Assembly: GCA_031289425.1 (NCBI GenBank)
Contig: JAITPM010000043.1
Coordinates: forward strand, 1-48,791
DNA from: Fusobacteriaceae bacterium
Lineage (GTDB): Bacteria; Fusobacteriota; Fusobacteriia; Fusobacteriales; Fusobacteriaceae
Reading direction: 5' to 3'
Length of the DNA: 48,791 nucleotides
Shown here: positions 1 through 48,791 of the stretch, piece by piece
Numbering within the stretch: the stretch's first letter is position 1
How the letters are laid out: each line of letters starts with the position of its first letter
The notes under the pieces: model-generated
The model's database searches: none
The model's input: the letters and a program-made list of their open reading frames with translations, nothing else
Told to the model about the DNA's origin: nothing
Position numbers and translations under genes: made by a program

Positions 1-966
1 TATTTTGACGATATAATCGGAAAAAGTAAGATTATTCAAGATGTTATCAGAATTTCAAAAAAATATGCAAAGTCAGACGCATGTATTTTGATTTATGGTG
101 AAACGGGGACTGGTAAGGAACTCTTTGCTCAGAGCATTCACAATTTCAGCAATAGAGCTCATGAGCCATTTGTTGCAATGAATTGCACTGCAATTCCACC
201 GAATCTTTTAGAAGCGGAACTTTTTGGTTATGAAGAAGGAACATTCACAGGAGCGACAAAAGGTGGAAAAACTGGATTGTTTGAGATGGCTCACAGAGGC
301 ACCATTTTTTTAGATGAAATTGCAGAAATACCATTAGAAGCTCAGATCAAACTATTACGTGTTTTGCAGGAGAAAGAAATAAGAAGACTCGGAGGAAGAG
401 AAATCATTCCTATTGATATCAGAGTTATCGCAGCAACTAATAAAAATTTATTGGAACAAATTGAAAAGGAAAAATTTCGTGAGGATCTTTTTTATCGATT
501 GAATATTTTAAATATAGAAATTCCTCCTTTGAGAGAACGAATGGAAGATCTCATTGACATTGCGATATATATATTTTCATGTTTTAATATAGAGGATTAT
601 CAAAAATATGAAACTGCATTAAAGGAAATATTATATAATTTGAAAGATTATAATTGGCCTGGCAATGTCAGAGAGCTATATAATGTTGTCTCTCGTATTT
701 ACGTATTGATGTCACAAAATGAAGAAATAGATGAAATCAAGAAAATTATATTAAAAATTTTGGATATTAATACTAATGATAGAAATCCTCACAAAATGAT
801 AAAAAATGAAGTTGACTATGAACCAAATTTCTATGAATGGGAAAAAAATAAGATTATTACTACTTTGAAAAAAAATAATTTAATATTAAACCTTGTGGCA
901 AAAGAATTAAATATAGGGCGAACAACACTTTGGAGAAGAATGAAGAAATATGATATAAAAATATAA
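1..966 (+). CDS. Sigma-54-dependent transcriptional activator (AAA+ and Fis-type HTH), 5' end missing
   Basis: The reading frame is open from base 1, so the N-terminal sensory domain lies outside the window. About 321 residues are visible. They hold a Walker A motif GETGTGKE (visible codons 33-40), the sigma-54 contact loop as GTFTGA rather than the usual GAFTGA, a Walker B motif in GTIFLDEIAE, an arginine-finger region (FREDLFYRLN) and a C-terminal Fis-type helix-turn-helix (about the last 35 residues, LVAKELNIGRTTLWRRMKKY). Proteins of this family remodel RNA polymerase bound to sigma-54 at -24/-12 promoters. A perfect promoter of that kind starts 142 bp after the stop codon, so this gene most likely activates the CoA-transferase/tartrate operon that follows. 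PrpR- or RocR-like sensing cannot be judged without the N-terminus. Confidence 0.93.
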   Translation, partial: YFDDIIGKSKIIQDVIRISKKYAKSDACILIYGETGTGKELFAQSIHNFSNRAHEPFVAMNCTAIPPNLLEAELFGYEEGTFTGATKGGKTGLFEMAHRGTIFLDEIAEIPLEAQIKLLRVLQEKEIRRLGGREIIPIDIRVIAATNKNLLEQIEKEKFREDLFYRLNILNIEIPPLRERMEDLIDIAIYIFSCFNIEDYQKYETALKEILYNLKDYNWPGNVRELYNVVSRIYVLMSQNEEIDEIKKIILKILDINTNDRNPHKMIKNEVDYEPNFYEWEKNKIITTLKKNNLILNLVAKELNIGRTTLWRRMKKYDIKI

Positions 967-998
967 AATTTCATAATATTCCTATATTGAAACATTTT

Positions 999-1091
999 AA
1001 AACCTATTAAAATCATTTTTTGGATAATAGCTTATATATTCCGATTACAAAAAAGCTATAAAATCCAAATTTACAGAAATTAATAGGTTTT
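999..1091. promoter_or_regulatory. Nested inverted repeat, candidate upstream activator site
   Basis: Outer arms AAAACCTATTAA (999-1010) and TTAATAGGTTTT (1080-1091) are a perfect 12-bp inverted repeat. Inside them, TTTGGATAATAGCTT (1019-1033) pairs with AAGCTATAAAATCCAAA (1053-1069) with a 2-nt length difference. Both pairs are centred at about 1044-1045, some 90 bp upstream of the expected sigma-54 start site, where enhancer-binding proteins normally sit. It could also fold in RNA at the 3' end of the activator message. Its symmetry and position favour two nested activator binding sites. Confidence 0.55.
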
Positions 1092-1107
1092 TTATATTAT
1101 TTAAATT

Positions 1108-1124
1108 TTGGCACAAAATTTGCT
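1108..1124 (+). promoter_or_regulatory. Sigma-54 (-24/-12) promoter
   Basis: TTGGCAC (1108-1114), five bases, then TTGCT (1120-1124). The GG and GC dinucleotides are separated by exactly 10 bp, as required for RpoN recognition. Transcription should start near 1135 and run into the CoA-transferase gene at 1204. The sigma-54 activator gene ends just upstream. Confidence 0.85.
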
Positions 1125-1203
1125 TATATGTAATATATAGAAACAGAATTCGATTAAAATTACTTAAATCACGCTATTTAAAAAAATAAAAGGGGGAAAA
1201 TAT

Positions 1204-2397
1204 ATGAGCAAAGGAATATTAGATGGTATTGTAGTATTAGATTTGACAAGAGTTCTTGCCGGGCCATATTGTGGAATGCTGTTTGCAGATATGGGAGCGG
1301 ATGTCATTAAAGTAGAAACACCTAAAAAAGGTGATGATAGCAGAGCTTTTGGACCTTTTATAAATGGTGAAAGTTCTTATTATATGAATTTGAATAGAGG
1401 TAAAAAAGGAATTACACTAAATTTAAAAACGGAAGAAGGTAAACAATTTTTTCTTCAAATGATAAAAAAAGCGGATGTAATTATAGAAAATTATCGAACA
1501 GGAACCATGGAAAAGCTTGGCCTGGGATATGAAAAATTAAAAACAATTAATCCGGCTATTATATATGGATGTATCTCAGGATTTGGACATTATGGACCTT
1601 ATCGTGATAGGGCAGGATATGATATCATAAGCCAGGCTATGGGTGGTCTCATGAGTACGACAGGCTGGCCAGGTGGGGAACCTACCAGAACCGGGACAGC
1701 AATGGGTGATGTTTTGAGTGGATTGAGCCTTGCTATTGGGGTTCTAGCTGCCATTGTAAACAAGCTCAAAACTGGAGAGGGACAGAAAGTGGATGTTGCA
1801 CTTGTAGATTCTGTAGTCTCTTCTTTGGAAATCATTACTCAAATTTATTTGACATCAGGTAAAATACCAGAAAGAATAGGAAATCGCTATGAATCTACTT
1901 ATCCATACGATTCGTTTAAAGTAAAAGACGGTAGTGTTGTTATTGCGTGCGGAAATGATAAATTGTTTTCACTATTAGTAAATGAAATGGGTCAACCAGA
2001 ATTAATAAAGGACAGCAGATTCATAAAGAATATTGATAGAGTGGAGCATCATGCGCAATTGAAAGATATCATCGAAAAATGGTCTATAAATTTCACTATA
2101 GATGAAATAGAAGAAAAACTTTTGAAAAAAGGTATTCCGATATCTCCTATTAATACCATTGATCGAATTGTGCATGATCCACATATCGCTGGTGCCAGAG
2201 AAATGTTTGTGGAAGTTTACCATCCGGTAGCTGGAAAAACTACATTAACAGGAGATCAGATTAAATTTAGTGAAAAAAAAGCAAGCATAAAATTTCCTTC
2301 TCCAATATTGGGTCAACATAACAAAGAAATATACCAAAAATTTTTCAATTTAACTGATACTCAAATAGAAGAATATATGGAAATGGGGATTTTTTAA
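1204..2397 (+). CDS. Family III CoA-transferase (CaiB/BaiF type)
   Basis: A 397-residue protein of typical length for the CaiB/BaiF family, which moves CoA between carboxylic acids through an aspartyl-CoA thioester. The opening segment VLDLTRVLAGPYCGMLFADMG is the family signature. The catalytic aspartate is D169 in GTAMGDVLSG, the same number as in formyl-CoA transferase. A GGGGG Shine-Dalgarno site at 1192-1196 precedes ATG 1204. It is the first gene after the sigma-54 promoter and is followed by hydro-lyase genes, so it probably activates or recycles a C4-C6 hydroxy-diacid as a CoA ester (for example malate, citramalate or tartrate-derived acids). The exact acid cannot be read from sequence. 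No partner CoA-lyase is visible in the window. Confidence 0.9.
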   Translation: MSKGILDGIVVLDLTRVLAGPYCGMLFADMGADVIKVETPKKGDDSRAFGPFINGESSYYMNLNRGKKGITLNLKTEEGKQFFLQMIKKADVIIENYRTGTMEKLGLGYEKLKTINPAIIYGCISGFGHYGPYRDRAGYDIISQAMGGLMSTTGWPGGEPTRTGTAMGDVLSGLSLAIGVLAAIVNKLKTGEGQKVDVALVDSVVSSLEIITQIYLTSGKIPERIGNRYESTYPYDSFKVKDGSVVIACGNDKLFSLLVNEMGQPELIKDSRFIKNIDRVEHHAQLKDIIEKWSINFTIDEIEEKLLKKGIPISPINTIDRIVHDPHIAGAREMFVEVYHPVAGKTTLTGDQIKFSEKKASIKFPSPILGQHNKEIYQKFFNLTDTQIEEYMEMGIF

Positions 2398-2471
2398 AAA
2401 ATATTTTTTAGGTAATTATGCCACTTGGAAATGTAAATATTATTTGATTTAAATGAAAACCATAATTTTTA

Positions 2472-2500
2472 TTGTTAATTCTGGTGGGAAAATTTATACA
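2472..2500 (+). promoter_or_regulatory. Possible internal sigma-70-type promoter
   Basis: TTGTTA (2472-2477), a 17-bp spacer and TATACA (2495-2500) lie in the 185-bp gap between the CoA-transferase and the LeuC-like gene. It may give sigma-54-independent expression of the downstream hydro-lyase genes. Only the spacing and hexamers support it. Confidence 0.35.
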
Positions 2501-2582
2501 TAGATTAAAAAAAAACAGTAGAAATAAAGTATTTTATATTTCTCAAATAGCTAAAAATTATAATCAAGGGAGGAAAAATAAA

Positions 2583-3842
2583 GTGAAAATGACAATGACT
2601 CAAAAAATTATAGCCGCACATTGTGGAATTCCTGAAGTTGAGGCAGGTCAACTAGTAAATGCAAATGTAGATTTAGTCTTAGGAAATGATGTCACAACAA
2701 CTGTAGCTATCCAGGAATTTAAAAAAGTTAAAATGCCTAAAGTATTTAACAGAGAAAAAGTCGTTATTGTTTTGGATCATTACAATCCATGTAAAGATGT
2801 GGCTGCAGCACAACAGTGTAAGGACTGCAGAGATTTTGCAAGAGAACAAAATATTACTAATTTTTTTGATGTTGGTGCTATGGGAATAGAACATGCACTA
2901 ATTCCTGAGAAGGGACTTGTCAAATCCGGCGATTTAGTTGTAGGAGCAGATTCTCATACATGTACCTATGGAGCTCTCGGGTCATTTTCAACTGGATTTG
3001 GAAGCACTGATTTTGCAGCTACTATGCTTTCTGGAAAAGTATGGTTAAAAGTTCCAGAAGCAATAAAATTTAATATAATCGGTAAACCTAGTAAATGGAT
3101 AAGCGGAAAAGATTTAATTTTGCATATAATTGGTAAAATTGGTGTGGATGGAGCTCTATATAAATCCATGGAATATGTTGGTGAAGGAATACAATATTTA
3201 TCTATGGATGATCGATTTACTATATGCAATATGGCCATAGAAGCCGGTGCAAAAAATGCTATATTTCCAGTAGATGCAAAAACCATCCAATATATGAAAG
3301 AATATGGAAATAAAAATTATATTATAACAGATTCTGATCCAGAGGCTGAATATATCAAGGAATATACAATTGATCTATCAACATTGAAACCTACAGTAGC
3401 ATTTCCTCATCTTCCTGAAAATGCAAAAGAAATCGGAACATTTGATAAAATAGATATTCAACAAGTTGTAATTGGCTCTTGTACCAATGGAAGAATCAGT
3501 GATTTAAAAATTGCGGCAGATATTTTAAATGGTAAAAAAGTAAAAACATTTGTTCGGACTATTATTATTCCGGCGACGCAAAAAATTTACATGGATGCAT
3601 TGGAAGCAGGGTATATAAAAATATTCATTAATGCAGGCTGTGCTGTATCAACTCCCACTTGTGGCCCTTGTATTGGAGGATATATGGGAATATTAGCGGC
3701 AGGAGAAAAATGTGTTGCAACTACAAATCGCAATTTTAAAGCACGTATGGGGCATATAGATTCTGAAGTATATTTAGCGAGTCCTGCAGTAGCGGCATCA
3801 TCAGCTATTATGGGATATATAGCATCTCCTGAGGAGGTTTGA
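2583..3842 (+). CDS. LeuC-like large subunit of an aconitase-superfamily hydro-lyase (copy 1)
   Basis: A GTG start at 2583 is chosen because GGGAGG at 2568-2573 lies 9 nt upstream; the frame is open further 5' without a better site. This gives about 419 residues, the size of isopropylmalate/homoaconitate-type large subunits. The three [4Fe-4S] ligands are present: C300 in GSCTNGR, and C360 and C363 in [23 protein letters not shown] is also conserved. The family adds or removes water on 2-hydroxy-diacids (3-isopropylmalate, homocitrate, citramalate, dimethylmalate, maleate). The LeuD-like partner follows within 6 bp. Leucine biosynthesis is unlikely because leuA and leuB are absent and the neighbours are a D-tartrate dehydratase, a TRAP transporter and a CoA-transferase. 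Confidence 0.9.
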
Positions 3843-3848
3843 TAGATA

Positions 3849-4346
3849 ATGATAAAAGGAAAAATTTGGAAATTTAAAGATGATATTGATACTGATGTAA
3901 TATATCCAGCCCGATTTATGAATACATCTGATATCAATATTATGGGAACACATTTAATGCAAGATTACGATTCTGATTTTATAAATAAAATTGCTATAGG
4001 GGATATTGTAGTGGCTGGAAAGAATTTTGGTTGTGGTTCATCACGTGAACATGCACCATTGGCATTAAGAATTGCAGGAATTTCTTGTGTGATTGCTGTT
4101 AGTTTTGCAAGGATTTTCTATAGAAATTCTATAAATACTGGCTTAGCAATTATAGAATGTCCTGAGGCTGTCAGAGAATCCACTGAAGGTGATGTAATGT
4201 CAGTAGACATCATAACTGGCATTATAACAAATGAAACAAATGGAAAAATATACAATGGACAACCATTTCCAGAGTTTATACAAGAAATTATAAGTAAAGG
4301 CGGGTTAATTCCTTATATCGACAGCGAAATGAATAAATCAGAATAA
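3849..4346 (+). CDS. LeuD-like small subunit of an aconitase-superfamily hydro-lyase (copy 1)
   Basis: A 165-residue swivelling-domain subunit that pairs with the LeuC-like protein encoded just before it. It carries [12 protein letters not shown] near the N-terminus and the signature [11 protein letters not shown] (about residues 59-69). The loop that selects substrate in this family (usually written as Y-L-x-x after P-A-R) reads F23-M24-N25-T26. That differs from the YLRT-type loop of homoaconitases and from isopropylmalate enzymes, so a non-standard substrate is expected. The Shine-Dalgarno site GAGGAGG overlaps the end of the large-subunit gene. The second copy, at 31717, has a different loop. 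Confidence 0.9.
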
Positions 4347-4410
4347 ATGATTTATATCAATATTTTTTAGGATAATAATTTTTTGATTAATTAAAAGGAG
4401 GTATAGTAAT

Positions 4411-5577
4411 TTGAAAATCACTAGTATTATTGAAAAAACTGTACCACTTGGCTCAGCTATAGCCAATTCATACATTAATTTCAGTATGATGACGGGTAGC
4501 ATCATTGCGATAGTAACTGATGTTGTTAGAGATGGCAAGCAAATAATAGGATATGGTTTCAATTCCATTGGACGCTATGCTTGTACAAGCATACTACGAG
4601 ATCGTATGATAGGAAAAATATTAAATGCTGATCCGATAGATGTGTACGATGAGGATATGAGTAACATCGATCCTTTTAAAGTACATAAACTGCTCAAGAA
4701 GAACGAGAAGCCGGGTGGTCATGGGGATAGAGCACATGCTGTAGGAGCTATTGATATGGCAGTATGGGATGTTGTTGCTAAAATTGAAAAAAAACCTTTG
4801 TATCAAGTTATCGGTGAAAGATTTAATAATAAGTTGTGGAGTGATAAAATTTATACCTATGCTGCAGGTGGTTATTATTATGAAACTGATAGTATAGAAC
4901 GTTTAAAGGATGAACTAAAAAAATATATTGATCAGGGGTTTCATGATGTAAAAATGAAGATAGGAGGAGCGGATCTGAAAACAGATGTGAAAAGAATAGA
5001 AGCCGCTTTATCTGTTGTCGATGGTGATGGTAGTCGATTAATGGTGGATGCTAACGGTAGATATGATATGAAAGCGGCTTTGGAATGTGCGATAGCTATT
5101 AAAGATTTTGGACTCAAATGGTACGAAGAACCATTAGATCCGGCAGATTTTTCGAGCTATGCAGTAATAGCTGAATATTATCCTGGTCCAATAGCAACAG
5201 GTGAAAATCTTTTTTCTTATGAGGATGCACGAAACCTGTTTCGACATGGAGGACTTCGCCCAGATAGAGATTATATACAAGTTGATCCACCACTTTCTTA
5301 TGGCATAATCGAGTTTATAAAAATTTTAAATATGATGCATTATTTTGGGTGGGCAAATAAAAATTGTATCCCGCATGGTGGAAATCTATTTTGCAATCAT
5401 ATTGTTGCAGGTCTCAAACTAGGAGGAAATGAATGCTATCCTGGAATTTTTCAACCGTTTGGTGGCTTTGCGGATGGAAATATAATAGAAAAGAGTATTG
5501 TTCAACTTCCTAATATTCCGGGAATTGGGTATGAAGCTAAATCAAATCTATGGAAGGTATTAAGGCAAGTAGTCTAA
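4411..5577 (+). CDS. tarD: D-tartrate dehydratase-like enzyme (enolase superfamily, TarD type)
   Basis: A 388-residue enolase-superfamily protein that I recognise as very close in pattern to Bradyrhizobium TarD, which dehydrates D-tartrate to oxaloacetate. Active-site residues fall at the expected numbers: K100 in NEKPGGHGDR, the KxK pair K181/K183 in KMKIGG, metal ligands D213, E239 and E265 (in DANGR, YEEP and ATGEN), and H322 in CIPHGG. The start is TTG 4411, 9 nt after AAAGGAGG (4394-4401). It follows the LeuC/LeuD pair and precedes a TRAP transporter, so tartrate or a close analogue is the best guess for the imported substrate. Specificity for D-tartrate over other C4 diacids is inferred from the conserved residues. 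Confidence 0.82.
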   Translation: MKITSIIEKTVPLGSAIANSYINFSMMTGSIIAIVTDVVRDGKQIIGYGFNSIGRYACTSILRDRMIGKILNADPIDVYDEDMSNIDPFKVHKLLKKNEKPGGHGDRAHAVGAIDMAVWDVVAKIEKKPLYQVIGERFNNKLWSDKIYTYAAGGYYYETDSIERLKDELKKYIDQGFHDVKMKIGGADLKTDVKRIEAALSVVDGDGSRLMVDANGRYDMKAALECAIAIKDFGLKWYEEPLDPADFSSYAVIAEYYPGPIATGENLFSYEDARNLFRHGGLRPDRDYIQVDPPLSYGIIEFIKILNMMHYFGWANKNCIPHGGNLFCNHIVAGLKLGGNECYPGIFQPFGGFADGNIIEKSIVQLPNIPGIGYEAKSNLWKVLRQVV

Positions 5578-5679
5578 TTATATAATTTTTGTAGTGTTCC
5601 TATGCATGAATGCTATAACAGGTGGTTATTTTAGTATTTACACAAAATAAAATAAATTTAAAATCTGAGGAGGTAATGT

Positions 5680-6702
5680 ATGAAACAAATCAAAGGAAAC
5701 ATATGTAAATTATTGGTAATGATATTAGTAATGCTTAGTATTGTATCTTATGGAGCTGAAAAATCAGCAAAAAAACCCTCCGTAGTTATTACTTTAGCTA
5801 CCGGAATGTCGGAAGATCATGCCGCTAATATAGCTTTTAAAAAATTTATAAAAACAATTGAAGAAAAATCTAATGGTGAAATGACTGGAATTCTTTACCC
5901 GAATAATCAATTGGGGGGAGATGTTGTTGCGATGCAAGGGACACAAGATGGATCTATTGTAATGTGTTGGTCAACTACGGCCAATCAAGTATCTCTAATT
6001 CCAGAATTAGCTATTTTCGATATTCCATTCATGTATGATAACTTAGAACATGCTATAAAAGCTATGAATAATGAAGAATTTCTAAATAAAATCCAAGAAA
6101 AATTTAATGCTGCCGGATTGCACTGTGCCGGTGTTACTCCAACTGGATTTCGTTGGTTATCTGCAAACAAAGAAATCCATAAATTAGAAGATTTGAAAGG
6201 CTTGAAAATTCGTACAATGGAAAATGCTTATCATATTGCCGCATGGAAAGCACTAGGTGTAACACCTACCCCTCTTGCTAATTCTGAACGCTATGCAGCT
6301 TTACAACAAGGTACTGTAGATGGGCAAGAAAATGCAATGGAAAATGCTTATAGTACAAAAATGTATGAAGTACAAAAAGTTTTCATTAATACACAACATA
6401 TTTGTTACTTAAGTAGTTGGGCTATGAATAAAGATTTTTATGATAAATTGTCTCCAGAACACAAGGCAATTTTTGATGAAGCAATGGAAATTTGTGTAAA
6501 AGAAGCACAAAAAGCGACAATAGAAAATGAAGAACAACTACTAAAATCGCTGGAATCTATGGGAAAAACAGTTATCAGATCTTTGGATCCAGGGGAAAAT
6601 GATAGATGGAGAAAAATCGCACAACCTGCGGCTGAAGATTTGGTGCGTAAAAACATCGGAAATGAAATGATAGATATTTTACATAAAGCCGTTGGAAAGT
6701 AA
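5680..6702 (+). CDS. TRAP transporter solute-binding protein, DctP family
   Basis: A 340-residue periplasmic binding protein with an N-terminal hydrophobic signal segment (about residues 8-25, cleavage near SYGA). The DctP pattern is visible, including the conserved region LKGLKIRTMENAYHIAAWKALG with the arginine (in KIRT) that binds the substrate carboxylate. The start is ATG 5680 after a GAGGAGG site. It is the first of three adjacent TRAP genes in the order P-Q-M. The cargo is likely the hydroxy-diacid handled by the hydro-lyases upstream. Confidence 0.92.
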   Translation: MKQIKGNICKLLVMILVMLSIVSYGAEKSAKKPSVVITLATGMSEDHAANIAFKKFIKTIEEKSNGEMTGILYPNNQLGGDVVAMQGTQDGSIVMCWSTTANQVSLIPELAIFDIPFMYDNLEHAIKAMNNEEFLNKIQEKFNAAGLHCAGVTPTGFRWLSANKEIHKLEDLKGLKIRTMENAYHIAAWKALGVTPTPLANSERYAALQQGTVDGQENAMENAYSTKMYEVQKVFINTQHICYLSSWAMNKDFYDKLSPEHKAIFDEAMEICVKEAQKATIENEEQLLKSLESMGKTVIRSLDPGENDRWRKIAQPAAEDLVRKNIGNEMIDILHKAVGK

Positions 6703-6760
6703 TAAAATTTTTTAACAAGCTATTATTGTAATTTGCAAAACAAATAAAGGGGTGTTCACA

Positions 6761-7240
6761 ATGAAAAAATTATTGATTTGGTTTGATAAGTATGCAGAGG
6801 CCAGTGTGATGGGGTTATTAATTTTTTTGATGACTATTTTCATGGCTATTCAAATAGTTCTTCGCTATTGTTTTGGTAATTCATTAATTTGGGTAGAAGA
6901 AGTAATTGTATACTTCAATGTATGGATTGGATTTATCGGAATTAGCTATTGCGTACGATACAAATGCGATATGAAAATAGATGCCTCTGGAATATTCCCC
7001 TCAACTATTGCAAAATATTTTCGATATATTTCCAGTATTGTTTTGTTTATTGTCTATCTCTATATGGGATATATAGGAATAGGTGTTGTGAAAACATTAA
7101 TGCGTACCGGTCAACGAAGTCCGGCAGCAGGAATCCCCATGTATTTTGTATATGGTTCTTTAATGATAGGATGTCTACTATCGTCATTTCGTTTTATTCA
7201 AAGGTTCTATCTTTTTATTAGATCGAAAAAGGAGGGATAG
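6761..7240 (+). CDS. TRAP transporter small membrane subunit, DctQ family
   Basis: About 159 residues with four predicted membrane helices and the motif WVEEVIVYFNVWIGFIG, typical of DctQ. ATG 6761 is chosen over an in-frame GTG 9 nt upstream because AAAGGGGTG at about 6746-6754 is well spaced for it. It lies between the binding protein and the large permease, and its stop is 3 nt before the next start. Confidence 0.9.
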   Translation: MKKLLIWFDKYAEASVMGLLIFLMTIFMAIQIVLRYCFGNSLIWVEEVIVYFNVWIGFIGISYCVRYKCDMKIDASGIFPSTIAKYFRYISSIVLFIVYLYMGYIGIGVVKTLMRTGQRSPAAGIPMYFVYGSLMIGCLLSSFRFIQRFYLFIRSKKEG

Positions 7241-7243
7241 TCA

Positions 7244-8527
7244 ATGACGGCGTTATTTATTGTTTTATTTGTTGCACTAATACTTGGAGTCCCTATTGGT
7301 ATCGCTCTAGTATTAGGAGCTATTGCTACTTATGTTTCTGGTTTTACAACCATCATTACACAAATATATGTCTATAAAGGTATGATAGACGGTCTTTGTT
7401 CTTATCCTTTATTAGCTGTTCCACTTTTTATATTTTCTGGACTTGTTATGGCAAAAGGTGGAATTGCAAAAAAACTTTTCGAATTCATTGCTTATTTTAT
7501 GGGAAAAATGACAGCAGGGCTTCCTATTGCATCTGTTATCACTTGCCTTTTTTATGGAGCACTCTCCGGTTCTGGACCAGCGACAACTGCAGCGGTCGGA
7601 AGCATGGTTGTACCATACTTGGAAGATCTTGGTTATAATAAAAATTTTTCAGCTGCTTTGGTAGCGACAGCAGGTGGATTAGGGGTGATTATTCCCCCGA
7701 GTGTCCCTTTCATAATATATTGCTTATCTGCCAATCAATCTGTTAGTGATATGTTTATTGCGGGTATTGTTCCTGGGTTTCTTATTGCAGCATGTTTATC
7801 AATAACTGCCTGGTTAATTTGCAGAATTAAGGGAGAAGATAAAGAAAAATTAATAGAAAATCATAAAAATATTAAAAGTCGTGGGTTTTGGCCAATATTG
7901 AAGGATAGTTTTTGGGCTCTTTTAACGCCAGTAATCATTTTGGGTGGTATTTACGGTGGAATTGTTACACCAACAGAAGCAGCTACAGTGTCAGTAGTAT
8001 ATTCCGTTATAGTAAGTATGTTTATTTATAAGACAATAACTTTTAAAGATATTCCTGGAATTTTACATGAAACTGGAAAAAATTTAGCACCTATGTTGGT
8101 TGTAATTGCTGCTGCTGTTATTTTTGGTCGAGTGCTTACGTTATTAAATCTTCATACTCTTGTAACAAATTTTATAACTAGTATTGTTCATTCTAAAGTG
8201 ATTATACTTTTAATTCTAAATTTAATTCTATTATTGGCAGGAATGTTAATCAATACTACATCAGCAATTTTAATTCTAACTCCGGTTTTACTCCCTATAG
8301 CGAAATCTATAGGTGTTCATCCGATACATTTTGGTATGATAATGGTTGTCAACCTATCTATAGGATTTGTTACGCCTCCGGTTGGTTCCAATTTATTCGT
8401 TGCATGTGGTATGTTTAATATTCCTATAACTACGATGACAAGACATACGCTACCATTTATTTTTGCTTTTGCAATAGCACTAATTTTGGTTACTTTTATT
8501 CCGATAATTTCACTCTGTCTAATATAA
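7244..8527 (+). CDS. TRAP transporter large permease, DctM family
   Basis: A 427-residue, very hydrophobic protein with about 12 membrane segments. Family hallmarks are PLLAVPLFIFSGLVMAKGG, the GALSGSGPATTAAVGSM loop and GGLGVIIPPS. It couples sodium flow to uptake of the carboxylate delivered by the DctP protein. It starts 3 nt after the DctQ stop, so the two are translated together. Confidence 0.93.
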   Translation: MTALFIVLFVALILGVPIGIALVLGAIATYVSGFTTIITQIYVYKGMIDGLCSYPLLAVPLFIFSGLVMAKGGIAKKLFEFIAYFMGKMTAGLPIASVITCLFYGALSGSGPATTAAVGSMVVPYLEDLGYNKNFSAALVATAGGLGVIIPPSVPFIIYCLSANQSVSDMFIAGIVPGFLIAACLSITAWLICRIKGEDKEKLIENHKNIKSRGFWPILKDSFWALLTPVIILGGIYGGIVTPTEAATVSVVYSVIVSMFIYKTITFKDIPGILHETGKNLAPMLVVIAAAVIFGRVLTLLNLHTLVTNFITSIVHSKVIILLILNLILLLAGMLINTTSAILILTPVLLPIAKSIGVHPIHFGMIMVVNLSIGFVTPPVGSNLFVACGMFNIPITTMTRHTLPFIFAFAIALILVTFIPIISLCLI

Positions 8528-8578
8528 CAAATATGAGGTATAATATATATGAACAAATAATACATCCGAGGGGGAATT

Positions 8579-9538
8579 ATGCAAAAGTTAAAAATAGTTA
8601 TTTTAGACGGATATCGAGAAAACCCGGGAGACTTATCTTGGGATTGGTTGGAAAAATATGGAGAATATCAAACATACGATAAAACGGATCAGCTGGCAGT
8701 GCCAGAAAGGATTAGAGAAGCAGATGTTGTTTTTACAAATAAAGTTGTTTTAAACAGAACATCGTTAAAACAGGCTCAAAAATTAAAATTTGTAGTCGTA
8801 TTGGCAGCAGGATATGATGTTGTGGATATAAAGGCTGCAAAGGAGCTTGGAATCAAAGTATCCAATACCCCTAATTATGGTTCTAACGAAGTGGCACAAA
8901 TGGCATTTGCTCATATTTTAGAAATCACGAACAATATAGGAAAGCATAGTTTATCTGTAAAAAATAATGGATGGTATCAAGCAAACGATTGGTGTTATTG
9001 GTTGAATCCGATTATCAGTTTGCGAGATAAAAATATAGGCATCATCGGTTATGGAAATATAGGAAGACAGGTAGGCAAAATTGCTGCTGCTTTTGGAATG
9101 AATGTAATCGTTTCTGAAAAAATAAAAGTTGAGGATAAAAACGTTGAAAATGTTCCACTGGATGAATTATTCAAAAGAGCAGATATTATCACGTTACACT
9201 GTCCGCTTACTGATGAGACCAAAGATATTATTTGCAAAAAAAATATTCAAAAGATGAAAGATGGTGTCATTATCATCAATACTGCCAGAGGCCCTCTTAT
9301 CAATGAAAAAGATATTCAAGAGGGAATAAAGAACAAAAAAATTTATGCTGCCGGCTTAGATGTTTTGCATAGTGAGCCGCCGAAAGAAAATGATGAACTC
9401 ATTATGTGTGATGGAATAAATATAACGCCCCATATTTCTTGGGCAGCCTTTGAAGCAAGAAAAAATATAATGACGATATGTGAAGAGAATCTAAAAGCAT
9501 TTTTAAATGGTGAAAATAAAAATATTGTAAATTTTTAA
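8579..9538 (+). CDS. HprA-type D-2-hydroxyacid dehydrogenase (hydroxypyruvate/glycerate type)
   Basis: A 319-residue NAD(P)-dependent D-isomer dehydrogenase. The opening IVILDGYRENPGDLSWDWL is characteristic of the glycerate dehydrogenase/hydroxypyruvate reductase branch. The nucleotide motif GYGNIG is at 157-162 and the catalytic triad is R237 (NTARG), E266 and H285 (TPHISW). It sits at the end of the tartrate-like operon and is followed by a strong terminator. It could reduce hydroxypyruvate to D-glycerate, or a 2-oxo-diacid such as oxaloacetate to a D-hydroxyacid, to dispose of reducing power. The choice is inference. Confidence 0.85.
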   Translation: MQKLKIVILDGYRENPGDLSWDWLEKYGEYQTYDKTDQLAVPERIREADVVFTNKVVLNRTSLKQAQKLKFVVVLAAGYDVVDIKAAKELGIKVSNTPNYGSNEVAQMAFAHILEITNNIGKHSLSVKNNGWYQANDWCYWLNPIISLRDKNIGIIGYGNIGRQVGKIAAAFGMNVIVSEKIKVEDKNVENVPLDELFKRADIITLHCPLTDETKDIICKKNIQKMKDGVIIINTARGPLINEKDIQEGIKNKKIYAAGLDVLHSEPPKENDELIMCDGINITPHISWAAFEARKNIMTICEENLKAFLNGENKNIVNF

Positions 9539-9585
9539 CAGTGTTGTTTATTAATTGCAGGGATTTGAATTATATAAAAATATAT

Positions 9586-9616
9586 AAAGACATCAGATTT
9601 TTTGATGTCTTTTTTT
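9586..9616 (+). terminator. Intrinsic terminator after the hprA-like gene
   Basis: AAAGACATCA (9586-9595) and TGATGTCTTT (9603-9612) form a perfect 10-bp stem with a 7-nt loop, followed by a T run to 9616. It lies between the end of the tartrate operon and the convergent LysR gene. The reverse strand is less T-rich after the stem, so it mainly serves the forward operon. Confidence 0.85.
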
Positions 9617-9646
9617 ATATGAAAAGTATGCAGGATTTCAAGGATT

Positions 9647-10543
9647 CTATTGTTTATTCCAAAATATTTTTGCTAATTCTATAAAGGTTTTTGCAGGCTT
9701 GGATAAATAAGAGCCCTTTCTATAACAAATCACCATGTCCCAAGAGGGATGTTCTTTAATAGGAAAATAAGAAAGATATTCACTATCAAGTTTGGCGTAA
9801 TAATAGGGAATAATTCCGCAACAAATTGAGGATTTTACTACTGATACAATACTACTGGTATATTTAGTTTCAAATAATAACTTGGGAATAAATCCTGCTT
9901 TTTCAAATATTTGGTCTATGATTTCTCTGTTTGTAGATTCCTTATTCATAAGCACAAATGATTCATTCTTTAACGTAGATAAATCTATTGGTTGGGAGGT
10001 ATCTATTCCTTTTAGAATAGGATGATTTTTGGATGTAGCAAAAACCATTTCTTCAGATTTTAATACGATATAATTATCGTTTGTTCTTTGAGCTTCTGAT
10101 AGAGTCATGAATCCAACATCCAATTCATCTCTGGCAATTTTATATTGTTGTTGACGCACAGATAGTTCCATGGGTTCTAAAACTAAGTTGGGATGTAATC
10201 TAATCAATTTTCTAAAAATTGCTATGAACATTGCTATTCCTCTTCCAGGGGTTAATCCAATAGACAAATGACCAACATTGCTTTCTATGCAATCATAGAT
10301 TTTGTTGTAGGTCTCTTTTTTTATATTTAATATTTGTTTGGCATTATTTATATATATTTTACCGGCTTCAGTAAGTCGCCAATTAATACGTGATCTATAA
10401 AAAAGTTGAGTACCTAATTCCTTTTCTAATTTCAGTAATTGTTGATTCAGAGCAGATTGTGTAATAAATAATTTTTCAGCAGCATGAGTAATATTATTCT
10501 CTTCAGCAATTTTGACTATATATTCCAATTGTTTAAGATCCAT
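9647..10543 (-). CDS. LysR-type regulator of the aldarate operon
   Basis: 298 residues with the LysR N-terminal winged helix (MDLKQLEYIVKIAEENNITHAAEKLFITQS, HTH at about 18-37) and a C-terminal effector-binding domain. The start codon lies 6 nt after AAGGTGA on the reverse strand. It is divergent from garD, separated by 279 bp, the usual layout for a LysR gene controlling a neighbouring catabolic operon. The inducer is probably galactarate, glucarate or an intermediate, by inference. It is clearly less similar to the other two LysR proteins here than they are to each other. Confidence 0.93.
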   Translation of the reverse strand: MDLKQLEYIVKIAEENNITHAAEKLFITQSALNQQLLKLEKELGTQLFYRSRINWRLTEAGKIYINNAKQILNIKKETYNKIYDCIESNVGHLSIGLTPGRGIAMFIAIFRKLIRLHPNLVLEPMELSVRQQQYKIARDELDVGFMTLSEAQRTNDNYIVLKSEEMVFATSKNHPILKGIDTSQPIDLSTLKNESFVLMNKESTNREIIDQIFEKAGFIPKLLFETKYTSSIVSVVKSSICCGIIPYYYAKLDSEYLSYFPIKEHPSWDMVICYRKGSYLSKPAKTFIELAKIFWNKQ

Positions 10544-10822
10544 TTTTCACCTTATTTAAATAAATTTTATAGTATCTATTTATTATTATATACTAAAGAT
10601 CAATAAAACTCAATATTATATGATATATCTATAAGAAAAATTAATATAAATCTAAAAAAAAAGAAGTTTACTTAATAATAAATATTAGATAAAATGATAT
10701 TATATATAAAAATATTCTTAAAAAGAATGTTTTGTAGCAAAAACAACATATTGTTCTAGAAAAAACCATATAAAGTGAATTTTAAATCAATCAAAAATCT
10801 AAAATCAAAAAAGGAGAAAAAA
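10544..10822. promoter_or_regulatory. Divergent lysR-garD control region
   Basis: This 279-bp AT-rich gap holds no gene. Close to garD there are two small dyads: ATTCTT-AAA-AAGAAT (10714-10728) and AACA-TAT-TGTT (10745-10755). Either could be a regulator binding site. No convincing -35/-10 pair was found. Confidence 0.45.
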
Positions 10823-12340
10823 TTGAGTGCTTCATTATGTATTAAAATAAAAAAAGAGGATAATGTAGCTGTTGCAATAAAAGATATAAAGGCCAATAGT
10901 AGAGTTATGGATGATATAGTGACTATAAATGATATACCCCAAGCGCATAAAATTGCTCTCTGCGATATTCCAAAGAATGGAAAGATCATTAGGTATGGTG
11001 TTGTGTTGGGATACGCTATAGATCCAATAAAAAAAGGAGATTGGATTAATGAAAAAATGATTAGTTTACCTATCATGCCCCCTATCGATAAGATGGTTTT
11101 TGGGATAAATACTATAAAAGATCTTCCGAATCCTCCAATATTAACATGGGAAGGTTATAAAAACCCTAATGGCGGTTATGGAGGCACTAGAAATATTTTG
11201 GGAATCAGTACCACAGTCCAATGTGTGACCGGAGTATTAAATGTGGCTGTAAAAAAAATGAAAAGGGAACTGCTCCCCAAATATCCCAATATAGATGACA
11301 TAGTCCCTATTAATCATGCTTATGGATGCGGAGTAGCTATAAATGCTCCGGAAGCTAAAATTCCCATTCGTATATTACAAAATTTGGCAAAACATCCAAA
11401 TTTTGGAGGACAATTGATGGTGGTAGGTCTGGGATGTGAGAAGTTTACAGTAGAGATGTTATGTGATAAGACAGATATAACTCCAGATAATATTATCATT
11501 TTACAGGATAAAAAAGGATTTAATGAAATGATAGATGCTCTGATGGAGATGGCCGAAAAGAAATTAAACATTTTAAATAAAAGGAAAAGGGAAATTTTGT
11601 CCCTCTCTGATCTATTGATAGGAATGCAGTGTGGTGGAAGTGATGCTTTTTCTGGAATCACTGCCAATCCTTCTGCAGGGTATGCATCAGATATGTTGGT
11701 CAAAGGTGGAGCAACTGTTTTGTTTTCAGAAGTAACAGAAGTCAGAGATGGTATATATCTAATAGGAGAACGCTGTATAGATAAAGAATTAGGTAAAAAA
11801 TTGGCGACTGAGATGAAATGGTACGATAATTATCTGGAAAAAGGAGATGTAGATAGGAGTGCCAATCCAACTCCCGGAAATAAAAAGGGAGGTTTATCAA
11901 ATATAATAGAAAAAGCTATGGGTTCCATAGCAAAATCTGGGACTGCTCCAATAGTAGAGGTTCTATCTCCGGGCGAAATACCATCCAAAAAAGGCTTGAT
12001 CTTTGCAGCAACGCCGGCTAGTGATTTTGTATGCGGTACATGTCAACTAGCTTCCGGAATAGGATTACAAGTATTCATAACGGGGAGAGGAACCCCATAT
12101 GGACTAGCTATAGCACCGGTTATCAAAGTTTGTTCTAGGAATGAAATGAAGGAACAATGGTCAGATTTAATTGATGTAAATGCTGGTTCTATCGCAACTG
12201 GTGATGCTACAATAGAAGAAATAGGGATTTTAATTTTTAATGAAATTATTGATGTAGCAAGCGGTAAAAAGAAAAGTTTTTCCGAAAAATATAAGCTATA
12301 TAATGATTTATGCATTTTTAATCCGGCACCAATTACATAA
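10823..12340 (+). CDS. garD: Galactarate dehydratase GarD
   Basis: About 505 residues, collinear with E. coli GarD (523). An N-terminal SAF-like domain (HKIALCDIPKNGKIIRYGVVLGYA) precedes the UxaA/GarD catalytic domain, with NHAYGCGVAINAPEA, GLGCEK, QCGGSDAFSGITANPS, FSEVTEVRDGIYL and the C-terminal FNPAPIT, which is almost identical in GarD. The enzyme removes water from galactarate to give 5-dehydro-4-deoxy-D-glucarate. TTG 10823 is taken as start because AAGGAG (10811-10816) lies 6 nt upstream; an in-frame GTG at 10775 has no good site. gudD follows 31 bp later, so both aldarate epimers feed the same intermediate. Confidence 0.93.
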   Translation: MSASLCIKIKKEDNVAVAIKDIKANSRVMDDIVTINDIPQAHKIALCDIPKNGKIIRYGVVLGYAIDPIKKGDWINEKMISLPIMPPIDKMVFGINTIKDLPNPPILTWEGYKNPNGGYGGTRNILGISTTVQCVTGVLNVAVKKMKRELLPKYPNIDDIVPINHAYGCGVAINAPEAKIPIRILQNLAKHPNFGGQLMVVGLGCEKFTVEMLCDKTDITPDNIIILQDKKGFNEMIDALMEMAEKKLNILNKRKREILSLSDLLIGMQCGGSDAFSGITANPSAGYASDMLVKGGATVLFSEVTEVRDGIYLIGERCIDKELGKKLATEMKWYDNYLEKGDVDRSANPTPGNKKGGLSNIIEKAMGSIAKSGTAPIVEVLSPGEIPSKKGLIFAATPASDFVCGTCQLASGIGLQVFITGRGTPYGLAIAPVIKVCSRNEMKEQWSDLIDVNAGSIATGDATIEEIGILIFNEIIDVASGKKKSFSEKYKLYNDLCIFNPAPIT

Positions 12341-12371
12341 AATATCATAAATACAAAAGGAGAATTATACC

Positions 12372-13700
12372 ATGACACCAAAAATAAAAAAAATTGAAAT
12401 ATTTCCGGTTGCGGGGAAAGATTGTATGTTACTTAATCTAAGTGGTGCTCACTCCCCTTATTTCACAAGAAATATTGTCATATTGACAGACGATGGCGGA
12501 AATGTAGGAGTAGGAGAAGTGCCAGGAGGAGAAAAAATAACAAAAACTCTAGAAGAGATAAGTCCTTTGATTCTTAATACAAATATTGGAGATTATAAAA
12601 ATACTCTTTTAAAAATAAAAAATAAATTGGATTCCAAGGGAGAAAAGGATGTAAGAGGAACTCAAACTTTTGACCTGAGAACAGGAGTACATGTACTTAC
12701 GGCTATAGAAGCTCCGTTACTTGATCTTTTGGGAAAATATCTGGATGTTCCGGTTGCCTCTCTTTTGGGTGAAGGAATGCAAAGGGACAGAGTAAGGATG
12801 CTAGGATATTTGTTTTATGTCGGAGATAGGAAAAAAACAGATTTACCATATGATGATGAGAGCAATAGTGAGTGCTCGTGGTACAGGCTCCGTCATGAGG
12901 AAGCTCTGACTTCTGATAAAATAGTGGCATTGGCAGAGGCAGCAAAAGAAAAATATGGATTTGAAGATTTTAAATTAAAGGGTGGTGTTTTAGATGGTAG
13001 TGAAGAAATAAAAGCTATAAAAGCATTAAAAAAAGCTTTCCCAAAAGCTAGAATTACAATAGATCCAAATGGTGGATGGCTTTTGAAAGAAGCAATAGAA
13101 CTGTGTAAGGATATGCACGGGATATTGACTTATTGTGAGGATCCATGTGGTGCAGAGGATGGATATTCCGGAAGAGAAATATTATCAGAATTTAGGCGTG
13201 CTACCGGATTACCTACAGCGACTAATATGATAGCTACAGATTGGAGGCAAATGTGCCATTCGTTAGAATTACAATCTGTGGATATACCACTTGCGGATCC
13301 GCATTTTTGGACAATGGCAGGTTCTGTACGAGTCGGTCAAATGTGTAATGAATTCGGACTTACTTGGGGTTCTCATTCGAACAATCATTTTGATATATCT
13401 CTAGCTATGTTTACCCATGCAGCGGCGGCAGTGCCGGGGAAAATAAATGCTATAGATACTCATTGGATATGGCAAGAAGGAATAGAGAGATTGACTAAAA
13501 AACCATTACAGATAATAGATGGGTGCATAGAAGTGCCAAAAATACCGGGTCTTGGAATAGAAGTTGACATGGAGCAAATATTAAAAGCTAATGAAATATA
13601 TAAGAAAAATTGTCTGGGGGCAAGGGATGATGCTATGGGAATGCAATATTTGATAAAGGGTTGGAAATTTGATCCAAAGAAGCCTTGTTTAGTTCGATAA
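12372..13700 (+). CDS. gudD: Glucarate dehydratase GudD
   Basis: A 442-residue enolase-superfamily enzyme that follows E. coli GudD almost line by line with an offset of four residues. It has the KxK pair K201/K203 (DFKLKGG), D231, E256, N285 ([12 protein letters not shown]), D309 and H335 ([12 protein letters not shown]), plus lid residues T99-F100 in QTFDLRT. It dehydrates D-glucarate (and L-idarate) to 5-dehydro-4-deoxyglucarate. It is encoded directly after garD and ends with the family-typical KPCLVR. A second, more diverged paralog is at 27888. Confidence 0.95.
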
Positions 13701-13711
13701 AAAATATTATC

Positions 13712-13748
13712 ACTATAATCTAATTCAAATAAGCAAATTAATTATAGT
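13712..13748. repeat. Imperfect inverted repeat between gudD and garR
   Basis: ACTATAATCTAATT (13712-13725) and AATTAATTATAGT (13736-13748) pair over 13 positions with one bulged C. There is no T run after it, so it does not look like a terminator. It lies about 40 bp upstream of the garR promoter and may be an operator. Confidence 0.4.
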
Positions 13749-13784
13749 ATTAGAAATAATGATAAAGTGATTAAAATTATTAAT

Positions 13785-13813
13785 TTGTCAAGGAACAATA
13801 TGTATTATATACT
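13785..13813 (+). promoter_or_regulatory. Sigma-70-type promoter for the garR operon
   Basis: TTGTCA (13785-13790), exactly 17 bp, then TATACT (13808-13813). Both hexamers are one base from consensus. The start site would be near 13820, giving an untranslated leader of about 87 nt before garR. It separates the dehydratase genes from the lower-pathway genes. Confidence 0.65.
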
Positions 13814-13906
13814 TATAGTGGTATTGTTAAACAAATATTTCGTTTTTAATACTCAAAATTTAATAATATAATTTTATAGGAAACTACTTAATGGAGGTAA
13901 TATCAA

Positions 13907-14791
13907 ATGAAAATCGGATTTATTGGATTGGGAATCATGGGAAAACCTATGAGTAAAAACTTGGTGAAAGCAGGTCATGAACTGTTAGTTTATGATTTTA
14001 ATAAAACTGCTGTGGCTGAATTGACAGCATTAGGTGCTAAAACAGTAGAAAATAGCGCAAAAGTTGCGAAAGAATGTGATGTTATAATTATTATGGTACC
14101 AAATTCACCCCATGTGAGAGCAGTAGCATTGGGAGAGGGTGGAATTATTGAAGGAGCAAAGGCTGGGACAGTAGTAATAGATATGAGCTCAATAGATCCG
14201 GTTGAAAGTAAATTAATAGGGGAAGAATTGGCTAAGAAAGGAATAGAGATGTTGGATGCTCCAGTATCTGGGGGAGAACCCAAAGCAATAGATGGAACTC
14301 TATCGGTAATGGTAGGCGGGAAAAAAGAAAATTTCGATAAATTTTATGATGTATTAAAGACAATGGCAGGTTCTGTTGTGTATGTAGGAACATTGGGAGC
14401 TGGAAATATAGCTAAATTGGCCAATCAAATAGTTGTTGCTGTAAATATAGCGGCTGTATCCGAAGCATTGGCATTGGCAACAAAATTAGGAGCAGACCCT
14501 GAATTGGTATATCAAGCAATAAGAGGCGGTCTTGCCGGGTCTACAGTTATGGATGCCAAAGTGCCTATGATATTAGATAGAAATTTTAAACCTGGATTCA
14601 GGATAGAATTGCATATAAAAGATTTAAATAATGCGCTAAATGCAGGACATGCCGTAAGTTCACCTTTACCTTTGACTGGGCAATTAATGGAAATCATGCA
14701 AGGATTAAAAGCTGATGGCTTCGACAAAGAAGATCATTCTAGCATTGTAAAATATTATGAAAAAATAGCAAATGTCACTGTAAAAAAATAA
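13907..14791 (+). CDS. garR: 2-Hydroxy-3-oxopropionate (tartronate semialdehyde) reductase GarR
   Basis: A 294-residue 3-hydroxyisobutyrate-dehydrogenase-family reductase. The N-terminal GFIGLGIMGKPMSKNL binds NAD(P)H. DAPVSGGEPKA is the substrate-binding signature and GNIAKLANQ carries the catalytic lysine. GarR reduces tartronate semialdehyde to D-glycerate. It stands first in the lower aldarate operon, next to an aldolase-type gene and glycerate kinase, which fits this role well. ATG 13907 follows ATGGAGG. Confidence 0.92.
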   Translation: MKIGFIGLGIMGKPMSKNLVKAGHELLVYDFNKTAVAELTALGAKTVENSAKVAKECDVIIIMVPNSPHVRAVALGEGGIIEGAKAGTVVIDMSSIDPVESKLIGEELAKKGIEMLDAPVSGGEPKAIDGTLSVMVGGKKENFDKFYDVLKTMAGSVVYVGTLGAGNIAKLANQIVVAVNIAAVSEALALATKLGADPELVYQAIRGGLAGSTVMDAKVPMILDRNFKPGFRIELHIKDLNNALNAGHAVSSPLPLTGQLMEIMQGLKADGFDKEDHSSIVKYYEKIANVTVKK

Positions 14792-14816
14792 AAACATAAA
14801 AGGTGATGATATCAAA

Positions 14817-15716
14817 ATGAAAACAGATTTTATAAAAGGTATAATTGTACCGATTTTAACCCCTATAGATAAAGACGAAAAAATTGATGAAGTAAAAATG
14901 AGAAAACAAATTGATTTTGTAATAAATGGTGGTGTATCTGGAATCTTGATCTATGGAAGTAATGGAGAATTCTATATGATTGAAGAAGACGAAATGGAAA
15001 GAGGAATAAAAATAATGATAAGTCAAGTAGCAGGTAGAGTTCCTGTATATATGGGTATAGGGGCTATCAGTACAAAAAAATGCTGCCGATTAGCTAGATT
15101 GGGGATAGCAAATGGTGTTGCGGGAATATCAATATTGCAACCAATGTTTTTGAAACCAACAGATAAGGAATTATTTTTACATTTTAAAACTATAGCTGAT
15201 ACAGTGCCAGATAAACCCGTACTGTTATATAATAATCCGGGAAGAGTGGGGTATACGCTACCAGCTACTTTGGTTGAAAAATTGGCTAATGAAGTTTCTA
15301 ATATTGTCGGAATGAAAGATACAAGTGGAGATATGACCCAAACCAGCGAATTCATACGCAGAACTCGTCATAAAGGATTTAAAGTTTTTGGTGGAAAGGA
15401 TACATTATTATTTGCCTCTATGTGCCACGGAGCTGTAGGTGGAGTGTGCACAACGGCTAATATTATGCCAGAATTGGTAGTAGACATATATAACAAATAT
15501 GTAAACGGAGATTTTAATGGTTCTTTAGAAGCACAATTTAAACTAAATCCTGTAAGACTTTCCATGGATGGTGCAAGTTTTCCTGTAGCTACAAAAGATA
15601 TGGCTAATTTGCACGGCCAAGATGTAGGAGATCCTTTTAAACCAAATTTATCAACTGAAGAAGGGTCTGTTTTGGATAAAATGAGACAAGAAATGAAAAA
15701 AGTAGGATTAATTTAA
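14817..15716 (+). CDS. DHDPS-family lyase, probable class I 5-dehydro-4-deoxyglucarate aldolase
   Basis: A 299-residue (beta/alpha)8 enzyme of the dihydrodipicolinate synthase/N-acetylneuraminate lyase family. It has the Schiff-base lysine K167 in GMKDTSGD, the tyrosine Y138 in LLYNNPGRVGY, and GSNGEF where DHDPS has GTTGE. Lysine-pathway genes are absent, and it sits between garR and glycerate kinase. The intermediate made by GarD and GudD must be split to pyruvate and tartronate semialdehyde before GarR can act, and no garL gene is present, so an aldolase role is the simplest reading. The alternative is a KdgD-type dehydratase/decarboxylase, but no semialdehyde dehydrogenase is nearby. Confidence 0.75.
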   Translation: MKTDFIKGIIVPILTPIDKDEKIDEVKMRKQIDFVINGGVSGILIYGSNGEFYMIEEDEMERGIKIMISQVAGRVPVYMGIGAISTKKCCRLARLGIANGVAGISILQPMFLKPTDKELFLHFKTIADTVPDKPVLLYNNPGRVGYTLPATLVEKLANEVSNIVGMKDTSGDMTQTSEFIRRTRHKGFKVFGGKDTLLFASMCHGAVGGVCTTANIMPELVVDIYNKYVNGDFNGSLEAQFKLNPVRLSMDGASFPVATKDMANLHGQDVGDPFKPNLSTEEGSVLDKMRQEMKKVGLI

Positions 15717-15808
15717 ATATAGATTGTTATTGTAATTTGCATTAAAAATTGATATCATAAATTATGAACACATTCTGGATTTTTCCATATAAAAATTTAG
15801 GAGGAAAT

Positions 15809-16951
15809 ATGAATTTTTTATTTGCATCAGATTCATTTAAAGGGACACTATCATCAGAAAAAATTATCGAATTACTTACTGTAGAAGCAAAGAAAGTTTT
15901 TCCCGATTGCACAACAAAAGGAGTGCTGATAGCCGATGGAGGTGAGGGGACTGTAGACACTGTAATAAAAAACACCAAAGGTAAAATAATCAAATTGGAT
16001 GTTTATGGGCCACTTATGGAAAAATGTGATTCCTATTATGGAGAAATAAATAAAGATTCTGCAATAATAGAAATGGCAGCAGCCTCGGGACTTCCTATGG
16101 TTCCCATTGAGAAAAGAAATCCTCTAAATACCTCTACCTACGGAACAGGAGAGCTCATCAAGGCTACATTAGATAAAGGGTTTCATGATATCACTATAGC
16201 TATAGGAGGTAGTGCCACTAATGATGGTGGAATGGGGGCTATGATAGCTTTAGGAATAAAATTTTTAGATGCTAATGGGAATGAATTAAAAGGAACAGGG
16301 TCTGACCTAGAAAAAGTACATGATATAGATCTTAGTAAAATTCATCCGTCTATAACAAAAACAAAATTTACAGTAATGTGTGATGTCAATAATCCTTTGA
16401 CTGGAGAAAGAGGTGCTACATATACATTCGGAAAGCAAAAAGGCGGAACTCCAGAAATACTAGATAGATTGGAAAAAGGCATGAAAAACTATGCCAAGGT
16501 ACTTTTGGAAAAAACCGGTGTAGATGTGGATAAAATAGCCGGTTCTGGTGCAGCAGGTGGATTGGGAGCAGCTCTTTGCATATTTTTAAATGCTACATTA
16601 AAATCCGGTATAGAGACAGTTTTGGATTTAATAGAATTTGATTCCCTACTAAAAGATATAGATCTGGTTATTACAGGTGAAGGAAGAATAGATTGGCAGT
16701 CTGCTTTTGGGAAAGTGCCAAGTGGAATAGGAAACCGTTGCAAAACCAAAAATATTCCGGTAATAGCTATCGTAGGTGGTATGGGCGATGGAGCTCAAGA
16801 TATATACGAGCACGGAGTAGAATCTATTATTACAACAGTCAATTGTGATATGGAACTAAATGAAGCACTCAATAGAGCAGAAGAATTATATATAGATGCC
16901 TCTGGGCGAACTTTCAGGTTATTAAAGGTTGGAATGACAATTAAAAAATAA
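15809..16951 (+). CDS. garK: Glycerate kinase (GarK/GlxK family)
   Basis: About 380 residues, the normal length for the type I glycerate 2-kinase family. MNFLFASDSFKGTLSS opens the protein; GGEGTVDTV, GGSATNDGGMGAM, GSGAAGGLGA and TGEGRID are the family's conserved blocks. It phosphorylates D-glycerate to 2-phosphoglycerate, which enters glycolysis. ATG 15809 is preferred to an in-frame ATG 45 nt upstream because AGGAGG stands 7 nt before it. It completes the aldarate route. Confidence 0.93.
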   Translation: MNFLFASDSFKGTLSSEKIIELLTVEAKKVFPDCTTKGVLIADGGEGTVDTVIKNTKGKIIKLDVYGPLMEKCDSYYGEINKDSAIIEMAAASGLPMVPIEKRNPLNTSTYGTGELIKATLDKGFHDITIAIGGSATNDGGMGAMIALGIKFLDANGNELKGTGSDLEKVHDIDLSKIHPSITKTKFTVMCDVNNPLTGERGATYTFGKQKGGTPEILDRLEKGMKNYAKVLLEKTGVDVDKIAGSGAAGGLGAALCIFLNATLKSGIETVLDLIEFDSLLKDIDLVITGEGRIDWQSAFGKVPSGIGNRCKTKNIPVIAIVGGMGDGAQDIYEHGVESIITTVNCDMELNEALNRAEELYIDASGRTFRLLKVGMTIKK

Positions 16952-17027
16952 ATAAAAAATAATAAAAAAATAATAAAAAAATAAAACATATATTTTTAAC
17001 AAATTGTAGGTGGGAGATGTGCAAAAT

Positions 17028-17672
17028 ATGATTGAAGAGAATTTTCAAACTGCATCGGATATTGCCTATAGGATTATATCTCAAAAAATTATAGATGGCG
17101 AATTTCTACCTGGAATGAAATTATCTAGACGAAAGATGGCTGAAATAACAGGGGTAAGTGTAATCCCTGTTATAGAGGCTTTAAAAAAATTGGAAGAAGA
17201 TAATTTGGTAGAGTCAAAGCCTCAATGGGGTTCTTTTGTAAAAGTACCTACATTGGAAAAAGTTATCGAAAATTATCAATTGAGAGAAGCTATCGAATGT
17301 CAATCTGCTAGAATATTAGCACAAAAAATGAGCGTGGAGCAACATGATAGGTTATTCAAAATAGCATATGAACTGGATACTGTTCCTTACAATGATGATA
17401 CTGTAATAGATAGCAGAAATTCACATATGTTATTTCATACCAAACTTACAGAATTTACAGGGAATCAAATGCTCATAAGTACTCTACGAAAAATTAATTT
17501 ATTTTGGGTTCTTTGTAAGGCTATAGGGACAAATGCACCGAGACAAACTTATCCAAGATATTGGCATAGATATCTTGTGGATGAAATAAGTAAAAGAGAT
17601 CAGGATAGAGCAGAGAAAATTATGCGAGAACACATACACGATTCATTAAATTTAATAATTGCCACATATTAG
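17028..17672 (+). CDS. GntR-family regulator with FCD-type ligand domain
   Basis: About 214 residues with an N-terminal winged helix (AYRIISQKIIDGEFLPGMKLSRRKMAEITGVS, about residues 10-45) and an all-helical C-terminal domain. Well-placed histidines (SHMLFH, YWHRY, EHIHD) suggest a metal-binding FCD domain that senses carboxylates. The start is uncertain: ATG 17028 is used, but GTG 17019 fits the AGGTG at 17008-17012 at least as well. It lies between garK and the TAXI transporter and probably controls one or both. Confidence 0.85.
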   Translation: MIEENFQTASDIAYRIISQKIIDGEFLPGMKLSRRKMAEITGVSVIPVIEALKKLEEDNLVESKPQWGSFVKVPTLEKVIENYQLREAIECQSARILAQKMSVEQHDRLFKIAYELDTVPYNDDTVIDSRNSHMLFHTKLTEFTGNQMLISTLRKINLFWVLCKAIGTNAPRQTYPRYWHRYLVDEISKRDQDRAEKIMREHIHDSLNLIIATY

Positions 17673-17718
17673 TAGAAAAAATCTATTGTACTGCTGGCAA
17701 TATAAGTACGCAATTAGT

Positions 17719-17735
17719 GTTATAACAGTTATAAC
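17719..17735. promoter_or_regulatory. Tandem GTTATAAC palindromes, candidate operator
   Basis: Two copies of the self-complementary octamer GTTATAAC, separated by one A (period 9 bp), lie 33 bp before the TAXI binding-protein gene and just after the GntR gene. The position suits an operator for that regulator. This is a pattern-based guess. Confidence 0.4.
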
Positions 17736-17767
17736 ATTAGCATTAAAATAAAAAATGGAGGGATGTC

Positions 17768-18751
17768 ATGAAAAAAAGTAATTTGGTAAAAAAAGTTCTA
17801 AATCTATGTTTAATGGTTGTTTTAGCATTCGGAGTAGTAAAAGGAGCTGATAAAAAGTATATTTCTATCGCAACTTCCAGTGCCGGTGGTGCTTTTTCTA
17901 TTATAGGTACTGCAATGTCAGATATTATCAACAAAAATGTTCCGGAAATTTCTGCTAATATAGAAATAACTGGAGGTTCAAGTGAAAATATATTATTAGG
18001 AGCCAATAAAAATGTAGAACTAACAATGTCTGCTTCTGATGTATTGTATTTGGCATTGGAAGGAAAAGGAAGTTTCGAGGGGAAAAAAATAGAAAAAGAT
18101 GCCTTAAAAGGTATTATGGGAGGGCATATGACCATTTTACAAATATATACTTTGAAAGATGGACCAATAAAAAGTTATAAGGATCTAAAAGGCAAGAAAA
18201 TAGCAATAGGTCCGGCAGGTAGTGTAGCCGGAGATGCTACTAAAACTATTATGGATGCATACGGGTATCAAATAAATAAAGATTGGACTCCAGAGTATTT
18301 GTCACATGGAGATGCAGCTGAAGCTTTGACCGATGGGAATATAGACGCTGTATGTATTATGAGTACATTGCCGGCATCCCCTGTAGCTACTGCTGCAGCT
18401 ACAAAACCGATTCGATTGCTTAGTTTGGATAAAGAACAATATGATCTAATTATAAAGAACTGTCCTTACTATATACCGGCTACAATACCTGCTAATGTAT
18501 ATACCGGTCAAGATGAAGCAGTAGATTATACATTTGGAAGTGTAAGCTTTTTGTTAGCCCATAAAGATGTATCAGAGGATGAGGTGTACAAAATATCCAA
18601 AGCTTTGTATGAAAATAATGCAGCACTAGTCGCTGCCTATCCACAATGTGATGAATGGAATCTAAAAAATGCTACTAGGGGATTGTCTGGATTAGTCGAA
18701 ATGCACCCGGGAGCTCTAAAATATTTGAAAGAAGTAGGGGCAGTAAAATAA
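17768..18751 (+). CDS. TAXI-family TRAP solute-binding protein
   Basis: A 327-residue exported protein with a basic N-terminus and hydrophobic core (residues 9-26, cleavage near VKGAD). The motif YISIATSSAGGAFSIIGTAM and later LKGKKIAIGPAGSVAGDATKTIMDAYG are typical of TAXI (TRAP-associated extracytoplasmic immunogenic) proteins. The fused permease follows at once. Cargo is unknown for most TAXI systems; here the aldarate genes upstream and a hydroxyacid dehydrogenase downstream suggest a hydroxy- or oxo-acid. Confidence 0.9.
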   Translation: MKKSNLVKKVLNLCLMVVLAFGVVKGADKKYISIATSSAGGAFSIIGTAMSDIINKNVPEISANIEITGGSSENILLGANKNVELTMSASDVLYLALEGKGSFEGKKIEKDALKGIMGGHMTILQIYTLKDGPIKSYKDLKGKKIAIGPAGSVAGDATKTIMDAYGYQINKDWTPEYLSHGDAAEALTDGNIDAVCIMSTLPASPVATAAATKPIRLLSLDKEQYDLIIKNCPYYIPATIPANVYTGQDEAVDYTFGSVSFLLAHKDVSEDEVYKISKALYENNAALVAAYPQCDEWNLKNATRGLSGLVEMHPGALKYLKEVGAVK

Positions 18752-18789
18752 TAGATAATATTTGACCGATAATAAGGAGAATGATAGGT

Positions 18790-20673
18790 ATGAATCCTGG
18801 AATTGAAATAAAAAAAGAAAAAATTAGTCTCCAAAAAATGGCATTTTTAATTATTGGGATATCATTATCTCTATTTCATATCTATACATCATTTTTTGGA
18901 GCACTACCATCGTATCAACATAGGATTATTCATTTGATTTTTAGTATGGTATTGGTGCCATTATGTTATGATTTATTTAAAGTGAAAAATAAGATAATGA
19001 AATATATTCCCACTATTATTATAATCGCTGCAATGGCAACCATAGGAATATATGCTTACTCAATTGCCAACGATATGTGGAAGCAATCTGGTACTATGTC
19101 CAGTTTTGATATGGTACTGGCAACGATACTTACAGTAACATTACTTTTTTTTACATGGCGCCTTGTGGGAGCAGCAATGCCTATCATAGCTATCATATGT
19201 ATTCTTTACGCTATATTGGGACCAAAACTCCCTCAAGGAATTGCTCATAGAGGATATAGCTGGGCAAGGATAACGGAATTACTTTTTAAGGGAACCAATG
19301 GGATATTTGGTACTCCATTAGGAGTATCATCTATATATGTCTCTATATTTATTATTTTTGCCGGAATATTGGAATCATCCGGAGCAGGAGATGTATTCAT
19401 ACGTCTGACTCAGTCGTTGCTTGGAGGATTTCGTGGAGGTCCTGCTAAGGTAGCGGTAGTTGCCAGTAGCTTATTTGGCACTATATCCGGAAGTGCGGTA
19501 GCAAATGTAGTCGGAACCGGAACTTTCACTATTCCTCTTATGAAAAGAAGCGGATTTAAAGCAGAATTTTCCGGAGCCGTAGAGACAGCTGCATCTAGTG
19601 GCGGACAGTTGATGCCACCGGTCATGGGAGCGGCAGCATTTATCATGGCAGATTATATAGGTTCATATCAACAGGTAGTTATTTCAGCTATTATTCCTGC
19701 TATATTATTCTATATTGCATTATTTATCATGATAGATTTAGAATCTTTAAAAAATAATCTCCATGGTCAATCTAAAGAAGAATTACCAAATTTTAAGGAA
19801 GAATTTAAAAAAGGTTGGCTTTTACTTTTGCCTTTATGCTTGCTTGTATTCCTTTTAGTCGGGATTCGTTACTCGGCACAAAAATCAGCATTCTTTTCTA
19901 TTATATTTTTGATAATTATAATGCTTGTCTACCCTGGAAAGAGAAGATCTTTTTTAGAAGTATTAAAATTAATGGCTGAATCATCCAAAGGAATGATAAG
20001 TGTGGCTTTGACAACAGGTACGGCAGGGATAATCGTAGGTATACTTATGCTTACTGGAATTGGGTACAAATTATCTTCACTTCTGATAGCTCTATCGGGT
20101 GGTCATGTAATATTACTTTTATTTTTAACTATGATTACTTCCATTATTTTAGGTATGGGAATGCCTACATCGGCAGCTTATGTACTTTTAGCTACTTTGA
20201 TTGTTCCGGCTCTTGAAAAATTGGGTGTAGCCAAAATAGCGGCTCATTTCTTTGTATTCTATTTTGGGATTATGGCAAATGTTACTCCTCCTGTTGCAGT
20301 AGCCGCATATACGGCAGCTGGAATTGCCGGTGGAGACGCTATGAAAACTGGGTTCACTGCTTGGAAATTGAGTTTGGCAGGATTTTTAATGCCTTTTATG
20401 TTTTGCTTAAATCCTGTATTATTGGGAACAGGTAAATTATCAGAAATTATAATAGCAGTTATTACGGCATTGATAGGCTCCTTTGGACTTGCAACTGCTG
20501 TACAGAGATATTTTAAAGGCAATTTATCATGGATTAAAACTATTATTGTCTTTATCGGAAGCATTTGTCTGGTAATACCGGGTACTCTAACAGATATTGC
20601 CGGGTTGCTATGTTTGTCGTTTATTTATGGTATACAATTTCTAAATTCTAAAAAAGAACAAAAAGTAGTATAA
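18790..20673 (+). CDS. TRAP permease, fused 4TM-12TM (DctQM) TAXI type
   Basis: About 627 residues with many membrane helices: four N-terminal ones of the small-subunit type, then the large permease with SSLFGTISGSAVANVVGTGTF, SSGGQLMPPVMGAAAF and GMGMPTSAAYVLLATLIVP. ATG 18790 is chosen because AAGGAG at 18774-18779 is 10 nt before it but only 1 nt before the in-frame ATG at 18781. It works with the TAXI protein encoded upstream. Confidence 0.92.
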   Translation: MNPGIEIKKEKISLQKMAFLIIGISLSLFHIYTSFFGALPSYQHRIIHLIFSMVLVPLCYDLFKVKNKIMKYIPTIIIIAAMATIGIYAYSIANDMWKQSGTMSSFDMVLATILTVTLLFFTWRLVGAAMPIIAIICILYAILGPKLPQGIAHRGYSWARITELLFKGTNGIFGTPLGVSSIYVSIFIIFAGILESSGAGDVFIRLTQSLLGGFRGGPAKVAVVASSLFGTISGSAVANVVGTGTFTIPLMKRSGFKAEFSGAVETAASSGGQLMPPVMGAAAFIMADYIGSYQQVVISAIIPAILFYIALFIMIDLESLKNNLHGQSKEELPNFKEEFKKGWLLLLPLCLLVFLLVGIRYSAQKSAFFSIIFLIIIMLVYPGKRRSFLEVLKLMAESSKGMISVALTTGTAGIIVGILMLTGIGYKLSSLLIALSGGHVILLLFLTMITSIILGMGMPTSAAYVLLATLIVPALEKLGVAKIAAHFFVFYFGIMANVTPPVAVAAYTAAGIAGGDAMKTGFTAWKLSLAGFLMPFMFCLNPVLLGTGKLSEIIIAVITALIGSFGLATAVQRYFKGNLSWIKTIIVFIGSICLVIPGTLTDIAGLLCLSFIYGIQFLNSKKEQKVV

Positions 20674-20695
20674 AAATGAAACGAGGTGGAATTTG

Positions 20696-21655
20696 ATGAA
20701 ATATAAAGTGTTAATACCTCAAGCGGTAGCTAAAGAAGGGGTAGAATTATTGGAACAAAAGGGATATGAAATAAAAATAGGAAAAGGAGCAACTGAAGCT
20801 GATCTTATAGAGGATGTTGTAGACTGTGATGCTATATTACTTCGTACAGCACCTTGTACAAAAGCTGTGTTAGAGGCCGGTAAAAAACTTAAAATAGTTG
20901 CAAGACATGGAGCAGGATATAATAATGTCGATATAGATGTAGCAGCAAAATTGGGTATATGGATAACAAATGCCCCTGATTCTACCACTAATGCGGTAGC
21001 TGAATTTACTCTTGGAGCTATTTTAGCTGCTTCTAAAAGGACATTTTTATTGAGTAAAGCAATGAAAGAAGGAAATTTTTTCTTCAAAAACAATCATAAA
21101 GGATTGGAGTTAGAAGGAAAAACACTAGGAATAGTCGGTCTGGGAAGAATAGGCAGAAAACTTGCGCAAAAAGTATTCTATGGACTCGATATGAAAATAC
21201 AGGCATATGATCCGTATGCTATCAAAGAATCTATTCCGGAATATATACAATTAGTTAATTGGGATGAAATATTTAAAACGTCAGATTTTGTAACTTTGCA
21301 CGTACCTTTGACTGCGAATAATAATGGGTTTGTAGGTAAAAAAGAATTTAATCTTATGAAGAATTCCGCATATTTTATTAATTGTGCCAGAGGTGAAGTC
21401 GTAAATGAAAAAGATTTAATAGAAGCATTGGAGAAAAACAAAATTGCCGGAGCCTTTGTGGATGTATATGAAAAAGAACCACCTGATATTGATAATCCAC
21501 TTTTGAAATTGGACAATGTGATAGCAACTCCTCATATTGCTTCTAATACAGAGGAATGTATGGCCTTAATGTCATTTCAAGCGGCTTCTGAGATAGAACT
21601 GGTATTATCCGGAAAAAAGCCTAATTGGCCTGTTAATATTCCTATTGAAAAATAA
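20696..21655 (+). CDS. D-2-hydroxyacid dehydrogenase, phosphoglycerate-dehydrogenase-like
   Basis: About 319 residues. The NAD motif GLGRIG is at about 148-153, with catalytic residues R232 (NCARGE), E261 and H280 (ATPHIAS). The ACT domain of true SerA is missing, so a catabolic 2-hydroxyacid (hydroxypyruvate or similar) reductase is more likely. ATG 20696 is chosen over the adjacent TTG 20693 because the GAGGTGG site is better spaced. It follows the TAXI permease by 22 bp and precedes an AEC carrier. It belongs to a different branch from the HprA-like enzyme at 8579. Confidence 0.85.
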   Translation: MKYKVLIPQAVAKEGVELLEQKGYEIKIGKGATEADLIEDVVDCDAILLRTAPCTKAVLEAGKKLKIVARHGAGYNNVDIDVAAKLGIWITNAPDSTTNAVAEFTLGAILAASKRTFLLSKAMKEGNFFFKNNHKGLELEGKTLGIVGLGRIGRKLAQKVFYGLDMKIQAYDPYAIKESIPEYIQLVNWDEIFKTSDFVTLHVPLTANNNGFVGKKEFNLMKNSAYFINCARGEVVNEKDLIEALEKNKIAGAFVDVYEKEPPDIDNPLLKLDNVIATPHIASNTEECMALMSFQAASEIELVLSGKKPNWPVNIPIEK

Positions 21656-21688
21656 AATAGTGCTAAATATAAATTAAGGATGAAAATT

Positions 21689-22615
21689 ATGATAAATTTT
21701 TCTAATTTAATAATACTCCAATGTACATTATTTATCTATATGAGTGCTGGATGGGCAGCTACAAAACTAAAAATACTTAATGCCTTGGGAATAAAATGCA
21801 TTACGGATCTAGTTATTTGTATTGTCCTACCATGTAATATAATCACATCTTTCTATGTTGAGATGGATTTTAATGTATTATTATCCACTGGAAAAATATT
21901 TTTAATCGCTTTTATGATTCAATTGATGCAATTGGGGTTGAGTAAAATCTTATTTCTACATATGAAAGGAAAAAGAAGAAAAGTGATGGAGTATGGTACT
22001 ATTTGCTCCAATGCAGGATATTTAGGAAACCCTGTTGTAGAGGGAATATATGGTACAGATGGACTTTTGTACGCATCAGTTTACTTAATTCCGGCTAGAT
22101 TATTTTTGTGGTCAGCAGGATTGGCGTGTTTTACTGCTACTACTAAAAAAGAAATAGTGAAAAATTTGGCGAAACACCCCTGTATAATAGCAGTAGAAAT
22201 AGGATTAATATTAATGATATTTCAAATTCATCTTCCGATAATTATAGAAAAATCTATAAGAGGAATAGGTAACTGTAGTACTTTTCTTTCTATGTTTACA
22301 ATTGGAGGAGTAATATCAAATGCTAGTATGAAAACTTTATTTAGTAAGGATAATTTTTATTATTGTTTTGTAAGGTTGTGTATTGTTCCTGTGTTAGCAT
22401 TGATAATCGGATTAGTCCTTCACTTTGACCTATTGCTTTTGGGGATATCTGTGATTTTAGCGGGAATGCCCGCAGGAACAACAATGACATTGCTAGCTTC
22501 AAAATACGAAGGAGATGCTGATTTTGCTTCTAAGGCAACTGTTCTTAGTACGGTTTTTTCGATGGGTACTATTCCGCTATTATGTATACTTTTGATCAAA
22601 TTGAAAATGGGATAA
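21689..22615 (+). CDS. AEC-family carboxylate transporter
   Basis: About 308 residues, highly hydrophobic, with about ten membrane segments. GYLGNPVVEGIYG and AGMPAGTTMTLLASKYEGDADFASKATVLST are typical of the auxin efflux carrier family, which in bacteria includes malonate and malate carriers. ATG 21689 is used because TAAGGA at 21675-21680 overlaps the earlier in-frame ATG at 21680. It is the last gene before a bidirectional terminator and may export a product or import a monocarboxylate. Confidence 0.85.
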   Translation: MINFSNLIILQCTLFIYMSAGWAATKLKILNALGIKCITDLVICIVLPCNIITSFYVEMDFNVLLSTGKIFLIAFMIQLMQLGLSKILFLHMKGKRRKVMEYGTICSNAGYLGNPVVEGIYGTDGLLYASVYLIPARLFLWSAGLACFTATTKKEIVKNLAKHPCIIAVEIGLILMIFQIHLPIIIEKSIRGIGNCSTFLSMFTIGGVISNASMKTLFSKDNFYYCFVRLCIVPVLALIIGLVLHFDLLLLGISVILAGMPAGTTMTLLASKYEGDADFASKATVLSTVFSMGTIPLLCILLIKLKMG

Positions 22616-22637
22616 ATTAAAATAATTATAATTATTA

Positions 22638-22667
22638 AAAAAACTGAATATTAATATTCAGTTTTTT
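22638..22667. terminator. Bidirectional terminator between AEC carrier and LysR
   Basis: A perfect palindrome with 15-nt arms; its core ACTGAATATT/AATATTCAGT is flanked by A runs and T runs on both sides. It can end both the forward AEC operon and the convergent reverse LysR gene. Confidence 0.88.
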
Positions 22668-22690
22668 GCTTTATTTTTTATTTTCTTTCT

Positions 22691-23590
22691 TTATTCTTCT
22701 TTTGGGAAATAATTCTTTATATATGAACAAAATTCGAGTTCAGCTTTTTTTAATAACCAATTTTTTCTCCAAACTAATACGTTATATCTAAATAACTTAG
22801 GTTCTAGGTGATAATAAGTAATTTTAGAAGTATTAGTTGCACAAGATTCCCCTATAAAAGTAACTCCGACTCCTTTGGAAACCATATCACGAGTCATAAC
22901 TATAGAATTATTTTCCATTATTGTCTTGGGAATAAAAGCAAATTCAGCAAAAATTTTATCAGACAAAGTTCGAAGTGTCGAGCCAATTTTAGATTGTAAA
23001 AAATTATCTTCTCTAAACAGTTTAACTAAAGTCTTTATGGAAATTGTTGTACTTTTACTCTGTGTATTATATGGATGGGTTATCGGAATAGCGAAGTATA
23101 CTTCTTCATTTCGTAAAACATAACAGTGATTATCAAAGGAAGAAAGTTTGTTTAAAGCCATAATTCCAAGATCAATATTTTCTTCCAAAATCATTTTGGT
23201 AAGATTAGGAACATTGGTTTCTGTAATTTCAATAGAGACATCAGGGAAAAGAGCTTTGAACTTTGGAATTATATCAGATAGTATTTTTAGAGCAAATTGA
23301 GAAGTGACACCTACAGTGATATGGCTCTTATTGTTGAGGTCTCTAATGTCTTGATAGAGTTGTTTTTGTATATTGATTACTTTTTCAGCAGCCTGTACAT
23401 ACAAAATCCCTGCCTGGGTCAATGTAACTTCGCCTTTATCACGAAAAAAAAGCTTCATACCGATTTCATCTTCGAGTTTAGCTAATAGTTGACTTAGAGA
23501 TGACTGGGACACATATAGTTCTTCAGAGGCTCTTGTGATATTTTTTTTCCTGGCAATAGTCAAAATATAATGTAAATACCTAGTGTCCAT
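22691..23590 (-). CDS. LysR-type regulator (paralog 1 of the twin pair)
   Basis: 299 residues. The start (MDTRYLHYILTIARKKN) lies 6-7 nt after TAAGGAGG on the reverse strand; an in-frame ATG 21 codons further out is less well supported. The helix-turn-helix covers about residues 18-37 (ITRASEELYVSQSSLSQLLAKLEDE). It is strikingly similar to the LysR at 29331 over its whole length, including YFAIP.SHPY and CSYIKNYFPKEE. It is divergent from the TRAP/amidohydrolase/glucarate-dehydratase-like operon and is the likely regulator of it. Confidence 0.93.
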   Translation of the reverse strand: MDTRYLHYILTIARKKNITRASEELYVSQSSLSQLLAKLEDEIGMKLFFRDKGEVTLTQAGILYVQAAEKVINIQKQLYQDIRDLNNKSHITVGVTSQFALKILSDIIPKFKALFPDVSIEITETNVPNLTKMILEENIDLGIMALNKLSSFDNHCYVLRNEEVYFAIPITHPYNTQSKSTTISIKTLVKLFREDNFLQSKIGSTLRTLSDKIFAEFAFIPKTIMENNSIVMTRDMVSKGVGVTFIGESCATNTSKITYYHLEPKLFRYNVLVWRKNWLLKKAELEFCSYIKNYFPKEE

Positions 23591-23819
23591 AGTATCCTCC
23601 TTACGGTAACTATTAAATTTTGTTATGGCGCAATCATAATTATGAATTAGCATTTTATTATTATTTGTTGTACTATAATTATAACATTGTTGTATAAAGC
23701 GAACAAATATTTTATAAAATTAACTATATTTTTTATTATAAATATTGATTTATCTACTGAATATTTTAACATAAAATATAGGCAATGTAAAATAATTTTA
23801 TATGAGGAGGAATAAGTAA
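23591..23819. promoter_or_regulatory. Divergent promoter region C, homologous to region D
   Basis: The 229-bp gap contains blocks repeated at the second LysR locus with nearly the same spacing: ATAATTATGAATTAG (23636-23650), TTGTACTAT (23668-23676), AACAAATATTT (23702-23712) and TAACATAAAA (23767-23776). TCATAATTATGA (23634-23645) is a perfect palindrome within the first block. The first block starts 46 bp from the LysR start codon, a suitable place for an autoregulatory LysR box. Confidence 0.6.
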
Positions 23820-24314
23820 ATGGTATTTTTAAAATGGCTGGACGAACACTTTGAAGAAACAGCACTTTCCATATTTCTAATTGTACTCGTAATCTTAACA
23901 TCTATCAATGTTATTTTGAGATATGTTTTTAATAGTGGACTGACTTGGAATGATGAAATATGTAAATATTGCCTAATTTTTTCGGGGTTTATAAGTATAG
24001 GTTATTGGATAAGACATAAAAATGGGATATGTGTGGATACATTAGTTCAAATATTACCTTCAAAATATAGGAAAATACTGTTGTTTATGACTCAATTAGT
24101 GGTATTGATATTTTTTTGTATCTTATTTTTTTATTCGGTAAATGTTTTGAAATCAGTAGCTAAAAGCAAACAAATAAGTGGAACATTACAAATATCTATG
24201 GTGTATGTTTATATGGCTCCGGTTATAGGTTTTGCCTTAGCTGTTATAAGAATATTCCAAGTCTTAATTCTGGGTTATTTTGTAGCCGAGAGTGTAGGGA
24301 GTGATAAAAAATGA
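23820..24314 (+). CDS. TRAP transporter small membrane subunit, DctQ family
   Basis: 164 residues, four predicted membrane helices, with NSGLTWNDEICKYCLIFSGF matching the DctQ W-x-E/D-E motif. ATG 23820 has GAGGAGG 9 nt upstream. Its stop overlaps the start of the permease gene (ATGA), so the two are translationally coupled. Gene order here is Q-M-P, unlike P-Q-M in block A. Confidence 0.9.
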   Translation: MVFLKWLDEHFEETALSIFLIVLVILTSINVILRYVFNSGLTWNDEICKYCLIFSGFISIGYWIRHKNGICVDTLVQILPSKYRKILLFMTQLVVLIFFCILFFYSVNVLKSVAKSKQISGTLQISMVYVYMAPVIGFALAVIRIFQVLILGYFVAESVGSDKK

Positions 24315-25609
24315 CAATAGGAATATTCTTTTTAATATTTTTTACTCTGATAGTAGTCGGAACACCTATAGCAGTAGTTTTTGGTGCAATGGCAGCATTA
24401 CCAAAAATATTGAACAATTCGTTTCCATATACGATTGAAGCTGCAATAAGAAGTATGGTAAGTGGACTTGATAGTTTTACTTTATTAGCAGTTCCGCTAT
24501 TCATGTTATCAGGAATAATAATGGCAAGAGGAGGAATATCGAAAAAATTATTTAACTTCTTTGCCTATTTTATAGGAAACAAAACTGCTGGAATGCCTTG
24601 CGCTGTAATCATTACTTGTATGTTTTATGGTGCTATATCGGGCTCATCCCCAGCTACAGTATCAGCAGTAGGATCTATGACAATACCGTTTTTGATTACT
24701 CTAGGCTATGACAAAGTGTTTAGTACAGCGCTTGTTACGGTAGCCGGCGGACTAGGGGTCATCATTCCTCCCAGTATCTCATATATTGTATATTCTTCAG
24801 CATCCAATGCATCGCCTTCAGCTCTTTTTATAGGAGGAATATTTCCGGGAATGCTAATTGGGCTTGCATTAATGATTTGTGCATATATTCATTGCAAAAA
24901 AAATGGTGAAGATAAAAATATATTAAAAGAAAATTACGAAAAAATAAAAAAAATTGGATTTTATCCACTCTTTAAAGAAAGTTTTTTTGCCTTGTTAACT
25001 CCGATTATAATATTGGGGAGTATATATGGAGGAGTTGCTTCTCCTACAGAAGCAGCAGCTATTTCTGTTTTATATTCTTTGATTATATGCATATTTGTAT
25101 ATAAGACATTGAGAATAAAGGATTTATGGGCAATTATTGTGGAAGGCAGTAAGACGTATATTACAATATTGTTTATAATAGCTGCGGCCACAGCATTTGG
25201 TAGAGCAATAACTTTACTCAGATACCCACAAGTGATAAATGGAAGTATTTTAGGCAATATATCAAATAAAATATTAATTCTTTTTATTATAAATGCTATC
25301 TTATTGGTATTTGGAATGTTTTTAGATAATATTCCTAATATAATGATTTTAACTCCTATTTTCCTTCCGATTATAAAAGATATAGGCATGGATCCTGTGC
25401 ATTTTGGGATTATGATGACAGCGAATCTAGCGATAGGAATGGTAACACCACCAATGGGGATCAATTTGTTTGTAGCAAGCAGCATGACTCAAGTACCGGT
25501 TTTAAAAATTGCAAAAGCATCGATTCCTTTTCTTATTGCATTTTTTATAGCGCTTTTGCTCATTGTGTTTATTCCTCAGATTAGTTTATTTTTACCAAGT
25601 TTGTTATAA
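24311..25609 (+). CDS. TRAP transporter large permease, DctM family
   Basis: 432 residues with about 12 membrane spans. SFTLLAVPLFMLSGIIMARGG, the GAISGSSPATVSAVGSM loop and GGLGVIIPPS are diagnostic. It is clearly homologous to the permease at 7244 but not a recent duplicate. It forms a complex with the overlapping DctQ gene product and takes substrate from the DctP protein encoded next. Confidence 0.93.
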   Translation: MTIGIFFLIFFTLIVVGTPIAVVFGAMAALPKILNNSFPYTIEAAIRSMVSGLDSFTLLAVPLFMLSGIIMARGGISKKLFNFFAYFIGNKTAGMPCAVIITCMFYGAISGSSPATVSAVGSMTIPFLITLGYDKVFSTALVTVAGGLGVIIPPSISYIVYSSASNASPSALFIGGIFPGMLIGLALMICAYIHCKKNGEDKNILKENYEKIKKIGFYPLFKESFFALLTPIIILGSIYGGVASPTEAAAISVLYSLIICIFVYKTLRIKDLWAIIVEGSKTYITILFIIAAATAFGRAITLLRYPQVINGSILGNISNKILILFIINAILLVFGMFLDNIPNIMILTPIFLPIIKDIGMDPVHFGIMMTANLAIGMVTPPMGINLFVASSMTQVPVLKIAKASIPFLIAFFIALLLIVFIPQISLFLPSLL

Positions 25610-25675
25610 CATAAATATTTTTATAAATACTATTTTAATAAAAAAAGATTTAATAAAAAAGGAGAAGTGATATTC

Positions 25676-26671
25676 ATGAAAAAAATGCTATTAATATTAT
25701 TAGTAATTTATGTATCAATTTCATCATTTATTTTTGCGGCACCAAAATATACTTGGACTGTAGCAATGAATGTAACAGAGTCAACTTTAAATTATAAAAT
25801 GATGGACAAGTTTAAAGAATTAATAGAAGCTAAAAGCAATGGAAATATAGTTGTAAATCTATATGCTAACGGGCAATTGGGAAATGATACTGAACAAATG
25901 CAAGGATTAGTAGAAGGAGCAAACGACTTCATAACAACAATAACTAGTGGATTACCATCATTTGTACCGGAATTTGGGGTATTTGATTGTCCTAATATAT
26001 TTCCAAATCTTACAGTTATGAGAAAGGTATTGGATGACGAAAAATTTGTAGTGGCTCTAAACAAATATTCTGAAAAAGTAAATATTAAACTAATGGGAAT
26101 GGCAGATGCAGGATTTAGACAAACAACATCCAATGTCATGATAAATAAAGCCGAAGATTTTAAAGGTATCAAAATACGTGTAATACAAAATCCTTATCAT
26201 ATAGCATATTGGAAATCTTTAGGAGCTAATGCATTAGCTATGGACTTTAGTGAAGTATATGTAGGATTGAAACAAAATACTATAGACGCACAAGAAAATC
26301 CCTATATGAATATAGTTGCAAATAAATTTTACGAAGCACAAAAATATGTAATTGAAACTAATCATTTAGGACATGTAATAGTATTTTTAATGAGTAGCTC
26401 ACTATATAATGGATTGACACCAGAGGAAAAGAAATTGGTCGATGATTGTTCTCATGAAGCGATTATTTATACTAGAGGATTAGCCGATGAAAGTATAAAT
26501 GATGATAAAGAAACAATAAAGAAAAGCGGAACAACAATAATCGAGTTAGCTCCATCAGAAATAGAAAAGATGAAAGTTTCAGCAGATGAAGTTTACAAGC
26601 AAATAAGAAATGCTATTGGCGATGAATTGGTTGATACGTTATTAAAATCAATCGAAGACAACGCAAAATAG
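25676..26671 (+). CDS. TRAP transporter solute-binding protein, DctP family
   Basis: About 331 residues with a signal peptide (KKMLLILLVIYVSISSFIFAA, cleavage after FAA). The conserved carboxylate-binding region reads FKGIKIRVIQNPYHIAYWKSLG, with arginine in KIRV. ATG 25676 is chosen because GGAG at 25661-25664 is 11 nt before it and only 2 nt before an in-frame GTG at 25667. The cargo probably feeds the amidohydrolase and the glucarate-dehydratase-like enzyme downstream. Confidence 0.92.
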   Translation: MKKMLLILLVIYVSISSFIFAAPKYTWTVAMNVTESTLNYKMMDKFKELIEAKSNGNIVVNLYANGQLGNDTEQMQGLVEGANDFITTITSGLPSFVPEFGVFDCPNIFPNLTVMRKVLDDEKFVVALNKYSEKVNIKLMGMADAGFRQTTSNVMINKAEDFKGIKIRVIQNPYHIAYWKSLGANALAMDFSEVYVGLKQNTIDAQENPYMNIVANKFYEAQKYVIETNHLGHVIVFLMSSSLYNGLTPEEKKLVDDCSHEAIIYTRGLADESINDDKETIKKSGTTIIELAPSEIEKMKVSADEVYKQIRNAIGDELVDTLLKSIEDNAK

Positions 26672-26714
26672 ATATTATTTTTAATATATTATCCTTATTG
26701 TGGAGATTTAGATT

Positions 26715-27854
26715 ATGAAAAAAATGATAATAAAAAATGGAACTACATATAATCCATTTACAAAAGAGTTTGATAAAAAGAATATAGCTATAAATGGAAA
26801 TAAAATTGTCGAGACCCCAAGAGAGATTAATAAAGATTGGAATATATTAGATGCTACCAATTGTATAATTGTTCCTGGACTTATTGATTATCACATACAT
26901 TTATATACCGGTTGTGATGGAGGAGTGCCTCCTGATATCGCTACTCTGCCAAATGGAGTAACAACCGCTGTAGATGGTGGGACATGTGGAGTAAGTAATT
27001 ATGAATTATTCGAAAAATATGATATAACTAATTCCCGTGTTAGAATAAAGAGTTATCTACATGTTTCGCCTACAGGTCTTGCTACGACTGCTTATACAGA
27101 AAATGAAGATCCAAAATATTATGATTTAGATAAAATGCGAGAATTATTTGATAAATATAGAGATCATCTAATAGCTTTGAAATTCAGAATATCTAAGGAT
27201 ATAGTAAGATCTTCTGGACTTACGAGAGAGCCCTTAGAAAAAACTATAGAAATAGCAGAGGTGCTCAAATGTAAAGTGGTGGTACATATGAACGACCCGA
27301 TTATTCCTATCGAAGACGTGGCTGATATGCTCCGTCCCGGAGATGTATTTTGTCATATGTATCATGGGATGGGAGATACAATCATAGATAATTCCGGATT
27401 AGTGAAAAAAAGGATTTTGGAAGCTAGAAAAAGGGGTATAATTTTTGATGCATGCAATGGAAGAAGCAATTTTTCATTCAAAATAGCAATTCCGGCAATA
27501 AAAAATGAATTTATCCCAGATATTATAAGTACCGATATGAGTCCTATGACACTTTATGAACATCCGGTAATAAATTTACCGAGACTTTTATCCAAATATC
27601 TAAATATGGGAATTGATATAAAAAAAATATTTGATATGGTGACAATAACACCGGCAAAACAAATAGGAATGGAAGAGGAATTGGGTTCTCTAAATATTGG
27701 AACCGTAGCGGATATAGCAATTTTTAAGATAATAGAAAAACAAATTAAATTTTACGATTATTTAGGAGAATACATAAATGGGAATCAAGTAATAATCCCA
27801 CAAATGACTATCAAAGATGGGAAAATAATGTATCGCCAGACAGATTTCAATTAG
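26715..27854 (+). CDS. Amidohydrolase-superfamily metallohydrolase (Cog3964 type)
   Basis: 379 residues. Metal ligands are visible in order: H60 and H62 (DYHIH), a probable bridging carboxylated lysine K156 (LIALKFRIS), H191 (VVHMND), H214/H217 (CHMYHG) and D274 (STDMSP). This is the pattern of the proteins often mislabelled dihydroorotase. Characterised Cog3964 members hydrolyse O-acetyl esters of 2-hydroxycarboxylates such as acetyl-(R)-mandelate. Sitting between a TRAP importer and a glucarate-dehydratase-like gene, it may remove an acyl group from an acylated aldaric acid. An amide or lactone substrate is also possible. Confidence 0.85.
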   Translation: MKKMIIKNGTTYNPFTKEFDKKNIAINGNKIVETPREINKDWNILDATNCIIVPGLIDYHIHLYTGCDGGVPPDIATLPNGVTTAVDGGTCGVSNYELFEKYDITNSRVRIKSYLHVSPTGLATTAYTENEDPKYYDLDKMRELFDKYRDHLIALKFRISKDIVRSSGLTREPLEKTIEIAEVLKCKVVVHMNDPIIPIEDVADMLRPGDVFCHMYHGMGDTIIDNSGLVKKRILEARKRGIIFDACNGRSNFSFKIAIPAIKNEFIPDIISTDMSPMTLYEHPVINLPRLLSKYLNMGIDIKKIFDMVTITPAKQIGMEEELGSLNIGTVADIAIFKIIEKQIKFYDYLGEYINGNQVIIPQMTIKDGKIMYRQTDFN

Positions 27855-27887
27855 ATACATTATACAAAAAAGAGGTGAATTATAAAA

Positions 27888-29234
27888 ATGAACGAAAAAA
27901 TAACTCCTGTTATTACTGATATGAAAGTTATTCCAGTAGCAGGAAGTGACAGTATGCTAATGACATTAAGTGGTGCTCACAGTCCTTTCTTTACCAGAAA
28001 TTTGGTAATATTAAAGGATAGCGCCGGACATACTGGTATAGGAGAAATACATGGGGGAGATTACACTTGTGAATCGCTCAAAAGTTGTATTCCATTAGTT
28101 GTAGGAAGGTCTGTAGGAACGTATAGATCAATATTGAATAGTATCCACAAAATAGCTAAAAAATCAGATGAAGATACCGGTGAAGGTATACAGTCTCTAG
28201 ATATAAGCAAGCTTAAGTTTGTGATAAAATCAGAATGGGCAATTGAATGTGCATTGTTAGATTTGTTGGGGCAATATTTGGAATTACCGATGTGTGAATT
28301 ATTAGGGGATGGAAAACAAAGAGATAAAATAGAAACTTTGGGATATTTATTTTATGTGAGCGATAAGAAAAAAGCCAATTTACCATATCTAGATGAATCA
28401 GATTCATTAGATCCATGGTTTAAAATTCGTAGAGAAGAGATGTTGACTCCCACTCGTATAGTAGAGCAAGCGTGTGTATTGCAAGAAAAATATGGGTTTA
28501 GAAATTTTAAATTAAAGGGTGGAGTACTCAAAGGTTCAGAGGAAATGGAAGCAATAAAAGCCCTCAAGAAAAAATTTCCTAACGGAAGAATAAATATAGA
28601 CCCAAATGGAGCATGGTCATTGGCAGAGGCTATCGAATTATGTAAGGGAATGCAAGGGATATTGACATATGTAGAAGATCCGTGTGGCCCAGAAAGTGGA
28701 TTTAGCAGCCGTGAAATCATGGCAGAATTTAAAAATGCTACAAATATGCCTGTAGCAACAAATATGATAGCAACTGATTGGAGACAATTTTATCATGCGA
28801 CAACATTAAAATCTGTGGATATAGTTTTGGCAGACCCACATTTTTGGGGGTTTGATGGAAGTGTCAGAATGTCTCAAATATTAAATGATTGGGGATTAAC
28901 ATGGGGATCACACTCAAACAACCATTTTGATATAACTCTCACTGCCTTTGCTCATGTAGCAGCTGCAGCTCCGGGTACACCTACTGCCCTGGACACCCAT
29001 TGGATCTGGCAAGATGGTCAAAATTTACTTGATGATACACCAAAAATAAAAAATGGGTATCTGGAAGTACCTACTCTTCCCGGACTTGGTGTCACTATAA
29101 ATATGGAAAAAATAATGAAAGCCAATGCACTTTATAAGAAATTATCAAACCATGATAGAAATGATGCAGAAGCAATGCAATGCTTGATTCCTAATTGGAA
29201 ATTTGATTCTAAAAAACCTTGTTTAGTACGTTGA
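27888..29234 (+). CDS. Glucarate dehydratase-like enzyme (diverged paralog)
   Basis: A 448-residue enolase-superfamily protein related to GudD/GudX along its whole length. Catalytic residues are kept: K208/K210 (NFKLKGG), D238, E263, N292 and H342 ([12 protein letters not shown]). The lid differs: the QTFDLRT segment of GudD at 12372 is replaced by QSLDIS followed by KLKFVIKSEW, so the substrate-contacting threonine becomes serine and the arginine is lost. It therefore probably dehydrates a related but different aldaric acid, or works as an epimerase-like accessory as proposed for GudX. It ends the TRAP/amidohydrolase operon. Confidence 0.87.
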   Translation: MNEKITPVITDMKVIPVAGSDSMLMTLSGAHSPFFTRNLVILKDSAGHTGIGEIHGGDYTCESLKSCIPLVVGRSVGTYRSILNSIHKIAKKSDEDTGEGIQSLDISKLKFVIKSEWAIECALLDLLGQYLELPMCELLGDGKQRDKIETLGYLFYVSDKKKANLPYLDESDSLDPWFKIRREEMLTPTRIVEQACVLQEKYGFRNFKLKGGVLKGSEEMEAIKALKKKFPNGRINIDPNGAWSLAEAIELCKGMQGILTYVEDPCGPESGFSSREIMAEFKNATNMPVATNMIATDWRQFYHATTLKSVDIVLADPHFWGFDGSVRMSQILNDWGLTWGSHSNNHFDITLTAFAHVAAAAPGTPTALDTHWIWQDGQNLLDDTPKIKNGYLEVPTLPGLGVTINMEKIMKANALYKKLSNHDRNDAEAMQCLIPNWKFDSKKPCLVR

Positions 29235-29317
29235 TAATATAAGCAATCAATAACTTTTTTGCTCAATGGTTATATTAGTAAACTATTAAAAATAAATTAT
29301 TAAAATATATTTTATTG

Positions 29318-29347
29318 AAAAATCTGGGTATCAATACTCAGGTTTTT
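29318..29347. terminator. Terminator between the gudD paralog and LysR
   Basis: AAAAATCTGGGTAT (29318-29331) pairs with ATACTCAGGTTTTT (29334-29347), with two G-U pairs in the forward RNA and a T run at the 3' end. The reverse LysR stop codon lies inside it. A and T flanks suggest it works in both directions. Confidence 0.75.
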
Positions 29348-30242
29348 CTTCTTTTGGAAAATAATTTTTTATATACGAACAAAATTCACGTTCCGGCTTA
29401 TTTGATAACCAATTTTTCCTTCGTACAAGTACATCATATCTATATAATTTGGGAGATAAATGATAGCAGGCAATATTTGTAGTATCAACTATACATGATT
29501 CTGGTATAAAAGCAACTCCTATACCTTTTGATACCATATTCCTTATCATTACGATAGAATTGCTTTCAAACATTGTGTTGGGAGTAAAATCAAATTCTGC
29601 AAAAAGTTTGTCTGTCATAGCTCTTAAAGAAAATCCTTTCCTGAAACGTAAAAAATTATCATCTTTAAACAATTGTACAAAGTCTTTTGTAGGAATAGGT
29701 GTATTTTTATTTATTTCATAGTAGGGATGGCTTTTTGGAATGGCAAAATATATTTCTTCATTTCTTAAAATATCGCATTGATTGGGGAAAACAGATAGGT
29801 TTGCTAAAGTCATGACACCCAAATCAACAGTTTCTTCCAAAATTAGTTTTATAAGATTGGGCACATCAGTTTCACGGATTTCGACTGTTACATTGGCGAA
29901 TGTAGATTTAAATTTGGGAATTATTTCCGATAAAATTTGAAGTCCAAACTGAGAAGCAACACCTACAGCTATATGGCCTTTATTATTTAAATTCTTAATA
30001 TCTTGATATACTTTTTTCTTGATTTCTATCATTTGTTCAGCTGCCTGTATATATAAAAGTCCCGCCGGAGTCAAGGCAAATTCCCCTTTTGTACGAAAAA
30101 AGAGTTTTGTCCCAAGTTCATCTTCCAATTTTGCGAGGAATTGACTTAAAGAGGATTGTGAAACATAGAGTTCTTCTGAAGCACGAGTCATATTTTTTTT
30201 CTTAGCAATTGTGAGAATATAATTTAAATATCTTACATCCAT
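29331..30242 (-). CDS. LysR-type regulator (paralog 2 of the twin pair)
   Basis: 303 residues, opening MDVRYLNYILTIAKKKNMTRASEELYVSQSSLSQ. It resembles the LysR at 22691 closely in the DNA-binding helix and most of the effector domain, so the two probably recognise similar operators. It is divergent from the second LeuC/LeuD operon. Differences lie mostly in the effector domain, in line with different inducers. Confidence 0.93.
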   Translation of the reverse strand: MDVRYLNYILTIAKKKNMTRASEELYVSQSSLSQFLAKLEDELGTKLFFRTKGEFALTPAGLLYIQAAEQMIEIKKKVYQDIKNLNNKGHIAVGVASQFGLQILSEIIPKFKSTFANVTVEIRETDVPNLIKLILEETVDLGVMTLANLSVFPNQCDILRNEEIYFAIPKSHPYYEINKNTPIPTKDFVQLFKDDNFLRFRKGFSLRAMTDKLFAEFDFTPNTMFESNSIVMIRNMVSKGIGVAFIPESCIVDTTNIACYHLSPKLYRYDVLVRRKNWLSNKPEREFCSYIKNYFPKEEKPEY

Positions 30243-30456
30243 AACATCTCCTATGAAATTATTAGAAATTATAATAGATTGATTATAATTACGAATTGGT
30301 AATTTTTAAATTTTTATTGTACTATTATCATAAGAACATTCTATAAGAAAACAAATATTTCGGGTAAAATACTTTAGATGTCTTCTTGCTTCTATTAAAT
30401 ATTATAACATAAAAACTAGGTAATATAAAATAAAAAATCATAAAAAGGTGATAAAA
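30243..30456. promoter_or_regulatory. Divergent promoter region D, homologous to region C
   Basis: The blocks seen in region C recur here: ATAATTACGAATTGG (30285-30299), TTGTACTAT (30317-30325, again 32 bp further), AACAAATATTT (30350-30360) and TAACATAAAA (30405-30414). The first block starts 43 bp from the LysR start codon, against 46 bp in region C. The shared blocks are candidate LysR binding sites and promoter elements. Confidence 0.6.
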
Positions 30457-31707
30457 ATGCACGCAATAGAAAAAATTCTGGCAAAGGCCTGTGGTAAAAA
30501 AATTGTTGAATCAGGGGAAATTATAAATGCTAAAGTCGATTTTGCTGAAATTAATGATTTATATCTGCAGACAGTTTATTCTTTTAAAGAAATGGGTGGG
30601 AAAAAAATATGGGATAAGGATAGAGCAGCCTTTGTATTTGATCATTATGCTCCCTGTCCTACTATAGAGGCAGCACGAAATCATGCAGAAATGAGAGCCT
30701 TTGCAAAGGAAAACAATTTAACCTATCATTTTGACATAAATTCTGGTGTATGTCATCAGGTAATGCCGGAATCCGGTCTTGTATATCCCGGAATGATTAT
30801 AATCGCTACAGATTCACATACCACTACTCATGGTGCCTTTGGGGCATTCGGCACCGGTGTAGGAGCTACTGATATGGCAGCTATATTGATTTCCGGAGAA
30901 ATATGGCTTAGAGTGCCGGAAATTATAGAAATAAAAATAGATGGGATTGCAAAAAAAGGCGTGTATGCTAAAGATGTGATTCTATATATTCTGGGAAAAC
31001 TAAAAGCTGATGGAGCAGTATATAAAGCAATAGATTTTACTGGAAGTTATATAAAAAATTTGGATGTCGCAGAACGAATGGTCATTTGTAATATGGCATT
31101 AGAACTAGGGGCAAAAGCAGCATATATCGAACCTAATCAAAATGTCCTTGATTATGTGAATAAAAGAGCTGTTCGTAAGTTCGAAGTACAATATACAGAT
31201 CCAGAATATAAATATGCAGAATATTACGAATTTAACATAAGTACACTTGAGCCACAGGTAGCATGTCCGTATAGTGTGGACAATGTGTTTCCTTTATCTT
31301 CTCAAACATCTGTAAAAATTAATCAAGGTGTAATAGGGACATGTACCGGTGGAAGATTGGAAGATATAGAAATTGCTGCAAAGATTCTAAAAAATAAAAA
31401 AATTGCAGATTATGTGCGTCTCGTTATTATTCCGGCCTCAAGAGAGGTAATGCTAGAATGTATAAATATGGGATATATCCAAGATTTGATGGATGCAGGG
31501 GCAACAATTGGAACACCAGGATGTGGGCCATGCCTGGGGGCACATGATGGGGTCATAGCAAAAGGCGAAGTGTGTATCACGGCATCTAATAGGAATTTTC
31601 CCGGACGAATGGGAAGTATAGATGCAAAGCTTTATCTTGCTTCACCTGCAGCAGTGGCAGCATCAGTACTGACCGGATATATTACTTCTCCGGAAAAATA
31701 CATATAG
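30457..31707 (+). CDS. LeuC-like large subunit of an aconitase-superfamily hydro-lyase (copy 2)
   Basis: About 416 residues from ATG 30457, which follows AAGGTGA by 5 nt (a GTG at 30448 lies inside that site). Iron-sulfur ligands are C296, C356 and C359 (TPGCGPCLGA). The first motif reads GTCTGGR rather than GSCTNGR, so a normally invariant asparagine next to the cluster cysteine is glycine (G298). ATDSHTTTHGAFG is the other conserved block. It is clearly diverged from copy 1. The neighbours (LeuD-like, acid-sugar dehydratase, CitS-type carrier) argue for catabolism of a hydroxy-diacid rather than leucine synthesis. Confidence 0.9.
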   Translation: MHAIEKILAKACGKKIVESGEIINAKVDFAEINDLYLQTVYSFKEMGGKKIWDKDRAAFVFDHYAPCPTIEAARNHAEMRAFAKENNLTYHFDINSGVCHQVMPESGLVYPGMIIIATDSHTTTHGAFGAFGTGVGATDMAAILISGEIWLRVPEIIEIKIDGIAKKGVYAKDVILYILGKLKADGAVYKAIDFTGSYIKNLDVAERMVICNMALELGAKAAYIEPNQNVLDYVNKRAVRKFEVQYTDPEYKYAEYYEFNISTLEPQVACPYSVDNVFPLSSQTSVKINQGVIGTCTGGRLEDIEIAAKILKNKKIADYVRLVIIPASREVMLECINMGYIQDLMDAGATIGTPGCGPCLGAHDGVIAKGEVCITASNRNFPGRMGSIDAKLYLASPAAVAASVLTGYITSPEKYI

Positions 31708-31716
31708 GAGGTCAAT

Positions 31717-32229
31717 ATGGAAAATATTATAAAAGGTAAAATTGTAGTACTTTCAAATAATATTGATACAGATCAGATTTATCCCGGCAGATTTCTGGCA
31801 TTGGTTGATCCAAAGGAAATAGGAAAACATTGTCTGGAGGGAATTGATGAAAAGACACGAGTCCTTGTTCCAGGTCGAATTATTATCGCAGGTACTAATT
31901 TTGGATGTGGTTCTAGCAGAGAACATGCAGTTATCACCTTGATGAATGCTGATGTAAAAGCTATAATAGCAGAATCATTTGCACGTATTTTTTTCCGTAA
32001 TGCTATTAATTTGGGTTTGCCGCTTGTTACATGTAAAAATATATTAAAAAAATCAGAAAATATTGGAAGCGATGAAGAGATTGTAATAAATATAAAAGAG
32101 GGAACAATTACTATAGGGCAAGGAGAGGTACTACAAAGCGAAAAATTAGGAGAACATATATTAAATATTATCGAAGCAGGTGGAATAAAACCTATGTTTC
32201 TAAACAAATATTCGAAGGAGGAAAAATGA
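31717..32229 (+). CDS. LeuD-like small subunit of an aconitase-superfamily hydro-lyase (copy 2)
   Basis: 170 residues with NNIDTDQIYPGRF at the N-terminus and [11 protein letters not shown] in the middle. The substrate loop reads F26-L27-A28-L29, hydrophobic, and differs from FMNT in copy 1. It follows its large subunit by 9 bp with an AGGAGG site. Its TGA stop overlaps the ATG of the next gene, coupling it to the dehydratase. Confidence 0.9.
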   Translation: MENIIKGKIVVLSNNIDTDQIYPGRFLALVDPKEIGKHCLEGIDEKTRVLVPGRIIIAGTNFGCGSSREHAVITLMNADVKAIIAESFARIFFRNAINLGLPLVTCKNILKKSENIGSDEEIVINIKEGTITIGQGEVLQSEKLGEHILNIIEAGGIKPMFLNKYSKEEK

Positions 32230-33413
32230 AAATAACGGAAATAAAAATTCTTAAAGTAAATAGTTTTATGTATGTAAAAATATTTACTGATGATGGATTG
32301 ACGGGATTAGGAGAATGCGGAACATGGGGGTTTTTAGATGCTGCTGCAGAGGCAGTGGAGACATTTAAGAGCTATCTGATAGGACAAAATCCTTTGGATA
32401 TAGAGCATCATTGGCAATACATGTACCGTAGTTTCCACTTTAGAGGGGCAGCTGTCATGGGAGCTCTGAGCGCTATTGATATAGCTTTGTGGGACATAGC
32501 GGGAAAGCATTATAATGCTCCTATATATCAGCTTATCGGGGGAAAATGCAGAGATAAAATCCGTGTATATTATCATGTGGGCGGAGCAACTATTGAAGAG
32601 ATCGTATCAAGCTGTAAAAAAGCAAAAGAATTGGGATATACAGCAGTAGGACATCTTTCTCCATTTTTAGATGAACCAAGAACAGTACCATATTTTGAGA
32701 CAGGGGTTCAAAGAATAAATCGTGCCGTAGATAGAGTACGGTTAATGCGTGAGGCGGTGGGGGATGATGTGGATCTTTGCCTTGAATTGCATAGAAGAAT
32801 GAATCCGGGCGAAGCTATTACTTTTGCCCATGCGGTAGAAAAATATAATCCATTTTTCCTTGAAGATCCGATTAAACCTGACAATTTTGATGCAATGGCA
32901 CTTATTGCCAATCGTATTAATATTCCGATTGCTACCGGAGAGAGAATCCATACTATACAGGAGTTCGAAATGCTCCTATCAAGGAATGCAGTAAATTATG
33001 TACGGACAAGTGTATGTCTATGTGGGGGTATCACAGGAACTAAAAAAATAGCTGCTATAGCCGAAGCTCATGACACTCTCATTGTGCCACATAATCCTCT
33101 CAGCCCTGTAAGTACTGTAGCATGTCTTCATATTGCAGCAGCAGTTGAAAATTTTGCGGTACAAGAACTTCCTGATCATAGTGGTCCTGCAGCGACTGAT
33201 AGATATGTTTTTGATAAATCAGAAAATGTAAAAGCGTTGAAACAATCTGATATAGTCACAAAAATTCCTGTTGTTACAAATGGTTTTATTGCACTACCTG
33301 AAGGTCCGGGGCTGGGTTTGGATCTGACAGAAAATGTGGAAGAAATCTTCCCATATAAGAGAAGAAAAGTGCATACTAGGCTTAATACAGATGGTTCAAT
33401 CTGTGATCAATAA
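32226..33413 (+). CDS. Acid-sugar dehydratase, enolase superfamily (galactonate/mannonate dehydratase-related)
   Basis: 395 residues of the mandelate racemase group. Probable metal ligands are E187 (in LELHRR), E213 (FLEDP) and E239 (ATGER). H189 in the E-x-H motif and H289 in VPHNPLSP are the likely acid/base pair, as in the DgoD and ManD branches, where the first motif is normally D-x-H. Members dehydrate sugar acids to 2-keto-3-deoxy acids. The start overlaps the LeuD-like stop by 4 nt. The C-terminal 40 residues are polar and basic. Its substrate is uncertain; the adjacent CitS-type carrier favours a short 2-hydroxy-diacid over a hexonate. Confidence 0.82.
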   Translation: MKITEIKILKVNSFMYVKIFTDDGLTGLGECGTWGFLDAAAEAVETFKSYLIGQNPLDIEHHWQYMYRSFHFRGAAVMGALSAIDIALWDIAGKHYNAPIYQLIGGKCRDKIRVYYHVGGATIEEIVSSCKKAKELGYTAVGHLSPFLDEPRTVPYFETGVQRINRAVDRVRLMREAVGDDVDLCLELHRRMNPGEAITFAHAVEKYNPFFLEDPIKPDNFDAMALIANRINIPIATGERIHTIQEFEMLLSRNAVNYVRTSVCLCGGITGTKKIAAIAEAHDTLIVPHNPLSPVSTVACLHIAAAVENFAVQELPDHSGPAATDRYVFDKSENVKALKQSDIVTKIPVVTNGFIALPEGPGLGLDLTENVEEIFPYKRRKVHTRLNTDGSICDQ

Positions 33414-33458
33414 TTATAATTACATAGAAATAACAATATTTAAAAGGAGGAATGAAAC

Positions 33459-34748
33459 ATGGAAAAATCATTGCTGGACTTTAATGTAGGGTTTGTTAAA
33501 CTGAAATATTATTTGATCATTTTGGCAGTAACAATTGTAGCGGTGGCTACAAAAACAGTTCCTCCAGGTTGGCTGGGTGGATTTCTTGTATGTACAGTAT
33601 TTGGAATAGGATTGACTGCATTAGGTGATGTATGCCCTATTATCAAGGATTATTTGGGAGGAGGGGCATTTCTTGCTATATTCGGAGGAGCTTTTCTTAT
33701 TTATTTGAAAGTCTTTAATGAATCGACAGTAAAAGTTATTGATAACTTAATCCGTTCTATGGATTATATCGGATGGGCTGTCATGGGATTAATCTGCGGA
33801 AGTATCCTGACTATGAATCGTAAGTTGCTTATTCGTGCAGGAATATTATATCTTGTACCTATCTTGGCAGGAATATTATGTTCCTTCGCTTTTGCTGGTA
33901 TAGGCGGAGCTATTATGGGATTTGGGTGGAGAGAAGCGATTATGTTTATAGCACTTCCTATTATGGGTGGAGGCACATCAGCAGGTGCAGTACCTACTTC
34001 ACAGCTATATGGCCAGGCACTTGCAAAAGATTCAGGTTATTATCTTTCTTTACTTATGCCCGCAGTTGTTTTGGGAAATGTAATTTCCATCGTTTGTGGA
34101 GGACTTTTGAATAGACTTGGAAATGTATTTCCAAAATTAACAGGAAATGGGGTACTTGTAGAAGGTGTTGACCTGACAGAAGAAAAAAAAGAAGAAAAAC
34201 CGGTTGATTATTATTATTTAGGTGCAGGATTTATTCTTTCAGGAGTATTTGCAGCATTAGGAATATTAATAGCAAAATTGGTTCCTGCTATACATTACTA
34301 TGCTTGGACAATCATGATTGTTGCTGTTGTAAAAATGTTGGGAATATTTCCTAAAGAATTGGAAGATCAAATGAGTCAATGGTATCAGTTTATATTGAAA
34401 GTGACACTTCCGGCTGTTATGTTTGGGATAGGATGTGCCTATACTGACCTTGCAGTGGTAAAAGAATCATTTACAATTACTTATTTTGTAATAGTATTGA
34501 TAACAATATTGGGAGCATTGATAGGTACAGCTTTTGCGGGTAGACTCGTTAAGTTTTATCCTGTGGAATCTATGATTACTGCAGGACTCTGCATGTCGAA
34601 TATGGGTGGTACAGGCGATGTGGCTACACTTGGAGCTGCTAATCGTATGGAACTTATGCCATTTGCACAGATATCATCCCGTATCGGGGGAGCGATTATC
34701 ATTGTTGTTGCAAGTATTTTGGTACCACTTATCGGAAAAGGGTTATAA
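33459..34748 (+). CDS. 2-Hydroxycarboxylate transporter (CitS/MaeN family)
   Basis: 429 residues with about 11 membrane spans and two re-entrant loop motifs: GGGTSAGAVP (first half) and NMGGTGDVATLGAANRM followed by PFAQISSRIGGA (second half). The arginine in SSRIGG corresponds to the substrate-binding arginine known from CitS. Family members carry citrate, malate or related 2-hydroxycarboxylates with sodium or protons, or exchange them for fermentation products. As the last gene of block D it probably imports the substrate of the LeuC/LeuD-like enzyme or the acid-sugar dehydratase. Confidence 0.92.
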   Translation: MEKSLLDFNVGFVKLKYYLIILAVTIVAVATKTVPPGWLGGFLVCTVFGIGLTALGDVCPIIKDYLGGGAFLAIFGGAFLIYLKVFNESTVKVIDNLIRSMDYIGWAVMGLICGSILTMNRKLLIRAGILYLVPILAGILCSFAFAGIGGAIMGFGWREAIMFIALPIMGGGTSAGAVPTSQLYGQALAKDSGYYLSLLMPAVVLGNVISIVCGGLLNRLGNVFPKLTGNGVLVEGVDLTEEKKEEKPVDYYYLGAGFILSGVFAALGILIAKLVPAIHYYAWTIMIVAVVKMLGIFPKELEDQMSQWYQFILKVTLPAVMFGIGCAYTDLAVVKESFTITYFVIVLITILGALIGTAFAGRLVKFYPVESMITAGLCMSNMGGTGDVATLGAANRMELMPFAQISSRIGGAIIIVVASILVPLIGKGL

Positions 34749-34768
34749 TACCTTATAAATAAAAATAT

Positions 34769-34808
34769 AGAGAGCTATTATCATATTTGGTAATAGCTCT
34801 CTTTTTTT
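34769..34808 (+). terminator. Strong intrinsic terminator after the CitS-type carrier
   Basis: AGAGAGCTATTA (34769-34780) and TAATAGCTCTCT (34791-34802) form a perfect 12-bp stem with a 10-nt loop and a T run. On the other strand the stem is followed by TATTTTTATTT, so it may also end the convergent ATPase gene. Confidence 0.92.
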
Positions 34809-34826
34809 CTTTAATTTATTTTTTAT

Positions 34827-36029
34827 TTATTCTTCCATTAGAAAATCAATTAAATTTTTGCATTTTATACCATCTTCCAAATTCTCAGAATAAACTCTAT
34901 CCAAAGTCAAGATAATTTTTTCATGATTATCTCTTATCTTACGTAAAGATTCTGTTTCTCTCTTTCTTACATTTTCATCAAGCATACTCATAGTCACCTG
35001 ATAGTATTTTATATCATTATGTTTTGTAGCTACAAAATCCACCTCTAGATCAGTTAATTTTCCTATTTTTACATCATACCCAAGTCGGACCAATTGAAAA
35101 TATACGATATTTTCTATAAGATATCCTATATTATCATTTCTGAATCCCAAAACTGAGTTTCTTATACCTGTATCCACTATATAATATTTTTCAAGAGTTT
35201 TTAATATATTTTTACCTTTTATATCATATCTTTGAGCTTTATATATTATATAAGCATTTTGGAGCATCTCAATATAATTTAATATAGTATTATGAGTAAC
35301 TTTATTTCCTTGACTGGTCAGATAATCAGCTATTTTTTTTGATGATAAGGTACTGCCGATATTATTCATAATAAATTTTAAGACCTTTTCCAGAAGTGTT
35401 GCATTTGTCATCTTGTTTTTTTCTAATATATCTTTTATAAAAACTGTGTAATAAACGCCCTTTATAGTATTTTCATAGAGATCCTCTTTATATTTGAATG
35501 GCATTATTCCTGGCATTCCACCAAATTTTATATATTGGCTGAATTTATCTTCTAAAGATAGATTTTCCTCAATAGAAAAAAATTCTAAAAATTCCTTAAA
35601 TGAAAGCGGAAACATATTTATTTCCACGTATCTTCCTGAAAGATATGTAGATAATTCGGATGAAAGTAGATAGGCATTGGAACCTGTAATGTATATATCA
35701 CAGTCAAAATCAACCATAAGTGCATTTACGCATTTTTCCCATTCTTTTACCCTTTGTATTTCATCTAGGAAAATATATGCTTTTCTGTTATTTTTTATTT
35801 TATCTGTTATTTTTTTATACATTTCTCTATAATCTTTTATTTCATCAAATTCAAATGATTCGAAATTCATATATATAAGATTAACATCTTTATCCTCTTT
35901 TAGCAGATATTCAACAAAAAATTTTAATAATGTAGATTTTCCGCATCTTCTTATCCCAGTTATTACTTTTACAAATTCTGTATCTTTGTAGTTAAGGAGT
36001 TTCTCCATATATATTTTTCTTTCCACCAT
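34827..36029 (-). CDS. AAA-family ATPase with C-terminal DUF4143 domain
   Basis: 400 residues from ATG at 36029, which lies 5 nt after AAGGTGA; an in-frame ATG nine codons upstream lacks a good site. The N-terminal AAA_14 domain has Walker A GIRRCGKST (about 25-33) and Walker B AYIFLDEIQ; a winged-helix stretch is in the middle (SSKKIADYLTSQGNKVTHNTI) and the C-terminal part is DUF4143-like, with a nuclease-fold pattern (LEVDFVATKHNDIKYYQV). These ATPases are abundant in anaerobes and their function is poorly known. It stands alone between the catabolic island and the ribosomal operon and has its own promoter. Confidence 0.9.
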   Translation of the reverse strand: MVERKIYMEKLLNYKDTEFVKVITGIRRCGKSTLLKFFVEYLLKEDKDVNLIYMNFESFEFDEIKDYREMYKKITDKIKNNRKAYIFLDEIQRVKEWEKCVNALMVDFDCDIYITGSNAYLLSSELSTYLSGRYVEINMFPLSFKEFLEFFSIEENLSLEDKFSQYIKFGGMPGIMPFKYKEDLYENTIKGVYYTVFIKDILEKNKMTNATLLEKVLKFIMNNIGSTLSSKKIADYLTSQGNKVTHNTILNYIEMLQNAYIIYKAQRYDIKGKNILKTLEKYYIVDTGIRNSVLGFRNDNIGYLIENIVYFQLVRLGYDVKIGKLTDLEVDFVATKHNDIKYYQVTMSMLDENVRKRETESLRKIRDNHEKIILTLDRVYSENLEDGIKCKNLIDFLMEE

Positions 36030-36047
36030 AATAATCACCTTAGAAAC

Positions 36048-36076
36048 AGTATACACTTTTTTTTAATAAATATCAA
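36048..36076 (-). promoter_or_regulatory. Sigma-70-type promoter of the ATPase gene
   Basis: On the reverse strand, TTGATA (36076-36071), 17 bp and TATACT (36053-36048). The predicted start near 36041 leaves a leader of only about 12 nt that begins at the Shine-Dalgarno site. The dyad array sits just upstream of the -35. Confidence 0.7.
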
Positions 36077-36080
36077 TTTT

Positions 36081-36166
36081 TTGTTAATGGATTAACAAAA
36101 TTTTATTTTTTTGAAATTTTTGTTAATCTATTAACAAAAAATTATTTTTTAACAATTTTTGTTAAT
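36081..36166. repeat. 39-bp-period array of TTGTTAAT dyads
   Basis: TTGTTAAT recurs at 36081, 36120 and 36159, exactly 39 bp apart. The first two are full palindromes, TTGTTAAT-GG-ATTAACAA (36081-36098) and TTGTTAAT-CT-ATTAACAA (36120-36137). The third is a half-site that also forms a dyad with the preceding TTAACAA (36149-36155). The 39-bp spacing and the flanking A/T tracts are conserved between units. It may be an operator array for the ATPase gene or for the ribosomal operon. Confidence 0.7.
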
Positions 36167-36313
36167 GCACATGCAAAACTTTTAAAATATTAATTTTTTT
36201 ATTCATAAAAATAATGATATAAACTTTATATGTTACAATATATAAGCTATATAAAAAATAAATGAATATTTTTATGAAAACCTCAAAAAAAGCTTTTATT
36301 TTTATGCTTTTTA

Positions 36314-36322
36314 TGATATACT
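36314..36322 (+). promoter_or_regulatory. Extended -10 promoter element before rpsJ
   Basis: TG-A-TATACT at 36314-36322 matches an extended -10. A T-rich -35 is possible about 17 bp upstream but is weak. Transcription would begin near 36329, about 47 nt before the rpsJ start. Confidence 0.5.
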
Positions 36323-36375
36323 ATCTAAGTTGATTTGTTAAAAATTAATTTTTTCAAAAAAGGAGGTGCAAAATA

Positions 36376-36687
36376 GTGACATCTGATAAAATAAGAATTT
36401 ATTTAAAAGCTTATGATCATTTTTTGTTAGATGAATCAGCCAAAAAAATAGCTGAAGTGGCTAAAAAATCTGGAGCTGACATAGCAGGACCAATGCCTTT
36501 ACCTACGAACATAAAAAAATATACTGTTTTAAGGTCAGTTCATGTAAACAAAGACTCAAGAGAACAATTCGAAATGAGAGTGCACAGAAGAATGATTGAA
36601 ATTAATAATTCTACACAAAAGACAATACCATCATTAATGGCAGTTAACTTACCAGCTGGTGTTGGAATAGAAATCAAACAAATTTAA
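36376..36687 (+). CDS. rpsJ: 30S ribosomal protein S10
   Basis: 103 residues, the normal S10 length, with [10 protein letters not shown] at the start and the conserved GPMPLPTN and [17 protein letters not shown] blocks. S10 is also NusE, a partner of NusB in antitermination. The start is GTG 36376, 7 nt after AGGAGGTG. It opens the S10-spc operon; a 178-bp gap with RNA structure separates it from rplC. Confidence 0.97.
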
Positions 36688-36757
36688 TTTGTATGACTTT
36701 TAATGAAAACATCTATTGGCAATAATTCGAAAGGATTTTAGATAGTGAATAAATCTA

Positions 36758-36833
36758 ATTATTCTTACAGAATAATACAAGTTGATGCTTTTTTTAAAAC
36801 TTGGTGTAAGAACCACCAGGCGGCGTTGTCAAC
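36758..36833 (+). ncRNA. Structured leader upstream of rplC, candidate autoregulatory RNA
   Basis: This untranslated part of the rpsJ-rplC gap folds on paper into several elements. Hairpin 1 has a perfect 8-bp stem ATTATTCT/AGAATAAT (36758-36765, 36769-36776). Hairpin 2 has CTTGGTG/CACCAGG (36800-36806, 36814-36820, one G-U pair) with loop TAAGAAC. GTTGA (36781-36785) and TCAAC (36829-36833) can close a helix around hairpin 2. The 36803-36834 stretch is strikingly G+C-rich for this genome. A ribosomal-protein leader bound by L3 or L4 is a reasonable guess. Confidence 0.5.
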
Positions 36834-36865
36834 CAATATATTATTTGATGGAGGTAAATAAAGAA

Positions 36866-37498
36866 ATGGCAGGAATTTTAGCTAAAAAAATTGGAATGAC
36901 TCAAATATTTGAAAATGGCAAGTTAATTCCAGTTACAGTTGTTGAAGCTGGGCCAAATTATATTCTACAAAAGAAAACAGTAGAAAGCGATGGATATACA
37001 GCTGTTCAATTAGGATTTGATGAAAAAAAAGAAAAAAATACTACTAAACCAATACTAGGAATTTTTAAGAAAGCTGGGGTAAAACCACAAAGATTTGTGA
37101 AAGAATTGAGAGTATCCTCAGTTGATGGGTATGAACTTGGACAAGAAATAAAAGCAGACGTTTTTAATGGTATTGAATATGTAGATGTTATAGGGACATC
37201 CAAGGGAAAAGGAACATCAGGTGTTATGAAAAGACATGGATTTAGCGGTAACAGAGCGACTCATGGAGTTTCATTAAATCATAGACTCGGTGGTTCTATT
37301 GGAATGTCTTCATTTCCTGGAAAAGTATTAAGAGGGAAAAGAATGGCAGGAAAACATGGAAATGCAACAGTTACAGTTCAAAATTTAAAAATAGTAAAGA
37401 TTGATGCTGAAAACAATGTAATTCTTTTGAAAGGGGCAGTACCTGGTTCAAAAAATGGTTATATAGTAATCCAATCAGCAGTAAAAAAAATTGGTTAG
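36866..37498 (+). CDS. rplC: 50S ribosomal protein L3
   Basis: 210 residues from ATG 36866, matching the usual L3 length of about 209. The open frame continues 28 codons upstream, but those codons cover the structured leader and lack L3 similarity. AGILAKKIGMTQIF opens the protein; RATHGVSLNHRLGGSIGMSSFPGKVLRGKRMAGKHG is the long loop that reaches the peptidyl-transferase centre. GGAGG is 11 nt before the start. Confidence 0.96.
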   Translation: MAGILAKKIGMTQIFENGKLIPVTVVEAGPNYILQKKTVESDGYTAVQLGFDEKKEKNTTKPILGIFKKAGVKPQRFVKELRVSSVDGYELGQEIKADVFNGIEYVDVIGTSKGKGTSGVMKRHGFSGNRATHGVSLNHRLGGSIGMSSFPGKVLRGKRMAGKHGNATVTVQNLKIVKIDAENNVILLKGAVPGSKNGYIVIQSAVKKIG

Positions 37499-37519
37499 TA
37501 GGGTAGAAGGAGGAAAATA

Positions 37520-38152
37520 ATGGCAGTTTTAAATATATATAACATATCTGGAGAACAAACTGGAACTGTTGATGTAAAAGATACAGTGTTCGGGATTGCT
37601 CCAAATAAAGCTGTACTACATGAAGTGCTTGTTGCCGAATTAGCAGCAGCTAGAAGCGCTACAGCTTCTACTAAATCCAGAGCAATGGTAAGAGGTGGAG
37701 GAAGAAAGCCTTTCAAACAAAAAGGTACAGGAAGAGCTAGACAAGGAACGATAAGATCGCCACTTATGGTAGGTGGAGGAGTTACTTTTGGACCTAACAA
37801 TAGAAAATATGAAAAGAAAGTAAATAAAAAAGTAAGAAAATTGGCACTTATTTCTGCACTTTCAGAAAAAGTTGCAAATAACCAAATAGTAGTGTTAGAT
37901 GGATCTCTAGAGACTCCAAAAACAAAAACAATAGTTAATTTTACTAAAAAATTAGATGCTCTTAAAAAACAACTATTTGTAGTTGATGATTTGGCAGATA
38001 ATAAAGATTATGCTCTATACATGTCAGCTAGAAATTTAGAAAATGCGGTAATATTACAACCTAGCGAACTAGGTGTCTATTGGTTATTAAAACAAGACAA
38101 AGTAATCGTTACTAAAGAAGCTCTTGCTACTTTAGAGGAGGTGCTAGGATAG
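37520..38152 (+). CDS. rplD: 50S ribosomal protein L4
   Basis: 210 residues with the basic exit-tunnel loop ([26 protein letters not shown], about residues 56-81) and the globular C-terminal half. In enterobacteria L4 also represses its own operon; whether that holds here is open, although a candidate leader lies before rplC. ATG follows GGAGG. Confidence 0.97.
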
Positions 38153-38154
38153 AA

Positions 38155-38436
38155 ATGACAGCATATGATATTATAAAAAAACCGGTGCTCACAGAAAAAA
38201 GTGAAATGTTAAAAAGAGAATATAATAAATACACTTTCGTAGTACACACTAAGGCTAATAAAATAGAAATAAAAAAAGCAGTAGAGGAAATATTTAAAGT
38301 GAAAGTTTTATCAGTTGCTACATCTACTAAAAAACCAATAACAAAAAGACATGGTATGAAGTTATATAAAACTTCTCCTGTAAAAAAAGCAATTGTAGAA
38401 TTAGCAGATGGAAATTCTATCGAAGCATTGAAGTAA
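38155..38436 (+). CDS. rplW: 50S ribosomal protein L23
   Basis: 93 residues, typical length. YDIIKKPVLTEKSEMLKR and NKYTFVVHTKANKIEIKKAVEEIFKVKV are the family signature. L23 lies at the tunnel exit, where trigger factor and SRP dock. The Shine-Dalgarno site GAGGAGGTG is inside the end of rplD, only 2 bp separate the genes, and they are probably coupled. Confidence 0.97.
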   Translation: MTAYDIIKKPVLTEKSEMLKREYNKYTFVVHTKANKIEIKKAVEEIFKVKVLSVATSTKKPITKRHGMKLYKTSPVKKAIVELADGNSIEALK

Positions 38437-38491
38437 TCATTTAGGGCTAAAGAAAAATATAGGTCTATAGAATTGGAGGTAAATAAATAAA

Positions 38492-39322
38492 ATGGCTATA
38501 AGAAAAATGAAACCTATGACTAATGGAACAAGAGGAATGTCTAGATTAGTCAACAAGGATTTGGATAAAGTAAGACCTGAAAAGACTTTAACTGTCCCTT
38601 TAAAATCTTCTTATGGAAGAGACAACTACGGACATAGAACAACTAGAGATAGACAAAAAGGTCATAAGAGGCTTTACAGAATAATTGATTTTAAAAGAAA
38701 TAAATTGGATGTACCAGCAAAAGTTGCTACTATCGAATACGATCCAAACAGAACAGCAAATATAGCTTTGCTCTATTATAGTGATGGAGAAAAAAGATAT
38801 ATATTAGCTCCTAAGGGATTAAAACAAGGAGATATAGTAATGGCTGGAACGAAAGCAGATATTAAACCAGGAAATGCTCTAAAAATAAAAGACATGCCTG
38901 TCGGTGTACAAATCCACAATCTTGAACTACAAAAAGGGAGAGGTGGACAATTGGTAAGAAGTGCCGGAGTTGCAGCTAGATTAGTAGCTAAAGAAGGAGT
39001 ATATTGTCACGTTGAATTGCCTTCTGGAGAGCTTAGATTGATACATGGTGAATGTATGGCTACTATCGGAGAAGTAGGAAATTCTGAGCATAGTTTGGTG
39101 CAAATAGGAAAAGCCGGAAGAAATAGACATATGGGTAAAAGACCTCATGTGAGAGGAGCAGTTATGAATCCGGTAGATCACCCTCATGGTGGAGGAGAAG
39201 GAAAGAATTCTGTCGGAAGAAAAGCACCTTTAACACCTTGGGGAAAACCAGCTTTAGGTGTCAAAACTAGAGGAAGGAAAACTACAGACAAATTTATCGT
39301 AAGAAGAAGAAAAGATAAATAA
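38492..39322 (+). CDS. rplB: 50S ribosomal protein L2
   Basis: 276 residues. The OB and SH3-like domains are followed by the C-terminal block [28 protein letters not shown], which holds the histidine region important for peptidyl transfer. ATG 38492 has GGAGG upstream. Confidence 0.97.
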
Positions 39323-39345
39323 AAATTAAGGAGGACTAATATATA

Positions 39346-39633
39346 ATGGCAAGATCATTAAGAAAGGGACCTTTTTGTGACCATCATTTAATGAAAAAAG
39401 TAGAAAATGCAGTTGCTGCTCAAAATACAAAAGCAGTAATCAAGACTTGGTCTAGAAGATCAACTATTTTTCCTAATTTTATAGGTTTAACATTTGGAGT
39501 GTATAATGGGAAAAAACATATACCGGTTCATGTAACTGAGCAAATGGTTGGGCACAAATTAGGTGAATTTGCACCTACAAGAACTTATAGAGGTCATGGA
39601 GCAGCAAAAGACGGTAAAGGCGATAAAAAATAA
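39346..39633 (+). CDS. rpsS: 30S ribosomal protein S19
   Basis: 95 residues. [17 protein letters not shown] and [27 protein letters not shown] identify it. The C-terminal tail [17 protein letters not shown] is basic. It binds the 30S head next to S13. AGGAGG precedes the ATG. Confidence 0.97.
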
Positions 39634-39667
39634 TATTATGAAATAAAAAAGTAAGGAGGTTATACTA

Positions 39668-40078
39668 GTGGAAGCCAGAGCTATAACTAGATATGTAAGA
39701 ATGTCTCCCAGAAAAGCTAGATTAGTGGCTGATCTAATAAGAGGAAAGGAAGTGCTAAAGGCGCTAGATATTCTAGAATTTACAAATAAAAAGGCAGCTA
39801 AAGTAATAAAGAAAACTTTAAATTCAGCTATGCATAATGCAACTAATAATTTTAAAATGAATGAAGATAAACTGGTTATAAGTGAAATATTGATAAATGC
39901 AGGCCCAGTTTTAAAAAGACTTATGCCAAGAGCTATGGGAAGAGCAGATATTCAAAGAAAACCTACGGCTCATGTAACAGTAGTTGTATCTGAAGTTGAA
40001 AAAGAAATTTCTATAGAAGAAATACCAAATGAAAAAGAAGTTTCTGAAAAAAAAGAAAAAGTTGAACTAACTAAATAA
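39668..40078 (+). CDS. rplV: 50S ribosomal protein L22
   Basis: 136 residues. The conserved core (ARAITRYVRMSPRKARLVADLIRG to RKPTAHVTVVVSE) takes about 110; a tail of about 25 residues rich in E and K follows, longer than in E. coli. The start is GTG 39668, 7 nt after AAGGAGGT. The tunnel hairpin loop contains PRAMGRADIQRKP. Confidence 0.96.
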   Translation: MEARAITRYVRMSPRKARLVADLIRGKEVLKALDILEFTNKKAAKVIKKTLNSAMHNATNNFKMNEDKLVISEILINAGPVLKRLMPRAMGRADIQRKPTAHVTVVVSEVEKEISIEEIPNEKEVSEKKEKVELTK

Positions 40079-40111
40079 TGTTAAATTCAGTATTTTTGAG
40101 GAGGTAAATAA

Positions 40112-40804
40112 GTGGGACAAAAAGTAGACCCTAGAGTGCTTAGACTTGGTATTACAAGAACTTGGGATTCTAATTGGTATGCAAATAAAAAAGATTATGT
40201 AGCTTTCTTTCATGAAGATATAAAAATCAGAGAATGCGTAAAAAAAAGCTACTACCATGCTGGAATTTCTAAAATAAAAATAGAAAGAACATCTCCATCT
40301 AGTGTAGTAATCATTATATATACAGCAAAGGCTGGAATTATTATTGGTAGAAAGGGTGCAGAAATTGATAATTTAAGAGTTAAACTCGAACAATTGACTA
40401 ATAGAAAAGTTACAGTTAAAGTTCAAGAAGTCAAAGATTTTAGTAAAGACGCACTTTTAGTTGCAGAAGGAATAGCAGCTTCTATAGAAAAACGGGTAGC
40501 TTATAAAAGAGCAATCAATCAAGCTATAATGAGAGCTATGAAAGCTGGAGCTAAAGGAATAAAAGTAATGGTTGGTGGAAGATTAAACGGGGCAGAAATA
40601 GCCAGAGCTGAATGGTCAGTTGAAGGAAGTGTACCATTACATACACTGAGAGCAGATATTGATTATGCTCTTGCTACAGCACATACTACATATGGTGCCC
40701 TTGGAATAAAAGTATGGATATTTAATGGGGAAATACTTTTGGCTAAACCTTCACTAGAAGACGCAGAAGAACTAAAGATTGGAAAAGAAGGAGGGAAAGA
40801 GTAG
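40112..40804 (+). CDS. rpsC: 30S ribosomal protein S3
   Basis: 230 residues. [26 protein letters not shown] opens the protein, the KH domain carries [11 protein letters not shown], and the C-terminal domain has [32 protein letters not shown]3 lines the mRNA entry and helps unwind mRNA. The start is GTG 40112 after GAGGAGGT. Confidence 0.97.
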
Positions 40805-40806
40805 CC

Positions 40807-41283
40807 ATGTTGATGCCTAAAAGAACAAAACATAGAAAAATGTTTAGAGGAAGAATGACAGGTAGAGCTCTAAGAGGTAACACAGTTACTTTTGGTGAGT
40901 ATGGATTACAAGCTCTAGAACCTTCATGGATTTCAAACAAACAAATCGAAGCATGCAGAGTCGTTATAAACAGAACGTTCAAAAGAGAAGGAAAAGTATA
41001 TATAAGAATATTCCCTGATAAACCTATTACAGCAAGACCTGCTGGAGTGAGAATGGGTAAGGGTAAGGGAAATGTAGAGGGATGGGTAGCAGTTGTAAGA
41101 CCGGGAAGAGTATTGTTCGAAGTTGCCGGAGTAGATGAAAAGATAGCAGTCGAAGCATTTAGAAAGGCTACAATGAAACTACCTATTAGTTGTAAAGTTA
41201 TAAAGAAAGAAGCTAAAATAGAGAAAGAAGCTGAAAAGACAATAGAAATTGAAAAGATAGTAGAAACTGGTGGTGATAACTAA
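40807..41283 (+). CDS. rplP: 50S ribosomal protein L16
   Basis: 158 residues, about 20 more than usual, because of a K/E-rich tail ([19 protein letters not shown]) after the conserved core [15 protein letters not shown] and [22 protein letters not shown]. The tail resembles that of L22 in composition. The stop shares its last base with the rpmC start (TAATG), so the two are coupled. Confidence 0.96.
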
Positions 41284-41465
41284 TGAGAGCTAAAGAAGTA
41301 AGAGAAAAATCAACTGAGGATTTAGTTGTTAAATGTAAAGAATTAAAAGAGGAACTATTCAATCTAAAATTTCAACTTTCATTAGGTCAATTAACTAATA
41401 CTGCAAAAATAAGAGAAGTTAGAAGAGAAATAGCTAGAATTAATACAATTCTATGTGAAAGATAA
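41283..41465 (+). CDS. rpmC: 50S ribosomal protein L29
   Basis: 60 residues, two-helix protein ([31 protein letters not shown] and [21 protein letters not shown]). Its start overlaps the rplP stop by one base. L29 sits beside L23 at the tunnel exit. Confidence 0.96.
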
Positions 41466-41490
41466 TCTTTTTAATAAGGAGGCTAGTATT

Positions 41491-41742
41491 TTGAGAAATG
41501 ATAGAAAAGTTAGAGAAGGAATAGTTGTTTCCGATAAAATGGAAAAAACAATTGTCGTAGCAATTGAAACAATGATTCTGCATCCAATTTATAAAAAAAG
41601 AGTTAAAAGAACTACAAAGTTCAAGGCTCATGATGAAAACAATACAGCACAACATGGTGATAGAGTAAAAATAATGGAAACTAGACCATTATCAAAGGAC
41701 AAAAGATGGAGATTAGTAGAAATTCTTGAAAAAGCAAGATAA
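41491..41742 (+). CDS. rpsQ: 30S ribosomal protein S17
   Basis: 83 residues from a TTG start at 41491 with AAGGAGG (41476-41482) 8 nt before it. An in-frame ATG 12 codons upstream lies inside rpmC and lacks a site. [40 protein letters not shown] is the S17 core. Confidence 0.95.
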
Positions 41743-41777
41743 TCTATATCCAATCCAATTATTGTAAGGAGGATAAA

Positions 41778-42146
41778 ATGGTACAACAACAAACTATCCT
41801 TAATGTTGCTGATAACTCTGGAGCAAAAAAAATGATGATTATAAGAGTGTTAGGTGGTTCTAAAAAGAAATTTGGCAGAATCAGCGACATAGTAATAGCA
41901 ACAGTTAAGGAAGCAATCCCTGGCGGAAATGTAAAAAAAGGCGACATAGTAAGAGCAGTTATAGTAAGAACAAAAAAAGAATTGAGACGTGATGATGGTT
42001 CATACATAAAATTTGATGATAACGCAGCAGTTATTATAAATAATAATAATGAACCAAAAGCAACAAGAATATTTGGACCAGTAGCAAGAGAATTGAGAAG
42101 TAAAAACTTCATGAAGATATTGTCACTTGCACCAGAAGTAATCTAA
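41778..42146 (+). CDS. rplN: 50S ribosomal protein L14
   Basis: 122 residues, standard length. [20 protein letters not shown], the [14 protein letters not shown] block and [14 protein letters not shown] are diagnostic. L14 contacts the 30S subunit and the silencing factor RsfS. AAGGAGG is 8 nt upstream. Confidence 0.97.
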
Positions 42147-42161
42147 AAGAGGAGGGTAAAA

Positions 42162-42530
42162 ATGGCGAAGCCTAAAATTAAATTTATACCTGAATCACTA
42201 CACGTAAAACGGGGAGATACTGTGATGGTAATCGTCGGAAGATCTAAAAATGAAATAGATAATCCTGGTGATAAAGGTAAGGTAGGAAAAGTGTTAAAAG
42301 TTTTTCCTAAGAAAGGTAAAATAGTAGTAGAAAATGTAAATGTAGTTAAAAAACATATGAAACCAAATGCGGAAAATCAAAAAGGTGGAATAATAGAAAG
42401 AGAAGCTCCTATATTTTCATCTAAAGTAATGATATACGATAAACATGTTGAAAAACCAACTAGAATCGGATACAAAACAGTTAACGGAAAGAGTGTAAGA
42501 TACTCTAAAAAATCTGGTGAAATTTTATAG
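42162..42530 (+). CDS. rplX: 50S ribosomal protein L24
   Basis: 122 residues, somewhat longer than the usual 104. The KOW motif ([10 protein letters not shown] to [27 protein letters not shown]) occupies the N-terminal two thirds. An insertion with [10 protein letters not shown] precedes the KOW glycine. L24 starts assembly of the 50S subunit. Confidence 0.96.
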
Positions 42531-42548
42531 AAAGGGAGGAAAACATAG

Positions 42549-43100
42549 GTGGCTAAAAATATTGCTAGATATCATAAATTATATAAAGATGTTATAGTTC
42601 CGAATCTTATGAAAGAACTAGATATAAAAAATATTATGGAATGTCCTAAATTAGAAAAAATAATAGTTAATATGGGTGTTGGAGAAGCAACTCAAAATGC
42701 CAAATTAATTGATGCTGCAATGAATGATTTGAGCATAATTACAGGACAAAAACCACTCTTACGAAAGGCAAAAAAATCTGAAGCCGGATTTAAATTAAGA
42801 GAAGGAATGCCAATCGGAGCAAAAGTAACATTGAGAAAAAACAGGATGTATGAGTTTCTTGACAGATTGGTAAGTGTAGTTCTTCCAAGAGTAAGAGACT
42901 TCGAGGGAGTACCTTCTAATTCCTTTGATGGAAGAGGAAACTATTCATTGGGATTGGCAGATCAATTAGTTTTTCCTGAAATTGATTTTGATAAAGTAGA
43001 TAAACTATTAGGAATGTCAATTACTGTAGTTTCTTCTGCAAAAAATGACAAAGAAGGCAGAGCTTTACTTACGGCATTTGGAATGCCTTTTAAAAAGTAA
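42549..43100 (+). CDS. rplE: 50S ribosomal protein L5
   Basis: 183 residues with [49 protein letters not shown] and [11 protein letters not shown] typical of L5, which binds 5S rRNA. The start is GTG 42549, 9 nt after GGGAGG. Confidence 0.96.
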
Positions 43101-43120
43101 TTTGAGGAGGTTAAGTTTTA

Positions 43121-43408
43121 ATGGCAAAAAAGTCTATGATTGCTAGAGATGTAAAAAGAGAAAAATTAGTCGAAAAATATTTTTCTAAAAGACAAGAATT
43201 AAAAAAGAGAATTCTTGTAGGGGATTTAGAAGCTATAAATGAGCTAAATAAACTTCCTAAAGATTCATCTTCAGTAAGAAAAAGAAATAGATGTCAAATT
43301 GACGGAAGGCCAAGAGGATACATGAGAGAATTTGGTATTTCAAGAGTTAAATTTAGACAACTAGCTGGCGCAGGACTCATACCAGGTATAAAAAAATCGT
43401 CTTGGTAA
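43121..43408 (+). CDS. rpsN: 30S ribosomal protein S14, zinc-independent form
   Basis: 95 residues, close to the E. coli form. [21 protein letters not shown] and the C-terminal [19 protein letters not shown] and IPGIKKSSW identify it. It lacks the two CxxC pairs of the 61-residue zinc-binding S14, so it is the C-minus type. Confidence 0.96.
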
Positions 43409-43435
43409 TTTTAAATGGAAGGAGGATATTCGTAG

Positions 43436-43831
43436 ATGTATTTAACAGATCCAATTGCTGATATGTTAACAAGAATAAGAAATGCAAACGCAGTTATGCA
43501 TGAGAAAGCAGATGTCCCTCATTCAATTTTAAAAGAACAAATAGCTGAAATTCTAAAAAATCAAGGATATATAGCTAATTATAAAATTGTGACTGAGGGT
43601 AACAGAAAAAATATTAGAGTTTATTTAAAATATGATGGAAAAGAAAGAGTAATTAAAGGAATAAAAAGAATTTCAAAACCAGGTAGAAGAGTATATTCAT
43701 CGGTTGAAAATATGCCGAGAGTTTTGTCTGGATTAGGAATTGCTATTGTATCCACTTCAAAGGGTCTTGTGACTGATAAAATAGCAAGAACCGAAAATGT
43801 AGGTGGGGAAGTCCTTGCATTTGTTTGGTAA
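43436..43831 (+). CDS. rpsH: 30S ribosomal protein S8
   Basis: 131 residues. [17 protein letters not shown] and the C-terminal [26 protein letters not shown] are characteristic. S8 binds the central domain of 16S rRNA and represses the spc operon in E. coli. It has a GGAGG site. Confidence 0.97.
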
Positions 43832-43858
43832 TTATGATTTAGGAGGTGTCTTAGTAAA

Positions 43859-44398
43859 ATGTCAAGAATAGGTAAAAAACCTGTAGAAGTCCCTTCTGGA
43901 GTTCAAGTTACTATTGATGAAAGTAAAAATCAAGTTACTGTGAATGGGACAAAAGGTACATTAGTAAAAGAATTTAGTAAATCTATGAAATTAACACTTG
44001 AAAATGGAGAATTGTTGGTAGAAAGACCCAATGATGCGCCACATACAAGAGCATTACATGGAACAACAAGAGCACTAATAAATAATATGGTAATAGGAGT
44101 AACTAGTGGATTTAAAAGAACACTATCTCTAGTAGGGGTAGGATATAGAGCCGCTGTTAAGGGTAATGGGCTAGAATTGGCTCTAGGCTATTCTCATCCT
44201 ATATCAATAAGTGAAGTGAAAGGAATCACCTTTACAGTTGAAAAAAATACGACTATTCATATTGAAGGAATTGAAAAGGACGTAGTAGGTCAAGTTGCGG
44301 CTAATATCAGATCTAAAAGACCGCCTGAACCATATAAAGGTAAAGGAATTAAATATGAAAAAGAACACATCAGAATTAAAGAAGGTAAAAAAGCTTAG
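43859..44398 (+). CDS. rplF: 50S ribosomal protein L6
   Basis: 179 residues, two repeated alpha/beta domains. MSRIGKKPVEVPSGVQVTID opens it, and RSKRPPEPYKGKGIKYEKEHIRIKEGKKA closes it. It lies near the factor-binding site. Confidence 0.97.
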   Translation: MSRIGKKPVEVPSGVQVTIDESKNQVTVNGTKGTLVKEFSKSMKLTLENGELLVERPNDAPHTRALHGTTRALINNMVIGVTSGFKRTLSLVGVGYRAAVKGNGLELALGYSHPISISEVKGITFTVEKNTTIHIEGIEKDVVGQVAANIRSKRPPEPYKGKGIKYEKEHIRIKEGKKA

Positions 44399-44449
44399 TA
44401 TGCTAATTATTAAAGTAGCTTGATTATTAATAATAAGGAGGTAAGAAAG

Positions 44450-44818
44450 TTGTTTAAAAAGGTAAACAGGAAAGCTGTTAAAAAAAGAAAGCATTTATCA
44501 ATAAGAAATTCAATTTATGGAACAGCTGAAAGACCAAGACTTTCTGTATATAGATCAAATAATAATATATTTGCTCAATTGATAGACGATATAAAAGGTG
44601 TCACTCTAGCTTCTGCTTCTACAATAGATAAAAAATTAAAAGAGACAGTATCTAAGGGAAATAACGTAGAAGCCGCTAAAACAATAGGTAAAGCAATTGC
44701 TGAGAGAGCCAACGAAAAAGGTATAAAAGATGTAGTATTCGATAGATCAGGATACAAATATACAGGTAGAATAGCTGCACTTGCACAAGCAGCTAGAGAA
44801 GCAGGATTAAGCTTCTAA
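44450..44818 (+). CDS. rplR: 50S ribosomal protein L18
   Basis: 122 residues from TTG 44450, 8-9 nt after AAGGAGG; an in-frame ATG ten codons upstream precedes the Shine-Dalgarno site and is rejected. RPRLSVYRSNNNIFAQLIDD and FDRSGYKYTGRIAALAQAAREAGLSF are the 5S-rRNA-binding signature. Confidence 0.95.
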   Translation: MFKKVNRKAVKKRKHLSIRNSIYGTAERPRLSVYRSNNNIFAQLIDDIKGVTLASASTIDKKLKETVSKGNNVEAAKTIGKAIAERANEKGIKDVVFDRSGYKYTGRIAALAQAAREAGLSF

Positions 44819-44843
44819 TTTCTTAGAGAGAGGAGGATTTCAT

Positions 44844-45347
44844 TTGTCTAAACTAGCAATGAAAGAAGAAAAACAATATCAAGAAAAATTATTAAAGATA
44901 TCAAGAGTTTCTAAGACAACTAAGGGAGGAAGAACAATATCTTTCTCGGTTTTAGCAGCTGTTGGAGATGGAGAAGGGAAAATAGGACTAGGCTTGGGAA
45001 AAGCTAATGGTGTTCCTGATGCGATAAAAAAAGCGATTGCTTCTGCTAAAAAGAATATAGTAGATGTTTCTTTAAAAGGCAAAACAATTCCACATGAAAT
45101 AATAGGGAAATGGGGTGCAGCATCTGTTTGGATGGCTCCTGCCTACGAAGGAACTGGGGTTATTGCGGGTTCCGCTGTGAGAGAAATATTAGAAATAGTC
45201 GGAGTTCACGATATATTGACAAAAATCAGAGGATCAAGAAATAGACATAATGTAGCAAAAGCTACTGTGGATGCTCTAAAGAATCTGAGAACGGCAGAAG
45301 AAGTAGCAAAACTTAGAGGAAAAGAAGTTAAGGATATCTTAAGCTAG
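44844..45347 (+). CDS. rpsE: 30S ribosomal protein S5
   Basis: 167 residues, with KTTKGGRTISFSVLAAVGDGEGKIGLGLGKANGVPDAIKKA and the C-terminal VRDILE-like region typical of S5. The start is TTG 44844 after GAGGAGG. S5 takes part in decoding accuracy and mRNA unwinding. Confidence 0.96.
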   Translation: MSKLAMKEEKQYQEKLLKISRVSKTTKGGRTISFSVLAAVGDGEGKIGLGLGKANGVPDAIKKAIASAKKNIVDVSLKGKTIPHEIIGKWGAASVWMAPAYEGTGVIAGSAVREILEIVGVHDILTKIRGSRNRHNVAKATVDALKNLRTAEEVAKLRGKEVKDILS

Positions 45348-45360
45348 GAGGAAAAAATAA

Positions 45361-45540
45361 ATGGCAAGACTTAGAATAGAGCTTGTAAAAAGCACAATTG
45401 GAAGAAAGCCTGTTCATATAGCTACTGTAAAGTCGCTCGGGCTTAAGAAAATGCATGATATTGTGGAACAAGAGAGTACACCTGAGTTAAAGGGGAAATT
45501 ACATCAAGTTTCATATTTATTAAAGGTTGAGGAGGTGTAA
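45361..45540 (+). CDS. rpmD: 50S ribosomal protein L30
   Basis: 59 residues, too short for many gene lists but certain: [17 protein letters not shown] opens it and [13 protein letters not shown] follows, the classic L30 pattern. ATG 45361 is preceded by AGGAGG that overlaps the rpsE stop. The end of the gene (GAGGAGGTG) serves as the Shine-Dalgarno site of rplO. Confidence 0.95.
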
Positions 45541-45547
45541 TTATATT

Positions 45548-46042
45548 ATGGAATTAAATGAATTAAAACCTTCCGTGCCCAAAAAAAAGAAAAAGAGAAT
45601 AGGAAGAGGAAGAGGATCTGGAACTGGAAATACAGCCGGAAAAGGAAATAACGGACAAAATGCTAGAGCCGGGGGAGGAGTAAAACCTTATTTTGAAGGT
45701 GGGCAAATGCCTATTTACAGAAGAGTACCTAAAAGAGGTTTTTCTAATTATCCTTTCAAAAAAGAATATACTATAATTTCTTTATCATCATTAAATAGAT
45801 TTGACGATGGGACAACTGTCACACCAGAACTTTTATTAGAAAAAAAAGTAATCAAAAAAATAAATGATGGAGTAAAGATATTAGGAAATGGAACATTAGA
45901 AAAAAAAGTATCTGTAAAGGTTCATAAAATTTCTAAAACTGCAAAAGATGCTATAGAAGCCAATGGTGGTTCTGTTGAAATAATTGAAGTTAGTACTTTT
46001 GCTGATGTTGCCAAAAATGCAATAACAGAAAATAAAAAATAA
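45548..46042 (+). CDS. rplO: 50S ribosomal protein L15
   Basis: 164 residues from ATG 45548; upstream in-frame codons lie in rpm[10 protein letters not shown], the glycine- and arginine-rich [21 protein letters not shown] and [10 protein letters not shown] segments are diagnostic. It is a late-assembly protein. Confidence 0.96.
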
Positions 46043-46074
46043 TGACCGGTAGGTCAAAGGCGAGGTGAAGTTTT

Positions 46075-47454
46075 TTGACTTTAACAGAAAAATTTTTTGA
46101 TAAATTAGGAATCATTATGAAAAATCCTGAACTAAAGGAAAGAATAGCATTCACTTTGTTGATGTTTCTTGTAGCAAGAATTGGAACCTTTATTCCAGCT
46201 CCCGGAGTAGATATAGGAAGACTTGAAGCAATGTCAGAAACTAGTGATATATTGGGATATATTAATATGTTTACTGGAGGAGCTTTTAAGAGGATATCAA
46301 TATTTTCTTTGGGGATAGCACCTTATATTAATGCTTCCATCGTATTTAGCTTACTCTCTGTAATTATACCGAGAATAGAGGAAATACAAAAAGAAGGAGA
46401 ATCAGGCAGAGATAGAATAGCATCATGGACTAGATATCTGACTATAGTAATAGCAATGGTACAATCTTTTGCTACTTGTGCATGGCTGCAATCTGTTGGG
46501 TTGGTAACAGGAAGATCAGAAGTTGCGTTTTTTGTAACGACTATTATAACTCTGACAGCAGGAACAATATTTATGATGTGGGTAGGAGAACAAATTTCAA
46601 TACATGGAATTGGAAATGGAGTATCTCTTTTGATCTTCTTAAATGTCATATCTGGCGGACCAGGAAACATAGTTCAATTGATACAAGGAATGCGTCATAG
46701 CAAATTTCTGATACCAGCTATTATTGCTATAGCAATAGCAGGAACTTTGGTAGTTATGGGGATCGTAATATTTCAACATGGTCAAAGAAAAATACCTATT
46801 CATTATGTTGGGAAAGGGTATGGAAGAACAGGTGGAGTAGGAGACAAATCATATATTCCCCTAAAATTAAATAGTGCTGGAGTAATGCCAGTAATATTTG
46901 CTTCTGTTGCAATGATAGTTGTTTCAGCGTTATCTAGGGTCTTTCCTAGATTTCTAGAAATGATATTTAGAATATTTTCTGGTGCTATAGAAGCGGCATA
47001 TAAATGGAAATATGGAGCAGAAGAAATATTAGATAAGGCTGAACTTATGAATAAAATCAATGTAATAATTCAAAGATTGTTAGCAGCCAATGGTATAGGA
47101 TATATGGTTATCTTTGCTGTTATAATAGTGTTCTTTTCATTTTTCTATACAGCGATTGTCTTCGATCCAGAAAAAGTCGCAGATAACTTAAAACAAGGTG
47201 GGGGAACTATTCCCGGAATCAGACCTGGTAGTGAGACTGTGGATTACTTAGAAGGCGTTGTGACTAGAATCACATGGGGTGGTGCATTTTTCCTAGCAGC
47301 TATATCAATATTACCTGCTGCTATATTTACTGCATTAAAGCTTCCTGTGTTTTTTGGAGGAACTGGAATAATAATTGTAGTTGGAGTTGCGATAGATACT
47401 GTTCAACAAATAAATGCTCATTTAGTTATGAGAGATTATAAAGGATTTATATAA
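46075..47454 (+). CDS. secY: Protein translocase subunit SecY
   Basis: 459 residues with ten membrane helices. MFLVARIGTFIPAPGVDI is helix 1, FSLGIAPYINASI the plug region, and KIPIHYVGKGYGRTGG the loop before helix 6. GGTIPGIRPGSETVDYLEGVVTRITWGGA is strongly conserved. The start is TTG 46075 with GAGGTGA 6-7 nt upstream. It is the last gene of the operon; adk, map and infA, which often follow secY, are absent. Confidence 0.96.
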   Translation: MTLTEKFFDKLGIIMKNPELKERIAFTLLMFLVARIGTFIPAPGVDIGRLEAMSETSDILGYINMFTGGAFKRISIFSLGIAPYINASIVFSLLSVIIPRIEEIQKEGESGRDRIASWTRYLTIVIAMVQSFATCAWLQSVGLVTGRSEVAFFVTTIITLTAGTIFMMWVGEQISIHGIGNGVSLLIFLNVISGGPGNIVQLIQGMRHSKFLIPAIIAIAIAGTLVVMGIVIFQHGQRKIPIHYVGKGYGRTGGVGDKSYIPLKLNSAGVMPVIFASVAMIVVSALSRVFPRFLEMIFRIFSGAIEAAYKWKYGAEEILDKAELMNKINVIIQRLLAANGIGYMVIFAVIIVFFSFFYTAIVFDPEKVADNLKQGGGTIPGIRPGSETVDYLEGVVTRITWGGAFFLAAISILPAAIFTALKLPVFFGGTGIIIVVGVAIDTVQQINAHLVMRDYKGFI

Positions 47455-47458
47455 AAAA

Positions 47459-47478
47459 CACAACTTAGTTGTGCTTTT
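47459..47478. terminator. Bidirectional terminator after secY
   Basis: CACAAC (47459-47464), TTA and GTTGTG (47468-47473), then CTTTTT. The other strand shows TTTTTT right after the same stem, so it can also stop the reverse glycosylase transcript. Confidence 0.8.
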
Positions 47479-47500
47479 TATGTTTTAGATTTTTTTAATA

Positions 47501-47540
47501 GCCAAATAAAGGAATGAGCTATCTTATTCCTATTTTTGGC
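47501..47540. repeat. Imperfect hairpin overlapping the glycosylase stop
   Basis: GCCAAATAAAGGAAT (47501-47515) can pair with ATTCCTATTTTTGGC (47526-47540) as 6 bp, a 3-base internal loop and 6 bp. There is no T run suited to termination of the reverse transcript, so it may just protect the 3' end. Confidence 0.45.
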
Positions 47541-48030
47541 TTAAGTCATTTAATATTACTTTCCAGCTATCAAACAATTTTTCTATGGAATAAGAAGCAT
47601 TAGCCGGACTAGTAGAAGGTAATTTTATTGTTTCTTTCTTTATTTTTGTAAGACAATATTTGCAGTATAAATTATAAGCAATTCCACCATTTATAAAAAT
47701 TTTTTGTATATTGGATTTTTTTATAATTGCTTCTATATCATTTGGGATTACATTCCTTATTGTACTATCGCTGGAACCGGTTATTTCACATGAAGAAATA
47801 ACATCCCATAGAGCTACATTATGTTTTAACAACATATTTTTTTTATCATTCAATTGGACAGGAAGATTTTCTTTTAAAAGCATTGATAATAATTTCCAAA
47901 ATCTATTCTGTGGATGGTGATAAAAAAAATTGGCTTCTCTTGATTTTACAGAAGGGAAACTGCCAAGTATGAGTATTTTAGAATATTGGTTGTATATTGG
48001 TGCAATTTCATGAGTAAATTTATTTTCCAT
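47530..48030 (-). CDS. DNA-deoxyinosine (hypoxanthine) glycosylase, uracil-DNA glycosylase superfamily
   Basis: 166 residues. The motif ILGSFPSVKSREANFFYHHPQNRFWKLL (about residues 21-48) with N in PQNRFW, and the late LPSTSPANASYS, match the hypoxanthine-DNA glycosylase (family 6) branch of the uracil-DNA glycosylase superfamily. It would excise deaminated bases to start base-excision repair. The start (reverse ATG at 48030) follows GAGAGG. A mug/TDG-like specificity is the main alternative. Confidence 0.85.
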   Translation of the reverse strand: MENKFTHEIAPIYNQYSKILILGSFPSVKSREANFFYHHPQNRFWKLLSMLLKENLPVQLNDKKNMLLKHNVALWDVISSCEITGSSDSTIRNVIPNDIEAIIKKSNIQKIFINGGIAYNLYCKYCLTKIKKETIKLPSTSPANASYSIEKLFDSWKVILNDLSQK

Positions 48031-48390
48031 TATTGGCCTCTCAAAATAGGGTTATGGGAATCAAATTGGTTGTCTCGCTATTAGATGTTCTGACATAGAT
48101 TGATGTAATAGTTGATCAATTGTAATATGAGAATTTATTTTTTTTGATAACTTAATTATATCAAAATTATTGGATTCATGCTAATTTTTTATGGATATTG
48201 AATTTTTATGCTTTATAATAGTTTGTATGTAAAATTTTAGTTATTTTATTGTCAAATTTAGGTTATATTATAATTTTTTTTAAATAAATTTATATATTTT
48301 AATATTGATTTGTATGATAATGGGTTGATAACCATTATTTGATAGTTAAAGTAATAATTAACAAAAATATTATTTGAATAAAAACCATAA

Positions 48391-48419
48391 AATATGAGTT
48401 CAAATGAATTCATATTTTT
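48391..48419 (+). terminator. Terminator-like hairpin in the gene-free region
   Basis: AATATGAGTTC (48391-48401), loop AAAT, GAATTCATATT (48406-48416) with one G-U pair, followed by Ts. It is not preceded by any recognised forward gene. Confidence 0.5.
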
Positions 48420-48597
48420 AATATAATTCAATATATTCATGGAATAATTATACAAATATTTGATAAAATTTGTTATAAAATTTAATATTTTTAAATAAAA
48501 ATTTGCTTTTTATTTACGAAATATTTATGATTTTTTATATAAATTTAATATGAGAATATAGATTAAGTTTATACTGTTAAATAAAATTTGAATTCAT

Positions 48598-48623
48598 AAA
48601 AACCTTATAATTTAAGGGTTTTT
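48598..48623 (+). terminator. Second terminator-like hairpin in the gene-free region
   Basis: AAAAACCTTA (48598-48607), a 5-nt loop and TAAGGGTTTTT (48613-48623), with one bulged G. A T run forms part of the 3' arm. Again no forward gene precedes it within 1 kb. Confidence 0.55.
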
Positions 48624-48685
48624 ATTGAAAAACATAACTACATTGTTTCGGTCTGTTACCCCAAATAATCAAAATTATTTTGATG

Positions 48686-48691
48686 TATAAT
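48686..48691 (+). promoter_or_regulatory. Perfect -10 hexamer before the last gene
   Basis: TATAAT at 48686-48691 is a consensus -10; no good -35 is seen at the right distance. Transcription from near 48698 gives a leader of about 58 nt that contains the dyad at 48704-48727. Confidence 0.4.
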
Positions 48692-48703
48692 ATAGTTAAG
48701 ACT

Positions 48704-48727
48704 GGATATTGTATTATACAATAATCC
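48704..48727. repeat. Dyad in the leader of the last gene
   Basis: GGATATTGTA (48704-48713), TTA and TACAATAATCC (48717-48727) pair with one bulged A. It sits between the -10 and the Shine-Dalgarno site, so it could be an operator or an mRNA stem that affects stability. Confidence 0.45.
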
Positions 48728-48755
48728 AAATAATTTTTAAAGGGGAGATAAAATT

Positions 48756-48791
48756 ATGAAAAAATTAGCAATTTTATTAGGAACATTAGCA
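48756..48791 (+). CDS. Exported protein, N-terminal fragment (signal peptide start)
   Basis: The first 12 codons (MKKLAILLGTLA) run to the window edge. ATG 48756 follows AGGGGAG. The two lysines and hydrophobic run are the start of a signal peptide and look like fusobacterial outer-membrane proteins such as the FomA porin. The mature protein is outside the window, so function is unknown. Confidence 0.6.
   Translation, partial: MKKLAILLGTLA

Follow-up and report, generated by a model that had tools for sequence, protein, structure and literature searches.

Why would one genomic island hold two operons in which an aconitase-superfamily pair of the LeuC/LeuD type is followed by an acid dehydratase of the unrelated enolase superfamily, and what would these enzymes act on? 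The question is raised by the window, by which we mean the whole stretch of 48,791 nucleotides from a Fusobacteriaceae bacterium that was analysed. At the level of titles and the beginnings of abstracts, we found neither a publication joining LeuC/LeuD with tartrate nor a description of LeuCD paired with an enolase-type dehydratase.

Layout of the two operons and their enolase-type partners

Operon 1 and its flanking elements comprise the following features:

1..966, plus strand, sigma-54-dependent activator (PF00158, 1.3e-69), its start cut by the window edge
1109..1124, plus strand, sigma-54 promoter site of the -24/-12 type that precedes operon 1, an exact match to TGGCAC-N5-TTGCW
1204..2397, plus strand, CaiB1, the class III CoA-transferase gene with which operon 1 begins (PF02515, 2.4e-125)
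2583..3842, plus strand, LeuC1, aconitase-superfamily large subunit (TIGR02083, 685.9 bits, above the cut-off of 610.65)
3849..4346, plus strand, LeuD1, small subunit (TIGR02084, 221.3 bits, below the cut-off of 245.85; above the cut-off of TIGR02087)
4411..5577, plus strand, TarD-like enolase-superfamily dehydratase (matches 2dw7, Bll6730, over the full length at 1.5e-131; keeps the catalytic motifs)
5680..8527, plus strand, TRAP transporter DctP, DctQ and DctM (PF03480, PF04290, PF06808)
8579..9538, plus strand, HADH1, D-2-hydroxyacid dehydrogenase, final gene of operon 1 (PF02826, 1.8e-51)
9586..9612, plus strand, terminator-like hairpin 3' of operon 1 (12-pair stem, T tract)

Operon 1 is thus a same-strand run from the sigma-54 site, the only exact match in the window (0.02 expected), to the hairpin, one of 5 terminator-like sites in the stretch scanned (4.0 expected). 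Operon 2 lies further downstream:

29331..30242, minus strand, LysR regulator, divergent to operon 2 (PF03466, 9.5e-26)
30448..31707, plus strand, LeuC2, large subunit of the aconitase superfamily, probably starting at 30457 (NF001614, 540.3 bits, above the subfamily cut-off; below those for LEU2, 457.0, and HacA, 452.2)
31717..32229, plus strand, LeuD2, small subunit (TIGR02087, 151.2 bits, above the cut-off; loop motif PGRFLALVDP)
32226..33413, plus strand, DgoD-like enolase-superfamily dehydratase (PRK14017, 305.3 bits, narrowly below the cut-off of 311; PF13378, 2.2e-56)
33459..34748, plus strand, 2-hydroxycarboxylate transporter (2HCT, CitS type; PF03390, 3.2e-133)
34769..34802, plus strand, terminator-like hairpin 3' of operon 2 (15-pair stem, T tract)

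The ATG at 30457, taken as the start in the preliminary description, is preceded by AAGGTG, a ribosome-binding-like stretch, and the stretch scanned for the second hairpin holds 11 terminator-like sites against 2.9 expected. The preliminary description had placed a LeuC, a LeuD and an enolase-superfamily dehydratase in both operons, with a 4-nt overlap between LeuD2 and the dehydratase gene and with different carriers, TRAP in one and CitS type in the other; family scans support these names, and the overlap and the difference in carriers hold. Its view that one module is present twice does not survive. The operons are not copies of each other, because LeuC1 and LeuC2 (41% identity) fall in separate clades and the TarD-like and DgoD-like partners are only 23% identical. 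Four of the 32 genes in the island list belong to the enolase superfamily, and under random gene order the chance of finding one directly after both LeuD genes would be roughly 1%.

The partner in operon 1 is of the TarD type, in line with the tartrate-like substrate proposed earlier. It keeps all of the motifs KPGGHGxR, KMKIGG, DANG, EE, GEN and PHGG of Bll6730, the catalytic motifs of the D-tartrate dehydratase TarD, and this conservation suggests that it converts D-tartrate to oxaloacetate. For the partner in operon 2, the nearest curated family is galactonate dehydratase DgoD, but its score, like those of its relatives at L062 (287.4) and L169 (267.0), is below the PRK14017 equivalog cut-off, and operon 2 has a 2-hydroxycarboxylate carrier instead of galactonate pathway genes. 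This carrier is within the 2HCT family and below the CitS equivalog cut-off (NF047943, 333.8 against 600).

Leucine biosynthesis and the isopropylmalate isomerase family

Family models file LeuCD proteins under isopropylmalate isomerase (EC 4.2.1.33), with which the pairs share the two-subunit hydro-lyase architecture; cysteine motifs are retained. The absence of leuA and leuB from both operons, noted before, extends to the genome: at 97.81% completeness, it gives no Iso_dh match that could represent leuB, and none of its three HMGL-family proteins is of the LeuA type (two are HMG-CoA-lyase types and one is OadA, all above the cut-offs for those types). Therefore, neither LeuCD pair serves leucine synthesis, and the possibility that they are simply the genome's isopropylmalate isomerases for this pathway, which the preliminary description had named as fatal to its proposal, falls away.

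The pairs differ in how far they have moved from that family. By sequence, LeuC1D1 still resembles an isopropylmalate isomerase: its motifs are retained, LeuC1 exceeds the TIGR02083 equivalog cut-off, and trees group it at 100/100 with LeuC of its own genus from leuA-leuC-leuD-leuB operons. LeuC1 also sits on a long branch and reads NRNFKAR where its genus relatives read NRNFVGR. In contrast, LeuC2 has CTGGR and PGCG in place of the isomerase motifs CTNGR and PTCG and is far below the same cut-off (457.0); LeuD2 is likewise below that of TIGR02084 (137.9). Among solved structures, LeuC2 and LeuD2 are nearest in sequence to 4kp1 and 3vba, the isopropylmalate/citramalate isomerase of Methanocaldococcus jannaschii; their specificity loop reads YLVYT, whereas that of LeuD2 reads FLALVD. 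Proteins that family models file as leucine-pathway isopropylmalate dehydratase are very probably catabolic acid dehydratases here, and leucine prototrophy inferred from such LeuCD proteins alone would be wrong.

Relatives of LeuC2D2 and conservation of the pairing

LeuC2 belongs to a group found in Clostridia, Synergistota and Spirochaetota; one scan returned 261 relatives, and the loci of the best 80 (1.34 Mb) were analysed. Genes often found nearby encode a GntR protein, acid carriers and malic enzyme. Among the 79 resolved loci of this set (L075 was dropped), a 2HCT carrier is found near LeuC2D2 in 18, a GntP carrier in 12 and malic enzyme in 13, on the same strand in 12 of them. OadA occurs once, immediately after LeuC2D2 in G033. 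The presence of acid carriers, malic enzyme and OadA points to oxaloacetate as the end product of the LeuC2D2 route. Enolase-superfamily reading frames of at least 250 aa are present in 3 of the best 80 loci, always within two genes downstream of LeuD2, and absent from the other 77; some contigs end early, and more than 3.6 kb of sequence follows LeuC2 in 63 of the 80. LeuCD can therefore act without an enolase-type partner. Rfam gave no match.

Whether the pairing is conserved in relatives, as the preliminary description asked, has a different answer for each operon. LeuC2D2 with a DgoD-like gene is also found in two Clostridia (L062, Faecalispora jeddahensis, and L087/G119), with changed gene order and another carrier, so that the pairing of operon 2 is known from three genomes of two classes. 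Identity to the window is 68-69% for the DgoD-like protein and 70-71% for LeuC2, and only 35% for the carrier. At L066 (Solobacterium), a different enolase-type gene follows LeuD2 and the LeuC lies elsewhere in the tree; therefore, the pairing arose more than once. The pairing of LeuCD with TarD was found in this genome only, among the genomes examined.

A clade of the window LeuC2 with exactly L062 and L087/G119 was considered and is weakened. Two trees built from samples supported it at 96/95 and 99/95, and support fell to 82/71 once L059 and further loci were added; a quick tree of all 79 LeuC2 loci did not recover it and placed L059 nearest to the window LeuC2. L059 is 74% identical to that protein and has no enolase-type gene, and an AU test did not reject its grouping with the window LeuC2 instead (p 0.167). 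A single clade for the LeuC proteins of DgoD-bearing loci depends on sampling, and joint inheritance of LeuC2 and its DgoD-like partner is only a possibility.

Of 98 genomes of the class, one has TarD; so does one of 391 genomes sampled from the class to which G100 belongs, but none of 50 LeuC2 genomes, a set in which no genome was known beforehand to match. Unlike in operon 1, TarD has no adjacent LeuCD in four plasmid contexts and in G326. The GntP carrier beside TarD in G326 is 60-68% identical to the 12 GntP neighbours of LeuC2, and this common carrier was considered as evidence for tartrate. That evidence is weakened: the link between TarD and the carrier in G326 is weak because the two lie about 390 bp apart and the carrier region has a second, decayed copy that, as read, lacks TarD. 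Besides G326, the 391 genomes gave one GntP match, at 43%. In plasmids, whose gene tables are incomplete, there were 107 TarD records (four contexts read), 156 DgoD-like records (two contexts read), 4 LeuC2 matches at 41-43% and no GntP at E 1e-90.

Proposed parallel dehydration and competing readings

We favour, with a probability of roughly 0.36, a model in which the carrier of each operon takes up a short hydroxy-diacid, and the operon's two unrelated hydro-lyases dehydrate different stereoisomers of a tartrate-like diacid, or close analogues, in parallel. In both operons, a [4Fe-4S] LeuCD would take the isomer suited to aconitase-type chemistry; a (2R,3S)-3-substituted malate whose substituent is OH is meso-tartrate, which makes this acid a candidate substrate. 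In operon 1, TarD would convert D-tartrate to oxaloacetate, and in operon 2 the DgoD-like enzyme would take another isomer or analogue imported by the CitS-type carrier. Oxaloacetate could then reach pyruvate through a decarboxylase, and OadA is encoded on contig C50. The island also encodes a galactarate dehydratase together with two relatives of glucarate dehydratase, which suits this model. We infer the substrates of all these enzymes, and that they act in parallel and not in series, from sequence and context, and the model leaves the roles of CaiB and HADH1 in operon 1 unaccounted for.

We could also speculate, more doubtfully, that LeuC2D2 is a [4Fe-4S] meso-tartrate dehydratase in many gut and rumen anaerobes, joined on at least three occasions with enolase-superfamily dehydratases of other tartrate isomers, so that such operons would accept several isomers. 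In the review passages available to us, meso-tartrate dehydratase is not named among the activities of the aconitase superfamily, which would gain an activity if LeuC2D2 takes a tartrate isomer. This could explain the use of tartrate isomers by anaerobes in which TarD is not found, and the repeated union of two unrelated dehydratase folds would be a case of parallel recruitment.

Of the two ideas in the preliminary description, the handling of tartrate-like stereoisomers is thus preferred, while consecutive eliminations on one substrate appear very improbable: the tight linkage in operon 2, with its overlapping genes, would suit serial action, but an enolase-type partner is present at 3 of 80 loci, hence optional, and varies by lineage, which favours parallel dehydration over two serial steps. 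A serious, though rather doubtful, alternative is that LeuC2D2 is a two-subunit aconitase-like enzyme feeding isocitrate or aconitate into citrate fermentation via CitS, citrate lyase and oxaloacetate decarboxylase or malic enzyme, with the enolase-type partner acting on an unrelated substrate. The carrier type and C4-acid-consuming neighbours of LeuC2D2 loci match citrate fermentation clusters (CitS, CitDEF, OadA or a malic-enzyme-type decarboxylase), of which, to our knowledge, LeuCD is not a known member. L064 has a cluster of malic enzyme, CitS, LeuCD and CitD-, CitE- and CitF-type genes, CitXG lies near L085, and CitXG with CitF on the other strand lies near L089. CitF exceeds its cut-off in 28 of 50 LeuC2 genomes tested and also in this one, where it stands beside OadA and CitE. 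However, the other 22, drafts that may miss genes, have no such CitF, among them the pairing genome G119 and five of the nine genomes in this test that carry malic enzyme close to LeuCD (G106, G126, G133, G134 and G136), and our genome already has a single-chain aconitase-family protein. In addition, LeuC2 is below the homoaconitase cut-off (NF040615, 550), and at the position of the homoaconitase Arg of 2pkp the window LeuD2 has Ala, as do 70 of 76 LeuD2 loops (Glu in 4, Asp in 2, Arg in none), which argues against a third carboxylate.

It is unlikely that the LeuCD pairs are instead hydratases or isomerases of methylmalate or maleate (citraconate, (R)-citramalate, 3-methylmalate, D-malate). 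In operon 1, and likewise in a third operon with LeuCD, located on contig C73, CaiB would form a CoA ester, an HMG-CoA-lyase-like split would yield acetyl-CoA and a 2-oxoacid, and HADH1 would reduce the latter. The C73 operon fits, with a sigma-54 activator, a CaiB 90% identical to CaiB1, LeuCD3, an HMG-CoA-lyase type and a MatC-type carrier; G001 holds a parallel of it, G027 has CaiB, HMG-CoA-lyase-type and HADH genes upstream of LeuCD, and the isomerase motifs of LeuC1D1 are also compatible. Yet operon 1 has no HMG-CoA-lyase gene, and its TarD, the DgoD-like partner of operon 2 and the OadA or malic enzyme beside LeuC2D2 would be left unexplained. We consider it quite unlikely that chance alone brought LeuC1D1, as a relic or re-used isopropylmalate isomerase, next to TarD, since operon 1 runs on one strand from promoter to hairpin and LeuC1 has its long branch and altered motif. 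Its grouping with leucine-operon LeuC, the single occurrence of the TarD pairing and the 186-bp gap between CaiB1 and LeuC1 speak for such a placement, as does the island with its four enolase-type genes, rich in sugar-acid functions.

Layout of the operons and the question of leucine biosynthesis

Family scans of the window bore out the positions and families that the preliminary description gave for six genes, a LeuC-like, a LeuD-like and an enolase-superfamily dehydratase gene in each of two operons (op1 and op2). A third LeuCD operon lies elsewhere in the same genome (G000).

Gene clusters discussed in the text
op1, starting about 80 bp past an exact sigma-54 site at 1109-1124 (1 found, 0.02 expected), ending at a hairpin at 9586-9612: CaiB1, LeuC1 (186 bp after CaiB1), LeuD1, TarD-like (D-tartrate dehydratase family), TRAP P/Q/M, HADH1
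Aldarate-type island, 10775-29234: galactarate dehydratase, two glucarate dehydratase relatives, GarR, glycerate kinase, TAXI-TRAP system
op2, with a divergent LysR gene at its start and a hairpin at 34769-34802 at its end: LeuC2, LeuD2, DgoD-like (start overlapping the LeuD2 end by 4 nt), CitS-type carrier
Third operon, G000 contig C73 (L015:10265-17584), strand -: sigma-54 activator, CaiB (preceded by a sigma-54 site with one mismatch), LeuC3, LeuD3, HMG-CoA-lyase type, MatC-type carrier

Because sugar-acid genes lie between op1 and op2, among them the tartronate-semialdehyde reductase gene (GarR) and an aldolase-family gene, this island looks like one for aldarate use. Its two glucarate dehydratase relatives fall under the glucarate dehydratase cut-off and are 57% identical to one another. 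It also carries another TRAP system, which comes with an amidohydrolase. Shortly past the whole catabolic region, at 36376-47454, there are genes for ribosomal proteins, of which Pfam confirmed L3 and L2.

The LeuCD pairs number three in this genome, which also encodes a single-chain aconitase-family protein. Iso_dh proteins, and with them leuB, are absent, and the three HMGL-family proteins are two HMG-CoA-lyase types (C73, C95) and OadA (C50). Judged by this gene content, the pairs do not serve leucine biosynthesis. In two genomes of the same genus leuA, leuC, leuD and leuB adjoin, and LeuC1 clusters with their LeuC at 100/100 in the trees; thus, by its phylogeny, LeuC1 is a descendant or sister of the genus's own isomerase. 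Its branch is long; it keeps the motifs CTNGR and TPTCGPC and has NRNFKAR, versus NRNFVGR in these relatives.

Conservation and descent of the gene pairing

A scan of named genomes returned 261 LeuC2 relatives, and neighbourhoods were taken from the best 80 (67-74% identity), which by title belong to Clostridia, Synergistaceae, Spirochaetales, Solobacterium, Treponema and one Lactobacillus record, many of them from rumen or gut. Among the window genome's 61 relatives, a close LeuC2 turned up in G033 alone (59%; next match 45%). ORF calling resolved LeuC2 in 79 of the best 80 loci, the exception being L075.

That the pairing would be kept in relatives held for the op2 type and, in the genomes examined, failed for the op1 type. 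Two loci from one class, different from that of the window, L062 (Faecalispora jeddahensis) and L087/G119, carry DgoD-like genes (68-69% identity) inside the LeuC2D2 run, in the order LeuC-LeuD-carrier-DgoD versus LeuC-LeuD-DgoD-carrier in the window, with a carrier only 35% like that of op2. In L066, whose LeuC sits elsewhere in the tree, a different enolase-superfamily protein directly follows LeuD2; its best match, talarate/galactarate dehydratase, is far under the cut-off (217 versus 500). Apart from these three, the ORFs of the 80 loci include no enolase-superfamily member. Two things were counted against conservation. DgoD-like genes also stand without nearby LeuCD (G231, G080), and matches at E 1e-60 occur in 9 of 98 genomes of the window's class, where, the window's genome aside, G080 alone holds a close one (64%), and at E 1e-100 in 3 of the 391 genomes sampled from G100's class. 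The G080 gene (L169, 4020-9371) adjoins a PatB-family C-S lyase gene and an apparent tripartite tricarboxylate carrier. On a Haladaptatus plasmid (L145, 1922-10524), genes annotated as CaiB, malic enzyme and CoA ester lyase stand close to a DgoD-like gene that shares 57% identity with that of op2.

The window's LeuC2, L062 and L087/G119 form a clade supported at 96/95 in a tree of 17 LeuC2-group rows and at 99/95 in one of 22, which omitted a long outgroup row and added LeuC3 and five more. Support fell to 82/71 once L059 and others joined; L059 is nearest to the window's LeuC2 in a quick tree of all 79, and their grouping was not rejected (p 0.167). It is therefore plausible, at this level of support, that LeuC2D2 and the DgoD-like gene were inherited together.

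As for op1, its TarD conserves the motifs of the family member Bll6730. TarD beside LeuCD was found in the window only, across the class genomes, the LeuC2 genomes, the class-of-G100 sample, four plasmid contexts and G326. In G326, a run of genes for GntP, FMN oxidase, RpiR, glycerate kinase and enolase is found beside TarD, and a broken second copy of this run lies at 4226000-4244000 (L158).

Substrates and competing explanations

A GntR-like gene stands near LeuC2 in 50 of the best 80 loci, directly upstream and divergent in 41. From -2.6 to +4.3 kb around LeuC2, the 79 loci include 18 with a 2HCT carrier, 13 with malic enzyme, 12 with a GntP carrier, and 2 each with CitF and CitXG; the G033 pair has a DASS-type carrier before it and OadA after it. 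Malate or oxaloacetate is the substrate of malic enzyme and OadA, and malic-enzyme-type oxaloacetate decarboxylases exist; hence these neighbours suggest that the LeuC2D2 route ends in oxaloacetate.

The preliminary description offered two ideas: stereoisomers of a tartrate-like diacid handled in parallel, or two consecutive steps on one substrate. Since LeuC2D2 mostly lacks an enolase-type neighbour and the partner varies by lineage, parallel dehydration appears more likely and the serial route less so. FumA and FumB are reported to dehydrate D-tartrate to oxaloacetate and neither meso- nor L-tartrate, a choice ascribed there to stereochemistry (PMC3565967). By our stereochemical reasoning, placing OH as the side group on the (2R,3S) substrate typical of aconitases gives meso-tartrate. 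Substrate preference is set by a flexible small-subunit loop, according to PMC7308503; among the 76 LeuD2-type loops read from the best 80 loci, the homoaconitase Arg position holds Ala in 70, Glu in 4 and Asp in 2. The accessible portion of a superfamily review names aconitase, 2-methylcitrate dehydratase, homoaconitase, isopropylmalate isomerase and AcnX types, and mentions neither 'tartrate' nor 'maleate' (PMC8184944).

A role of LeuC2D2 in citrate fermentation is a serious competitor to parallel dehydration. By its gene content, the LeuCD of L064 lies inside a citrate-fermentation cluster, with malic enzyme, CitS, LeuCD and CitD-, CitE- and CitF-type genes in one run (about 7370-14335). 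However, CitF over the cut-off is missing from 22 of 50 LeuC2 genomes, among them 5 of the 9 tested genomes with malic enzyme near LeuCD, counts in which drafts may miss genes. Another competitor, a C5/CoA scheme, is suggested by the C73 operon, and CaiB1 and HADH1 of op1 fit it better than they fit parallel dehydration of isomers. The C73 operon combines a CaiB 90% identical to CaiB1 with an HMG-CoA-lyase-type gene and may encode a CoA-dependent route for branched or methylated malate; a similar gene set occurs in G001 (L051). Another locus, L053 (G027), has CaiB (56%), HMG-CoA-lyase-type and HADH (44%) genes at 2-11459 and, further along, LeuCD followed by a PrpF/4-oxalomesaconate-tautomerase-like gene that scores under the cut-offs.

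What the first reader, a model, noticed from the sequence alone, without database searches (positions are those of the whole stretch)
36758..36865. Compact GC-rich RNA structure directly before rplC
In an operon with gaps mostly under 55 bp, the rpsJ-rplC gap is 178 bp and contains two hairpins and a closing helix, in a locally GC-rich island. Ribosomal-protein leaders commonly sit in such places and are bound by L3, L4 or others. The known E. coli L4 leader is upstream of rpsJ and looks different, so this may be a separate, phylum-specific element.
Basis: partly seen in the sequence, partly recalled or inferred. Interest (0 to 1): 0.6.

Follow-up and report, generated by a model that had tools for sequence, protein, structure and literature searches.

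The report
Phylum-wide RNA leader before rplC
Fusobacteria, and apparently no other bacteria, carry a small conserved RNA fold just ahead of the gene for ribosomal protein L3, placed so that a ribosomal protein binding it could switch off most of the big ribosomal-protein operon; the fold is well supported by comparison of 89 genomes, but the binding protein is still a guess.

Summary
The single sequence folds no better than shuffles and is not GC-rich overall, but comparison is decisive. A stem (P1), an asymmetric internal loop (CAA / CAAUA) and a second stem (P2) precede rplC in 89 of 90 Fusobacteriota genomes whose gap could be read (five families). Stems carry compensatory changes, the apical loop is free in length, and 15 alignment columns are invariant. 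A covariance model finds exactly one copy in each of 88 of 98 genomes, at rplC. A pattern scan of about 85,000 prokaryote genomes found no rplC-linked copy outside the phylum. It is not a coding extension and matches no Rfam family. The conserved 3' strand ends 0, 3 or 8 nt before the GGAGG of rplC. Best reading: a new ribosomal-protein leader in mid-operon, where a product of the operon (L4 slightly ahead of L3) binds the internal loop and blocks 30S loading on rplC, leaving rpsJ free. Structure, position and distribution are shown; ligand and repression are inferred. I found no imitation of 23S rRNA and no earlier description in the papers I could read (supplements not readable).

The parts
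36769..36845 (+). whole conserved core of the element (covariance model R1)
   Evidence: 57.6 bits, the only hit in the window and in the genome
36771..36777 (+). P1, 5' strand (AAUAAUA)
   Evidence: 96.9% of cells paired over 41 sequences, 3 of 7 pairs with changes on both sides
36778..36780 (+). internal loop, 5' side (CAA); its middle A is invariant
   Evidence: alignment A2
36781..36786 (+). P2, 5' strand (GUUGAU)
   Evidence: 99.2% of cells paired; the innermost pair is C-G, U-A, G-C or U-G in different genomes and changed at least 10 times on the L3 tree
36787..36827 (+). apical domain, variable in length across the phylum; in Fusobacteriaceae it holds a near-invariant GAACCACGAGG, here GAACCACCAGG at 36810-36820 (hairpin 36800-36806 / 36814-36820)
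36828..36833 (+). P2, 3' strand (GUCAAC)
36834..36838 (+). internal loop, 3' side (CAAUA), nearly invariant
36839..36845 (+). P1, 3' strand (UAUUAUU)
36764..36770 (+). CUUACAG linker, conserved in Fusobacteriaceae only; its CUU can pair with GAG of the Shine-Dalgarno sequence
   Evidence: three pairs possible in 40 of 40 distinct Fusobacteriaceae sequences, but almost without variation
36850..36854 (+). Shine-Dalgarno sequence GGAGG of rplC
   Evidence: AUAUAU-to-GGAGG spacing is exactly 8, 3 or 0 nt in the 89 genomes, by family
36866..37498 (+). rplC (ribosomal protein L3), first gene behind the element
37520..38152 (+). rplD (ribosomal protein L4), candidate ligand
   Evidence: ORF; tblastn with it
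36376..36687 (+). rpsJ (S10), upstream of the element and so outside its direct reach

Best explanation
This is a cis-acting ribosomal-protein leader placed inside the S10 operon, between rpsJ and rplC. The mRNA folds into P1, a conserved asymmetric internal loop, and P2. When a ribosomal protein made from the downstream genes is in excess over rRNA, it binds the internal loop and clamps the stem shut next to or over the Shine-Dalgarno sequence. The 30S subunit then cannot load on rplC, and translation of rplC and, by coupling, of rplD, rplW, rplB and the rest falls. rpsJ, upstream, is left uncontrolled by this element. Most likely ligand: L4 (about 40%), then L3 (about 30%), then another rRNA-binding product of the operon (about 30%). 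Shown: structure, conservation, covariation, position, phylum restriction. Inferred: protein binding, identity of the ligand, translational block, coupling.
For: Present in 89 of 90 readable rpsJ-rplC gaps in five families of the phylum; one copy per genome, always at rplC. Stems kept by compensatory changes, unpaired positions fixed. The conserved 3' strand ends 0, 3 or 8 nt before GGAGG, the usual place for a translational operator. No terminator-like site in the region, which argues against attenuation. Precedent: L4 regulates the S10 operon in E. coli, and S8 binds inside the spc operon at an internal cistron (PMC10931766).
Against: No binding or expression data. The predicted fold alone does not hide the Shine-Dalgarno sequence in Leptotrichiaceae (mean 0.69 unpaired, more than in shuffles), so the block must depend on a ligand. 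No imitation of 23S rRNA was found. The nearest gene is often not the ligand (PMC7247131).
Confidence: 0.68

Rival explanations
1. The element is a structured RNA but serves something other than r-protein feedback: a fixed translation-initiation or standby site, an mRNA processing/stability site that separates rpsJ from the rest, or a binding site for a non-ribosomal factor.
For: No ligand is proven. In Leptotrichiaceae the Shine-Dalgarno sequence is more open than in shuffles, which would suit a stem that keeps the start site accessible. The element sits exactly at the border between rpsJ and rplC.
Against: Nearly invariant unpaired letters point to specific recognition rather than to a generic stem; leaders at r-protein genes usually bind r-proteins (PMC7247131).
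Confidence: 0.24
2. A DNA-level element, such as an internal promoter or operator for rplC.
For: Strong primary-sequence conservation. One genome (L089) has TTGACA-17-TATAAT in the gap upstream of the motif.
Against: Compensatory changes across two strands at loop distances from 11 to 129 nt; the promoter scan finds nothing over the motif in this window; in Leptotrichiaceae the motif starts at or even inside the rpsJ stop codon region, with no room for a promoter.
Confidence: 0.05
3. Coding sequence: an N-terminal extension of L3 (TTG at 36782, in frame) or a small upstream ORF.
For: In this window the rplC frame is open back to a TTG at 36782.
Against: The frame is open through the motif in only 18 of 89 genomes, and the motif stands in all three frames relative to rplC with loop lengths of every remainder mod 3. 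A GGAGG precedes the L3 start in all 89.
Confidence: 0.01
4. Transcription attenuation: the ligand favours termination before rplC, as L4 partly does in E. coli.
For: Fusobacteriaceae carry a run of U in the apical domain; L4 uses termination as well as translation in E. coli (PMC10931766).
Against: No terminator-like site in the region; the U run is absent in Leptotrichiaceae.
Confidence: 0.08

Closest known systems
E. coli S10-operon (L4) leader
   Same: Controls, or here would control, the S10 operon; L4 is a candidate ligand.
   Different: The E. coli leader is a long 5' UTR before rpsJ and acts on transcription as well as translation (PMC10931766). This one is between rpsJ and rplC, has a core of only about 40-80 nt, shows no terminator-like site, and its L4 binding is untested. 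The E. coli site is not even general in gamma-proteobacteria (PMC10931766).
E. coli spc-operon (S8) site
   Same: Mid-operon translational operator; the repressor does not bind before the first cistron (PMC10931766).
   Different: Different gene (rplC here) and no known imitation of rRNA here.
Fusobacteriales S4 leader and archaeal (Archaeoglobi) L4 leader of Eckert and Weinberg 2020
   Same: The first is a predicted r-leader in the same bacterial order; the second is a predicted leader of an operon starting with rplC, rplD (PMC7247131).
   Different: The S4 leader precedes rpsM-rpsK-rpsD, not rplC; the L4 leader is archaeal and rated borderline. Table 1 of that paper lists no L3 ligand and no Fusobacteria leader at rplC.
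rpsJ motif (RLC-47-1) of Peptostreptococcaceae
   Same: Predicted leader in the S10 operon region (PMC11109978).
   Different: Lies before rpsJ and is confined to three genera of Peptostreptococcaceae.

Membership tests
ribosomal-protein leader (r-leader), as a kind | conserved RNA structure consistently upstream of r-protein genes | tested here: met
   89 of 90 gaps; one site per genome, at rplC
ribosomal-protein leader (r-leader), as a kind | covariation supporting the structure | tested here: met
   5 of 13 pairs with changes on both sides, 97.9% of cells paired, slid controls at most 54%; RNAalifold agrees; repeated changes on the L3 tree
ribosomal-protein leader (r-leader), as a kind | direct binding of an operon-encoded r-protein | not testable with these tools
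   no binding assay or RNA-protein modelling on hand
ribosomal-protein leader (r-leader), as a kind | represses expression when the r-protein is in excess | not testable with these tools
   needs a reporter experiment
ribosomal-protein leader (r-leader), as a kind | imitation of the rRNA site (frequent, not required) | tested here: not met
   covariance model against six fusobacterial 23S loci: best hits chance-level and outside 23S or on the other strand; joint two-strand match no better than shuffles
E. coli-type S10 (L4) leader | located in the 5' UTR upstream of rpsJ | tested here: not met
   element is at 36769-36845, after rpsJ; no second model hit in the genome
E. coli-type S10 (L4) leader | intrinsic terminator in the leader | tested here: not met
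   0 terminator-like sites in 36050-36900
E. coli-type S10 (L4) leader | bound by L4 | not testable with these tools
   needs purified protein
any RNA family of Rfam 15 | match to the family's covariance model | tested here: not met
   none at gathering score in the window; permissive search gives one weak hit (E 0.67) inside rplC; none in eight relatives

The most novel reading that the evidence does not exclude
The ligand is L3 (uL3). That would make this the first leader known to me that is controlled by L3, one of the proteins needed for the first step of 50S assembly, in a phylum-wide arrangement that uncouples synthesis of S10 (NusE) from the rest of the operon.
Probability: 0.28. Interest if true: 0.65.

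Novelty: new member of a known kind. Interest (0 to 1): 0.5.

Why it matters
The S10 operon is among the largest ribosomal-protein operons, and outside enterobacteria and their kin its feedback control is largely unknown. A compact, phylum-wide element gives a defined candidate site for that control in Fusobacteriota, a deep branch with little RNA biology. It adds one more independent solution to the same regulatory problem, and the ligand question (L4 again, or L3 for the first time) can be settled by one binding experiment. Its position would also let cells make S10/NusE, which has a second job in transcription, independently of the other proteins of the operon.

Tried and rejected
Single-sequence folding: not significant. 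Rfam: nothing. N-terminal extension: rejected. Alternative pairing register with a 2x2 loop: one of its pairs holds in only 3 of 41 sequences, so the 3x5 loop register is preferred. Imitation of 23S rRNA: I first noticed that ACCAAUA of the 3' strand also occurs at the 3' end of some fusobacterial 23S rRNAs (domain VI, where L3 binds as I recall). Longest-match lengths were at the level of shuffles, the rRNA word varies between species while the leader word hardly does, and the covariance-model and two-strand tests were negative (one search was flawed because three loci were in the wrong orientation); dropped. A resemblance to the L4 region of domain I, compared by eye, was also dropped. A switch between P1 and the upstream hairpin: its pairs are not consistently kept. 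Hits outside Fusobacteriota in the pattern scan: none lies next to rplC, rpsJ or rplD. The 23S of the window's own genome was not found in its assembly; a first multi-genome request failed and was repeated with fewer genomes.

Full report
What is in the sequence. The window is one whole contig of a Fusobacteriota genome (phylum from the record titles of relatives). rpsJ ends at 36687 and rplC begins at 36866, so the gap is 178 bp; other gaps in the cluster are almost all 2-55 bp. The reported segment 36758-36865 is 31% GC, below the 33% of the gene cluster; only a 20-nt stretch at 36816-36835 reaches 65%. Folded alone, neither the segment nor the gap is more stable than shuffles (z = -0.74 and -0.29). 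From this window alone the finding would not have held.

Comparison changes that. L3 homologues were located in 90 of 98 genomes of the phylum and the rpsJ-rplC gaps read in all 90. In 89 of them the gap ends with the same motif: UAAUACAAGUUG...loop...CAACCAAUAUAU, followed by GGAGG and the rplC start. They span five families: f1 with 55 genomes, f4 with 31, and f2, f3 and f6 with one each. Record titles of contigs with the same lengths identify f1 as Fusobacteriaceae (for example an Ilyobacter) and f4 as Leptotrichiaceae (Leptotrichia, Streptobacillus, Oceanivirga). The one exception, G061 (family f5), has a 9-bp gap and no motif, and what looks like tuf upstream of rpsJ. The distance between the two conserved strands runs from 11 to 129 nt: two fixed strands with a free loop, which is what an RNA stem looks like.

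Structure. On an alignment of 41 distinct sequences, two stems are separated by a 3x5 internal loop. 97.9% of cells are paired, against at most 54% when the partner strand is slid. Five of 13 pairs show changes on both sides, and no shuffle out of 500 reached the observed pairing or covariation score. RNAalifold, given only the alignment, returns exactly this structure. A 2x2-loop register is worse. On a tree of the L3 proteins the innermost P2 pair (C-G, U-A, G-C, U-G) changed at least 10 times, and in about four of five well-supported independent contrasts both strands changed together; five contrasts are too few for a formal P below 0.05. The outer P1 pairs change on both sides too, but in only about two events each. 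The internal loop and its flanks hold most of the 15 invariant columns.

Uniqueness and spread. A covariance model of the motif finds one site in the window (36769-36845, 57.6 bits), one in the genome and exactly one in each of 88 of 98 phylum genomes, with coordinates directly upstream of the L3 match. Of the ten without a hit, eight gave no L3 match (mostly incomplete assemblies), one (G086) has the motif by eye with a 129-nt loop, and one (G061) lacks it. An exact-pattern scan of the 84,980-species collection gave 25 stretches; only those from Fusobacteriota have rpsJ, rplC and rplD beside the motif. That pattern covers loops up to about 34 nt and strict spellings, so a diverged relative elsewhere cannot be excluded.

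Lineage differences. In Leptotrichiaceae and the deep single genomes the element is often nearly the whole gap. In Fusobacteriaceae it gains an upstream stretch of low conservation, a conserved CUUACAG linker and an apical domain with a near-invariant GAACCACGAGG whose hairpin partner varies.

Position and mechanism. The conserved AUAUAU ends exactly 0, 3 or 8 nt before GGAGG, depending on family, and GGAGG stands at an ordinary distance from the rplC start. In Fusobacteriaceae CUU of the linker can pair with GAG of the Shine-Dalgarno sequence in all 40 distinct sequences, though these letters hardly vary. Predicted openness of the Shine-Dalgarno sequence is slightly lower than in shuffles in Fusobacteriaceae but higher in Leptotrichiaceae. 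So the common mechanism cannot be simple masking by the fold; a bound ligand that stabilises the stem and stands in the way of the 30S subunit fits all families. There is no terminator-like site in the region and no promoter-like site over the motif in this window. This is why I favour translational repression of rplC and coupled genes by an operon-encoded r-protein. Precedents are L4 for the S10 operon and S8 for an internal site in the spc operon (PMC10931766).

Which protein. L4 is favoured because it is the proven regulator of this operon in E. coli and a predicted ligand of an archaeal leader. [quoted passage not shown] I looked for imitation of 23S rRNA in six fusobacterial genomes by covariance model and by joint matching of both strands and found none above chance. 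The ligand therefore stays open.

What is known. No Rfam 15 family matches. The survey of 20 new leaders lists an S4 leader for Fusobacteriales but nothing at rplC in this phylum and no L3 ligand (PMC7247131). Other screens I could read do not mention it in the main text (PMC11109978, PMC8632094, PMC7160235, PMC8040213), nor does a Fusobacterium nucleatum transcriptome paper (PMC11005410). Supplementary files were not readable and most subscription papers are not held, so an unnamed listing elsewhere is possible.

Verdict. A real, structured, phylum-wide RNA element (my confidence about 0.95 for that part), most likely a new ribosomal-protein leader (0.68), ligand unproven.

Noticed in passing
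36758-36776: A perfect 8-bp hairpin (AUUAUUCU-UAC-AGAAUAAU) in this genome uses the same strand as P1; it is only partly conserved in relatives, so a switch between the two is possible here but not a general feature.
   Followed up: yes
36810-36820 and relatives: In Fusobacteriaceae the apical domain keeps GAACCACGAGG almost letter for letter although its hairpin partner strand varies, which suggests a second, family-specific recognition site.
   Followed up: partly
L089 (G097), rpsJ-rplC gap: A consensus sigma-70 promoter (TTGACA, 17 nt, TATAAT) lies inside the gap just upstream of the motif in this deep-branching genome, so the element may there also sit in a true 5' UTR.
   Followed up: no
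L090 (G061): The only genome read without the element; the rpsJ-rplC gap is 9 bp and what looks like tuf lies directly upstream of rpsJ. It may be a secondary loss in a small genome or a lineage that branched off before the element arose.
   Followed up: no
36050-36375: rpsJ is the first gene of the cluster here: a long AT-rich stretch (11-21% GC) separates it from an opposite-strand ATPase-like gene (34827-36056).
   Followed up: no
46075-48030: The cluster ends with secY, followed by an opposite-strand gene that looks like a DNA glycosylase; rpsM-rpsK-rpsD, where the published Fusobacteriales S4 leader sits, are not in this window.
   Followed up: no
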